Source: Capitulum mitella
Lineage: Eukaryota; Arthropoda; Thecostraca; Pollicipedomorpha; Pollicipedidae
Direction: 5' to 3'
Length of the DNA stretch: 64,000 bases
Assembly (NCBI GenBank): GCA_030062745.1
Contig: CP099846.1
Location: 2,170,001 to 2,234,000 of the forward strand
In this document: positions 1 through 64,000 of the stretch, one piece after another
Position numbering within the stretch: the stretch's first letter is position 1
Layout of the letters: each line of letters starts with the position of its first letter
Translations under genes and position numbers: made by a program
The notes under the pieces: generated by a model
Database searches by the model: none
What the model was told of the DNA's origin: nothing
What the model saw: only the letters and a program-made list of their open reading frames with translations

Positions 1-414
1 AGCTGGGCATGAAATTCATTTAACCCAGACGCAAAATATGTTCATTGCTATGAGCATTCGATTTTGAGAAACAGCGCATATTGGAAATCGATTTCGTCGG
101 CCAGGACACGCAACTCTCCAATACCAGCTAAAAGCGCATATTAACCCGCGGCGTGCTGGGATGGCGTCTGACGTCACACTTTTTTCTCTGCCGCATAACT
201 CTGTAGCAACCGGCAGACGACTGACTGACGCCCGACGGGACACAAGACTTGACTGAGGACACGGACGCTTGAGCCCAAGAGGCTGTGCGTCCTAACCCAC
301 AACAAACTGTAGCAACCGGCGTAAGGTCGTGGAAAGAAATCAGCAACCCTTGGCACATCAGTTTTGCATACTTTTATTTTTTTGTCTAGGTCATACGAGG
401 TCATGTCGACACGA

Positions 415-471
<57 letters not shown>

Positions 472-1080
472 TATATACATGTATATGTAAATATACGTAT
501 TTATTTAATAAATATAAAGACGATGATGTTTGTAGTTTTACCGTTTATTTTTGGTTTGCTTGATCTTTGCCGATATAATGATCCATAAAGATGGTGTGAG
601 CTGGCCGATAACATGCAGCATGTTTTATCATGTCATGAAAAGTCAACATTAACCACCCACCATTTGACGCAGTCATCTTATGTCAAATTTAAACAGTTGC
701 TATTTCTGAAATACCGTGATAACTTGTGTCGTAAAACCAATTGTGACAGCCAAGCTTTTCTGGTATAAACACGGATATTTAAAGACATTTCATATAGTTT
801 AACGGTGCGCATGAACTTTAACGCGCCATACTAGACATACATAAAACTGTCATGTAGTTGGCCTCCGACCAGCGCATGACCTAGGTTGGTCTGTGTAACC
901 AGTTTCCTCAGAGAGACGTGTATTTAAATCCCATGCATACCTTTTCAAACATTTCGGCGTTATTGATGCCTGAAATCTTTGATTTGAACGTAAAACACGG
1001 CACTCCCTCATTCGGTAAAATGGCCTATGCGCTAATGTATAACCCTGAAGTGCAAAGCAAGCAAACGAGTGTATCTGAAC
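1..1080. other. No gene recognised; contains an AT microsatellite
   Basis: I see no convincing coding sequence here. The stretch is ordinary AT-rich intergenic DNA broken by the TA dinucleotide run listed separately. The short open frames lack codon bias, splice sites or recognisable motifs. Confidence 0.5.
417..467. repeat. (TA)n microsatellite
   Basis: About 50 bases of uninterrupted alternating T and A, followed by a degenerate TA-rich tail to about 500. Confidence 0.95.
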
Positions 1081-1089
1081 CTAACAAAA

Positions 1090-2240
1090 ACGTGGCTGTT
1101 CATAACTGCGCTTCTCCAACAAAACAGCAGGAGCATCGAAATAAAAAATATAGCCATACAACAACAGACATACACACACTCATCCGGTGTTACAAAGATG
1201 CTACATGAGTTCAGCTTTAAACTGAATCACAGTCGAATTCTGAATCTTCTTGGGCAGCTTATTCAATTCGTTGGCAGCAGCATAGAAAATATAACGTTTG
1301 CTGCTGTTCATGTTTGGTTTTGGCAATCTCACTGTGCGACATGTCGCGTTTAGTGACCATATGACGTGCGTTGGACATAGCTAATGGAATTTTGTGACTA
1401 TGATAGATGGCAAAAGTCCAAGTCGCCCTACGTTTTGTGTAGTTCTGTCAAACTTCCGTTTACCAGTAAGGATTCGGGCCCAAAAATGGATGACCGTCTG
1501 CACTCTGTGCATTTCTGCATTTCCACATGTTTCATATATGGACATGCAATACCCGAGGGCTGAGCCTACGGAGCGTCGACGAGCGGCGTCTTTATCGCCG
1601 CAGACATGATGTGCCTGACGTGAGTTGACGCCAGAAGAACCCCTGAACACTTATTAACCAGCTGGTCTATTTGTGGTTTAAAGGTAAGGTGGCGGTCCAT
1701 CACCAGCTCTGGACTTTGAACAGACCTGCACTCACGTATCATGACGCCGCCCATTCTGATGGACACATGTGAAACATCCTTCAACCTAGCAGGTGTGCTC
1801 ACAACGAGCAATGGCGTTTTTGCCATGCTCAGTTTCATCTGATGGTCATCATAAACCAACAAACGACTGGTCTGAGGGCTTCTAATTGTTCTACTGTTTC
1901 ATTTCGCCGTCGTTTTTCCGACATACCAGTAGCAGGGCGTCGTCCGCAAAGTGCACCAGCGTCAGGCCCTCGGCATGGACACTGAGTTCGTTTGCAGACA
2001 CTGAGTACATGAAACAGCTGTGCGATCAGCCCTGGTAGATTCCGCTCAAATGTGGCAACGAGCTGGAATGACCAAGGAGATAGCCGCGTAATCACGTTGC
2101 ATCGACGCCATACAGTTCAAATCTTTCTCACAGTTTGATGTTGTCAACACAATCGAAACATTTTGATAAATCGAGCAAAATCAACAATGAAATCCCCCAC
2201 AGTCCATGGCGCGATACGCTCAATCAGGTATGACTGCCAA
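1090..2240 (-). pseudogene. Decayed LINE reverse transcriptase (CR1/Jockey-like)
   Basis: Read on the minus strand, the segment carries the ordered landmarks of a non-LTR reverse transcriptase. They are spread over several frames with stops between them. Motif A reads LLDLSKCFD (about 2150-2185). It is followed by a VDNIKL...ELYGVD stretch, then the catalytic box FADDALLLV (about 1930-1950). Next come LLVVSTPARL (about 1775-1820) and a thumb-like region with GNAEMHRVQTVI (about 1490-1530). A C-terminal tail VRLPKPNMNSS (about 1300-1345) closes it. The known order of these blocks in CR1/Jockey-type elements supports the call. It is 5'-truncated: no endonuclease is seen. The second LINE piece at 50.8 kb shares DLSKCF, so they may be one family. 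Confidence 0.85.
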
Positions 2241-3310
2241 AAATGCGGTATACCCGGGGTACATCATTCAAGGCAATGTGGTTGGTTATTGGGTTATTTA
2301 ACGACGCTCCCGACTGCCAGGGCCATTTCGCGTCGCAACCTCTCACGCCGGTTGCCGCGAGGGACGTCGAATGCCGCTATTACGTGGACTCGAAACGGGA
2401 ACCTTTCGGCCACAAGGCGAGCATGGTAACCACTATGTCTTTTTCGTCTTTTCGAATTCATGTCGAAGGCAACAGACTGCCATTTCAATCGGCCGAATCG
2501 ATCCCGTGGTCGGAGAGTTATTGTATAGAGAGCTTCTGACGCCCCATGGTAGCAAATGAAATGAGGCGAAACATCCCAACAAATGTTGGGTTAAAGGAGG
2601 AACGCCCGCACTAATGCGATACCAAGGGAAAATACTGGTTTCATTTACACAAAGCTAAATTTCATGGTGTCGTCGTACAGGCTGCAAAAAGTTAACGAAT
2701 CGTCTGGTAAAAAATGCGGCCAAGTCAAATCCAGGCAAAATCCTTAATCCAAATCCAAGATATTGTACCTGTACTACGACCCACAGCCAAGTCAAGGTCC
2801 CTTGACTTTAAACGACTTTAAAAACTTTAAACCTCCAACCCCAGCGTAGTAATTCTGGCGCAGTACACTCAGCGAAGTTCGTCGGAAAGGAAAATCTTCC
2901 TCAGCCCACTTTTGTTCCTGGCGAAACATGTCTGCAACTTAACGGCACCTGTGAAGAAAGCATTGCTGTAACTGCTGCCACTTGTCGGACAGTGAGCCTG
3001 ACCGTCTTACAGCTTAGGCAATGCCTCTGTCCGGGTTTTTCCACGTGGGCGGCACTTGAAAGCTTACTACATCAACTCTTGACCCGCTGATAGAGCTTGG
3101 TGGTTCATTCTGATCTATGGTGCTCTCGTAAGGCTGCCGTTAGACATGTTCCACGTTATCTCTTAGACATGATGCAACGACCAAAACTCTTCGCTGTGCT
3201 GACAAAAGAAAACATTCTTCGGGCAATACCAGTACAATTTCCTAATGATGGAATAAATGCACATCCTGGACAATGCTAGTGAAACGTTTTGAACCATTTC
3301 GAAGTGATAC
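2241..3310. other. No gene recognised
   Basis: Only short open frames without recognisable motifs. The part next to 2240 could be further decayed LINE sequence, but I cannot show it. Confidence 0.4.
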
Positions 3311-3319
3311 ATACTTAAG

Positions 3320-3407
<88 letters not shown>
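3320..3407. repeat. (TA)n microsatellite
   Basis: Nearly 90 bases of pure TA repeat. The open frame crossing it on the minus strand, with a long Ile-Tyr run, is an artefact of the repeat. Confidence 0.95.
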
Positions 3408-3409
<2 letters not shown>

Positions 3410-5057
3410 TGTTTTGTTTGTTTAAAGTCCAAGAGAAAGCTAATGATAAGCTCAGCAATGTCATGCATATATCTATTATTAGCGTTTACTCATCATCATC
3501 GTATAATTATTATCAAAATTTTTGATCTATTATCAACGTAAACTAGTGTCTCAGATTTAGGGCATGCTTTACCACATGTTCATTTCACTTCATCTTTTTC
3601 TACCGCATACGGATCCCGGGATTGCCTTATCCACAGCGATATATTTCATTCTGATCTGGCCACACAAAACCAATGAGGCTCTGATGAACAGTTGTCTGAG
3701 CGTAAGGGTGCGTCTGTCGGAGTCCGAGAGAAATCATCGTTTCTTTTTTGCATGGATTAAACTTTTCTTTGATGCAGAAACACAGCCAAAAACGTCCGAG
3801 ATCCTGGGACTCTTTAGAATAAACGTATTTTCGACCGGCATTTTCGATGACATGAAAATAACTTAAATGAGTAATATCTGCATGGCGCGTAATTAGTTCA
3901 CGATGCTTCGTTCTGACGATCGCTCTCCCTCACATATAGAGCTTTTAAGGGTATTTAGTGGATATTTGCTCTCATTTTTCTCGACATTGGATTATACCAC
4001 TTTGTAGTTAGTTGCTTACTGGAAAGAATACGTCACATTCTCTCTTAGGTATCAGTATGTTATTCATTGCAAAAGTGCAATCCAAAGTCCATGAGTGCAG
4101 GACAGTTATATGACAGTGGCGACCCTGTCTGCAAACGAAAAATCGGCACTTTCCAGTATATGCGCAAATGACCTTGAGGACCTTGAAGACCACGCGTCAG
4201 CTGAGCTTTTCCCCGACGGGACTTCACGATGAACGATGCATGTATAGAAAAGGAGCGCCTTGTTACTTACGAAGCATTTGACCTAGGTTGTAAGGGGATT
4301 CTAAACTTTTGAAAACGCTTTTTTGGCGATACCTTTATCATGCAGCATTCCAAGTAAAAAATGGACAGAAGATGCACCGCGTATGAGCACATTCATGAAG
4401 CATGCTTTATATGTCTGGTATCGTTTTCTATGGACTGGTATTTTTTCAGACTTTTTGCGCAAATAGCAGAGCATGTCATAACATAACTCTTTACCGATAA
4501 AACAAAACATGCATCTTAACATGATGAAGAATTAGTCGTAAAAAGCAGTTATCCTTCTCTTCCTTCTGATTGTGTATGTCAGGACCAGAGACCGAAACCG
4601 GCCATTGGTCGAACCAAACAACCAAACAGCGTTCTGGATATGGCCAAATTATCGAACACCAGCATAGGAAGAAGGGTATATCTTCGATCAAAGTAAAGGG
4701 ACAGCGACGTGTTCCGGCAGCTTCCCCATTCCCATACATCTGCAAACGTATCACTTGGCATTGTGTCCCCCAGGAAAACCAGCATTATTCAGCATCTGAA
4801 TCATGCAATGTCTGTAAAAACCGGTGGCCTCTCATGACCTGTAACTTTGACCTCAGAGGTCACCCAGGGCTGCAAATTTATGGCTGGCCATTTTTCGATA
4901 TGTTTCACGAGTGCACCAAATTTCATCGAAACGGAAAAAGATCGCGTCAGTTCTTGTGTGATCTGACGTGGAACGGCCCAGCGGTATCGTATGCCAGTTT
5001 CGTCAAAAATCTCTGAAATTATGACAGCCAACAAGATTTCGTTGCATGGTGCTCCAT
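3408..5057. other. No gene recognised
   Basis: I see no supported gene. The segment just before 5058 (about 4790-5050) has the same texture as the MITEs (TGACCT/AGGTCA words, runs describing no protein) and may be another old transposon fragment. Confidence 0.4.
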
Positions 5058-5061
5058 TTAA

Positions 5062-6269
5062 CCCTATTCCCGGCAAGGGCGGGGCTGAATCGGCCCCCCT
5101 CTCTCGGGTTTTTTGTTTACCAATTCCAGGCTTTTTAACGCAGCTTCACGAAACTTGGTGACTTTTCCTAGCTATTCTTTCTATGCGCTGTGACAAAATT
5201 TCAAAATTCTACTTTGCTCAGGAGCGGAGCCAGGCAACGTTTTTGGGAGGCACCTCAGGCAATTTTTGGCCATGTTCAGGGCAAAAGGAAAATGTCTGCC
5301 AAAAACAGAGTTTTTAAGATAGGACTTAAAACTTTATATGGATTTATAGGTAAATGGTTGAGCAATGTGCACACAAAATTTTGTTTATCTGAGGTCACTT
5401 TACAAGGTCAGGTCAAGGTCAAAAGTCAAAATTTATTTTTTAGCAATAATTTCGGCGCCGTTTCTTCAAATGCCAAACCCAGAATATATGTGAGGTAGAA
5501 AGGTCTCCTCTACTTATGTGCCAAGTTTCAGCTTGATATCAGGTCAGGTCACGGAGCTATGACCTAAAATGTCCGTGCGCGTACCCTATATCGCAATAGC
5601 CATGAAACGAAATTTTTGAAATAGAGTGAATTCAAATAATTGAAAACGTTTACAGATAATATTAAATGCACACGAGATCATTCCAAGTGACCCCGAAGTC
5701 ACTGGAGGTCATTTAAGGTCATAGGTCACAAGTTGATTTGAAGAACGTGTGACCATGACAGTTCCCCCTTTTTCATGTCCCTGGCACCGCCTATGCTAAC
5801 ATTATACAAACATTGTGATGCGATTTTGACTTCTTTAGCATAACATGACTAGCAGAGGCCAAAAAAGTGTTTTTGCCTTTTTTGTTCATTCAGCTATTAG
5901 AAAACTAATCCTCCTATTTTCAAAACCCTGTGAACGCCCATGAATTCTCTCAAAATTTCAGATTTGCGGACCCATGGTAAAAGCCCTATCCATCATCTCT
6001 CGATTCATGCCAGTTTTTTTGAAATCGGTCCATAAATAACGGAGTTGTAAGAAGTCCAAAAGTACCCCCATTTTGACATTTTTGCCCCCCTATATCCACA
6101 AATTTCAAAATTTTGATTTTTTTAATATAAAAATGTAGTTCACGCCACGGGAAATCGATTGCCGTTTGTTGCGATGAAATCGGACGAGTAGTTCTAGAGA
6201 TCTCAGGGGGGCCTAATCCGCCCCCCCTGCCGGTAATCGACCATACCATCTAGCCCTCCGGGAATAGGG
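5062..6269 (+). mobile_element. piggyBac-type MITE, copy 1
   Basis: A 1208 bp element bounded by inverted ends, CCCTATTCCCGG on the left and CCGGGAATAGGG on the right. It sits exactly between two TTAA tetranucleotides (5058-5061 and 6270-6273). TTAA target sites and CCY...RGG ends are the hallmark of the piggyBac superfamily. No transposase frame is present, so it is non-autonomous. The interior is rich in AGGTCA/TGACCT words. Two further copies lie at 6991-8164 (opposite orientation) and about 55996-57167 (same orientation). Superfamily assignment rests on the ends only. Confidence 0.8.
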
Positions 6270-6273
6270 TTAA

Positions 6274-6986
6274 GGCATTAGCGACTTTGGGTTAGTACAT
6301 ATTAATAGCAATAGATGTCACTAGTTAATGCGGCATCCGCTAGACGGCGATAGCTACGAAATGCTTCGGGACAAAATAAATAGCATTTCATGTTTTAAAT
6401 AACTGTAGGTAGGAATTCTAAGGCAAGTGAACTATCGAGCTAAATTTCTCCGTAAATTAATTTCCAAATCACCCTTAGTCATTCTTGCTAGTTTTCAATA
6501 GTAGGGGAAGCTGCCCAATATGCGCCACATTTTCGAACGTGGACTATAACTATGCTGTTGGTAAAAATCGCCTTATTTCTCTCTCATATACCTTCTCTGG
6601 TCTTTTGACCACCATAGTCTCCGGTGTCTTAAAACTTCAGTCTTTGCCTACTATTTGTTATTCAATTTCTAGCAAGATGTTGCAAAAGGCGCAATTAGGG
6701 CAACCCTGCCACATTTGCGCCACATGATGAGTCTAATTGCGCCAACATAGAAATGACACTGAGTTCCAGGTATTCTGCAGCGGTGAAAGGTACAGTGAAC
6801 CATTATCTGGTATGTTATGAGCAGTTTCACTTTTATTCTCTTTGTCAATTCTTGCAACCAGGTGGGGAGAGGTGCTCAGATCCCGACAAGGAGGCATTCA
6901 TTCGCAGCCTCATGGAGGTAGCTACGTAGGCGCATCCAGTGGGTTTGGGGTCCATACCCCTCTTGTGATCCGGAAATGTTTTCCTC
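6274..6986. other. Spacer between the two inverted MITE copies
   Basis: About 710 bp with no supported gene. It contains two copies of a TGCGCCACAT-like word (around 6520-6535 and 6712-6726), which may mark another degraded repeat. Confidence 0.4.
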
Positions 6987-6990
6987 TTAA

Positions 6991-8164
6991 CCCTTTTCCC
7001 GGATGGCTAGACGGTACGGCGGGGGGGGGGGCGGATTAGGCCCCCCGAGCTCTCGAGAACTGCGCATCCGATTTCATCGCAACAGACGGCAATCGGCTTT
7101 CCATGACCTTAATTACATTTTTGTAACAGGAAGATTCAAAGTTTTGAAATGGGTGGATACAGGGGCCAAAAGGTCAAAACGGGGGTATTTTCGGACTCGC
7201 TATACTGTTGTTTTTCAACCGTTTTCGATGAAACTGGCATGAATCGAGGGATTATGGAAGGGGCTTTTACCGTTGTTACATACATTTGAAATTTTGAGAG
7301 CATTCATAGGCGTTCACAGGGTTTCAAAGATAGGAGGATTAGTTTGTCAAAAACTAAATTAACAAAAAAGTTTAAAGCGCTTCTTTGGCTTCTACTGGTC
7401 ATGTTATGTTGAAAACGTCCCAGTCGTATTACAATGTTTGTATGGTGTTAGCATAGGCGGTCCCGGGAACATAAAAAAGGGGGACTGTCACGGTCACATG
7501 TTCTTCAGATCAACTTGCGACCTTTGACCTCAGATAATTTCCAATGAACTTAGAGTCACTGGATTCTTGTGTGCATTTCACATGATCCGAAAACGTTTCA
7601 AATCATCTGAATTCATTCTGTTTCTAAAATTCTGTTATACGGGGGTTGTGCTACTGACGGGTATGCGCACTGACGTTTTAGGTCATACTTCCGTGACTCG
7701 AGCTGATATCAACCTGAAACCTAATACACAAACAGAGGACAACCTTTTACGTCATATGCATTCGAAAAAACAGCGCCAGAATTATTGCTATAAAATCAGA
7801 TATTGACTCTTGACCTTGACCTGACCTTAAAAAGTGACCTCAGATGGACAAAATTGTATTTGTATGCTGACCAACTATTTAGCTATACACCCATGTGAAG
7901 TTTTAAGCTGCATCTTAAAAAACGCTATTTTTGGCAGTCGTTTTCCTTTTACTCTCAACAGGGTCAAAATGGCCTGAGGTGCCTCCCAAAAATGTAGCCT
8001 GGCTCCGCCCCTGAACAAAATTTAACCACGAAATTTTGTTGCAGTTCGTAGAAAGAATAGCTAAGAAAAGTCACCGGATTTCGTGGAGCTGCGTCAGAGA
8101 CCCTGGAATCGGCAAGCAAAAAACCCGGGGAGGGGGCGGATTCAGCCCCCTGCCGGGAACAGGG
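6991..8164 (-). mobile_element. piggyBac-type MITE, copy 2 (inverted)
   Basis: 1174 bp between TTAA at 6987-6990 and TTAA at 8165-8168. The ends are CCCTTTTCCCGG and CCGGGAACAGGG. Internal sequence matches the reverse complement of copy 1: the segment near 8100-8140 mirrors copy 1 at 5100-5135, and the block near 7430-7480 mirrors 5770-5820. It has point changes and small indels relative to copy 1 and no coding capacity. Confidence 0.8.
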
Positions 8165-8199
8165 TTAAGCTGGAAAATAAAATAATCCCGTGCTTCCTA

Positions 8200-8720
8200 A
8201 ATGTCAAAGTAAGGTCACCGAAGAGCTGTCAGAGATATTCAAACGGTGCAAGGTCCTAGAAGAAATAGTAACCGACAACGGTCATGGCTGACCCCCAGAG
8301 GATTTGACGTTTTCATGACGCAGCTGGACATCAAACATCATAATAGCACCGTACAGACCACAGCCCAATGGTCCGCGGGAACGAATGGTGCAGACAATGA
8401 AGTCCAGCCTGAAGGTATCACTGAGCAGCGGAGACAACAAGCCTCTCAAACTCCAAATGTCTTTGTTTTTATGTGATATGGAAAAAACCTCACTGGTGTG
8501 ACACCGGCTGAACTGAAATAAAGCTTTAGACAATGCTGGACCTGTTCAAGCCCGGGCGGTTAAAAAGTTGCGACTTGCGCCAGCTCGTCAAATGGAGAGC
8601 GCTAGCAGAAGCCCCCCGGACTTCCGGGAACAATTATTCGCGTTGGTGAGGAACCACGCTGGTGGTCCAAAGTCGAGGAGACGTTTAGTCCTAAGGCGAT
8701 CCAATATGAACAACGAACAA
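8200..8720 (+). pseudogene. Ty3/gypsy-type retrotransposon integrase remnant
   Basis: Two plus-strand frames together show an integrase core. VTDNG (8268-8282) carries the second catalytic Asp. It is followed by FMTQLDIKH in another frame, then APYRPQPNG and ERMVQTMKSSL (about 8346-8410) with the position of the catalytic Glu. Further on, VTPAEL-like and LVRNHAGGPKS-like pieces resemble the region after the integrase core. Frameshifts and stops interrupt it, and no long terminal repeats, gag or reverse transcriptase are seen. It is an old fragment of an invertebrate LTR retrotransposon. Confidence 0.72.
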
Positions 8721-8769
8721 CAGGATGACACGCTATACTCTCTGTAATCCACGGCTGAACCTCAAGATT

Positions 8770-9990
8770 GTTGCCGAATCGCGTAATGGATGATTATCGG
8801 GCCCATTTGAAGGCTTTGCTCATTTACAAAGCTGTCTGTAATTGCCTTTTTAGAATCGGTCTATCAAATGCGAAGAAAAACATGAATTACATGACCTGTT
8901 AGCACGGACGTTAAATCTCATCTCATCGTTGACCTTCACCTTTGGCGACTTTCGGTCAGGTAGCACTCAGAAAATGCAAACTGCCTGAGACATACTACCG
9001 TGGAAACTTCAGTGTCGTTCTGCCTTTCAGTTTGATTAGGCGACTCAAAACAAAATAATTTTTTGGGTGTTTGACCTTACCAGTGACGTCATCAGTCACC
9101 AGACACCCAAACATAAAAAACGTCTGTTACAAGACTACTCGACTGAGTCCTATCGATTACCGGTTAAATCATCCAGATCGGTCCATTGGTTCTTGAGATA
9201 GACTGGGTGGGTGTTAAACGTCCGTTCCCCGTCGACGGAAAGTGCCAAAATACCCCGCCATTGCCGGGCTAAATAAAAAGGTGCGGGTACATCTAGAGCC
9301 TGAGTGTGCCAGAAGTCATGCAGTTCCGTTTGCCACACATTGAATGTGTATGTTTGACCATTGCCAATTCTCGAAAAGCAAGAAATATCAACTGCAGAAG
9401 GTTTCTCTGTGGCTGGACACGGTTCGCAGACGATAAAATCGACGCGTGCAGTATAATGTGGCTTCTGCAAGGATTCAGCAAAACAAAAATCGCGGATCCG
9501 TTCTCTTCGCTTTCAGAACAAACATTGCAACACTTTATGTAAAAAAGACTGGTGATTTCGACGATACTGTTACATTTTTCAAAATGTGGGAAGGTTTTCT
9601 ACAACCATAGGATAAAGAGGAAATTGTCGCGATTTGTCTGCTGCATCGAGCGCACGCTCCGCAGTCGCTAATGCCGCAAATGGAACACCATGGTTTGTTC
9701 ATTTCATTTAAAGAATTCCATTGATTTTTTGGGTTTAATTTTGGATCTGAAGAGTTCCTATGAAAAACACCTGGCAACAGTCGCAGCCCAAAAACAGCGG
9801 ACATTCCGTCGCAGTCCCAGCTTCAAGTTGGTCACCGTCAGGCGGCGCTTTGCTCGGCCGATGGCCCGCCCTCGGCGCGGAAGACGCCGCTCCGTCAGCC
9901 GACCGCAGTGTATTTGGCACGGAAAACGGGACAACACACACGGACGAAGCCATCCTGGCCAGGTGGAGGGTGCGCCGGTCCGCCAGCCGC
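8770..9990. other. No gene recognised; possible 3' UTR at its right end
   Basis: No supported exon. If the terminal exon at 9995-10216 is real, the minus-strand sequence just below 9995 would be its 3' UTR. Confidence 0.4.
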
Positions 9991-9994
9991 CGCC

Positions 9995-10216
9995 TCAGAC
10001 CACCTTGACAAAACAGACCCGGACGCCCATCATGTAGAGCACGCCGCGCGCCGCCAGCAGCGCCAGCACGGCGCGAGCGACCGGCGAACACATGAGGCCT
10101 CGCTGCAGCAGCAGCAGCTTGGCCATCAGCGGGCTGCCCTCGCTGCAGTTGCAGTCGCTGTCGGGCTCGGACACGATGGACGGCGCTGACGGCGCGGACA
10201 GGCCTCCTCCGCCGTA
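9995..10216 (-). CDS. Possible 3'-terminal exon of an unidentified gene
   Basis: On the minus strand an acceptor (GTTACAG before 10216) opens a GC-rich frame of 73 codons that ends at a TGA (9997-9995). The product begins Gly/Ser/Pro-rich with an acidic DSDCNCSEG patch. It ends with a hydrophobic stretch rich in Leu, Ala and Val, beginning MAKLLLLQRG and finishing VCFVKVV, which could be a membrane segment. I do not recognise the family. It lies 8.7 kb beyond the laminin stop, so it would be the end of a separate gene whose upstream exons I could not identify. GC content keeps other frames open too, so chance openness is possible. Confidence 0.4.
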   Translation of the reverse strand, partial: YGGGGLSAPSAPSIVSEPDSDCNCSEGSPLMAKLLLLQRGLMCSPVARAVLALLAARGVLYMMGVRVCFVKVV

Positions 10217-10389
10217 CTGTAACGGCGCGAGGACGTTAGCGAGCGGCCGGAAAGCACGGGAGAGCTCCCGGGAAAAAAAAAACGGAAGAGCTCTCCGATC
10301 AATAGCAACGGACGGCAGCACGACGACCTCTGAAATCTACCGCACTGAAGTCAAAGCAAGAACAGCAGACCACCATTAGCTCTTAGCCC

Positions 10390-10983
10390 TTATTGGGTGT
10401 TAGGCTTTGACCACTTTAAAGATTTAAACGTAGCTAGAAATGAGTGAAGCACTAAATTCGTTTGCATTAAAATATGTGAATTACAGCACAAAAAATTTAC
10501 ACGCAAATGCATGGAAATAATTCTACTTGCCCAATTCTTGAAGCTTTGGAGGATTCCAGGTGCACAGAATGCGCCGTCGGAGGGGCTTACTGCGTTGAAG
10601 AATGGCTTGTACCCATAGTCGTACTCCTTTTTCCGGCAATCCTTTGCCTGTCGTCGATATGGCATATTTAGACTGTCCGAATAAAATCGCGTGGCAAATG
10701 TGTCGCGTCTGGCGCAGGGAGTCGGAGTAAAGCTGGTTTCGAAGAGGTCGTCGGTTTCTGAGTGAGCTCTCTGGATCGGTAGCGGGGCATAGAAAGACGT
10801 TCGAAAAATGGCGGAGTCGGAATACGCCGGGCTTGGAGTGAACCTCGTTTTATATATGCTCTTGAAGCTTGCTAGACCGGCTTCAGTCACAGGGCAGTCA
10901 TTTTCCCTGGGGGAAAAAATTTCAAAGATGTAGTCAAGAACTGACGCAAAGAAACTTTTCTGTTTGAACTGGAAAAACGCCAT
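10390..10983 (-). CDS. Unrecognised 197-codon frame with internal repeats
   Basis: An open frame from ATG (10983) to a stop at 10390. The translation has four imperfect repeats of an aromatic-x-T-x-F pattern (YKTRFTPSP, FRTSFYAPLP, FETSFTPTP, FATRFYSDS) in its middle third. I recognise no family, no signal peptide and no splice sites. It could be a repeat-derived open frame rather than a gene. Confidence 0.25.
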   Translation of the reverse strand: MAFFQFKQKSFFASVLDYIFEIFSPRENDCPVTEAGLASFKSIYKTRFTPSPAYSDSAIFRTSFYAPLPIQRAHSETDDLFETSFTPTPCARRDTFATRFYSDSLNMPYRRQAKDCRKKEYDYGYKPFFNAVSPSDGAFCAPGILQSFKNWASRIISMHLRVNFLCCNSHILMQTNLVLHSFLATFKSLKWSKPNTQ

Positions 10984-12713
10984 TTTACGACCACCTTGGT
11001 CAACTGATGACCGTTAGTCACTCTGCCAGCCTCCCTACATTCACTACAGTCTGTTGTCGTCCACTGATGAATGTTACAATCGTCTTTTAATGCCGTTTTT
11101 GAATATAGTTATGCTTTTCATTAGACATCAAATCATGCTTCAAATCAAACACCACGACAGCTAATGCAGTGATTTTGTTTAACGTACTAGATAATTTACA
11201 TGGAAAGACGGGCGGTTACTGAAAAAGAGCACGGGAAATAGTAAAAACCAGAATACCTGATTCGGTTATCTCGTTCCCACGTGTTATTGCGCTTGCCACA
11301 CTTCTTTTCAACAAATGATTCCAAAGACAGGCCTTATTCAATGGCTTTTTTCAGTTGGTGGGACCAAAGCAAAACTGCGCTAGTTTCTTTTCATGTATTG
11401 GTATATGACGTAAGCAAGAATTATCCAAAATTACTAGGGTGGTCATCCCATTTACCATTGGAGCTACTCCCGTGACATCACCGGTGCTGTGGCCAATGAG
11501 TCGCTTCCAGGCATTGAAGCTTTGAAACACATATCAACAGCGGAGAGCGTCGGTTTCAAACGCACTGTTGAAGCATGAAAGTAAGTAGCAGGTCTATAGG
11601 GTTAGAACATAAAAATCACCAGCACTACCTGTGAGTCAGTGATAGGCATACGGGCATACCAAAAATGTTTTAACCCGATGTCATTTTGTTTGCTGATTAT
11701 GCTGTCAGCCTTCTCTGGTACACCGGTCCTCATCAGAATTAGAGATGTGGCCTAACGTGACTCCGTGACAAGTGCAGGGCGACACTGAGTCATTTATTAC
11801 GATAGCCTGCATCATGTTTGGAAAACAGCTTGGTTTAACTCACGGTTATTTAACCATTTATACAAAGCTAATGTATCTTTGAAGCCGCTGTAATGGAGCT
11901 ACTCTGTTTGAGCCGTTCGTGGTGAATTGTGACGATACATCACTGGGCTTAAACCAGGGGTGAAACGGCCAGCACTTCTGGTGTTGTACATGCCACACCA
12001 GTACCCCTGACATTTAGCATTAGGCAATACATGGACTAAATGGACCTAGAACTGTTTCCTCAACATCAATAACTTGGAAGTGACTTCACCTCTGCCTTTC
12101 GAGAAGTACTATCATAGACTTCTAGCTGCGTTTGACGATTTGGAGGGCGGCTGAAGCTGTGTTTTGGGCTCCGAGCCATGGTAAAGAGAGCTGACCTGCT
12201 GCGGCAGCAGAAACTGTACCGAGGTCTAGTGCCGGAGGATCTCGCCGGAATCCGTGTCGTCCGCACACACCGCCACCATGATGTCGCAGACGTCGAACAA
12301 CGGCAACAGTCTCAGTCATGTCGTCTCGAATCGTCCGCAGTGCTGGTTCTACGCACCGTCCAAACAGACACATTTGCCGTACGTACGTACTTTACACGCA
12401 CGCTCGTCAGATTCAGCCCATTAGCGTCCATCACAGCGTTTGAGGTCGACCATGGTGAAAAAATGTCCCCCGTAATATTTCGGTGACGACTGGCATGTCT
12501 TGAGAGTGCTGTGAATCTAAAGCACATTGCCACCGTGCCGTGGCTTGGGTAGCAATGGCCTTGACCTGTATCAGGCAGGGGCAGTGGTGTCGATCTGTGT
12601 TTTTTGAGAGGGCCCTGGCCAGCCTAATGCTGGTTTGGACCCACACAACATTTTTTGCCGGTTCTAGAGGGAAATGAGTAATACTAACAAAAAGAACGGC
12701 CAAAATAGGTAGG
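10984..12713. other. No gene recognised
   Basis: No supported gene. A GC-rich patch at 12120-12360 keeps several frames open on both strands, but none shows a motif or a convincing splice-site pair. Confidence 0.4.
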
Positions 12714-13271
12714 GTAAACCGTGGCAACACCGCCCCCTTTAGGATTTTGGCATATATTGGAGAATATGAGCATGATATCGTCATGAATTGATGTTCAACG
12801 TGCAGTGCATTTAATTTGGCATATTATTGCAAAAAAACGGGGTTTTAGACGAAATCGCCATTCACAGCATTCTAGCAGAACGCTACTTTTGTCGCGGCCA
12901 AAATTGGCACGGGGAGCACCGGCGGGGAAGGGGAGGGGTCAACGCTACCCGCTTCTCTAAGTCCTCAAGTGGTTCTCCATCATCTGTAGACATTTAACAT
13001 GACGGCAAATCTCTGAAGCCAATCCAGTATGGACTGGTAATTCCAAACGCATCACATGCAATATCTGCAATGGAAATCCATAGCATAAGATAATAGAAAG
13101 GCTGTTGTATTTCTTGACTTTAACCAATAAAATCAAGTCTGTCGGCACACACAGCACAAAAAAACGCTTCAAAGCATCTGTGAAACCTGTGATTAAAAAT
13201 GCAGTTTTACCTTTAAGGTTAAAAACCATGTACAAAAGTTTATCACGAGCTTGAAACCACTGCTGTTTTAC

Positions 13272-15061
13272 TTAGCTGCAGTAGAGGTCACCGCGGAAGC
13301 CTCTCGACGATGAGCCTACAAGCTTCGTGTGCCCAGTGCCTGCATGATTCGCACTGTAGCCAGATTTCGCCTTTACCTCATCGCAGAACATACAGATGTC
13401 TTCTGTATCATCTTTGCGGCTGTTTTTGACGATTTTTCCTTTCTTTCCATTGTCCTTTTTAACTTTCTTGCTCTTTATTTCTTGCTGTGCGGACTCCGTC
13501 CTCTTCCCGTCACGATCCTTCGCTGCCAACGTCCTTTTGAACGAGGAGCTCGTGAGGATTGCCGACGTTCCTTTTCTTGAACACTCCCTTCCTGGACCCT
13601 GAGGATTATTCATGACTGTGACAGGGGAGGGGAGGACTTGGTCAATAACCGGTTTGTCTGCGCTATCATCTGCAGACTGAACAATCGGCGGCGAACTAGC
13701 CGCGCCTGCACACTGTGGTGCCGGCGAGCTCGGTTTCTCTGAAGCGTTCAGTGACTTTGGTGCCACCGATGACGTTGAAGATGCCGTCAGGCCGGGTGCT
13801 GGCACAGTATCCTCTGGAGTTGCGTGCACGAGAACCTGGTTGTGCGTGAACATTTCCTCGTTACGGAGGATCTTGTCCGGGTTGAATGGCGCGATGCCAG
13901 ACGCGACGAAGCCGCTAATAATGCCGCCTGGGGTCCTGCCTGGTGACAGTCTCGTACGCTGCAGCGAAGATTCCTGCGATATCTCTGTCAGTGACACGAC
14001 TCCCCAGATGGCTGTCGTGAAAGAATTGCAGCTGCCGAGCCCAGGCCTCCTTGATGGGCCCGTAGACGGAGATGTCGCGCGACTTCAAGACGGGTGAGGA
14101 GTGCGGTGGCAGAGTCACAATGTCAATACCGTTCTTCCTGGCGTTTGCGATGACGTCCATACTGATGTGGCTGACATGATTACCCATGATCAGCATTACA
14201 CGTCTGGTCTGGGATGGTCCGACTTGTTCGATGAAATGATCCATCCACTGACTGAACAGACTGATGTTCACCCACCCATTATCACTCACTCCACCCGCCG
14301 TACCCAAAGGCGCATCCCGAATGAGGTCTGGTGACATCCTCTTGCGCCCTGCGAATATCATCATCGCCGGGATCGCCACACCGGAAGCGCTGACGCATCC
14401 GATGATCGTCGTCAGTTTTCCTCGCTCAGCTGAGGTCACGCGGCCAACACGCTTGGATCCTTTTCTTGCGAGAACTTTCGGTGAGGGCATGACTGACATC
14501 AAACCCGTTTGGTCTACGTTGAGCACCCTGTGTGGCGGATACGGCCCTCCAGTCCTGAAGACTTCTGCAATATTGTTGTAGAATTGCTTGAGACTGGCCT
14601 TGTTCATCACCTCCAGCCTTGCCAGGCTATGTCCTTCGGCTTTCCGTAGTGAGATCTCAGGATGTCTCCGCAGAAAGTTCGTTACCCATTCAGGGCCTGC
14701 AGTCCGATTCTTGTTATTGAAGTTGTGCGTAATGCGTTGGGCTTCAGCGAATTCAAATGCCACAGAGGCAAGTTTTGCTCGCGTTATCCCGTAGAACATA
14801 TCGGAGAGATGAAGTATCCTTTGCACGAGCTCATCTTCGAAGTCTGGAGAAGACTGGAGCTTGTCCTAGGCATGGTGGCGCATCGGCATCCAGGGGACAA
14901 GATTCCTTCAGGCGATAGCGGAGGGAAGATCTTGGGATGGCATACCGTTTACTGGCCATGTCGATGCTCATGTCGTTTCCTTTGACGCTCCTGATCACCC
15001 TGGCCATGTTCTCCGGACTCCATTTTCCTTGATTTGATTTTCTTTCAAAATTTCTCACCAT
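13272..15061 (-). pseudogene. Broken pogo/Tigger-like transposase
   Basis: The reading frame starts at an ATG (15061-15059). A psq-type helix-turn-helix region follows, with KWSPENMARVI and YAIPRSSLRYRL (about 15030-14880). The main frame (14826-13915) carries the DDE domain: VDQTG with the first Asp, then IMGNHVSH where families of this type have Asp in place of Gly, then SRDISVYGPIK with the third Asp. A third frame (13997-13272) carries a FNPDKIL block, a Ser/Pro-rich linker and a Lys-rich segment. At the end ICMFCD is followed in yet another frame by IWLQCESCRHWAHEAC, a C-terminal zinc-knuckle pattern. At least three frameshifts and loss of a catalytic Asp show the gene is dead. Transposases of this group bind the terminal repeats and excise the element. 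Confidence 0.85.
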
Positions 15062-15644
15062 AGCTTTGCCTGAGGTAGGTATCTGAAATAACCGCGAAGA
15101 GGAAGTCGTTAGGACGGGGATCACAAATGCTAAGGAGCTTGCAAGGGCGGGTAGTCGTGGTAACCTTAAGTGGCGGATCTAGAGGGATGATGAGGGGGGG
15201 AGCATGCTCTTTCCTACTCCAGCGGTCCGCAAAAACGCGGAATCCTTTGAGACACATGAAAATTGGACAGAAAAGTAAAACAAGGCCATTTAGCCTCACG
15301 GGAAAACCCGTTCCTGCATTCGACCCTGTCCATATATGACACCAGTTAAAATGATGTTGAATTTCACCGTCTCGAAACATCTCCGAGACATGGTTAAAAT
15401 CTCGAAAAAAACTTTTCCGTTTAGGTGAATAATGAAACCGTCATTCGAAAGATTGAATTCAACTGCTCAATTTGACTCCTCTACACCCCCCACCGACGGC
15501 TGAGTGTTGACAGAAATATGTTAGTTTTGCTAAGGTTAAGTTTATTAAAAAGAAACCAGTATTGGGGAATAGTTTGGCGTATTTAAACCATGCCACTATC
15601 AAATTATTTAATAGCATTTCCCGTATGGGAAGCACCGGCCATCC

Positions 15645-15681
15645 ATGGGGAGCACCGCCCACCTCTGGTGGTGCTCCCCAT
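15645..15681. repeat. Perfect 12 bp inverted repeat inside the transposon
   Basis: Arms at 15645-15656 and 15670-15681 (ATGGGGAGCACC and its complement) with a 13-base loop. The arm shares the GGGGAGCACC word with the 12907 region near the other end, which suggests sub-terminal binding repeats. Confidence 0.75.
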
Positions 15682-16038
15682 AATCCAGTTGTTTGCAGGA
15701 AGCCGTGTTGCGTCATGAAGTCAATCGCCCTTCAAAAATGGCACGAGTTTTTTGAATGTCAACACACTGAAGCTCCATTTTACGTTCAGGAAAGTAATTG
15801 TCACAGTCCGGGTTTGCTTCCACAGATAACCAAAGTTAAAAAAAAGCTTGGAAAATCACCCAAAGATTGTATTACTCGCCAATAACCTACGAGAAACAAG
15901 AAATATTCCCTCTTACCCTTTTCTCGTCTGCTTGCGGGAGACAGCAGACACGAAAAGGCAGTCAGCTAATTATCTACGGTTTATAATTCGTCTTCGGCAT
16001 GGGCGATGCTCCCCGATGGGCGGTGCTGCCCCGTCTTA

Positions 16039-18395
16039 ATAGGAGTAAAACCAGTTTTTAATTTGATCAATGGTAACAAAAAAAAGTTATAACTTCCGTT
16101 GATCAAAATAACATGCGCTAAATCCGCTGAGAAACCAACATTTGGGGATGTTAGATTGTCGGACCCTCAGCTCGCCCCCCACCCAGTCACTTAGAGAAAT
16201 CGACATCCCTGCGGGCAGGGACCAGCACATCGGCCCGGGGCCGTGTGGGCCAGCTGGGTAGCGGATCAGTCCGGCCCGCGAACATCCGAGAACTCGGGCC
16301 AGCTCGCGCGCTCGGTTTGCCGGTGGCGCGGCGCCTTTGACTCCATATATATTTGACACGTTTCGTGTGTGACACGTCTGCCACTCAGACGTGTCAGAGG
16401 GGGTGTGGCCCGTCTCGCGCTCCACGGTGAGCCAGTCGTAGGGGCGTTTATTTAGCGGCCTTGGGCGGGGCCTGTAGGGGCCAGTCGCCCACGAACGAGG
16501 GTACGCTGTGCGCTCAGACGGGAGGGATCGTGCGCTTTTGTTATCTCTGCCACTGGTCGGTGTTTGTTTTTTTTTTGTGGAGACCAAAATACTCAGGGTG
16601 TGCCGGGTTTAAACGTGCTGTTCACATTGCTGAACAGTGATTAAACCAAGCTCATTCGCTGCCTTCCTGGTGGGCTGATGCTGACATGCATTACTTGAAT
16701 TCATGTCATATGGAGTGGCGTATAAGTAGATAAATGGATACGCCGCATTTACTGGACTCTGACGGTAACCGTGCACAAGCAGGCATGCTTTTTGGAAGCT
16801 CTTCGACATGTGCTATTCCGAAATGAGCATGAGCGCAGCTAGGATTTTCTTGAGGGGGGCGGGGGGGAATGGAGCTCAGTGTGACCTGAAATCATACGAA
16901 AACCGTCACTGGGAAGACAATATGCAATGGCTTCCAAAAAAAATGCGGGCCTAAGGTGGGGGCGGGCCCCGAGGGGTGGGCCCCCTGGACCCCCTTTGGC
17001 TGCGCCGGTGGAAATAAGGCACACCACTGAATTTCTTTTAACCATTCCAAGAAAAGAAAAAATGAGTCCGTGCATTACTGTAAGCCTTATTTAGAAGATA
17101 GCTCGGATAAAAACTGGCAAAGGTGTCGTTTCGAATATTGAAATGTCTCCAGAATTGGAAAAGCTAAAAAGGGCACAACTGTTGACCTTATGAGCATTCC
17201 TAACTTATATAATGAATGACGAATTCTGTTGGGCATTTAGGATGTCAACCATTTGCAGTGAACCACTTCCGTGGCTTTCCCCCGATGCTACTTCATTATT
17301 TTTGTAGCGATTGCTGAGGACTCACGGGGAAACAAGCTAGTGGAAGAAAAGAAGCAGAGAAGAAGCAGAAAAAAACGAATTGTTCATCAAGACCGAGACT
17401 GTTCAAGATCGAGACTGTGGCTACGCATCTGCTCTGGTTACAACGACAGTTTCAAGAATTTTGAATCCTTTCGGTGTTAGGACGATCATGACGCTAACGA
17501 TTCGTCGTATTTCATCACCGAGAACTGAAGCGAACACAGGAACAGTAATCAGTTTTGGGGAATTTATCACATGGAAAAGAACGCATAAGCGAAGTCCATT
17601 TGAAATAGTTGCTGGCACACTGCGTTTCAAGGAACTGACGATAATGAATACGCAGTCAAACATGAACGCGCAAACCCACCACGCTGAGGCAGAACGAAGT
17701 ACATGGGAGATGTTGGCACCATACATTCCTACACGAAACAGTAACCCCATCCCTCTGACATTTCACTGTATCCATTGTTTGTTGTGACAGAAACAGACAC
17801 ACACTGCAGTCACCCGCATACGCAACGTGAAACGATGAAAACGACTAGAATTATTATAACGTAACATAAAACACAATGAAGACGCACAACATGCTCGTCC
17901 ATTCTCAAGCGCTGCAGAATACAACACTACAGACAGGCAACATTTCAGGCAGCACTACTGCACCCGCCAAAGCCACTTCCCAGCTCATTCGCGTTACTGT
18001 TCGGTTGTAATGTAACACACCATCTGATCTGCAATGACTACCGCGGCAAGCCATCGCCATGTCCCGAACACGAGTAATGGATGGCAGTGATAAGGGACCG
18101 AAAACAGTTCCGAGCTGTCCTCCGTCGCCCAGCAGCACCGTCTCCACCTTCCTTCATACAGCGAGGCGGCTCTTCTGACCGTGTCTGCTCTACTCTGTAC
18201 CGAAACCAAGCCGCCCGTCCCGCACCATGCAGCGTCATTCCCTGCATTCGGCCATGGTTCGACTGTGCCACAGCAGCACGAGCGCACCAGACAGCGACCC
18301 GTTCGTGCGCTGCCGCCGGGGGGGGAGGGGGCTGTACCCCGGCGGCAGGTTTGTACCTGGTGACTGGGAAGGCGGCCACCGCGCGCGCTTGTGAA
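16039..18395. other. Between transposon and laminin gene; probable laminin 3' UTR in its right part
   Basis: No protein gene is recognised. The frame on the minus strand at 17421-17750 is hydrophobic but matches nothing I know. The laminin transcript must end somewhere here. A reverse-strand AATAAA occurs at 16452-16447, but that is 2.4 kb past the stop codon, so I do not claim it as the polyadenylation signal. Confidence 0.4.
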
Positions 18396-18399
18396 TGAT

Positions 18400-18860
18400 T
18401 TTCCGTCGACACGGGCAGGAGTGCTTCGGACTTTATATCTGCCCGGGTAGGAATGTCACGACTTCATTTCTGCCAGGCAGGAGTGTCACGGACTTCATGT
18501 CTGCCCCGGCAGGAGTGCCACAGACTTCATATCTGGCCAGGCAGGAGTGCCACGCGTTTCACATCTACCCAGGCACGAGTCGCACGGACCGCATATCGGC
18601 CCGGGCACGGGTGTCACGGACTTCATGTCTTCCAGGACAGGAGTGTCACGGACTTCGTATCTGCCCGAGCAGGAGTGTCACGGACTTGATGTCTGTCCTG
18701 GCAGAAGCATCAAGGACTAGCTGCCCCGACAGAAGTGTTACGAACTTCGCGTCTGCCCAGGCAGGATGTCACGCACTTCCTGTCTGCCTAGGCCGGGGCA
18801 TCATGGACTTCACGTTTGCCCGGGCAGACGACGTCGGAGCCCTCTATCTGCCCCGGGCCG
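18400..18860. repeat. Minisatellite of about 30-37 bp, just past the laminin stop codon
   Basis: About a dozen imperfect units of the type AGGAGTGTCACGGACTTCAT plus a CTGCCC-rich linker. The unit word CCGGGCACGAGT also occurs at the end of the last laminin exon (around 18912-18923), so the array may have grown from the coding end. It would lie in the 3' UTR. Confidence 0.85.
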
Positions 18861-18899
18861 TCACGTGACCGAGCTGCGCCAGCTCCGGCCAGGTCAGCC

Positions 18900-19045
18900 T
18901 CACGACTCGACCGGGCACGAGTTAAGCAGAACCTTGGTCAGGCCGGCCATGTCGGTCCAGTCGCGGCGCACGCCGTTGATCTCGATGTTGCGGATGCAGC
19001 CCTGGAAGTTGTCCGGCTGCAGCAGGATGGCGTTGACGTCCGATT
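18900..19045 (-). CDS. wb: Laminin alpha exon 43 (LG5 end, stop codon)
   Basis: Acceptor CCCGCAG before 19045. The exon completes the codon split after GGLP and encodes [20 protein letters not shown] and the last LG5 cysteine in [12 protein letters not shown] follows at 18902-18900. The few residues after the final Cys match the usual laminin alpha C-terminus. Confidence 0.9.
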
Positions 19046-22000
19046 CTGCGGGCAGATCTGCGGCCGCGTCAGACCTCGGGGCGGCTGCGCCGGTCAAGTC
19101 GGGGAACGGTACGGTCCAGTAGTCTGTGCGCGAGCCAGTGAACGGTTTGCAGTAGTGAAGCATACGCGGGCCAACGATTGCACAACATGTCGCGTCTGCT
19201 CGGCATCACGTCGTCCTCAGTGCATGTTTAAGATAGCCGGGGCGTTGGCTATGGGAGCTAATGAAGTGAAGCGTTCCCTGCAGTGAAATGTTGCATTGAA
19301 ACAAGTCTCACAAGCAGTCTTTGTTTCCCCACGTTAAGAGGGCCTCACAACGCCCCGTCACTGCGCACGGTAACGGTGAAATGTACACGGAAGGCGCTGG
19401 ATCTTGTGGAAAGCGCTCTTGTGACAACCGTGGAGGACATCTTACCAGGAAGGCCTCCAATGTAGAGAGGAAATCCACCGGAGGAAATTCGACTGGTGCC
19501 GTCGGCGGAGACACCGTATCTCTCCGGGTACCTGTCCACTTTAAGAGTCACCTGCGAAGGACGATGCAGTCATTTTGACTTTCGTCTTTGTCTTGCCTGT
19601 CAGTATTTACACAACATTTCGGCTAGTTAGCTCTCCGGCCGTTATTATTTATACAACTGGCCGGAACAATGTGTTAACGACAACACACAACACGAGGACG
19701 AAAGTCCGAAAAATTCCCCCATCCGCAATACAAACACTGCGTCTCAATTACTCCACAAAACTCGAAGCTGCAGTCATACAGCAGTCTGGGAGAAAGGTCA
19801 CCTGACGTCTGTGAATTATCACGGAAAAGTATGCATCGATATTCTTCACCTTCCCACTAGGAAAAATTCTCAATTTTTCCTGTGTTTTAGTACGAGCCTC
19901 CCTCTTCGCAATACGAACGGGACCAACAGAAATCGGTATCTGCCGATAACACGGTAGAAGGCATGATGGTAAACATGCAGTAGACTGTTACTTGGTATCT
20001 GACGTAGTTGGCCTTGACCGTGTGCCAGCGGTTGTCGCACACGGCGAACTTGTCCGGGAACTTTTCTCGCGCTCTGATCGGCTGGGTGCCGCCGTTGTAC
20101 ACGGAGAAGACCACCTGCCGGACGGGAACGGTGGTGATGGTCTCCTGAGGAATAGCTACGTCATTTGGAGATCGCAAAACACGAACTCACTTCACATCTG
20201 TGTTAGCCAGCTAGGTGGAGCGTTCATTTCATAGCTAGTCGTACAGGAATACAGTTTGATGTACCAGATTCCACAAGGCTCTGCTTTTCAAGTACGACAT
20301 CGTCGCATTCGAGTGTCACAAAGCTCCATTCCTACACGACTCCCATTACAGCAGAAGCCATCAGTGACAATTTTGGAGCAAAATACGCATGGAAGACAAA
20401 TAAATAACAAAACCGCACCAAATTTCCGCACCGTAATCCGAATAGCAATAGCTGTCTTCAGCGCACAAATCCAGTCTCTGAAGCTTGACTCCGACTGTGA
20501 TCTCCGGCGAAGACCGGAGATCTGAGGCCCGGCTGACGGCTGCTGCTGGACACTCACCAGTTCACCAGGCCGATCTCCAGGGACAGGACCCATCCACCAA
20601 TGGCCCATCTATCGGCGACGCGGCCATCTGTCCATCGCTGCACCCTCTCGTCCGACGTTAGACCCTCCTGTAGGTAACTTGACCCACTTGTCCGTCACTG
20701 GACCCTCCTGTCCGCCGCTGGACCCACCTGTCCGTCACTGGACCCATCCGTCCATCACTGAACCCACCTCTGCATCACTGGACCATCCTGTCGGCCACCG
20801 GCTACGCCTGTCCGGGACCCACCTGTCCGTCGGTGATCTCCAGGGACATGGCCGGGCCGCCGGGCGGACCAGCCACGCTGATCAGCACACCGCTCCGCTT
20901 CGTTGTGCGGAAGTCGAGGGCCAGCTCGATATTGTCCCTCAGCTGGAAGCTGTTGTCTGTCGGCGGCCAAAGGCAACCGTCAGAACGGCTAGGACACCGA
21001 CATCAGACCTCCGCTTCGCTGGCTCTCATGGCACCGTACCTCGCCAAGGACCAGTCTGACTTCCCAGCCTCACGCCAGCCAGCAGGACATCAAAGGAAGT
21101 GCGCAAATTCCTCACAAGTACATGGCATATGCGATACGCTCATGTGCAAAATAACGACGGCAACAGTCGTACGCAAGGCTGACATCCGTTCTGCGTGCGA
21201 AATCAAGCGCTTTATGTCGTCATTTATGTTGACAGTGACGGCGCGACATGGACGATCTCCAACACGGCAGCTGCAGGCTCATAGGCGCGCACCGTAGGTG
21301 GCGTATGCATCGCCGGCGAACAGAGCTCCTAGCTCCACGTGCGCCTTGCACTGGCTCACGGGCGTGTTGATCATGAGCGACGGCAGGTCAATGGCTCTGC
21401 CGCGGATCTCCAGCTGCTTGATGCAGCCCTTGAAACCCTCCGTTTGCTGGAACGGCCGGGTCAGTTAAGGTCAGCAGCGGCTTTTCGGCGACACTTTGGC
21501 GAGCAGCTTTGGGCATTTCGCAGCAACAGACCCACAAGTCGCGGGATAAACAATGCAAAACTGGTAACTGCGCTCGAGACGTTATTGAGCCGAACACTCT
21601 CACCTCAGGGCCATTTTCCGAAACCGAGAAAATAACAACGCTTACGAAGAAATGGAGTAACCTAATACTAATCTACACAATCGCCTTCCCGACCAAAGCG
21701 ACTGCGGACAAAGCGCACAGAGCTGCGGGCTGCTGGCGGGCTGCCACGCACCAGCTGCTCGAGCTTCTCCTCTTTCTCCCGCGGCACGCCGCCGATGTAG
21801 AGGGCTCTGCCTCCGCGCAGCCGGCCCGGACCGAGACGGCTGACCGGCGGCGACCCGCGCACTCGCAGCACGTACTTTCGGCCCTGCTTCTCCAGCGTGA
21901 CCTGGTGGCGGGAGGGAACACGAGGGAGGTCACAGGGAACGCCGCCCCGGCCCGGTGCAACAGCGATCTAAGAATACGGTATAGAATGGCTCTGCTCTGT

Positions 22001-25000
22001 GGATGCCTCTTCGGCTTCATGGTCACGTGAAGATTACTTAAATTTTAACACGAACGACCATCCCATGGATAACTCGTTCTGTTAGCGTAGAAAAATACTC
22101 ACGTTTAATCTTCTTGTAATCTTAAAGCAATTGTGCCACTTTAAACCATAAGGATAATGGAGGTTCAATGCTTTTATGGGTTTTGTATTTGACAGCTACA
22201 TCAAATCTGAGCCGAAATGTGCATACAGCCTAAAATGAACCCTACGACGCACCGCAAAGATTCAGAAAACTTCCTCATAAATTTTTCCCCGGCTATTTTC
22301 CATGAGTCGCAATGCCGAACTCTGTTACAGCACAACTGTTCTGGTCACAGGCCTATAACAAAGGCGTTTCCCAGTCTAGGCCGGACCACATGCTCACCAT
22401 TTTCCAGTTTCCGTCGTTGAGCTTGACCGGGTTTCTCAGTTCTCGTTTTCTGGGGCCCCTCTGTACGTTCAGCACCAGTGAACCGTCCCGCAAACTCAAC
22501 AGCAGCGACGAAACGCGTCTCCTGCTGGAACCCTGCAGACAAAAGGAAGCCGGGGACATCTCTCTCTCTTTCTCGCTCTCTTTTTCCGTCGTGTCCCTTT
22601 CTCGCTCTCTTCCCCTCTTTTTCTACTGCATTATTAACCATCATATTATGCCTCACTTTCAGCCAATGCGGCGATAGGAAGTAAAAACTCAGACATGCTG
22701 TCACGGCATTTCTGTCTACGGCATGCGCGGCTCATGCAACAAAATTTTTCATGCGCCCCCAAAAACGTAAAACAACACTTCATTCCTCAAATCTGAACAT
22801 GTTTGTCAACTTCAAAGCGCCTTTGTATTAGCTGGCAATTAGTTGTGATTAAAGACAATGCTCAAAAAGTAATTTGGGACAATTTTAAGTCGGCATTTCC
22901 TAGACCTTATCGACGTTTTTTCGCAAAACATGTATTTTAGCCTCAGCATTCCGTAAGCAGGCTAATTCCGTCAACGAATCGGAGTAAGATTCGCCATTTT
23001 CAGAAACTGTTTCTGTAGCAATTCATGACAACATTCAATCAAATGCACCCACCTCATTGTACAGCAGAAGGCCATTGGGGTAAAAAGTTCTAAAATCAAG
23101 CGTGATGTTAAAGTTCCTCCGGAAATACGTTTTGTTCACTGGCACGTACATATAACTGAACGGATCGTCCCCAAACTTGAGCGCTCTGAAAAAGAGAAGT
23201 AAATGTCAGAAAATAAGACAACGCATTTGGGTGCCGTGATGATACACGGAACATACAGTCAAAAAGGTCATGGTTACCAAAATCTGTTCAGCCTTACAGA
23301 ACAGGATTTGTTGCTACACTGTTTAATGCATGTCATCTAGCTTTTACACGTGTACTCTCAATTTGAAACGTCAATGCTTGTCATATGGCTTTTCTATAAC
23401 TAGTCTATACGTCAAGTGTACCATTTTCCGGCCTATATTTCGTGGATGCCATGCCACTGACCAGCATTTCTGTGCGTCATAGCCAGTTTGAAAACACAAG
23501 CCTCAGGAGATCTGATTTTCGAACCTAACCTGACCTGACGAGCTTGGTCTGACTCACCAGGCGTCGTCTCACCCTGCATCCAAGGTGACCTGATCTGGTG
23601 GCCCGGCCTGCCATAATGACCTGGTACCATCTGATCTGCTCTGGTCTGGTGACATGGTCTTCCCCGACCCGCCACTCACCCCGCCTCCGGTGTGACCTGA
23701 CCTGACCTGACCTAATAATCTGCAACCCGGTCTGACCTGGTCCGGCTCACCCAGACCGAGCTGTCTGACCTGACCCAGCTATTCAGCCCGCCTTCGGGCT
23801 GACGCTGACCTGGTGACGCGGCCCGAGCTGTTTGACCTGACCCGGCCACTCACCCGGCCTCCAGGGTGACCTGGGACGCCCGGTTGCAGCTGGCCGCCTC
23901 CGGCTCTGTGGCCATCTCCTGCGGCGGCCGCTCCCGCAGCAGGTCGCCGGTGTCGCGGCCGATGGCCACGTTCTGGTACCGCAGCGGGGCGTCAAACAGC
24001 ACCAGCCTGCCGGCAGTATGGCCGGGTCAGAGACGCCATATCACAGAACGCTGGCCCGGCCGGCCGAAACGTCAGATCCAATCACCGGCCGACCTTCCAC
24101 CGGCGTCGCGGGGCATTGGGTTGGAGGCAAGCCACGATTGCATCACAAGATAAATCGTCGTAGAATCCTGTCACGGACCTCTTTTCTTTCCATAACTCTT
24201 AGTCTTAAACCCGCCCGAGACCATTCCTTATATCGGTGAGTGTTCTGTATGTCTCATAGTCTACTCACCACCGGAGTTGTCCCGCTCGGCCGCACACACC
24301 GGTCCTACATCCGTCAACTCAGCGGACACTCCACTCGGCCGCACACAGCGGTCCTACGTCCGTCAACTCAGCGGACATTCCACTCGGCCGCACACACCGG
24401 TCCTACATCCGTCAACTCAGCGGACACTCCACTCGGCCACACTCACCGGTCCTACATCCGTCAACTCAGCGGACACCCCAACCGGGCGCACTCACTGGTC
24501 GTCGAAGATGACGTCGGTGATGCTGCCCTGGAAGGACGGCGGCAGGTCGTCCAGCTTCGGCTGCACGTCCGGCGGGAGGCCGCCGAAAAAGAGGCCGCCC
24601 CTCTCCGGGGCTGCCACCACCGAGGAGCCGCGGTTCAGCTGTCCGGACACCACCACTTCGTCCGCCACCCGCACTTCGATCCTGCAGCAGACCGCGCCGC
24701 TCAGAGACGTCCGCTCTGGACATGCGCGGCGGTGCTGTGACGGCCAGGGCGAGCCATGCTCCACGGCTTCCACCAAGTCTGGCTGCCTTGGCATAATACT
24801 ATTGCGTCTCTGAAGTGCTTAAGTGAAATCTTCCGTGTCAAAATATGCATGGTTCGTACGGAAGCAACAGATGTTTTCTTCTTTTTAACCAGATAAATTT
24901 CTTAGAAGCCATTCTGCCCGTAGTCCGGTGGCTCGAGCCGAAAGACCACCAAATCTGCATGCAGAGCCAAATACAGAGCCAAGAGCAGGGCAGCACATCA

Positions 25001-28000
25001 GCACTACACAAAACAAACGAACGCTGCGACTCACTTCCGCCGCTTCTTCAGCACGTGCACTGGGTGGTACCGGCCGTCGTTGAAGGTGCCATCGGTCTCG
25101 AAGACCTTTTCAGTGCTACCGCCGTTGATTCGCAGCGTCAGCCGGCCCCCAGACAGGCCGATCATGTAGTACTCTCGCAGGTCGGGCGAATCATCAGGCA
25201 CCTACCGACAGTCGGAGACACCCGCTCACTCAGTCAGCCGAACCGGCGCTCAGCCGGCCAATCTAGAGTATTGCAGAAGCTTTGGAGGGATGCTGTTCGT
25301 CAGCCAGTCGCCAGCTCAAAACGGATGTGGTCCAAACGAGGCTGCATGCAATGGTCAACAGCCTAGCGTTTCGGCTGCCACGCCACAGACAAGCCGCTGA
25401 CTTGGCAGATTTGCGCTCTGCTCAGGCCACATCAGTAATAGCTGACGTCTTTCCAGGGAGATTGTCGTTCAAATCGCGTCATGGTCAAGACACACACCGG
25501 GATGTTGTCCACAGGCAGCCGCCAACACGTACCACCACCGTGTTAGCTACATCAGCGAGCCGGGTCACTTCCCAGTCTGCGGAATTTCCTCGCACTGGCA
25601 CCGATCGCACTATCGAGATGCTGCCGGAGTCAGTCCGGAGCAGGCAAACCACTGACCTTGCCAGTGAACGTGGACATGAGCAGGAGACCGTCCGAGGCGG
25701 TGGTCTTGAACGAGAAGCCGAAGTTGGACGTCTTCTTCAGCCGGTACGAATTCATCTCCAGGTAGCCATTTCCGTGGAATCCAACCATTCTCAGCAGCTG
25801 GATAAACGCAAGTCCGTCACCATGGGCAGCGTCAAGCAACTCTTATTCACTGCCGTCTAGATAGATTACAAAAAGTTCATAATGGTATATCTGGTACATA
25901 CGAAACCGTAGGAGTTCTCACACCTTGGTGAAGAACATGAAAAACAAAACGCAGCCAAATGATACTTAAAGATCATTAAACAGAAGCAAAAAGCAGAAGT
26001 CAGCGCTTAAAAATGGCTTCAAGTGTTCGAGCGTGATCGGGCCTGTACTGCGTCCACAGAACGCATGTTTGCTGAAAGTGTCAACGAAAATCGTCTACTG
26101 GCCTCCTGACAGACGGCGAGGAAGTCACGGGTCGAGAGGATTTTAGCTGGTAACATCAAACATATTTACTACTTCTAATTCTGTTCGCACTCCTAAAGAA
26201 ACTGCGTATTTGGAGAAAACGATAACACGCCGCCGATGGAAACATAGTCTCTTTCGCACAACACTGATAGATAACGTCACAACAAGGGCCAAAGCAAATT
26301 TTGCGCGTCGTCTGGATATCTATTGGTCAAAAAGACACCACTTCTGTTCACTAGGGTATGGTCCGTGCAAACCTCTCACCCCGGTGCTGGCAACTACGAA
26401 TCCCGACTGACCTGGCCGTTGCAGCCCATGGTCACTCCGGTGGAGTTCCCGTCCTTGAGGTTCTGCGTGGTGCTACCCACTTGCAGGCTATCCATGCAGC
26501 CCAGGAAGGGGATGAAGGTGACCATCTGCCAGCGCGACTGGTCAAAATCCGGGGACACCCCTCCGAAGTACAGCTTGGACTCGTCCAGGTCCAGGCTGAA
26601 CGAGGTCGGCAATGCTCGGCTGCCGCTCTCCGGGTTGAAGTAGCCCTCCTTGTTCTCGTCGTCGTTGACCTTGAGGATGGCTGTCGCACGCCCGCGGTCA
26701 GATCAAGGTCAGGTCATGGGAGGGTACGATAGCGTGGGAGTTACGTGTGATCGGCGGGTTCGCATTCAGAAGCGTACTGGCGAAATCCACAACCGAGCTT
26801 GCTTAAAAACATAAGTGGCACATAATCAGTGAGATAAACGTACTGCTTTGGACTAATTTTGACCAAGTTCACCGGAACTCTTACTTCCCGAAGTGTTAAT
26901 CGACGATAAGGAGGGAACCTACATCTGCCGTGTGTCCTCGCAGATGATTTAAAACATTTGACGTGGCCGATCAGAAACGGTTAGTTATCATCGCACAGTT
27001 TTCCACCTTTGGGATTTTTTAAACCAACTGGGGGCCCTTCACGGTTAAAACCTCTACACTCAAATTAAAAAGCCGATGACACACGTCCGACACAAGACGA
27101 GCACACACTACTGCAGAATGTATGGAACCCTTCCAAACGCTCAGGAGACTCATTTACCCTGTCTCCTATGCTGCGTGGCCTCGATCGAGGTCCAGTTTCC
27201 ATTATTGTATCGGCGGTTAGATGTCACCACCAGCACGCTCTCCCGGTTGAAGCCGAACCGGGCCACGAGGCGACCATCCCTCAGCTCAATACTGAAGAAC
27301 TGGTCCTGAAAACGCGCCAGAGGACTCCGCTTACCACAGAAACATGATTCAGGGAATGCCCAGGGCCAGCACACCGCAATATTTACCTGGTGATTCTCAC
27401 CTTCCAGCCGGTCGGGGATCAGAGGAGTGAACTGCAACCTAGTTATAACACCCCGTTGCCTGGGTGTTATAACAACACCCAGGCAACGGGGATCAGAGGA
27501 GTGAACTGCAACCTAGCCGCACTCTTTCATTTTAGCATCAGCTGGACTCAGGCGGCCTTACGTGTTGCATTTTACACTATATTTTTGACCTATCAATACG
27601 CTCTTTTACGATAATTTCGTCAATACACCACGTCTTTTACCCTAACGGCACGCCCTCCTGCGACCATCTCGACAGTATCCCTGCTTCATCTTAAACACCC
27701 GCGTACAGCCAGGGCTCCCGCTGCCTTCAACACGCGCCAAGGACACCGATCGCCGCCGCGGCGCCGGGCCGGCGGCGGCCGTACCTTGCCAGCGTTGGCC
27801 GCCAGGAAGAGCAGCGCGTCCGAGTCGAACGAGCGCAGCTTCATCAGGACCGAGAAGGTGTCGCTGGCCGCCGACTGGCCCCACTGCGGCAGCTGCGGCA
27901 GCTCGGCGTAGCCGGCCCCGTCGAAGCTGTGGCCCGGCGACGTGGCCAGCTCGTCCTCGCTGCCGGCCGGCCCAGAGGCGACGTCACAGACATGCAGACT

Positions 28001-31000
28001 GACGTCACCGCTCAACGCCAGCTGAAGTCAGGAAAGTCAGTCTGAAAGACGTTGCGCACTGCGCGGCGGCTCGCAGTAAAATCGGATATTTAGGCAATCA
28101 TACGGGGACTCAAAGGCCGTGAAGTTTTCGCACCACTCGTCGCTCTGCTGTGGCTGGGAGGCCGTGGCCGGCCTACCTGGGTCCGACTCTGCAGCCGGTG
28201 CAGCCCTGGTTGGTTCTGAAGTTCCACAGGCCGAGCGGTTGGCCGTCGAACACGACCCGATCCAGACAGCCGGCGAACCTGACGGTACAAACGCACAGAC
28301 GGTACAGACAACCGGCCCACCTGGGGTACCCCTGGACCCCCACAGACACAAACACATACGCACAGACAGTACAGATAACCAGAGGCCCGACCCAGGCAGC
28401 CGGCGAACCTGACGGTACAAACGCACAAACGGTACAGACATCCGGCCCACCTGGGACCCCGACCCATAAAAAACACATACGCACAGACAGTACAGATAAC
28501 CAGAGGCCCGACCCAGGCAGCCGGCGAACCTGACGGTACAAACGCACAGACGGTACAACCGGCCCACCTGGGGTACCCCTGGACCTCCACAGACAAAAAT
28601 ACATAGGCACAGACAGTACAATCAGGTGACCGGGTAGGACAAACGCAGAGACGGAACAGTCACATGGACGGTGCTGTTCCTGGCGTATGTGTCTGCGTAC
28701 CTGGCGGAACACACACGCGCTTAAGACTGACGGCAGCTAGCGACCAGACCCCAGACAGACGGCGACACACACCACAAACACACACGTGACGTAGACAGCC
28801 TGACACTCTAGGCGTTAACAAACATGGTCTGTCAGGGCGTGTTTCTTTCTTAGCGAATCAAAGGCAATGGAAAATTTCTGGAGTGTGGGTGATACTTTTT
28901 AATAGCTATCCGCCAGTTCATCCAGCACAAGTAATCACCGTTTTCAACTGGGTAATGCAAAAGTTCACCATCACACCGAAATTAAAATGATGCTAGACTA
29001 ATATACTCCTTTCGTATTCCCAGACGATGTCCAGCACTGTCATATATACTTTCAGTTTCTCTCACTACGAACGGAAATACTGGCCAACCTTTCCCACATG
29101 CACCGGTACGCTGGAGAAGCGGACAGGCACAATAAGGTAAAAATACCTGCTGCCATCAGCAGGGGCACACTGAGCCTAGTGCAGTCTGGACCAGGTCCTG
29201 AAAGGGACGAAGTTGACCTCTTGTCACTGGAATGCCGTCAGAACGAGTCAGGTCCTGTCTGGTAAGGTCCGGTCTAGTCAAGTCGGGTCTGGTCAGATCG
29301 GTTCAGGCCGGGCCAGGTCAGGTCAGGCCAGGTTAGGCCAGGCCAGGTCAGGTTAGGTCCGGTCCGGTCCGGTCCACTTCGGTCAGGTCAGATCAGGTCG
29401 AGCCAGGACGCGTCAGGTCGGGTCGGGAAGGGTAAGCTGTGGTTAGTAACCCCAGACTACTCGGCCGGTGGTCTGGACAAGCCAGTGCAGGCCGGCCGGA
29501 CCTGATGAGTCCCATCAGCTGGGCGGCTGACCTTTTGGCCGTGACGCGTCCCTGGGCCCCGGCGGGTAGTCCTCCGATGAAGACGGGGTCGTCCGGCGCC
29601 AGGTCCAGGACGGAGAAGCCGGCTGTGGAGGCGTCGGACACCGGCTCCGGATCCTCCCAGCCCGCCAGCAGCACGGGCCGGACCGACAGGTGGCCCACGT
29701 TACCCGTCCTGGGCGCAACACAACGGCGGACCGTGTCGGGTTTTGTTCCCCACTGGCAACGGCATACTTGCGACAAAAAACGTGAGCGATTGTTTGCAGA
29801 GTTGTTCATGGCCATGTCATGACGATTAAGGCATGTTTCACCTGCTTCCGTCTTTGCTGGCGCGACATTGGGAGTTATGGCTCTATCAACACACTGCGGT
29901 TCCAATGCGCCGAAACATTCGATCCTTCCTAATCTTTTAACGTCAATCAGGAACCCTGACTTGACCCCAGAACGTCGCCCGGTGGTCGCGCGTGTTCGGT
30001 GTGCAAACGTCAGCCATGTGTCTGACCTGTTGACGTGGATGATGTACCAGTTGCTGTATGAGACCAGTTCCTCGTCGCTGGTCCTCAGCGACAGAGGGTG
30101 CTCAACCGTCTGCGTCTCGCCACCGTTGTTCCACAGAAAACGAATCTTCCTATTTACCATTTCAATGGCGAGAAAATCCTTCTGAAAACAGACAAGAATG
30201 GGGCATTTTTCGGCTGAAGTCGTGCAGCCACCTGAGCGTGTTAGACACGTGTCCTCCGGTTGTATCCGAAAACTGGGCTACCCAGAAATACATGTATTGA
30301 TGTTAATTCCTCATCATCTCGAAAGAACGCAGCATTACAAATCATCAGTTTATTTGATGTAAGCGAAATGATGGCTGACGTTAGAGTACGCTGTGGAAAA
30401 TCACCATTAATTAGCCTGGGACACGTTTTAGCGATGCACCAGCGAGTTCCTCGTCTGCAGACGCAGCGGTCGTGACCTGAAACAGCTGACGGCGGCGTGG
30501 CCGGCCCGCCGGGCGTCCTGACCTGCGTCCTGGAGGCCAGGTAGAAGAGCAGGGCGTCCCGCGCCGCCGGCTCGGAGACGGCGTACACGAGCCGGACTGA
30601 CGAGGTGGTGCTGGGCTGCAGGTGCGCGGCGCGGTACGTTCGCACGCACGGCCGGCCGGCCGCCGCCGACAGTGAGACGCGGATCTGAGGGCGGAAAACT
30701 TGTCAGCCGGGACCGCCAGCTGAGCGGCCGCCGGCACGGCCGGCTGAGTGGCTGTCGTATTCCGGACAGGGGGCTGCAAGTCTATAGGCCAAGGCGATAA
30801 TAAAAACAAGGGACTGGCAGTTTGCCACGGTCCGAAGAGGTATAGGAATCTTCTGCGACCAGTGTCTCACAAAAAAAGTGAACTGGGTCCACGGCGGGAA
30901 CAATAATAATGCTACGAAGCAGATTATCACTATTTGTGTCGGGAGTCGACAATGCACGAAGGCATTGCTGTGAGCAGCGCACGTTAAAGGTGAAAACCAC

Positions 31001-34000
31001 GTGGTGAAAAAAGCTAGCTACGGTAATTCAGTTGCATTTTTCCTGTGTTTTAACAAACCGAAATAATATGCGCCGTACGGCCGAGAAGGCACGGGACGAA
31101 CAGTACACCACCGCCCCGCCCAGAACAGACCGCAGCAGTGTACACATCCCGCCACTATTGTGGCATCTGGCGTAACGCCGACTGAAGCGGGATGGTTAAA
31201 CACTGCCCCCTATACTACAATCCTTTAACTGCTGGACGAATTCCAACGATTCACGCCTCAATCAGTAGCCTTGTATCGTGCAAACTCAGGACATACGAGA
31301 GATTAAGTTCGGACAGTAATGAACCCACAAGTAAAGTTCACGAATGGTGTGGTTTTTACGTCCACCGGGGCCAGGTAAGATGCCGTCAAATGCTATTCCA
31401 ATCCTATCAAAAGTCATTAAAATACATCTAACCTGTTGCGCACATTACTACTGTCAAATATTTCTTTAGATTCAGGCCACAGGCCAGTGCTAAGTAAAAC
31501 CCGTACCCTGCGGGGTATGATCTCAGGAGCTACTGGACCGATTTCATAAAATCGCTGGTCAGTCGAAATGACCCTTTATTATACAATCTCGGAAACTTAC
31601 CTTACAATCTTGAAACGAATTGTAACTCGTGTTCTGACGCAAAATGGCGCAACATTACGAAAATCACAAAAATACATATTTCATCTACGTTGACTTCTTA
31701 TGAAGTAACTATACTGACCTTTCATGACATAACGCTTATCGCACCATACCAATATCTTGCAGATCATGGATATAACCAAACACAAAACGAATTAAATTCA
31801 GATGGATAAATAATAATCGTGGTCACCTTTGTGACGTTAGTCAAGCATGACCTTGAATGGGCTTGATGAATATATTTATGGCACGATGTGTATAAAATAA
31901 TGCAGGGAAAGGTATTCAAAATTTGAAATCGGTGCCTTGGTTTTTTAGACATTTCGAAAATTGGCCCGGGGCCATGTTTGTCCGCCCAGTCAATAACGGA
32001 TCATACAGCTGTTCATCAACAAACCGCAATCAAGCACAAGTGTAATCGTGGTCTGATGCAAGGATAATGCTGACCATGATAATAAATGATAATGATAATG
32101 ATAACGATAATGGATAATGCTGAGGGTGAAGCCCAGCTTCATTAGAGCTCACGTTGGAGGCCGCCTGCCGCGCCTTCAGGATCTTCTTTTTCAGGTCCTT
32201 CAGCTTCTGGCCCACGCTATCGCTGAGCTCCTCCACGTCGGTGGCATTGCTCTCCACATCCAGCGCGAGCAGGTCGCTTTTGGTGATGGCCATCCTCGCT
32301 TTGTCCACTGGGTAGGGAACATGGCGACGTCAGGCATGCTGCCCACCGTAAACGTTATTCCTTACGTGCGAACTGTTTGAATGCATCGGCTTTGTTATGT
32401 GCAATAAGCAGACACGGAAGCTCAGTTTGGGAAGAAATGCCTTTGTTTCAGGTGTCAAAATCATTTTCATTCATTCATATTGAGAATAATTAACCCTTGC
32501 CGTACGACAGGGCTGATGCTCCCCAACAGGTTTTTCTAAGACTCCCGGTGAACGGTCCGCATCAAGGGCATGAAATCTACAAACGCCGATCCTACATTCT
32601 TTCCACACTTTTTTTTTACAAAAATGATTACGAGGTCACGGTAAGTCAACGAGTTATGACGTCATTCTGCTGCAGGGCATGGAAGCGGTTTTTCTACGTC
32701 TGAGCCACATTTTCGTTTCTTCTTCAGCAGTCTGACAAGATATGACGTCAGTTCTGAAGCGATCGCACCGGATATGCCCGCGGGTAAAAGGATCACGACA
32801 ATCCGACCAGCGGGACCCCACCGGACCCAGCCGGGGAGGGCCCGGCGGCGGCGGCGGCGGCGCGCCCGCCAGAGGCCGCTCACCGGAGCTGATGGCGCTG
32901 TCCAGAGTGCCGGTGGCAGCCACCTCGAGTCGCCGCAGGCCCGGCCGCAGCTGGCCCTGCACGGCCGACTGCACGTCCTGCAGCCGCCGCAGCGCGTCAT
33001 TGGCCCGCTCCTGAGCTAGCTGGGAGCGGCGCGCCGCCTCCTCGGCCGACCGGCGGGCGCCTGGCGACAGGCCGGCGGCTCAGCAGGGACCAGAGGGATC
33101 ACACACATCGCACACATCACACACACACACGCACACATCACACAAAGGGATCAGAGAACCGGGACGGTAAAGTCCCTCAGGGCGCCTGACGCTGCTCAGG
33201 ACGTCTGGGGCTCGTCAGGGCGCAGGATATCGCCCAGAGCGCCCGAGGATACTCAGGACGCTGGAGGTCATTCGAGGCGCCTGAGGCTGCTCAAGATTGA
33301 CTAAGGTTGACCAGGATAGTGGAGCCGTTCCGCTTGGGATGTTGGAGAGCACTCAGGATGAATGAAGCTGCTCACGACGCTGGGGCTGACCAAGACACCC
33401 GAGACACCAAGCTGCTCAGGAGGCTGGAGCTTAACAAGACACAGGATAGTATCAGGGCACTGCAGGTGATCAGGAAGGCAGACCTGTTCAAGAGACGAGG
33501 ATCTAGGATAATGGAATGTCAGAGGCAAGCTCGAAAAAAGACAAAGAGTCTGACGTATCCGAAATTCTCCATTTCACGGGCTTCCATTACATGGATTAGC
33601 TTCCTGAAAATTCGTCAAAAGCATCGGAAAGAGGGATCACGAGCTCCTCGTTCTCCTGGATTCATTCACGGCATTGAAGCTGATCATCCTGGTGGAGCGA
33701 ACACGATTCTTCACCGACCAGGGGAACTGAGGCAGCCAAAGCTCGCCTAAATACCACCATGCCATGTCAGCAGAGAGTGCAATGCAGGCCAGCTGGTGAC
33801 GGCAGATAGCAAAACAATTCGACGACAACGATGGCGACCGCATTTCGTCTGGTAAACGAATCGGCCCCTGCCGAACATAGTACGCGCTCCTCTGGTTTTT
33901 CGACCACAAAATGAGTTAGGAGGCACACAACTTTGTGCTAGCCAAAGCTAGACCAACAACAGCAATGCAGTGCAAAGAAGGATTTCAAAAATCATTCCTA

Positions 34001-37000
34001 CTCAGCACATAAATCGCACATACTTAACATCGGATAATAGATTTGTTTACTTTGCCTGCATCAGTTTAACAGTGGGATTTTGTTTCCTTTGTAAACAAAA
34101 ACAGAGGTGCTAAATGGTCTAACGCCTGACATAAACGGCAGATCAAAAGAGAAATGATTTTGCCAGATGTCACCGCTTTCACTGAGGGCACTACATTGCA
34201 ACCAATTCAGTCACAACACATGGACCGTGCGATGTCTTACCCGCAGTATCGAGTGCCTCGAGCTGCTTTCTAACGTCATCATTGGCGTTCCCTGCAGCTT
34301 TCAGAGTTTCGTTCACTTTCTGAAGGCGCTCTTTACTGACTGCCAGTTTCTCCGAAAGTGACGTTACCTGGCCGTAATAACAGAATTATTCAAGTTTTTT
34401 TCACACATAGACCCGTCTCGACAATGAATGATAGCATGGGTATCATGACTTAACAACCGTATTTGATAATAAGGGCGATTATGGGGTTTCTTCCGGTGAG
34501 GTTTCCGCCACCACTGACTCAACGTCAAATCATATCAGGACGGAATATCCGGCAAAATCTGAACAGACGACGTGCTCCGGCGTCGTGTGGGTTGACGGGA
34601 GACTCAGGGTGACAAAGGATGACAGAATATTCAAAACAGGCCTGAGCTGACGGGGATTCAAGACAGTGCCCGACCTGACCAGGGTTTATTAGGTCCCTGA
34701 GCTGACGACCGCTCTGACCTGGTCCCGCAGACTTCCGGCGAAATTCCGCAGCTGTTCGGACGTCGTCTTGGCCTGCGTCCCCAGCGATACTAGCGAATCA
34801 GTGTCTCGAGGGTAGGCCTGCAAACGAGGAACGTGCCGTCGGCCGCGTCAGTAAATAGCAGCGCTAAACTCACTCAGAATGTCAAGGACACAGAAAGGGG
34901 AGTTACTAGGAGGACGACCTTCACGCGAAAAGGCACCGCTAAATGCATCTCATCGAGAGCTGCGATGAAGCGCCTTAGCGCCGCTGAGTGTTGACCTGTA
35001 CTTCTCTTCCAGTAACATCTTTATTCATTCCAGCTATGTGCTCTAACGTTATATTTTTCCAAGCCCCATATAATTTCCATATAATTTCACCCAGATCCTG
35101 TTTGGGCCTTCTCAACCCTGAGTCCGGCTGTGCAGGCCCTGAGTGTGCTCACCTGTCGGTAGGCCAGCTGGGCGGCCCTGTCGGCGTCTTCGGCGGCCTC
35201 CCGCGCAGCCGACAGCGCGTCCACGATCTTCTGATACGCCTGGGCCGCGTTCAGCGACAGGTTCGCCTCCTGGCGGGTCGCCTGAAACAGGCTGGCGGCG
35301 GCCACCGTCAGAGGGCGCTGACCGGCAGAAGGGGGGGGGGGGCTGCACGACCGTCCGGGGTGGGTGATGATGCAATTTGCAGCCGGCCAGGCGCTGTCCT
35401 GTGAATGGTCAGCCCGTCTGAGGTGAGATGGAGAAACAGAGACCCAGCGCAGTCGACGAGTTTCCCCGGTAAATTTAACGCGACAGTTTTCAGATTTTCG
35501 CAGTTGGCTACGAAAACCCAGCCGCTCCCCTTCCAACACACTCAGACCGCGGCCCGGAGCACACAGATCTTGCCCACCCAGGACGGAAATCCATTCGGAC
35601 GGGCGAGGCCCTCTCCGCCGCTTACTTGGAGAGCGTGACGGCCTGCTTCATGAGCCGGTCGGCGTGCACCTCGGCCGGGATGACGTAGCGGACCCTGTAG
35701 TCGTCCGTCAGGTCGGACAGCGAGCTCAGGCGGCGCTGCAGGCTGACGTTGGCCGTCCGCAGCTCCAGCGTGATGTCCTCCAGGTCCTGTCGGCACCGTG
35801 CTCTGTTCGGCCGCCGAAGCCGGACGACCTTGACCTGAACCTCACCTGACACCGGGGGCTAGTCATTTGGACGCGTCAGTGACAAACGGCGAATGTAAAA
35901 CTATGAAATACATGGCAAGATGACTTTGTGGTGTTGCTTTTTTGCATCCTGGCGGTAGTTTCAGGTTCTACGTGTTGCGGCGACCGACAATGCTCCAGGA
36001 GGATTATTCTTGGTCACCTAATCACGGGTGGTATACTAATGAATGTCACTCCATTGTTTTTGTTTTTTTTTACCTTCGACAAGCAAGGGACGTAAACGAG
36101 AAATGCTCTGTAGTTGTCAGCTGTTCTGTGAGAGACGCACGTGAATGAGCGCCATTTGCAAAATTCCTTCCTGTTCGGTGCGGACTGGCGGCGAACACTG
36201 GCTGTACTCACTATGACATGTCCCTGCGCCTGGTCGTACAGTCTGCTGATCAGGACCTGCAGGACGGTGCCGTTCGCTAGCAGCTCCTCACAGACACCGG
36301 CATGGTCCAACACCTGCTGACCAGCTTCCGACAGCGTCTCCAGGCTCTTCTGCACTTCCTTCAGCAGCGCCTCAGCCTACGGCAGAAGCACTACGGTCAG
36401 GAAGGCTGTATGTCACGAAAAGGTAAGCGGAAGACATTCATCGAGCATCAGGTATAGCTAGACGGGGCTATTCATCAGCAAACTACCTGGATTCAGGTCA
36501 TGGAGTGTGCAGCTTCAGAAAGCCGAACGGCGAGGCTTTCTTCCAGTCCTGACGACCCGTACAATCCAAGCAGGCACTATCGAGGGAAATGTTACAACTC
36601 TTGCTCCAATGCATTGTGGAGTTTTACTGCTCGACCCTCATCCTCACCCTCTATCTGCTCTGCGTCCGCACCTTTCGAGTAGGCCGGCGCGCCTGGCTCT
36701 CCACCAGCTCCTGCATCTCCAGCAGCCGGGCTCGGATGGCCTCCAGCCGCGTCAGCGCCGCCAGCTGGACCGTGCCGTTCGTCCGCAGCGCTCTGATTCG
36801 CTCCAGCAGCCGGCCGGCAGCCGCCAGCTCCGCGTCTGCCCTCTGGCGAGCCGAACTGAAATCGCGCTTCTGAAGCTGTTCCAAGATGGCGCTCGCTTCA
36901 GCTACCGCCAGGCTCACCGTGGTGGAGGATGTCTCCCCGAGCGAGTACCTCCTCAGCTGCTTCACGGTCTCTGAGGCAGCATCCAGAGAACGGATATGAT

Positions 37001-40000
37001 TATCGAAAAGCCGGCAACCGGCCGTCAATATTGCCGACAATCAGTTAGACGCTTTGAGATGTATAAGATTCCTGATCTTACCAAACAAACGATTGTCATC
37101 GGGCTTTATCGGATCCCAGCACTACGTGAGGAGTTTGCGTTGCTTGTGGCACCCTGCAGTTCTGAGGCGGCGGTCTCAAGAAATGGGGTTTGGGGCAGTT
37201 TTCGCGACGCTGACCGTAGTGATTCCCGTGGATAAATATAAGCAACATTTTCACATTGCGTTTAAGCATATCATTAATCCTCAGGTTCTGATATGATCTT
37301 ATCGTGTTTAAAAAGTATGAACTAAATAGCAACAAAGACTCAGAAAGCCAGAACAAGACGGCAAAAGCAGAAAAACGACGAAACGGAACTATGTACATCC
37401 CTTCATACGTCGTGACGTAGTGCCGATGTACTCGTATTTTCATCGATGTAGTAAGCATTCAATGTAAATTTTTAAGTGACAGCTAATTGCTGGTATTTCT
37501 AGACATAGGGCACTCACAAAGGTCTGAGGGTTGTCTTACTGCTGAAAAAAATGGAAGCTATCGCTGCTGCCTATTACCGATCATGTCGGGAGAGCTATTT
37601 CTCACGTCGGTCCACATACCGGTGTATTCCATGTATGCAAATTGAGCCTCACGAAAGCGCCGCTGATAAACAAAAGCTAACGAAATCGGATTCATATATC
37701 ACAGACGAAATAGGCCAGCCCACTGGTCACTACTTTATTTCTGGATGTAAAGGCACTGGTTCGAATTCGGCGAAACGCGCAGTTTTCCTTTCTCCCCAAC
37801 GATCCGCGTGACAGACACGACGTTCCGTAGCCAAAGCAGTCCACACATTAACCAGATCAACACGTCTTCGAACAGGAAATGGCTAAACTGGACCACAACT
37901 TTCTCCGCGTTTGGTACGTACCCTCTGCCTGAGTCATAGTCGCCTGGAGAGATTCGTTGATGGCCCTGATCTGGTCCTGGACTTCTCGGCTGTCGTTTAT
38001 TATGTTCGGCAGAGAAGCGATCAGACCCTCTGCCTGGAAAAAACGCGACATAGCGGGACTGCTGCGTGTGTTTTAAGGTTCCTATACTGTTGTCGGCTGG
38101 CCGCATGGATAAACTGCCGCTCAGTCGATGGCCTGCCATAGCAAGTAAACTGGCCTCCGACATTTTTGCGTAAGGGAGGAGGAAAACTTGGGGCAGGCAA
38201 CTGGACGCTAACAATCTTCAGGAGCATGGCAGGACGGTGTACCTGTCTTGCAAATTCTGGACTTTTTAAGAAAATGCGATACTTTTATAGCAAGCGCGTT
38301 TGTACGCAGTAAAGCCAAGCGTTTAAAACACATACAAGAGGTCGCATTTCCCAATGCGGGTCACCATTACCCTGATGATGATGGTGTTGGCGAACTTGGT
38401 GAAGTCGAGCGTATCGTACAGAGCTTTGAGCGACAGCTGAGTCTCGATGTAGTCGGTGAAGTATTGCTGGTACTCTTCGCTCTGGTTATTGATCTGGTAC
38501 AGACGCCGCCAGGGAGCGCCGACCGTCGAGGAGACGTTCACGGTCGTCACCTCCTCATTCAGCTCTTCCACCTCCTCGAACAACAGCTCCACACAGCCGT
38601 CACGGCACTCTGCCCACGTCACGTCAGCGTCAGACCCGAACAGATTCACGTCAGGTCAACATCCGGTCAACATCAGTCACGGAACAGACTTTTCAACGAT
38701 TGCAGCGGAAAGGGACGGGGAGAGGCACGAGACGGGCGTCCCCTGCATTTATCAGATCTTGAACATTGCGGGAAAACTGACTCAGAACGCCTCGGCCGCC
38801 TCTCCGAGCTTCCGGATGGCTCCTCCGTCCCTGATCATTTGTGCTAGCATGTGATGAATATCGTTCACAGTCAGCAAGCTCGATACTTGCGCTGGAAACT
38901 TGACTGGCAGCTAGCCCGTCTCCAGCCTATCCCAGGCCTGCGGACGGCAGACGGGCGCGGACCAGACCGCCCCCGGCGGCGCCTGACCTTGGCAGCCTCG
39001 GTCGGTGAACGCGTGTCGCGGCTCGCAGCCGGTGCAGGTGCGGCCGGACACGCCCGGCCGGCAGTAGCACTGGCCGGTGTCCGGCTGGCAGTGGCTGCTG
39101 ACGCTGCCCGCCGGGTCGCAGCCGCAGCTGACGCAGCCCACCGCCGGGTCCCGGGCATCGCCATAGTAGCCGTAGCTGCATCTGGTGGGGGGAAGGCACG
39201 GTCAGAGGAAGAGCCAGCTGAACACGCGGATGGAAAGCAGCGCGGCTCGATGGAATATATAATGGCGGTAGACGTGTTTAAAGGGACCGCTGGTTTAACG
39301 GCATGATGACCTCAATAGCTCCCACAGCGAGAAACAACGTGACAAATCAGCGATACTGCAAGGAATATTCTGCATGGAAATTCTTTATTCACGAAAGCAA
39401 GCTAATGCGAAGTGACTAATACACCAGTACAGCACAAAGACGTCAGCTTCAACGCCAGCTTTGTACTTCGCGAGTTTCGCGACCCTAAATCATCGCCCGA
39501 GGGCGTCGAACATTCCGATATTGTTCCTACCTGTCGCAGCGTTCGCCGGTGTAGCCGGGCTTGCACTGGCAGCGGAAGGTGTTGCGGTAGAAGGAGACGC
39601 ACGAGAGGCCGTTCTGCAGCTCGAGAGAGGGGCACAGACAGCGGCGGCAGCCGTCCTCCAGCGGGTTGCCATAGTAACCGTCGGCGCACACGTCGCAGCG
39701 AGGTCCCGCCAGTGTTGCCGGAGCAGTTCTGGCGGCGGACGGCGCGCGTTTGCGGCGACGATGTCTCCCAGGCCACACACGCCGACAGCGCCAGCTCGGC
39801 TCGGCATGACGACCTAACGGCGAATGAGGTACACAAAACCGGGCAAGAATAAACACATACCAGAAGAATGTGCTGTCGATGAGATCATGGTCTCGTCTGG
39901 GGTCGGCCTACGACACCACTTAATGGTGATCACCCAGCGTAGCTCTCCATGCATTCACGTACAATGCACTGGGTGCTTTTCTTCCCGGCCCCAGCATCAG

Positions 40001-43000
40001 CCTCACTCCAGAGGTCCGCGGGCGCTGTGCCGTCTCACCAGGCAGCGTCCGGTCTCTCTGTCGCAGGTGACGGCCCGGCCGCTGCACTGGCAGGGCACCG
40101 CCTCGCCCACCAGGTCGATGATCACCTGGCTGCTCTGGTAGTCCTGCCGGTACGTCCGGTAGAAGCCGATGCTCGGGTCCTGGAAAGGCGGCAGTTCTTC
40201 GCTCAGAGGCGCTGAACAGAACATGCAAGGTGTTTCGACCCTGGCTCATGGTGCAAGGGCAAAACTGGAGGTGGCGCTTGTGTGATATTTCTGACATGAC
40301 GGTATGGAGAACTAGTACGGACCCATATTTATCACGTTCATTAACTGTGCAAGCTTTTACCGGGTGTCTCAGTCGACGTCAACATACAACAGGGACGACG
40401 TTCTGAAGACGGCGAGATGAATACGTTGTTTACGAAACTAGAACAATCTCATTTCAGCTAATGTAGGCCGTCTCAGCCCAACGTCCCAGCATCGCCCGTC
40501 GAGATGGCTCCCAGCCCCTCCGTCTCCATGTCCTGTTCGGATCCTCCTCAACTCAGCAGGAAAAACGAGTGCCTTCTTCGAAAATTCGCCTCTGTAGGAT
40601 TTTCAGATCCTTCCAGAGCCATCTCTGTATGCCTTCCCACCTGGCACGAGGTACCGTTGTAGGGCTGAGGGCACGCGCATTTTTCAACGCCGAGCGCGGG
40701 CGCGCCGGGCCGACCAAACGTGGGCTCCGCCACGTCCCAGCTAACCTCCGATATCCTGAAACGCCACCAGACGTGGCCGTCCAGCACTGCGGCACGTGTG
40801 GGCCAACAGCGGCTCCAGCAGGCTGTGATCGCAGAAGGTACAGGAGCGATGCGACTCACGGATAACGCACGAGGCGGATATCAGCGGCCTCCAAGCGAGG
40901 CGCGCGGGGACGAAGAAGCACCGGAGCTCAAACGCGGAGTGCGGAACAGCGTCCCCGCCGACGTTCGCGGGCACACGGACAGGCGAACGCCGGGGTCGCG
41001 GTCTGGCAGCTTACTCGGCCCGTTCCACGTCCAGCAGCTCCGTGGCTCTGATCAGCACGTGCTGGGTGTTCTGCAGGGCCACCATCAGCATCTCGCGCGA
41101 CACGGACGACACGGGGTCGCCCTTGCGTCGCCACAGCGCTTCGTGGAACCTGGGGACAGCACACGGTCACAGAGGAGCGGTTAACGATTTCGGCGGAGGG
41201 CGAGTTATCCTGGTTCAAGACTCCACAGTCTGCTCCAGTTAATCTACGGATTTTACACTTGTGTGTTTCCAACAAAATCAATAACACACTCCGACCGCTT
41301 ATGATGTTCACTGGACATGTGCATGAACAATACGCATTTATCATGAATTCGAAAATATATGGGCCCCCGAGGTGGACGGCGCAGGTGGCTGAGGACCATA
41401 CAAAGCATGACTTGTTATGCATGCCCAGCCGCACGGGTGTACCATTTATGGAGGAATATGTTCCCAACGCACCAATCCGGATGGGATGGAGGGACCTTTT
41501 ACGCGCTTTGAAGGCCACGACATGGTCGTTCGGCCTTACAGGAAGCGAATTCGATGCAGCTCAGACGGTGATTTAGCACCCTCCGTGAGCAAAAGCCAGG
41601 GTGCCCGTCACAAACGGTTGTGAGGCGAGTGTGCTACGGCCACGTGAAGGCATCGGGAAATGTCTGTTGCACTCCCCATGACTTTAACTGCCGCACCTGA
41701 AATCCTCCTCCTCTTCCTCCTCCCGCAACTCTTTGGACAGGCATAGCTTACATTCGAAACTAAATGCTGGTCAGCACGTTGTGGGCAACATCCGATACAT
41801 AGCACGGAACATCTAGCAAACCTGGAAGAGACCTGTCTCTGAGCAGTACTGACCTGGCCTTGGTAGAGGCCTCCCGTCTGCGCGTAGTACTGGCATGGCC
41901 TGGTGAAAGCCGTCCTCCGTTGGCGTTGTTTCCGGGTAGCACTGACCTGACCTGGCAGAAGCCTCCTGTCTCCAGGCACTACTGACCCGGCCTGGTAGAG
42001 GCCTCCCGTCTGCGGGAAGTACTGGCGTGGCGTGGTACAGGCCTTCGGTTTCCGGTTAGTTATGTCTGACCTGGTAGAGGTTTCTTTCCCGGTTAGTACT
42101 CAGCTTGCCAGATAATGGCCTCCTGTCTGCGGGTGGTACTGACCTGACCCGGTGGAGGCCTTCTTTCCCCAGGTAGTACTGACCTGACCTGGTAGAGGCC
42201 GTCCTCCGTCGGCGTTGTTTCCGGGTAGTACTCGAGCACCAGCCGGTCGTTGCCCTGCAGCTGGACCAGCGGGTAACTGGCCAAAATCGAGTCCGGGAAC
42301 TCCCGGGAGCCGCCCGAGTTCTGGATCCTGAACCGCAGCTCGCCGTTATAGGACCGAATCTGGCGACGGACGTTGTACATCAGCAGTCGGAGGCAGCAGC
42401 CTCTGGGCACGACACACGTTCACCTGAGCCGCTGGTGCCCCGAGTACATCTTTACCACATTCTGGGAGGAACACAGGTAAATTATAGATGTCTTAGAAGC
42501 TGAAAGGAACATCCGACACCAGCATAGCGTAATCACAGCCGCTTGCACTTGCAAGCTATTTCGCTTTCATAGTGTTTACAAAGGCCTGAAACTCTTGCAC
42601 AGTGCCGATGCCCCTGTTTGCCAGAGGCGAGGTTTCGGTCGGCAGCGGCGGGCCGCACCGGCCGGACCCGGCCGACGGCGTCACCTTGTCGCCGAGGAAC
42701 TCCGGCGGCAGCTGCCAGTAGATGGGCGCGTCGAACGGGAAGCTCAGCCCGAGCCGGACGTCGCCGCTGTGGCCGGGGATGACGCGCAGCGAGTTGGTGA
42801 CGTTGAGGCGCGTCTGGCCGGGCGCCAGCGTCACCGCCCGGTCGTCGGGCAGGGTCAGCTGCCGGTCAGCGGGGCTCGGTCAGCTGCTGGCCAGTCGGGC
42901 CCGCCGCCGCCGGTGGCCGGCTGACGGTGCGCGCTGCGGCGGCTGCCGTCCGGCGTCAGTGGTTCTGGCAAGGCCGTGGGACGAGCGGCGTGTCCGCTGG

Positions 43001-46000
43001 TGCGCCATTCAGCCGTCGAGCCGAACAGTTCGTGACGTTTCGCGGGGGTGAGAAGCAGCCGTGCGCTGCATTCTGCAGAATGCAGCCTAGATCGTATTTG
43101 CTTAGCAAACAGCTCTTGTGCTCGCACTGAAAACTGATTCTGATATGAAAAATGCACAGCAAACTCCCAGAATTGATAAGTAATCGGTAGGTAACAGATT
43201 TCTGATTGTATCAAGCTAACGGAATTTGTTAGTAAAAAAAATCCTGTTTCGTCTACTGAAAACTGATGGAATTCACATCTGGGGATCACTGGTAAGACGG
43301 CATAATTATAAGCGTATGTTTATTTTGGCATGGCAGAAGCGATAATTACTATGTACATCCTTCGTTAAACAAGCATAACCTTTGTGCTGCTGTGAGGTGA
43401 AATCGTTGTGCGCAAACACAGGCTGGGTTTTCAAGCTGTGTTGGGTGAGGCAATACACGCTCCCAGCCCGCCGCTTACATGCAGGTTACACGGAAGCCTG
43501 GCGTTTTGCTGGATGACGTATATACAAAATGGGTTAGAACAGGTCAATGCTCGTCAGCGAATCAGTCGGAGAGACAGCGCAAGCAAAAGGGCAAGCTGCC
43601 CCTGTCTCGGAAACATCTGACATGGAAAGAAACCACTCAGACGGCTCCCCTGGTGTGAAATCATTGCGCCGCTTTTGGACTAAGGCCACGCATGACGTCA
43701 TTTACGATGACGACGTTTTCCTTGGCGGGTCTTTCACTGTTGATGTATGACTGTCGACGAGTTCGCTGGAATTTTTCAGCAGAAAAATTTAATCCAATGC
43801 AGTTTGAGAGCCACGTGGCACTGAACTCAGCTGACTAAACAACCACCGACGTCGTGTGTTCCTTCACTCCACCTGCGGCCTCTAAAATGGAGGTCTCGTG
43901 AAAAATGTCAGGTTTACGCTTTGGTTCTCAAACGAATCGTGTATGTAATACTGAAACCTGGTCAACCACTCGCCAATGCGTGACACGCAGTGGCGCATCC
44001 AGGACTCTGTTTAGCGAGGGAGGGGGTGGGAACACCAGGGAAAGCCCAAAACAAGTATGGAGTCTCTTTCCGAAACCGTAAGTCCCCATGGCTACAAAAA
44101 TAATAAACTGTCAAGGCAGCGAAGGCCGGCCAAAAGGCTATGGCCCTTGCAAATGTTCATTTTTTTAATGTTCATGTTGGGCTAGGAAATACACGACAAA
44201 TACGATAGGGAATATACGAAATACATGATAATTTAAAACTGTTAAAAAACCGTCTCTAGAAGTTTTTATCGGAGGAGCTCCATGTGAAATCATTTAACGA
44301 ATACATGGGACAGGAAAATGACCGCAATTTTTTGAGTCTCTTAAACGTTTGTTGGAGGCTTATCCATTTCTCCTTCGAAACATGAAACAGAGGAAATGAA
44401 CGGCTCAGCGCGATAACTGACACATAACTGACTTACGCAAGGAATATTGGCCGCGAACAAAATACTTCCTGAGTGATTAACTATACCCTACCACAAGAAT
44501 GCAACGACACACCTTTCCTGGCGTACCGAAACAAAACGGACCTAAAACCAGGGGACTCCCGGCAAACACTCGAGGGGTCTAGACGACCAGACGGTCCTAT
44601 CCCTCAGCAGACACACACATCTACCGCAAGAAGCACATCAGATACCCGGTTATCATAGACCACTATCTTATATGACGTCCCAAGTGTGACGATACTCGTG
44701 ACATGACAGTCCATAGCAGGCCACTCCTTCCACGTCCAAGGGCCCGCTGTCTGAGGCCATGAACAGTCGATATCGGGACCATGACGTCACATACCGCTGT
44801 TCAGCCTTGTGGGGGGTCAGGAGCCCGTGTGCATTGCAGAGGCTCCTGAAGCCTGGGAAATCCCAGCGAATCGAACCATGCGCCAACCCTTTGAGAGGGC
44901 CCATGAGACAAGAGGCTCTCGTGCTATCAAGGCCTGTCGGCGAACAGATCCGACTCCAGCCGTCTGCCCTGGCACAGTCAGGGGTCTCATTATGAGCGGC
45001 GGCTAACGAGTGGGACTCTGTCTAGCAGGGGAAATGGAAGCAACGTGGAGTCCCGGGGTCCGCAAACTATCCGTATTTTCGAGCGATAAAAATATCTCAG
45101 TAGGTGAGTCCAATAAACCGCTGCCTCCCAGAGACGGGAGGCATCGATAAACTGGTAAGCCCTTAAGTTCAACAGCAAGAGGCTCGCAAGACATCGGAGA
45201 ATCTTGCGGTTTGCGCAAGGGATCGGCTTTTTATTTGTGGTGGACACAAAATTCACAGATAGTCCACAAGGTTTTGTTCCTAGACTCCTCAATTAGACTC
45301 TGATCCCAGTCTTGCCGGGAGGCTCTTCAGTAATTCTGGGAGACCTCCGGATCCCTGTCTCCCTGGCTACGCTGCTTTTGGTAAGAAACGGTCACAGGAT
45401 AGGCTAGTGGTCTCTCCCCAGTTTTCCTATTCAAAGACGCCAAACAACGCCGCACAGCTATAGTGGGGCACAAAATTGCTGCACCTTCCATACGCAGGCA
45501 TATGAAAACAAATTATTAAACAAAGAATTTGAAGGACAATATCGAGCTTAAGAGCGCAGCTACCCACGAGTACGATGAAGAGCCGACGGCTTCCTCCCGA
45601 GTTGCCTATCAGCGTTATTCATCGGGCAGTACCTCTCAGACACGACAGACCGTCCTTTCTCGGCGGTTCACTGACGCCCTCTCGTGCCGAGTTCATCACC
45701 GACGGCCCAGTTCCGGACGTGGGCGGGGCGGGGGCGGCGCGGAGGTGCAGGCGTGAGCTGCGACTCTCAACACGCCGCAGCTCTCCCGCTCAGCTTCGCA
45801 GCCGCGCCGGCGGCTCGCCTGACCCAGGCGCGCCCACGCCCGCCGCCGGCGTCCGCGCCCTGGCCGACAGCGCGCGGCTCGGCGCCGGAAGCGCGCCACT
45901 TCCGGCGGTCCGCCTGCCGCCCCGAGGTGGCGCCGCGCGGCCGGCTACGGTACAGTCATGCGGCGCCGGTGGGAGCGGCGGCGCCCGGCCGGGGGCGGTG

Positions 46001-49000
46001 CCCGATACCAGACGGGCCGCTCCAGGAAAGTACAGGCCAGGCCGACCGGCGGCCGGCCGGGAACGGCCTCGTCTGGCGAGCCGCAGACCTGCACACGTCC
46101 GCGTCCCGCCGCCGGCAGACGACGGACGCCGCGGCCGGCGCGCTCCGCAGCAGAATGGAGGGCAGACACGCTGGCGGGCCGGCTCTCTGCCGACATCAGC
46201 GGTCGCGCACCGCCGGAGGCGGCCCGAGGGGTCTGGAGGAGAGCGGACGGTGGACAGGCCAGGGGAAGGGGCCGCTCTCTGCCGAGACGAGCAGTTACAC
46301 ATCGCCGGAGGAGGACGGAGGAGGAGGAGGAGGACGGAGGAGAAGGGGAGGGCGGCAAACCCGACACCGCGTCGCACGTGCACGCATCCCCCGCTGCAGC
46401 CGGCTGAGGGTTAGCCACAACACAGACGACGCGCGGTATCACGCGGCCGTCCGGACGCACGACGCTCGGCTCATACGTGGATGTAGCAGATCTCTTCCGT
46501 GTTCCACGGAACAACGGGCAAGGTCTCGTACGTTTCGGCCGTTTCGTCGTACTCGAGGACAACCGTGCGGTTCGTCTCTACCACGTGGAGCTGAAACAGG
46601 GCGTTCAGGTCGGCGCGTGCGAATGAAACAGGGCAAGGCAGGGCGGCACGTGGAACTGAAGCAGGGCAGGACAGGTCGCTACGTGGAGGAGGCGAGCGAA
46701 GATCCGCGCCTGCAGCACCTGGGAAATAATGAGGTCTGCCAGAGCCGAGGTCACAGGGTGTCATGGCGTTCCTTTTATCTGTTTGCTTAGCCGGCCGGAA
46801 ACCATGCGAAGCACGTCAAGGCCTGGTCAGGGCACCGAGATGTACGCGCGTGAATCACATCGGCGATAATTCGGTAACATGTGACGTAAAGCTTCTGACA
46901 CAGACGGATAACGATCGCCTGACGAAACACCGGCTCAGATGGATACAGTGCTGACAGAACAACATGTCAGTATAATCCCGCGACAGGACAGAAAATAAAC
47001 AAAGTCACGAACAGGGCGCGGAAATCGCTTAAGCACTTCGGACATGTTACACTGACGCAAAAGGCGACACGGAAAAAAGAACGACACCACGAAAAGATCA
47101 AACGGCTTCGTCTAAAGGCCTCGCATCCCCCTCCGCGGCCTGAAACGGAGACGCGCGGCAGTCGGCCACCGCCAGCAGCCGGCCGGCGCGCGGCACGTAC
47201 CGGAGTCCAGGAGAACTCGGCCTGCGAGCACTGGCCGCTGCGGGTGAAGCAGAAGCAGGCCGTGCAGCCGTCCGGGTTGTCGGCGCTCAGGCCGAACGTG
47301 TTGACCGCGCACTGGTCGCACCTCTCCCCGACCGTGTTCCGCTGACGACAGGGCAGAACGGCGGACGTCGGTGGCGGCAGAGGAAGGAGCAGCTGCATTA
47401 ATAGGTGCACGAATCCCCAGCTTCGTGCACCTATTAATGCATCTGTTTGTTAGTTTCCTTGATCTTGATGAATCAAGATCAGAGACACTAACAAAGAAAG
47501 AAATCGTCGACATCGTATCAGATTCAGCAGCGATGTGGACGGATAATGCGGGATAATCCCCGATAACTGTATGAGATAAATGGCACTCACTCTAGAGCTT
47601 AACGCACCAAAAAATGCTGCACATAGCATTAATCTTCTAAAAAAAGTACAAAGGTTTCATGCACTCCCCAGCCATGCCGCCAGCGTAATGGGTGATCAAC
47701 TGAATCATAAGCCGTGAGAACTCTTCGCTGCTAATTTTCGACAATCGCGCCATTTCATTGTCGTTAACAGGTGGGAATGCATGACGCCGCACTCCTGAGA
47801 CATCTCCTTGTTCGCAATCGCACATACAACAGGGCAGTAATGTCTGTTGCTCACACTGCGATTTGACGTGGGGCGATTGCATGTTAGAACAATTTCGCAT
47901 CCTTTTGTGACGCACACTAAAGACCAAACGAGGCGCGATGGCCACATAAACTACCTGAGCCACAATGACCGCGTACGTATACCGACTACCAAGTGAGACA
48001 AAAGCCATCATCCCTGCCATCAAAACGCTGGGAATGCAGCCCGGGCGGCAGGGGGTCCACGCGCGGCGGCCGACTCGGCAGCAGTGTATGGATTGTCTTG
48101 GACGGCTTTGAACGCTGACCAAGAGCCGCTCGCGCAGTCAGGTGTCCCGGAAAGGCAACAAGCAGGTCGGACCCGCCGGAATTCAGAACCGCGAGGGCCG
48201 CTCGGCGCGCACATCAAAAGCAAGTCAGGGCGGCGGCCGGCCGCTGGTCGGTGCATTCACGCTCCCAGCGGCGGCTCAGACGGAGGCCGTCCCTTGTCGG
48301 CCACCCCTCGTGCGGCGCTCCGGTCTTCCCCACGGACACCCCGGCCCCGGCCCCGGTTCTGACCCCGTCCCCGGCCCCTATCCCAGTCCCGGCTCCGGCC
48401 CCGGCCCCTGTCCGGCTCCGGCTCCGGCTCCGGTCCCAGCCCCGGCCCCGGTTCTGACCCCGTCCCCGGCCTCTATCCCAGTCCCGGTTCCAGTCTCGGC
48501 CCCTGTCCCAACCCCGGCTCCGGCCCCGGCTCCGGTCTCGGCCCCGGCTCCGGCTCCGGCTCCGGCTCCGGTCTCGGCTCCGGCTCCGGCCCCGGCTCCG
48601 GCCCCGGCTCCGGCCCCGGCTCCGGCTCCGGTCCCGGCCCCGGTCCCGGTCCCGGTCCCGGTCCCGGTCCCGGTCCCGGCCGCGGCCCTGCTCCGGTCCC
48701 GGTCCCGGTCCCGGTCCCGGTCCCGGCCCCGCTCCCGGTCCCGGTCCCGGCCCCGGTCCCGGCCGCGGTCCGGCTCACCTTGCAGCGACAGCGGCCGTCC
48801 CGATCGCAGGGGCAGGTGCCGAGCGTGTCGCAGTCCTCCGTGCCGGCCGGGTCACACTGGCAGCGGCGACAGCGCGGGAAACCAAAGTAGCCGCGAGCAC
48901 ACTGATCGCAGCTGGAACGGATGAGAGGTCAGGACGGTGCCCGCGGGTCCAACTTGCCAGGAAGCCAACACAATCGGTCAGTAACGTCCACAGGAAGGCT

Positions 49001-52000
49001 TAAGTCTCGCTGCTACATTCTTCAAAAAATTTGAAAGAATGTGCGAAGTACAGTTCCGTCAGCAAACGAATTTGCCAACATTGCGATCTTTTGAAAACAA
49101 TGTCAGGAGGCTTGTCACTGGATGTTCTGAATGGCTGTGAGTCAGATTGACCGCACAAATTGCGATCTATTTCCACTACCTGTGTGCCCGATATTTTTCA
49201 GCTGGCAGTCGAAGACGGCTGGCACGCCGTTTTGTTGACACAGATAACGAGTCTCATCTATTCTGGAAATGTTGCGATAAACGGATACTGGGACACGGCT
49301 ACAACAGGCGCGCGCTTCTTAAGTGCACCATGTTTGTGCTCACCCTGTGTATCTTGTGCATTACACGCGACAGAAACATGACAGCTGCAGCCTGATTAGG
49401 TTTATCCATTGTGCTCGTTCAGATTTACAAGAACGTCAGCACCAGCTAGCTGTTTTCCAGCCCAAAGAATCTGACGTGCTTCATAGGTTCAGCGCCAAAC
49501 CAGCGCGCCAAATGAGCCAATCCCCAAACAGGGTTTGACAAAGCACAAAGCCACGGCCATTATTTAAGACGTCCTCAGCAGACCTGGGCTTGAGTCCGAG
49601 TTAACTCAGACTCGAGTCCAGATCCGCAGACTTTTTGGCCTCGGATTCATTTGACTCGATCTAAAATTCCCCAGGACTGGATTCGGTATCCAGGCTCAAG
49701 ACAACAAAACAGCGGAATCGGAATCAGACCCAGAATCTCGACATTTTTTTAGTGCTGGACTCGGACTCAGACTCCAGCTAAAACAAATTTGGCTCTGATT
49801 CCGACTCAGAAGTTTTTTTACGTTATGAGTGGTGGGCATTTCGACCAGTGGTCCTTAGCCTGTGTCTACCAGTCACAAGTCCCCCTTCTGAATCAAAGTG
49901 CCCATGGGAAACAGAATTACGCCTCCTGTATGAAGGTGTTACTGGATGTGCAAAATGCCAACACCATTCGCGATGAGCTTTTATTGCGCTGCGTGGCGCA
50001 ATACCTTTGCCTTATAGAGATAGAATTTCCTGTTCACTTGAAACCTAGGGGTATTAGAAATTTGCCTTCTTCAAAACTAGGTTGTTTTAAGGCCCCTTCA
50101 AAATATGTCTTCTTTCGCGTTGGACCGTGTGGCACGTCATGTGCCCGTTTGATAGTGTCAAACACCGATGAAAATCTATAAAAAGCACTGAGTTCACGCT
50201 AGGACTCAGCCTCGACGAAATCAGATCAGGCTTAGAAATAAGTTAACGCTGAATGACTGGCAGGGCCCAAGCTCCATCTGAAGGGGCATGCGGTTAGCAG
50301 TGGGCCGTAAAAAGACCAGTAAGGAAGTGAAACCCCAGGCATCTGGTGACGACATGATAATCTTCTCTTCTCTATTGGGAGGAATGTGTCTGGACCTGGC
50401 GCGACATCATCCTTCGCCAGGTTTACTGTATCACTATAATCGTATGAACAGCTACTCCATTTATGATAAAGTATAACTACTGTATTACTGGTGCCTGAAT
50501 CTGTTGCATCTAGTGTGCGCACGACGACATTGTTTCATACCATTTTCAGTCTGCGCAACTCTGCTGGTCGAGGTGGGAACGGGACATGTGCTCGAGCTTT
50601 CCGGATATGTCTTTCGGCCGTCAGTGGTGTGCTTTTTCATGCACTTATTTACTGACTCACGTTTTCAGTTTTCCAGCGTCCTGGAAATGTTCCCTCATCC
50701 ACGTCATCCACAAAACCCGCTTTCTGTCAGAAACTTCTAAGGTCATACTTATCTTCACTGTATTAGTTATCACGAAATTAATCAGCGAGAAGAAGCCCTC
50801 CTAGTATTTTCACGCGAATCCCCTTTTCTCGGCTTTGCAGCACGGCTTTGGACCCAGACACTCGACAGAAACTGCCGTGATAACTGTCACAGACTGCTTC
50901 CATATCTTCATCGATAAGGGAAACGTACCCCTTTTATGTCCGATCGACCTGAGCAAGTGTTTCCAAGCCACTGATGGCGACATGCTCTTATCAAAAAGCC
51001 GTCCCTTTACGGCATCGATACCGGGTGATTTATGGCGTACTGCGTCATCACACGCGAGCGATGGCAGTGACCAACGGTGACGGGAGGATTTCAGCTTCTC
51101 GGCCGCTGCTTATCGGCAAGGCAGTTTAGCAGTACAGTACAGAGTGCAGGTCCATGGATGTGTACTAGGACCTTTGCTGTTGACTATGTTTTCGAATTGT
51201 CTATTTCCTCAGCGGGTGCTAAAATCGTCCACTGCCTGGACAGTACGCAGCTTGCTGCATTGGGAAACAAGAACGAGATCTCACACTGCACGCAAGGGAG
51301 CCTCTGCATTCTCCATCGCTGACTGCTTTGGAGCAAACGTCTTGAGTCAACGCAAAAAACCTCAGCTGGCTGCCCTTGGTAGCCGACAAAATTAACGCAG
51401 GACACCCGAAATTCATGCAAAGCTTCCAAGCACTATCTTCGAGCCACGCAACGAAGTTTTCATCTTGGAGTTTCCTTTGACACTGGCATGACCTAGGACA
51501 ATCACGTGGCTTTGCTTGCACAGAAGAGCATGGGCACTTTAGGTGGTCTCATGCAACTTCGCCATCACATCCCACTGCTACGATATAGCACTTTGGAAGA
51601 GCCTTTGAGCTCTTATGTCGTTCAGTGCTCACCTGCGGCTGCCGAACCCGAAGAAGCAGTCGCAGCGGCCCGTCCAGGGGTCGCAGTTGTCTGAGACGGA
51701 GCCTCGCTGACTGCAGGAGCACGGCTGCCGAGCACCGACAGACCGGGTCACTCCACCGTCACCCGAAACAGAGACTGCCATCTGACATGTGGACTGTCCT
51801 CCGGGACAGAGGCTGCCGCTTGGGACAGAGACTGTCGTCTGGGACAGAATCACACGACTACACGGACACGGTCTGCTAATTGCCGTACGCAGACGGTCCG
51901 GGTCACGCCGCTGAGTCACTTCCACCACCTGGCAACGGTCACACACAGCCCACAGCGGTCACACACAGCCCAGACCAAGTCACCCTAGGCCAAGAACGGT

Positions 52001-55000
52001 CACACACAGCTCACAGCGGTTACGCGCAGCTCAGAACGGTCACACGCGGCTGAAAACGGTCACGAGCAGCTCAGGGTGATCGCCCGCAGCTCACAGCGGT
52101 CGCTCGCGACTCACGGCGGTCAAAGAAAAACTCACGGCTATCACACACAGCTCGGAGCTGTCACGATCGGTCCAGAACGATCGCACACAGCTCAAGTCGT
52201 CACACACAGCTCTCATCGGTCGTGCACGTCTCACGGCGGTCATGCCAGGCTTATAGTGGCTACGTCACTCTGAACGGTCATACACGGTTCGGAAAGGTCG
52301 TATCATTCGAAACGGCAGTACAGCTTAGCACATGCGTATAACGTCTCTGGGATGTTGGACGAAGGCAACAAAAAAGAACAGATTCATTCGTGTAACGGTG
52401 ATCATAGATGTGACAAAACAGACGGAACACAGCCGGAGACTTCGGAGGAGAACACTCGAATATCCACCGTTTTCAATGACGACGTCTGCCGACCGTTAGG
52501 CATGTAATACTGCCATGAGGTCTCAATAGCATAGCTACCGACGGATTTGTGGTCACAGCGTACGAATTGCACGTACCTCTCGTCTTCTCTTTCCCTCCTC
52601 TTCCCCTACCCCCTCCTTCTCCTGTATTTCGTTCATTTGTGGGCGGGAGAGAAGACGAAACACAAACCGTTTTGGCAAAGACGAATGAGTAAGACTAAAG
52701 AGTCCGATGGGCTATTTGATCATTTGGTATGTATAACTGATTTCACTAGGCAGACGAAATAGTTAGACGGGGCAGGGAAAAGAACGTCGAAAAGCAGATC
52801 GCGTGCTGAGTGCGAGACGCTTAAGATAACGATGGGCTTATTTTGTTCGGTAGCCTCTTCTCATCCGCCCGTAAGAACCAATTTACGTCGGACTTTTCGA
52901 CTGATTTGTTATTGCGGAAAAATCACAGTGGCCACTATCCGATTCCAAAACTTTACATTCTCGTGCTGTTAACTTACGCGAGCCGCCATTCTCGACTAGC
53001 AACGACTGTCGTCTGCGCAATGCACCTTGCTGGAGGAGACCGGCCGTCTGGCGTGCCTCTGACCCCGTCACGCAGACTCCAGCTGCGCGCGTACGCCGTC
53101 GCGCGCGTGCCCGGCGAGCCGACCGAGCCGCAAAAATGTGCCACCCGACCGCGCTGCACCGTCACCGGCGTCTGTAGGCGCGCCGACAGGCTGAGGCAAC
53201 GGCCCGCAGGATCCTGATCTCGGACGGATCTGCACGCTCTCCGCTCTAGACGGGCCGTTACAGCCGCGCGCTCCCCCGACAGTACCGGTGAGCCACCGCG
53301 GGCGCCGCGCCGCGCGGACGGGATGCCGTCAGCGATGACCAGGCACCAAAGGCGTTCGGCCGCGCACCTGGCCGAGCTGGCAGCGAACCGGCCGTCGGGC
53401 GCGCCGCGCCCGGTCCTGCGACGGCGATAGATCGGCCGCGCTCGGCGGTGATCGGCTGCGCGCCGCGCTGCTGCCGGCGGCCTGTCGCGTGTCGACGCGG
53501 CCGGCGCGCCGATCCGTCACCGCGCGACCTGCCGCCGCCGACCGGTTCTCGGCCGCGCGAGCGGGACCCGGCCGTGCGGCCCGGCGGCGCGCGGCGAGCG
53601 GACGCATCCGACCGGCGGCCGGGCTCGGCCGGCGCTCCCGGGCTTCGCGGCGTCGTTTTTCGTCGGCGCGAGAACCGGGACCGTTCTGGGGCTAACCGTC
53701 GCTCGCGCCGTCTGCACGCTGCAGCGGCAATTACTCCGGCCCGTCCGGCGGCCGGCGCGAAATCAAGGCGACGAGCGAGGCCCACTCATTTCCCGCCTGC
53801 CGGCCGCCACTTTCGCGGCTGATTTAGCGCCGCCTGCCATCGGCCTTTCCGCGAGCGCCGCCAGACGCCGTCGAAGGCGGCCACAGACGCTCGGCCGCCG
53901 GACGCGGCCGGGCGCTCCGGGAACCGCCGGGTCCGTCTGGCCCGGGAACCACCAGACAGAGTTCCGGGAGCCCCAGAGAAGGGCCGGGGGACGCCAGAGG
54001 CTGGCCGGAAACGGGCCGGTCCGCTCCGCTCCGCCGGAAGTCCCGGGAGATTTCAGGCGCGGTGCCGGCACTTGAGACCTGAGCCAGGATCCTGCACAGA
54101 GCGGGACCGCCGACCTCTCGGCCGCCGCCCGAGTCCTGTCCGGATCAAACCCCGCCTCGCCAGAGCACTCCGCCACCGCGCGGCCGCCTACGTCGTCCGC
54201 CGAGGTGCACGCTAGGGTTTCCAAGTCCGGATTCCTGCCGTTCTCCGCCCAGTGTCACGGTCCCAGCGCGGTCAGGGGCAGCTCCAGCTGGCAGGCGCCG
54301 GCGGCAGCGGCGGCGGCGGCGGCGGCGGGCGAGGTGTCTGCCCGGCAGCAGGTGCCGACGGCCGCCGGGTGCGCACTGGAGGGCGGCCAACACCAACCGC
54401 CGACGGCCGGACGCACTCGTACGACACGGCCGACCGGCCGGCCCGGCTCGATGTTTGCTCAGGTGAACGGCGGCGTCTGACTCAGCTCAGTCGGGACCGA
54501 CCGGGCCTCAGTGCTCAACAGCGCAGTACGGCACGGACGCCACACCGAGTCTGGCGCAGATACTGAGGAGCCGAGTCTGAATCAGACATTAAACGGCCGA
54601 GTCTGGTCCAGATACTAAGCAGCCGAGTCTGGCCCAGATACTGAACAGTCGAGTGTGACTCAGATACTAGACCGAGTCTGGCCCGGATACTGAGCAGCCG
54701 AGTCTGACTCCAGTGCTGAGTAGTCGAGTTTGCTCCGGTAATGTCTAGCTGAGGTACTGTCTGACTCAGACGGAGAGCATCTTCCGTGACACCTAATGGC
54801 CCAGACGAGGCTTGGGCCCCACTGATCTTCAAAGGCGGCCAGGCGATATGATCTTCACGGGGCCCACGATTCCAAGCCGTCAAACTGAGCGATTTAAGTC
54901 TCCGTACCGACTCCGTGGGACCATCGAAGTTATGTCGAAAAATGAGCAGATGCCTGCGCAGCACTTTGTAAAAGCAATGTGAAATTCCACTAAAGCTTTT

Positions 55001-58000
55001 TAAAACAGTATGTGTCGAAATGGTAATAAAAATTTGGTACAGCCTTTCACGGATTAACTCGCGACTTGTGGGACAAATAAATTGCCACCACCTGCGACTG
55101 TAGCTTTCGTCTCGTAGCCGGGCGCCGCGGGCACTGACCTTGCAGCCCTGTATCGGGTGCCTGGCCCAGTAGCCGTGGGCACACCGCTGGCAGCTGGACC
55201 CGACAGTGTTCGGGGGACACGTGCACTGGCCCGTGTCCGGGTCACACCTTCTCCCTGGCTGGTCGCAGGGGCCACACTCTGCCGGCAGAGAGGGGCAGAG
55301 GTTAGCACTGGCGGCACGCCGCTGTCAGACTGCTGTCACAGCGGAAGCTGATATTAACCATAAGGCAGCGAATGCGAGCACATTCTACTGCCGCACTGCG
55401 TCTGCACAACAGCTGACGGCAGAATCTGCTCTCTCAAGTAGAGCTGAGAATTCGCATTTAGATGATATGAATAACGTTGTTCAGACTTGTATTCGGATTC
55501 CGCGAATGTTCAGATCTTGATACCAAGGTTGGAATATTCGGCAAATATTCTGTTAGCTATTTTTCGCCCGAATATTCACCGAATATTCGAATGTGAGCCA
55601 AGAATTCGAATACTCTTTCGCATTTCGTCATAGAATTTGAAGAATGTGAGACAAATCACGCACAACCACGCAGCATGCTAACTGGGGCACAGACTAGCGT
55701 TGTTCTGTGGCTTCTGTACATCAGTGTGGCTGAGAGTAAGACCCGGCAGTGCCACTGAAACATGCTCCACCCCCTCCTCACTGCGGCACTGATTTGTCCT
55801 ATCTGGCGGGGAGGTGCGAAGCTGCGTGAGTAACCTGACGCTTGTTCCGTGTATGACCTCGACTGTCAGAAACACCAGGCTGGGATTAGTCGGTGAGTGA
55901 CGCTGGTCGTCGCGGGAACGTAAACAGAGGCCTGTTCGCATACTCTTGTCTGTTGAGACGAATGCAGGAGAATGGCCGGTCTATCACAGCATCAAACCTG
56001 TTCCCATGTTGGGGTACCTTCAGAAGCCACCTCCGGCTTTCGGTCCGCTATTTTCAGAGTTTCTGAAGTGTCTTCATGAAATTTAGTTAACATTCCTGCC
56101 TATTCTTTCAGCATATAATGCCAAAATTTCACGTACTTTTCTGGCCCAGGGACTGAGCCAGGCTACGTTTCAGGGACGCGTATTAGGCCATTTTGGCACT
56201 GTTGAAGATAAAAGAAAAATGGCCCCCAAAACTACTTTTTAATACACTTGTTCAAACTTGATATGAGTGTATAGGTAAATAACTGGGCAAATACATTGCA
56301 ATATTTTTGTTGATCTGACGCCACTTCAAAAAAGCAGGTGAAGGTACAAAGTCAAAATTTGGTTTTACGTAAATATTTTTGACGCTGATTTTTTAAATGC
56401 AGAATCCGGGACGACTATGACTCAACACGGTGTCCTCTACACTTGTGTTTCCAGTTTCAGGCAGATATCACGTCGGGCCACGGAGCTATGACCTAAAATG
56501 TCTGTGCACACATTCTTTAACACGACGACCGAAACAGAACGTTTAAAAATGTAGTCAATTCAAATGATTGGAATCGTTTTCAAACAGTATGAAAAACTCA
56601 AGGCCATTCCCTGCGATTTTGAGGCATATGAGGTCATTTAAGGTCAAAGTTTGTAAGTTGACATGACCATTTTTTTACAGTTCCCCTTTTTCATGTCCCT
56701 GGCGTCGCCTACGCTAACATTTTACAAACGATGTAATACGATTGGCACTTCGTAGGTATAACATGACTAGTAGAAGCTTAACAGGTATTTGCAACTTATA
56801 TGCTATTCCAGTTTTGAAAAAGCGTCCCTCTCATTTCCCAAGCCCCATGCACACTCATGAATTTTCTCAAAATTCAAGAAAATATGGATCAATGAAAAAT
56901 TTTCATCGATTAGCTCTCGATGCATGTCAGTTGCATCAAAACCAGACCATAAACTGCGGTGTTATAACAATTCAAATACCATCCTCTTTTTGACTATTTT
57001 GCCCGCCACCGTAACCAGCCTTTTAAAAATCTCCAAAACTTCGTTTTAGTAAAATGTAACTGACGTTATGGCAAATCGATTGCCGTTTGTTAAGATGAAA
57101 TCGGACGGGTAGTTCTCGACACCGGGGGGGGGGGGGAGGCCAGAGCGCCATGGGTACGGGAATAGGGTGTGGGTGCATTGTGCCTGCGATGCGATTTTGC
57201 ACCTTTGCTGATTTTTCATCCTGAATAGATTCCGTATTAACAAGCATATAGGGGAAATGTACCGTCGCTTCAAAATCTTGTGTGCGAGAAGGGCAGGGCA
57301 TATATCCGTCCAAACACGGTGGTACCCCTTCTCGACGTTAACTGTAGCTGTGATCCCATGCAGAGCTTGGTTCCAGGAAGGGCATTATCGGTTTGGAGAA
57401 TAATGCGATTAATAAGAGAAATTGTATCAATTCAACGGCGGCTGTAAGTGCATCCGTTACAGGTGGGCCTTCTTTTTTAAACTTTGAGCCAAGGTTTTAT
57501 TAGGGTGTCTTGGCATCAGATGCTCGGCTGAACTGAGCTTGTTCCACGGATTAATATCCTTATACAGCCTACCATGCAATTCCAGACCAACGGCACAACT
57601 TTGTGGCCAACGTTTAACGTGCTGACATGAACAACAAGCTCACGCCGTAGCTAAAGGCCAGTAAATAACTAGTAAAGTCCAGTGGTAACGACCGATACCG
57701 AAGGTCGAGCGGAATGCACTTCTGTTCTTAATTTGGCTATGGATGCCATGGCGGAGAGCACGAGTTTCATGCCAACTTCAGAACCGTTGCGGGAGTTTCC
57801 GGTATTCGTGATTTGATTTCAGTCCTTTCTCTCAATCCAATCATTCCGAACCACCGCCTTCGTGCGGATTTCAGGGTTTACGGTCTGGCCACAGAGTAGC
57901 ATGGCCGTCAGTCAGACCGCCCTTCGCAGCTGACGTCATTCGTCTCCCCGCCTCAGGAACACCCGTTCACCGACCGCCAGGAGCTCGCAGTTCTGTGAAC

Positions 58001-60074
58001 GTCTTCGTAGAAATGTCGAACAGTCTGATTTTTACATATTGTTCCGCCTGTACCCTCCGGGATGAAATGACACCAGCTTCGGAAGATTCTAATGCTTGAT
58101 CCAAAAACTCGAACGTACCGATCCAAATATTCGAATCTAACCATCCGAATATTCGAGTAAGACAATATCCGAATTCTTATCTCCAGCCCACAATGTTGTT
58201 TCACGTGTCATGAGCTGCTGCCACTGTGCCGCATACGTAGAGCCGCAGAAACCGTGGTACCGCTGGCACACCGGCGCGGGTCACGCACTACCGCGGCACG
58301 CGAGGCTGCGGCATCCCACAGCGGTTTTCGCTCACACTCTGTGACCAATCACGGGATCAGCAATCGGCATACGCAGCACGAATATCGCCGACACGCAGCC
58401 CACCATCAGCGTGTTCTTGCCGTGTAAACGGGATGCAGACGTGGGTGAATCAATATGCGATAAGCGTCATTCAAACTGCCGTCGGTGGGCCAGGGACCGC
58501 TGATATCTCTGACGTATCTAAACATTCCGAACACTGAGCACGATCGCGCATGAATTCACTTCGAGACGATGCTCATGACGCGCCGGGCTGATAGCCTTTC
58601 GCAGGTGATAACGTGATGTGATTTGGTGCCATGTCGTCCGAAGATTTAACCGAAACTCATTGGTATGAAGACTGAACGTAGTTTTAAACGCTTCTCAGCC
58701 TTGAAATATTCACAGTTAGGAATTAGACGACACAATGCTGGTCGAACTGACGACTGCTGGTCGAAGCAGAACGATTTAAGGGTAGTCTTGTCTGCGACCT
58801 AAATGCACTGCAATCGTCCCCGTAAACCGGCAAAAACTGTTGATATCGACGACCACTGTGACAGGTAGAAAAGTTACACGGCCCAAACATTTTTTGCTTG
58901 GAATCGCTGTGAGTATTGGGATGGCTTCAGTGGAGTAACGACTTAAAAAAGAAAAAATCCTCCGGGCGATGAGCTGTCGCAAGGCGTCAGCAGCTTATCT
59001 AGACTCCGTTAGTTCGCCGAAGATCATAACTAGCATTCCACGGAACAGCAGGAGTCGTGACGCAAAACGTCCGTGACGTTTGCCCCACCCTCCATGACGT
59101 CACAGCCGACGTTGCCCATTGGCTGTCGGCTGCGCTGACTCACGACAGGGCTCGGTCAGGGTTTTGTGCATCTGGGAGCGATGTGACCTCCACAGTGATG
59201 TTTGCGCTGTACGGTTATGGTGCAGACTTATGCCGACAGCGCGATGCAGACGAACCACAAAAAAAAACTTGCGACGAGGATCGCTGGAGAAAAACTGTCA
59301 AACGCTGCAAGCTTTTCGGAAGTCCTAGAGATGACCACTGAATTCGTCCTTGCTGAGGACATCGACACACAACGGGAATCGAACGCCACTGCACAGCCTT
59401 GGGATAATGCCTGTCATGCAACTATTCGCGAAGCGCTCGCGACACAAATGAGTTGGCTATCGCGACAGCGAGACAGGGAATCCAGGAATCGGTAGGTGTC
59501 TCTTACCAGAATCATAAGGGTGTCTGAAAACTACCACCACAGCGGACAGTATTAAAAAGCTCGGAAGGGTTCCTATCATTCCCAAGAAATAGCAACACTG
59601 GGAAACAATTCCTCTCCGCATAGGAGCAACTAAAATAGTGATTGGTTTGGCATATCATGGGCGGAAGTATCGAAATGTCGAAATAACTTTGCCTTCCTAT
59701 GAGTGACAGCCGGTAGCAGCGAACGACCTTGACATACTGTGGGGAGAACCGGAGACAATGGAATGATCTTGACATCCGGCGGGGGACAGCCGGCAGCAGC
59801 TAACTGAGTTTGACACCGTGAAAGGTAGAGCCGCAAGTAGTGAACTGAGTTTGACGTCGAGAGTGGGAGAGCCGGAAATGGCAAACCGACCTTGACATCC
59901 GGTGGGCGAGAGCCGGAAGTACCCGGGCAGACAGGCAGAACACATTTCTCCGCCGACGCCGGCCTTGCAGCGGCACTGGCCGGTGATGGGGTCGCAGGCG
60001 TTCTTGACGGAGCCGAGCGGGTCGCAGTCGCAGGCGCGGCAGCCGACCCCTGGCCGCAGGTCGAAGTAGCCCGT
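18900..60074 (-). CDS. wb: Laminin subunit alpha, alpha-1/2 (wing blister) type, 3' part, 43 exons
   Basis: Laminin alpha chains join beta and gamma chains through a coiled coil. They form basement-membrane heterotrimers and bind cell receptors through five LG domains. The exons chain in consistent phase into about 2189 codons ending at TGA (18902-18900). Rough residues: LE repeats 1-215, L4 domain 216-455, LE repeats 456-660, coiled coil 661-1218, LG1 1219-1417, LG2 1418-1614, LG3 1615-1800, linker, LG4 1831-2020, LG5 2021-2189. Alpha-1/2 affinity is seen in the [10 protein letters not shown] segment before the post-L4 LE repeats, in [20 protein letters not shown] in LG1 and in SCPVES at the C-terminus. 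The first exon seen begins inside an LE repeat, so the LN domain and N-terminal LE repeats lie outside the window or were missed. One exon carries an apparent frameshift (39705-39707). Orthology to wb is inferred from domain order and motifs. Confidence 0.93.
19446..19551 (-). CDS. wb: Laminin alpha exon 42 (LG5)
   Basis: Acceptor TTCGCAG, donor CCTG|GTAAGA, ends in phase 1. It encodes [10 protein letters not shown] and the LG strand [11 protein letters not shown]. Confidence 0.92.
19992..20114 (-). CDS. wb: Laminin alpha exon 41 (LG5)
   Basis: Acceptor CCGGCAG, donor CCAA|GTAACA, 41 codons in phase 0. It encodes VVFSVYNGG and the conserved LG motif [11 protein letters not shown]. Confidence 0.92.
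20590..20822. repeat. 20 bp minisatellite grown from the exon 40 splice donor
   Basis: About a dozen units of GACCCACCTGTCCGTCACTG on the plus strand. The last unit runs into exon 40 at 20823. On the minus strand every good unit reads GACGGACAG|GTGGGTC, the exon end plus its 5' splice site. Confidence 0.9.
20823..20956 (-). CDS. wb: Laminin alpha exon 40 (LG5 start)
   Basis: Acceptor CCGACAG, donor GACAG|GTGGGT. It encodes [19 protein letters not shown] and EITDGQ. Phase 1 in, phase 0 out. The donor is copied many times in the adjoining minisatellite. Confidence 0.92.
21293..21446 (-). CDS. wb: Laminin alpha exon 39 (LG4 end)
   Basis: Acceptor TTCCAG, donor CTACG|GTGCGC. It encodes [16 protein letters not shown] and the LG4 closing cysteine in VSQCKAHVE. 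Phase 0 in, phase 1 out. Confidence 0.92.
21752..21901 (-). CDS. wb: Laminin alpha exon 38 (LG4)
   Basis: 50 codons in phase 0 between CCACCAG and CAGCTG|GTGCGT. It encodes [14 protein letters not shown] and the LG strand RALYIGGVP. Confidence 0.92.
22398..22532 (-). CDS. wb: Laminin alpha exon 37 (LG4)
   Basis: 45 codons in phase 0 between TCTGCAG and AAAATG|GTGAGC. It encodes [15 protein letters not shown] and LNDGNWKM, the usual LG core ending before the WH/WK turn. Confidence 0.92.
23053..23185 (-). CDS. wb: Laminin alpha exon 36 (LG4 start)
   Basis: Acceptor TTTTCAG, donor AATGAG|GTGGGT. Phase 2 in, phase 0 out. It encodes [18 protein letters not shown] and [13 protein letters not shown], a typical LG opening. 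Confidence 0.92.
23520..23853. repeat. Degenerate minisatellite related to the exon 35 donor
   Basis: Imperfect units rich in GACCTGACC. The unit at 23666-23703 (GACCCGCCACTCACCCCGCC...) closely copies the exon 35 edge at 23840-23875. On the minus strand it carries a GG|GTGAGTGG splice donor like the real one. Confidence 0.75.
23854..24006 (-). CDS. wb: Laminin alpha exon 35 (LG3 end and LG3-LG4 linker)
   Basis: Acceptor CCGGCAG, donor GCCGG|GTGAGT, phase 2 in and out. It encodes [20 protein letters not shown], then an acidic, Pro-rich linker with EAASCNRAS. That is where alpha chains have a spacer between LG3 and LG4. Confidence 0.9.
24241..24495. repeat. 49 bp minisatellite abutting the exon 34 donor
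   Basis: Four units with an exact 49-base period (GTCCTACATCCGTCAACTCA...). The exon 34 edge at about 24498 falls precisely on the next period. GCGCACTCACTGG there corresponds to GCCACACTCACCGG in the unit, so units carry a GTGAGTG donor-like core on the minus strand. Confidence 0.9.
24496..24681 (-). CDS. wb: Laminin alpha exon 34 (LG3)
   Basis: Acceptor CTGCAG, donor GACCA|GTGAGT, phase 2 in and out. It encodes [18 protein letters not shown], the LG strand [11 protein letters not shown] and [12 protein letters not shown]. Confidence 0.92.
25035..25201 (-). CDS. wb: Laminin alpha exon 33 (LG3)
   Basis: Acceptor GGTAG, donor CGGAA|GTGAGT. It encodes [17 protein letters not shown] and [17 protein letters not shown]. 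Phase 0 in, phase 2 out. Confidence 0.92.
25657..25797 (-). CDS. wb: Laminin alpha exon 32 (LG3 start)
   Basis: 47 codons in phase 0 between TATCCAG and GGCAAG|GTCAGT. It encodes [16 protein letters not shown] and [12 protein letters not shown]. Confidence 0.92.
26412..26680 (-). CDS. wb: Laminin alpha exon 31 (LG2 end)
   Basis: Acceptor GCGACAG, donor GGCCAG|GTCAGT, phase 1 in, phase 0 out. It encodes [38 protein letters not shown] and the closing GVTMGCNGQ. Confidence 0.92.
27158..27305 (-). CDS. wb: Laminin alpha exon 30 (LG2)
   Basis: Acceptor TTTTCAG, donor ACAGG|GTAAAT, phase 0 in, phase 1 out. It encodes [19 protein letters not shown] and [12 protein letters not shown]. Confidence 0.92.
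27414..27516. repeat. 18 bp perfect hairpin flanked by a direct repeat, in an intron
   Basis: Arms at 27451-27468 and 27474-27491 are exact reverse complements with a 5-base loop. A direct repeat of about 29 bases, beginning GGGGATCAGAGGAGTGAACT, flanks it (about 27414-27442 and 27488-27516). A second 12 bp inverted pair (27442-27453 and 27462-27473) overlaps the first. Confidence 0.9.
27785..27959 (-). CDS. wb: Laminin alpha exon 29 (LG2 start)
   Basis: Acceptor CCGGCAG, donor GGCAAG|GTACGG, phase 2 in, phase 0 out. It encodes [20 protein letters not shown] and [18 protein letters not shown]. Confidence 0.92.
28177..28278 (-). CDS. wb: Laminin alpha exon 28 (LG1 end)
   Basis: Acceptor CCGTCAG, donor ACCCAG|GTAGGC, phase 2 in and out. 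It encodes [20 protein letters not shown] and [10 protein letters not shown], a diagnostic LG1 end of alpha-1/2 chains. Confidence 0.93.
28279..28640. repeat. About 121-130 bp tandem repeat carrying copies of the exon 28 acceptor
   Basis: CGGCGAACCTGACGGTAC occurs at 28271 (exon 28), 28401 and 28522. Each repeat therefore holds the minus-strand 3' splice site and the first codons of exon 28 (the VRFAGCL segment), followed by a copied intron stretch. Confidence 0.9.
29260..29440. repeat. GGTCAGGTC-type simple minisatellite
   Basis: Dense imperfect 5- to 10-base units (GGTCAGGTCAGG, GGTCCGGTCC) in the intron between exons 28 and 27. Confidence 0.85.
29532..29708 (-). CDS. wb: Laminin alpha exon 27 (LG1)
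   Basis: Acceptor GCCCAG, donor AAAAG|GTCAGC, phase 2 in and out. It encodes [17 protein letters not shown] and the LG strand [16 protein letters not shown]. Confidence 0.9.
30027..30181 (-). CDS. wb: Laminin alpha exon 26 (LG1)
   Basis: Acceptor TTTTCAG, donor CAACAG|GTCAGA, phase 0 in, phase 2 out. It encodes [20 protein letters not shown] and [10 protein letters not shown]. Confidence 0.92.
30523..30684 (-). CDS. wb: Laminin alpha exon 25 (LG1 start)
   Basis: 54 codons in phase 0 between CCTCAG and ACGCAG|GTCAGG. It encodes [19 protein letters not shown], with the single LG1 Cys, and [12 protein letters not shown]. Confidence 0.92.
31500..32113. other. Intron 24 interior, no exon seen; AT-rich repeat at its right end
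   Basis: No coding signal. A short ATAATG-type simple repeat occupies 32060-32113. Confidence 0.5.
32153..32307 (-). CDS. wb: Laminin alpha exon 24 (coiled coil end)
   Basis: Acceptor TACCCAG, donor TCCAAC|GTGAGC, phase 1 in, phase 0 out. Heptad-rich, for example [20 protein letters not shown], ending ARQAASN directly before LG1. Confidence 0.92.
32884..33060 (-). CDS. wb: Laminin alpha exon 23 (coiled coil)
   Basis: Acceptor TCGCCAG, donor CTCCG|GTGAGC, phase 1 in and out. Ala/Arg/Gln-rich heptads such as [17 protein letters not shown]. Confidence 0.9.
33160..33450. repeat. Degenerate minisatellite with GCTGCTCAGGACGCTGG-like units
   Basis: Imperfect units of roughly 30-35 bases in the intron upstream of exon 23. 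A CA-rich simple repeat precedes them at 33095-33145. Confidence 0.6.
34241..34367 (-). CDS. wb: Laminin alpha exon 22 (coiled coil)
   Basis: Acceptor GGCCAG, donor TGCGG|GTAAGA, phase 0 in, phase 1 out. It encodes [20 protein letters not shown] and [15 protein letters not shown]. Confidence 0.92.
34719..34817 (-). CDS. wb: Laminin alpha exon 21 (coiled coil)
   Basis: 33 codons in phase 0 between TTTGCAG and GACCAG|GTCAGA. It encodes [20 protein letters not shown]. Confidence 0.9.
35153..35291 (-). CDS. wb: Laminin alpha exon 20 (coiled coil)
   Basis: The acceptor CCGCCAG is the one that keeps phase 2 and avoids a stop. Donor CGACAG|GTGAGC. It encodes [20 protein letters not shown] and [19 protein letters not shown]. 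Confidence 0.9.
35626..35786 (-). CDS. wb: Laminin alpha exon 19 (coiled coil)
   Basis: Acceptor CGACAG, donor TCCAA|GTAAGC, phase 0 in, phase 2 out. It encodes [20 protein letters not shown] and [14 protein letters not shown]. Confidence 0.92.
36212..36376 (-). CDS. wb: Laminin alpha exon 18 (coiled coil)
   Basis: 55 codons in phase 0 between CCGTAG and GTCATA|GTGAGT. It encodes [20 protein letters not shown], a lone cysteine ([11 protein letters not shown]) and [14 protein letters not shown]. Confidence 0.92.
36672..36970 (-). CDS. wb: Laminin alpha exon 17 (coiled coil)
   Basis: The longest exon seen, 299 bp. Acceptor GCCTCAG, donor CGAAAG|GTGCGG, phase 1 in, phase 0 out. It encodes [20 protein letters not shown] and [19 protein letters not shown]. 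Confidence 0.9.
37922..38033 (-). CDS. wb: Laminin alpha exon 16 (coiled coil)
   Basis: Acceptor TTTTCCAG, donor GAGG|GTACGT, phase 0 in, phase 1 out. It encodes [20 protein letters not shown] and [12 protein letters not shown]. Confidence 0.92.
38371..38609 (-). CDS. wb: Laminin alpha exon 15 (last cysteine pair and start of coiled coil)
   Basis: Acceptor GGGCAG, donor ATCAGG|GTAATG, phase 1 in, phase 0 out. [20 protein letters not shown] is the Cys pair that in laminins precedes the coiled coil and can link the chains. NVSS and NNQS are possible N-glycosylation sites. Confidence 0.92.
38988..39181 (-). CDS. wb: Laminin alpha exon 14 (LE repeats)
   Basis: Acceptor CCACCAG, donor CCAAG|GTCAGG, phase 2 in, phase 1 out. 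It encodes [19 protein letters not shown], then [20 protein letters not shown] and [12 protein letters not shown], standard LE spacing. Confidence 0.93.
39531..39728 (-). CDS. wb: Laminin alpha exon 13 (LE repeats), with an apparent +1 frameshift
   Basis: Acceptor CCGCCAG, donor CGACAG|GTAGGA. The first codons read NCSGNTGG, the start of an LE repeat. The rest ([19 protein letters not shown], then [13 protein letters not shown]) is in the next frame. The exon is 198 bp, but the incoming phase 0 and outgoing phase 2 need 197. One base of the GGG on the minus strand (39705-39707) appears extra. It may be a real lesion, an allele or an assembly error. Confidence 0.9.
40039..40179 (-). CDS. wb: Laminin alpha exon 12 (LE repeats)
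   Basis: 47 codons in phase 0 between TTTCCAG and TGCCTG|GTGAGA. It encodes [11 protein letters not shown], then [20 protein letters not shown]. The usual EC before PGFYR is replaced by D-P-S-I, so one cysteine of the LE pattern is missing. Confidence 0.92.
40641..40755 (-). CDS. wb: Laminin alpha exon 11 (end of L4, start of LE)
   Basis: Acceptor TTTCAG, donor TGCCAG|GTGGGA, phase 2 in, phase 0 out. It encodes [18 protein letters not shown] and [16 protein letters not shown]. This closely follows the alpha-2 pattern ISEIS...IEKCDCP...SC. Confidence 0.92.
41015..41149 (-). CDS. wb: Laminin alpha exon 10 (L4)
   Basis: Acceptor TCCCCAG, donor GCCGA|GTAAGC, phase 2 in and out. It encodes [20 protein letters not shown], then [15 protein letters not shown], the C-terminal part of L4 domains. 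The phase 2 start is what demands an extra small exon upstream. Confidence 0.9.
41697..41746 (-). CDS. wb: Laminin alpha exon 9 (tentative 50 bp exon, L4)
   Basis: Exon 8 ends in phase 0 and exon 10 starts in phase 2, so a small exon is needed. This 50 bp candidate (acceptor TGTAAG, donor TTTCAG|GTGCGG) has the right length and encodes [16 protein letters not shown], with L-x-L placed as in other L4 domains. The acceptor lacks a good pyrimidine tract. Confidence 0.5.
41840..42188. repeat. 40-52 bp minisatellite built from the end of exon 8
   Basis: About eight units. The unit at 41890-41941 nearly repeats the last 43 coding bases of exon 8 plus its donor (42181-42232). Others are shortened. 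On the minus strand units read GGCCTCTACCAG|GTCAG-like, so the array holds many pseudo splice donors. Confidence 0.9.
42189..42359 (-). CDS. wb: Laminin alpha exon 8 (L4)
   Basis: 57 codons in phase 0 between TCGCCAG and TACCAG|GTCAGG. It encodes [12 protein letters not shown], then [17 protein letters not shown]. Confidence 0.93.
42685..42858 (-). CDS. wb: Laminin alpha exon 7 (L4)
   Basis: 58 codons in phase 0 between CCGGCAG and GACAAG|GTGACG. It encodes [19 protein letters not shown] and the L4 signature [14 protein letters not shown]. Confidence 0.94.
42859..46476. other. Intron 6 (3.6 kb), no exon seen
   Basis: The longest open frames here, at 45.6-46.8 kb, come from very GC-rich DNA (about 45680-46440) open in several frames on both strands. 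I see no laminin or other motif. The segment at 44470-45360 looks transposon-like, but I cannot name it. Confidence 0.6.
46477..46590 (-). CDS. wb: Laminin alpha exon 6 (L4)
   Basis: 38 codons in phase 0 between TTTCAG and ATCCAC|GTATGA. It encodes [20 protein letters not shown] and NTEEICYIH. The fit rests on phase and position between exons 5 and 7; motif support is weaker. Confidence 0.8.
47201..47341 (-). CDS. wb: Laminin alpha exon 5 (LE end, L4 start)
   Basis: 47 codons in phase 0 between TCGTCAG and ACTCCG|GTACGT. It encodes [20 protein letters not shown] and [19 protein letters not shown], the classic CFCF entry into an L4 domain. Confidence 0.95.
47394..47495. repeat. Two adjacent palindromes upstream of exon 5
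   Basis: First: perfect 20 bp arms 47394-47413 and 47422-47441 with an 8-base loop. Second: arms 47446-47454 and 47487-47495 plus inner arms 47461-47469 and 47472-47480, with a 2-base loop and a symmetric internal loop. Both lie 53-154 bases before the exon 5 acceptor, in the branch-point region. Confidence 0.9.
48330..48778. repeat. CCGGTC/CCGGCT hexanucleotide array before the exon 4 donor
   Basis: About 440 bases of degenerate six-base units running up to the exon 4 donor (48778). Open frames with Pro-Ala or Gly-Pro strings across it are repeat artefacts. Confidence 0.95.
48779..48911 (-). CDS. wb: Laminin alpha exon 4 (LE repeats)
   Basis: Acceptor TTCCAG, donor TGCAAG|GTGAGC, phase 2 in, phase 0 out. 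It encodes [19 protein letters not shown], then [18 protein letters not shown]. Confidence 0.94.
48960..50825. other. Left part of intron 3, no exon seen
   Basis: No coding signal. A repeat-like segment at 49575-49830 is rich in GACTCGGACTC/GAGTCCGAG words, possibly a small interspersed element. Confidence 0.5.
50826..51420 (+). pseudogene. Decayed LINE reverse-transcriptase fragment in a laminin intron
   Basis: On the plus strand [18 protein letters not shown] leads into motif A, IDLSKCF (50943-50963). [10 protein letters not shown] follows in another frame (about 51150), then a mutated YADD box reading [12 protein letters not shown] (about 51225). Frames change between blocks and the catalytic box is lost. 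Family CR1/Jockey-like; truncated at both ends. Confidence 0.8.
51633..51724 (-). CDS. wb: Laminin alpha exon 3 (LE repeats)
   Basis: Acceptor CTCGGCAG, donor CCGCAG|GTGAGC, phase 0 in, phase 2 out. It encodes [20 protein letters not shown] and [10 protein letters not shown]. Confidence 0.93.
51950..52300. repeat. 20 bp minisatellite (GGTCACACACAGCTCAGAAC type)
   Basis: About 15 imperfect units in the intron between exons 2 and 3. No exon edge is recognisable in the unit. Confidence 0.85.
52301..54480. other. Intron 2 interior with a very GC- and CpG-rich block
   Basis: 53050-54450 is extremely GC-rich with dense CG dinucleotides, so all six frames stay open. I see no splice-supported exon. 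It could be an internal CpG island or simply a repeat-rich GC block. Confidence 0.5.
54485..54770. repeat. About 26 bp minisatellite (GAGTCTGGCCCAGATACTGA type)
   Basis: Around nine degenerate units in intron 2, not adjacent to any exon I recognise. Confidence 0.85.
55139..55278 (-). CDS. wb: Laminin alpha exon 2 (LE repeat)
   Basis: Acceptor CCGGCAG, donor TGCAAG|GTCAGT, phase 1 in, phase 0 out. It encodes [19 protein letters not shown], then [17 protein letters not shown] and IQGCK. This is the LE type with CDxPGRxCDPxTG seen in alpha chains. Confidence 0.94.
55996..57167 (+). mobile_element. piggyBac-type MITE, copy 3
   Basis: About 1172 bp in intron 1. The interior matches copy 1 (for example 56690-56780 against 5770-5860). 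The right end reads CGGGAATAGGG; the left end and the TTAA sites have decayed. It is more diverged than copies 1 and 2, so probably older. Confidence 0.75.
57170..59700. other. Intron 1 interior, no exon seen
   Basis: No coding signal. GAATATTCG-rich stretches occur at 58080-58170 and, on the other side of the MITE, at 55535-55620; see findings. Confidence 0.5.
59701..59890. repeat. 41 bp minisatellite built from the end of exon 1
   Basis: About four and a half units of the GACCTTGACATCCGG...GAGAGCCGG type. The final unit is the last part of exon 1 itself with its donor. On the minus strand units read CGGATGTCAAG|GTCG-like. Confidence 0.9.
59891..60074 (-). CDS. wb: Laminin alpha, first exon seen (LE repeats)
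   Basis: Acceptor CATTCACAG before 60074, donor TCAAG|GTCGGT, ends in phase 1. It begins inside an LE repeat ([12 protein letters not shown]), then encodes [19 protein letters not shown] and [16 protein letters not shown] call it exon 1 only for this window. Upstream exons were not found up to 64000. Confidence 0.94.
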
Positions 60075-60079
60075 CTGTG

Positions 60080-63000
60080 AATGCAACAGGTCATCGGTCA
60101 GCGCACTAAGCCCTGCGACGTCCAGCTTCAGCCGTATCCGACTCGCCGTGGCTGCGTCGAACACGTTCAGGCCTTGCCTGGACTCGTCTACTAGGACTTA
60201 TCCAAAGCCGTCCAAATTCGCAGCGGGTTCTGCTCTTACCCGGCGGGGCTCTCCCTGAACGATGAATGGTCTCTGGCCGTGCTCCGGCCTTGGTTCAGCT
60301 GTGGCCCTGTCCGTTCAGCTGTCCGTTCGTGCCCTCGCAGCGTTCCGACCGTGTTCTGGGCGTGTTCTGTCGGGGACCTGTGTGTTCTTTCAGTGTTCTT
60401 ATCGTGTGCTACCGCTCTGTGACCGTGGTCTGTCGCCCTGTAACCATGTCCTACCGTTCAGTGACTGTGTTCTGTCACGCTACGACCACGGCCCGCCGTT
60501 CTCTGACCGTGGCCAGCCGAACGTCGTCCGGGGTCTGCTCGGACTCTCCGCGGTCCGCAGACTCCGTAGGACGTTGTCCAGACTCTGTGAGCGCAGTCTG
60601 CGACCCCAAAACAAGGTCCGAGTCCGTCCCGGCCCATGCCCTGTCGATTCGTCAGATGCAGCCGTCACGCGGAGATGTGGCCGGGGACGAGTGAAGGCGT
60701 CTCGTGACGCACGTGGCGTCACGTAACGGTGTGGCTAGTGTCGGAACTGGCCGGAGCCTCGCCTGGCCGTCAGAGGACGAGGCCCGGCAGGGCGCCAGAG
60801 GTTGTGACCGTGCCGTTTGGTAGCGGTGTCTGGGATGTCGAGCTGCTGCGAGCCAGTCCGGACCACTGTGACTAATCCCGACCAATCTGACCTCTTCTGT
60901 CCACCTGTAGACACATCTGTAGCGCAGCGCAGGGCTAATCGGATCGCTGAGATGATGACCAGAAACACGTGTTTGTCACGTGCGCTGCATGCTGTGACGT
61001 CCTCTAAAAGTCAAAACCGACTCCCCAGCGGGTTAGACGTGGTGGACAGAGAAGTAAAGCAGGGGCCGGCTCGCATCGAAGTTTTCTCTGCCGCACCCGG
61101 CGTCACGCTGCAGACCCGGCGTCACGCCGCAGTTTGGTGACACTGCACCAGCGTCATCCGTCTCGGGGCGGGTATCTCCAGCTCCGGGCCAGCTGCGGAC
61201 ACCGAGAGGCAGCGGAGAAGGCGCCGGGTGAGCCTCCGCCCTCCATCCAGACCACCACACAGACGTGAAGCGGGCCGAGCGATGGTCTCGCGCCGGACGG
61301 CGCCGGCCGCCGAGGCCTGATCAGACCAGGAGCGGCGCCGGAGCAGCTGTGCCAGGCCGGGGCCTGGGGCGGCCGGTGAGGCCTGGTCAGACCAGGAGCG
61401 GCGCCGGAGCAGCTGTGCCAGGCCGAGACCGGGGGCGGCCGGTGAGGCCTGATCAGACCAGGAGCGGCGCCGGAGCAGCTGTGCCAGGCCGAGGCCGGGG
61501 GCGGCCCGTCCGTAGCGAGCAGCAGCGCTGCCCTAGCGGACCGGCCGCATAAGGCCCGGCCGATCCACGCACCGTATTCATGAGCTCCGATGGAAATGAG
61601 AGCCAAGTCGGGCCGCGCCGGGCGGCCGGGCCGTCCAGATCGTAGCGACAGATGGTGCCGGCCGGGACCGCGGGTGGTCGCCGGGCCGGCGGCGGTCACC
61701 GTTCTCCTGGAGCTCGGGAACGCTCGGGACGAACGACGCGGACGGCGGACCGGCAGGGCCAGAGCGGCGTGCCCCGCAGGTGGGGCCGGACCGTCATCGG
61801 AACATGGGAGGTAGCACAACACCTGCCAACCTTCTTCCTAACAACTTCCTAACAACAAAACGCCCGATCTGCCGCGGAAACGCCAATGAAATACTTTTCG
61901 GCACAGTGACACCCAACATGTTTTCGGATAAAAGTCAGATCATGATCAACTTAAAATGGTTCAAAAGGCTGAAGAGTGCCTTATCTCATTTACTTTTTAA
62001 TTATAGTTCAAGCATATCTGCTGTACCAAGGTGTGTATGAAAACATATGACCATTTTTTAAACATCTGCAAAGACCATAGTTAAAAAGACACATTAATTC
62101 ATTCTGTATTTCGTCCATGGGCCTTCCTCGGGGATAATTAGAAAACCATTCCTGAGAAATGTCAAGAAGATCCGTGACCTAAATTTAGGATGAATTCATT
62201 TCTTTTCATTTTTTTCGGATGTTGTGGGCTTAACTCTAGGTATTTGTACTTACTGCAACCGTAATGTTCAGTTCAGCACTACATTAAATTCAAAGGCCCT
62301 CCTTGGTTATTTCGTTTTTCGGAGTATTCAAGAGTTACATTTTGCTGTTATTTTCCATATCTTTTGAAATCTGCGAATCCCTCTTCGGTGGTATGAAGTC
62401 AGTAACCGTGGTTTGAAACAAACAACGTAAAAATGTCGTGGCTAAAAAGCGGTCTAAGCACACACACAGGAAAAGACGGACTTGTCATACTCATCACGCA
62501 AATACAAATCATGCATACCCCTGCACAATCACACACTTTCTCACGCTTGTTATTTATGTCTCCTTCTTTTCTTTTTATGTTAATAGTTACAGTGTCTTGA
62601 ATACTCCGAAGTAATAAACGAAGTAACGGTTAAACATTCTTAAACTAACAATTAAACATTCTTATTAACGGAATAACGATTAAATCATCGATTAAATATG
62701 CTTTTGCATGTTTCTTTTGCGAAGACGCATGCCTGTTGTTTGAATCTTTTAACGCAAAACACGCTGAACGAAAAGGAAAATCGTACGCTTCAACAATACG
62801 GAAAATACCACTTACGGAGCCATCTAAGACATCCTTTGTTTGAAAAAGTCTTCGTTTCCGTACGGATGGTTTTCTTGTAAACGCAATAACGCTATTTGTT
62901 CCTTTGAAAAAGACTTCCGTCGGCGTGTTATTTTTTCATATTAACAACATTCCAGGTTCACGGAGCCCTCGTGTGGATAGCAATCGGCCTTTTCGCCCTT

Positions 63001-64000
63001 CCGAAAATCGGTCTGCTATCCCCCACTCTTCTTCCGGCACCAATGAGACCCTCGCTGTAATCAGGCTAGAGAAACATGTCTCGGGATCAACGGCTCGACA
63101 CGTAAACACTCCTGACGAAACTGGACGAAGATGTGTAAACAAACCGTCAGAGTGGCGAGAAACGTGCCCACTACGGACGCACCACGTGCTCGGGTCTCGC
63201 AGGTGTCAGAACCGAACATCCGGGACCGTGCGTAGCGCGTGGGGTGTCCGTCGATGGGCCAGTGACAGCCTGTTTCGTATCACCGACGGCGTGCCCGATT
63301 CTGTGTGTGCAGTGCGCATCTTGCATATATTCAGTTAGTAAACAACCTTCACGTTACCAGGAGAGACGATATTGTTGTATCGATGTTATTATGTCGCTGT
63401 GTTGCTATATTGTATTTTATCGCTAAATTATTCTATTGTTAGTCGGCTACACGCCTGTGACCCATTAATCAGTAACAAATAAAATAAAAGGACTCAAAAC
63501 ACACAAATACTCACAAGTTCAACGAAGCGTCCAGTCCGTTGCTTCACATGCGAAATTAAGTCATCTGAGGTACTGGCGTGAGCTCATGTAAAATGTGGTC
63601 GCATATAATGGATATGCTCCATGGTTTCTCATTTACTCCGGTTTCAGAATCACTGACGCAGGAAAAATCACAGAGGCTTGTTGCTGCTGCGACAGCAGAC
63701 GAAACTGTTCCTGACTTATTAAGGCCATAAACGGTCTGTACAGCTGCTGGGCGTTGAGCATGATAACGAAAATAGACAACCCTCTTTATAAAGGGAGAAA
63801 CTTTGGTTTACACACAAAATATATATTAACATGCACTCAGTGTTTCAGCCAAAGGCCATCTTCAGGAGTTATTTAAATCTTCAGGAGTTGTTGAAGTTAT
63901 TCGTGACTAGAATTTGCGACAAATTTTTGTTACCTAATATGCTTGATTACATATTTTATGTTATGTTGCGTTTTGCGTTTTGAGCACATGTTTTGATTAT
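60080..64000. other. Upstream intron or intergenic DNA, no exon recognised
   Basis: No LE-type cysteine pattern on the minus strand. It contains a TGTTCTG/CCGTG-type degenerate repeat (60300-60620), the 66 bp array listed separately and AT-rich DNA to the end. Confidence 0.5.
61310..61520. repeat. 66 bp tandem repeat, about three units
   Basis: AGACCAGGAGCGGCGCC recurs at 61323, 61389 and 61455, an exact 66-base period, with high identity between units. Confidence 0.92.

Follow-up and report, generated by a model that had tools for sequence, protein, structure and literature searches.

On the minus strand of the window, which is the whole 64-kb stretch of DNA analyzed here, positions 60074 to 18900 are occupied by a laminin alpha-type gene whose 5' end is open, the 5' part of the gene lying outside the window. 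The gene was modeled from open frames, which were chained by splice scores and codon bias and then curated by phase and homology, resulting in 41 exons and 40 introns, with an intron sum of 34,494 nt and a median intron length of 469 nt:

18900..60074, minus strand: laminin alpha-type gene, 41 modeled exons; LE, L4, LE, coiled coil and LG1-LG5; stop codon at 18900-18902

Pfam matches in this gene are to EGF_laminin, Laminin_B and Laminin_G. Among solved structures, the best match of LG1-3 is laminin alpha-2 (E 5.6e-71), that of LG4-5 is laminin alpha-1 (E 7.9e-33), and that of the L4 part is perlecan (E 3.3e-37). Translation block by block across the junctions revealed no internal stops from LG1 to LG5. 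Exon edges are less certain in the coiled-coil part (CC1-CC9) and at the starts of LEg, CC8 and LG3a. Exon LG5b has two candidate acceptors of equal phase (20114 and 20144, 30 nt apart), the downstream one of which fits laminin alpha-1 without the ten-residue insertion given by the other. Searches of viral and genome contig collections confirmed no related laminin loci.

Two further observations concern the gene itself. Exon LEg (LE domain, 39531-39728) switches frame near its 5' end, with NCSGNT in one frame and AGPRCDVC in another, through either an error in the sequence or genuine damage to the gene. Furthermore, 10 of the 40 modeled donors carry C at +3, nine of them within GTCAG; donors of this type are unusual in animals.

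Copies of exon edges in adjacent introns

Tandem arrays are anchored at eight exon edges of this gene:

59660..59921, minus strand: donor-side array of ~41 bp units at exon LEa (last base 59891); alignment and reverse scan
46580..46690, minus strand: acceptor-side array of 33 bp units at exon L4a (first base 46590); TRF, alignment and reverse scan
42838..42960, minus strand: weaker acceptor-side array of ~25 bp units at exon L4b (first base 42858); TRF and alignment
41834..42205, minus strand: donor-side array of ~40 bp units at exon L4c (last base 42184); TRF, alignment and reverse scan
28256..28620, minus strand: acceptor-side array of ~121 bp units at exon LG1d (first base 28278); TRF, alignment and reverse scan
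24270..24512, minus strand: donor-anchored array of 49 bp units at exon LG3c (last base 24496); TRF, alignment and reverse scan
23540..23874, minus strand: degenerate array on the donor side of exon LG4a (last base 23854), with copies of both edge and donor; TRF and alignment
20621..20836, minus strand: donor-side array of 20 bp units at exon LG5a (last base 20823); alignment and reverse scan

Copying was assessed by aligning each exon edge with up to 600 nt of the intron next to it and comparing the result with 200 dinucleotide shuffles per query, using four overlapping queries at each of 81 edges, of which 40 are donors and 41 acceptors; an earlier run covered 82 edges, including the stop-codon end, with the LG5b acceptor 30 nt upstream of its adopted place. 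With the 25+15 nt query, we determined that the junction is copied in the adjacent intron at six of the 81 edges (p<0.001), as compared with ~0.08 expected. Both sides of introns are affected, as the six comprise four donors (59891, 42184, 23854 and 20823) and two acceptors (28278 and 46590), and at five of them, all except 46590, the exon bases are also copied (30-nt exon-only p<0.002). Two edges, donor 24496 and acceptor 42858, are weaker. An earlier note on this DNA, which had proposed that such arrays carry copies of the neighboring splice site, had named formal alignment as a possible refutation; the units do align to exon edges, on donor and acceptor sides alike.

Among 158 exon-interior stretches of 30 nt used as a control, one reached p<0.001 and three reached p<0.01. 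In a second control, the 25+15 query was scored against the real introns of other exons in place of shuffles: none of these scored as high as the edge's own intron at 59891 (0 of 33) or at 42184, 20823 and 28278 (0 of 34 each), while one did so at 23854 (of 34), 46590 (of 35) and 24496 (of 46), and two at 42858 (of 34). At the 73 edges without an anchored array, 7 of 292 overlapping tests (four queries per edge) gave p<0.01, about three being expected if the tests were independent. These scattered signals fall in six edges (the LEd, CC6 and L4a donors and the LEe, LG2b and LG5d acceptors), none of which was taken as a case; the same applies to the LEe donor (47201), with p 0.008 in the 82-edge run.

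We also approached the arrays from the opposite direction, comparing the intronic part alone of 17 arrays with ~8,500 windows of 60 nt covering both strands of the whole 64 kb. In this reverse scan, the adjacent exon edge was the best outside match for six of the eight anchored arrays (59891, 42184, 24496, 20823, 28278 and 46590), and for none of the nine other arrays, that of the 3' UTR included. The anchored units range from 20 to 121 bp and differ in length and sequence from edge to edge, which rules out a single repeat family shared among them. The boundary-spanning units seen carry one junction each.

Four arrays that the earlier note had described as edge copies are confirmed as such. 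For the 41 bp array that it placed at 59701-59891, the unit at the edge consists of the last ~30 nt of exon LEa and ~11 nt of intron (exon-only p 8e-7, best junction query p 2e-7); this array was absent from the TRF output and was found by alignment. At donor 42184, next to the array reported at 41840-42232 (40-52 bp), the corresponding values are 8e-6 and 2e-8, and in the alignment one copy extends through all 34 queried exon bases. The acceptor-side array reported at 28271-28540 (acceptor 28278) has a best junction p of 8e-13 and an exon-only p of 1e-4, with two intronic copies identical across the 50 nt compared. At donor 20823, the 20 bp array given as 20590-20840 has an exon-only p of 1.4e-3 and a best junction p of 5e-6, and the edge ranked first in the reverse scan narrowly (108 vs 107).

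The remaining proposals of the earlier note fared unevenly. Its "weaker sixth" case at 23520-23875 is in fact among the stronger scores (donor 23854, exon-only p 2e-4, best junction p 2e-7), this edge being second in the reverse scan, at 139 vs 142 for an intron stretch near 29400. Conversely, the 49 bp array at 24241-24498 is an edge copy only in part: the donor and adjoining intron sequence recur in it (25+30 nt query p 8e-6; 25+15 query p 0.039), but the exon bases are not clearly so (exon-only p 0.31), and the window matching in the reverse scan includes 35 intronic nt. The possible seventh case, the 3' UTR array at 18400-18860, is rejected: its match to the end of the coding sequence gave p 0.051 with exon bases only and p 0.12 across the junction, and its listed best outside matches lie elsewhere. 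The statement that arrays end exactly at an exon holds at the edges but loosely, as at six edges the TRF arrays reach 5-23 nt into exons and at 20823 the TRF array stops short of the exon.

Two acceptors were absent from the earlier note. At 46590, junction queries gave p 1e-5 to 4e-4 and the exon-only query p 0.35; the unit seems to hold only ~10 exon bases. At 42858, the four queries gave p 5e-4 to 3e-2 (exon-only p 0.032), and the edge is not among the best reverse-scan matches of its array.

The gene also contains arrays for which these tests gave no derivation from exon edges, including the two intronic minisatellites that served as controls:

18414..18827, minus strand: 32 bp minisatellite in the 3' UTR; TRF, with edge alignment and reverse scan negative
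54545..54729, minus strand: ordinary intronic minisatellite, 26 bp, control; TRF, not exon-anchored
51934..52122, minus strand: ordinary intronic minisatellite, 20 bp, control; TRF, not exon-anchored

In the reverse scan, neither these 26 bp and 20 bp arrays nor those of 22 bp, 19 bp (two arrays), 5 bp and 66 bp, nor a hexanucleotide array, matched the adjacent edge best, and all were rejected as edge copies. The hexanucleotide array (48339-48768) is of the CCCCGG type, extends over 430 nt with ~72 copies and starts ~10 nt into the intron after exon LEd, the edge of which it matched in a single query out of four (p 0.003).

Frequency of arrays at exon edges

On the gene strand, TRF (score 50, period of at least 15) detected 16 merged arrays, 15 of which were retained after one inside an exon was left out; at score 30 and period 10 it detected 32, or 30 without the two inside exons. 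Array coordinates from this gene-strand run deviate a little from those of an initial TRF run. These placement counts, like the intron-point counts given below, used the LG5b acceptor 30 nt upstream of its adopted place. Six of the 15 arrays overlap an exon edge (46590, 42858, 42184, 28278, 24496 and 23854).

Random placement in introns with a 25 nt overhang leads one to expect 0.80 (for an overlap of at least 5 nt) to 0.95 arrays at edges (P ~1e-4), and at score 30 and period 10, 1.5-1.8 are expected vs 6 of 30 found (P 0.003-0.008). Under a seed-duplication null, which lets the seed unit lie either within an intron or over a single junction, 0.85 are expected (P 3e-5), or 1.43-1.58 when matched for GC (P ~1e-3); counting 24496 as unanchored gives P 7e-4 to 0.01. 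The earlier note's expectation that arrays coincide with exon ends beyond random placement is therefore borne out for this gene's introns, with six of 15 at edges vs 0.80-1.58 expected. However, this result depends on the null. The 25 nt overhang had been fixed before its influence was known, and overhangs from 15 to 100 nt were all run: GC-matched placement expects 2.64 arrays at 40 nt (P 0.03), 3.84 at 60 nt (P 0.16) and 5.81 at 100 nt (P 0.57), while 100 nt without GC matching gives P 0.07.

Per base, moreover, edges fall in arrays (6 of 82) about as often as intron points do (0.066 of 656; 0.055 of 641), while arrays are scarcer in noncoding sequence of the window below position 17,500 (0.010 of 210 points). 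GC content is 0.575 in the first 100 nt of introns, 0.560 in the last 100 nt, 0.512 in the intron middle and 0.650 in exons, and the higher GC near intron ends may favor slippage near edges. The gene is thus generally array-rich, and a preference for edges, suggestive within this one gene, is not proven.

These counts bear on two explanations that differ from the one we favor below. Ordinary intronic minisatellites might simply abut exons by chance, in a gene that is rich in arrays and has short introns (median 469 nt). That ~6% of intron points lie in arrays, with edges at a similar rate, and that GC-matched placement with 60-100 nt overhang expects 3.8-5.8 arrays at edges, would agree with such an origin, although the nulls with 25 nt overhang or seed duplication leave a ~4-8 fold excess. 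We consider chance abutment unlikely, and the copying of exon bases at five edges implies that those arrays arose across junctions, however often arrays in this position are to be expected. A mechanism that prefers splice junctions, such as breaks linked to transcription or splicing, or R-loops, that arise at exon edges and lead to templated tandem duplication, would account for the edge excess under the narrower nulls and for the involvement of both donor and acceptor sides. We regard such a process as quite unlikely here, as the sequence bears no direct sign of it, the rate per base at edges is about that of introns, and GC matching removes part of the excess. Hence, while the earlier note's suggestion of a recurrent mechanism stands with respect to recurrence, the parity per base and the loss of the excess under wide GC-matched nulls do not favor special machinery aimed at junctions.

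A wider proposal is that splice junctions are preferred sites of array formation throughout the genome, with many arrays in each gene, owing to some property of the exon edge (transcription, splicing or GC-rich junction sequence), and that the arrays then keep supplying decoy sites, lengthen introns and occasionally give rise to new ones. We offer this tentatively and think it unlikely to hold.

Direction of copying, decoy sites and likeness to lancelet mirages

At four edges, the copied exon bases encode conserved protein sequence. Those at 28278 encode 12 residues aligned to FTGCMGETYFDN of laminin alpha-2; those at 20823 encode SLEITDGQ, aligned to GLEIVDGK of laminin alpha-1; those at 42184 encode a stretch aligned with the L4 part of perlecan; and those at 59891 encode the end of an LE domain, as judged by a match to the LE profile. 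From these protein alignments we conclude that at these four edges the exon predates the array, which derives from it, and exonization of a pre-existing array is rejected there. This protein-homology argument covers four edges, as the alignments do not reach 23854, 46590 and 42858.

Copying of splice sites results in decoys, as the earlier note had anticipated, and by predicted score some of them equal the authentic site. Scored with a matrix built from other exons, at least one decoy equals or exceeds the authentic site at five of the eight edges: three decoy donors at 42184 (42143, 41946 and 41853; 11.0 bits) and one at 20823 (20727; 9.2 bits) equal the authentic donor, as two decoy acceptors at 28278 (28529 and 28408; 5.7 bits) equal the authentic acceptor, while one decoy donor at 24496 (8.8 vs 6.7 bits) and one decoy acceptor at 46590 (7.9 vs 5.1 bits) score above it. 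An acceptor further out from 28278, at 28718, scores 7.0 bits; it matches weakly and is perhaps not a unit at all. Every decoy found at 59891, 23854 and 42858 is weaker than the authentic site.

One might suppose from these scores that the arrays are kept by selection, the additional splice sites serving to buffer or diversify splicing. We consider this extremely improbable, given that in many copies the splice dinucleotide is changed or its place is unaligned: GT is kept in 2 of 6 aligned copies at 59891, 4 of 9 at 42184, 3 of 10 at 20823 and 3 of 8 at 23854, and AG in 1 of 5 at 46590. The dinucleotide is kept more often at 24496 (GT, 3 of 4), 28278 (AG, 6 of 10) and 42858 (AG, 2 of 3).

Unit similarity was compared for seven of the eight anchored arrays, 42858 being left out. 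At 24496 (0.93 vs 0.79) and 28278 (1.00 vs 0.90), intronic copies resemble one another more closely than they resemble the edge, with a slight difference at 46590 (0.84 vs 0.79), whereas no such difference is found at 59891 (0.71 vs 0.76), 42184 (0.72 vs 0.80), 20823 (0.78 vs 0.81) or 23854 (0.72 vs 0.83). Homogenization that spares the edge is thus clear in two arrays only and is not general; the arrays without clear homogenization look old and degenerate.

The phenomenon is not new: minisatellite-like duplications of exon/intron boundaries have been described in lancelets under the name "mirages" (PMC3087553, PMC3902484), and since the class already has a published name and examples, the laminin arrays are not a new kind. 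According to the excerpts of the amphioxus globin study considered here, both 5' and 3' boundaries are affected, AG/GT is present in many but not all units, and unit lengths are 10-72 bp in Adh3 and 150-160 bp in globins; arrays differ in length between haplotypes, regular splicing is undisturbed, and boundary units are excluded from homogenization (PMC3087553). The excerpts of a study of lancelet PGBD5 describe repeats of 60 and 108 bp located at splice sites and cite troponin C (PMC3902484). Compared with these partial accounts, the laminin arrays likewise have units of minisatellite size (20-121 bp, vs 10-160 bp published) that span the exon/intron boundary on the donor or acceptor side, with the authentic junction as the end unit and AG/GT retained in some units only. 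They differ from what the excerpts report in that eight anchored arrays in one gene exceed the number in any single gene, in that polymorphism and normal splicing are reported for amphioxus while the laminin arrays are known from one sequence alone, and in that homogenization is mixed, whereas boundary units are excluded from it in amphioxus. As far as these excerpts describe mirages, the laminin arrays match the description in the features tested, homogenization being mixed.

Among the matches listed from open-license PMC papers there was no named class other than the mirage, and a search of such papers for barnacles together with intron expansion gave no match. The excerpted part of an amphioxus huntingtin study mentions tandem repeats and does not mention boundary arrays (PMC2206037). 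Boundary minisatellites with potential novel splice sites are shared with human segmentally duplicated genes, in which, according to an excerpt, variable internal tandem repeats with units averaging 30 bp lie partly at exon-intron boundaries (PMC2812944); these human repeats vary between recent paralogs and alter transcripts, whereas the laminin arrays are known from the DNA of one gene copy.

Taken together, we assign a probability of about 0.7 to the reading that the laminin arrays are mirage-type minisatellites, produced by recurrent tandem duplication across splice junctions and tolerated because the extra copies are spliced out. A short segment spanning a junction would have been duplicated in tandem, and the outermost copy persisted under selection as the working exon edge while the other copies became intron, as exon homology at four edges shows. 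Slippage or unequal exchange may then have led to array growth and to partial homogenization, which is clear in two arrays. Duplications wholly inside exons would presumably have been purged, and those spanning a junction tolerated because they left the coding sequence and a working splice site intact. As each edge has units of its own length and sequence, such events have occurred repeatedly and independently in this gene. Exon definition presumably prefers the authentic site over the decoys, which would keep splicing correct, and the modest excess at edges is probably best attributed to duplication-prone, GC-rich junction sequence combined with tolerance rather than to dedicated machinery.

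Tandem duplication has also been proposed as a route to introns, in the Rogers 1989 model and, as excerpted, for potato RdRp, ATP2A1 and 24-bp repeats in fission yeast (PMC4974935). In the model, as in the laminin gene, the duplicated sequence carries splice signals, but the excerpted model builds a new intron from a duplicated exon or exon-intron segment, whereas in the laminin gene existing junctions have been copied into existing introns. That some introns were created or moved by the duplication, so that the arrays mark young introns, is a possibility put forward in the excerpts for lancelet globins with similar arrays (PMC3087553) and for other genes (PMC4974935); for the laminin gene we judge it very unlikely, because its units carry one junction each and no full exon-intron-exon set.

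If the reading as mirage-type minisatellites is correct and the animal lies outside the lancelets, the class would reach further than the single lineage for which the excerpted accounts describe it under that name. Minisatellites at splice junctions bear on the growth and origin of introns and on the choice of sites among near-identical copies, and one gene with eight anchored arrays, some of whose decoys equal the authentic score, makes both questions directly testable.

Other features of the window

Outside the laminin gene, a DDE transposase remnant, which we take to be pogo/Tigger-like, lies on the minus strand at 13918-15178, with Pfam matches to HTH_psq, HTH_Tnp_Tc5 and DDE_1 over two frames; an open frame beside it (13275-14084) had no Pfam match. 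An ORF on the minus strand at 1569-1898 presumably corresponds to the end of a non-LTR reverse transcriptase, which it resembles by eye, and likewise had no Pfam match; counting these two, three ORFs in the 5' part of the window gave none up to E 1. Rfam at gathering scores and ARAGORN gave no match. A large degenerate inverted repeat at 5096-8136 consists of four arm pairs of 121-278 nt, 74-81% complementary and nested around a center near 6620, and by its arrangement looks like a foldback element. Runs of TA/AT dinucleotides are present at 418-495 and 3322-3406, the second being perfect over 85 nt.
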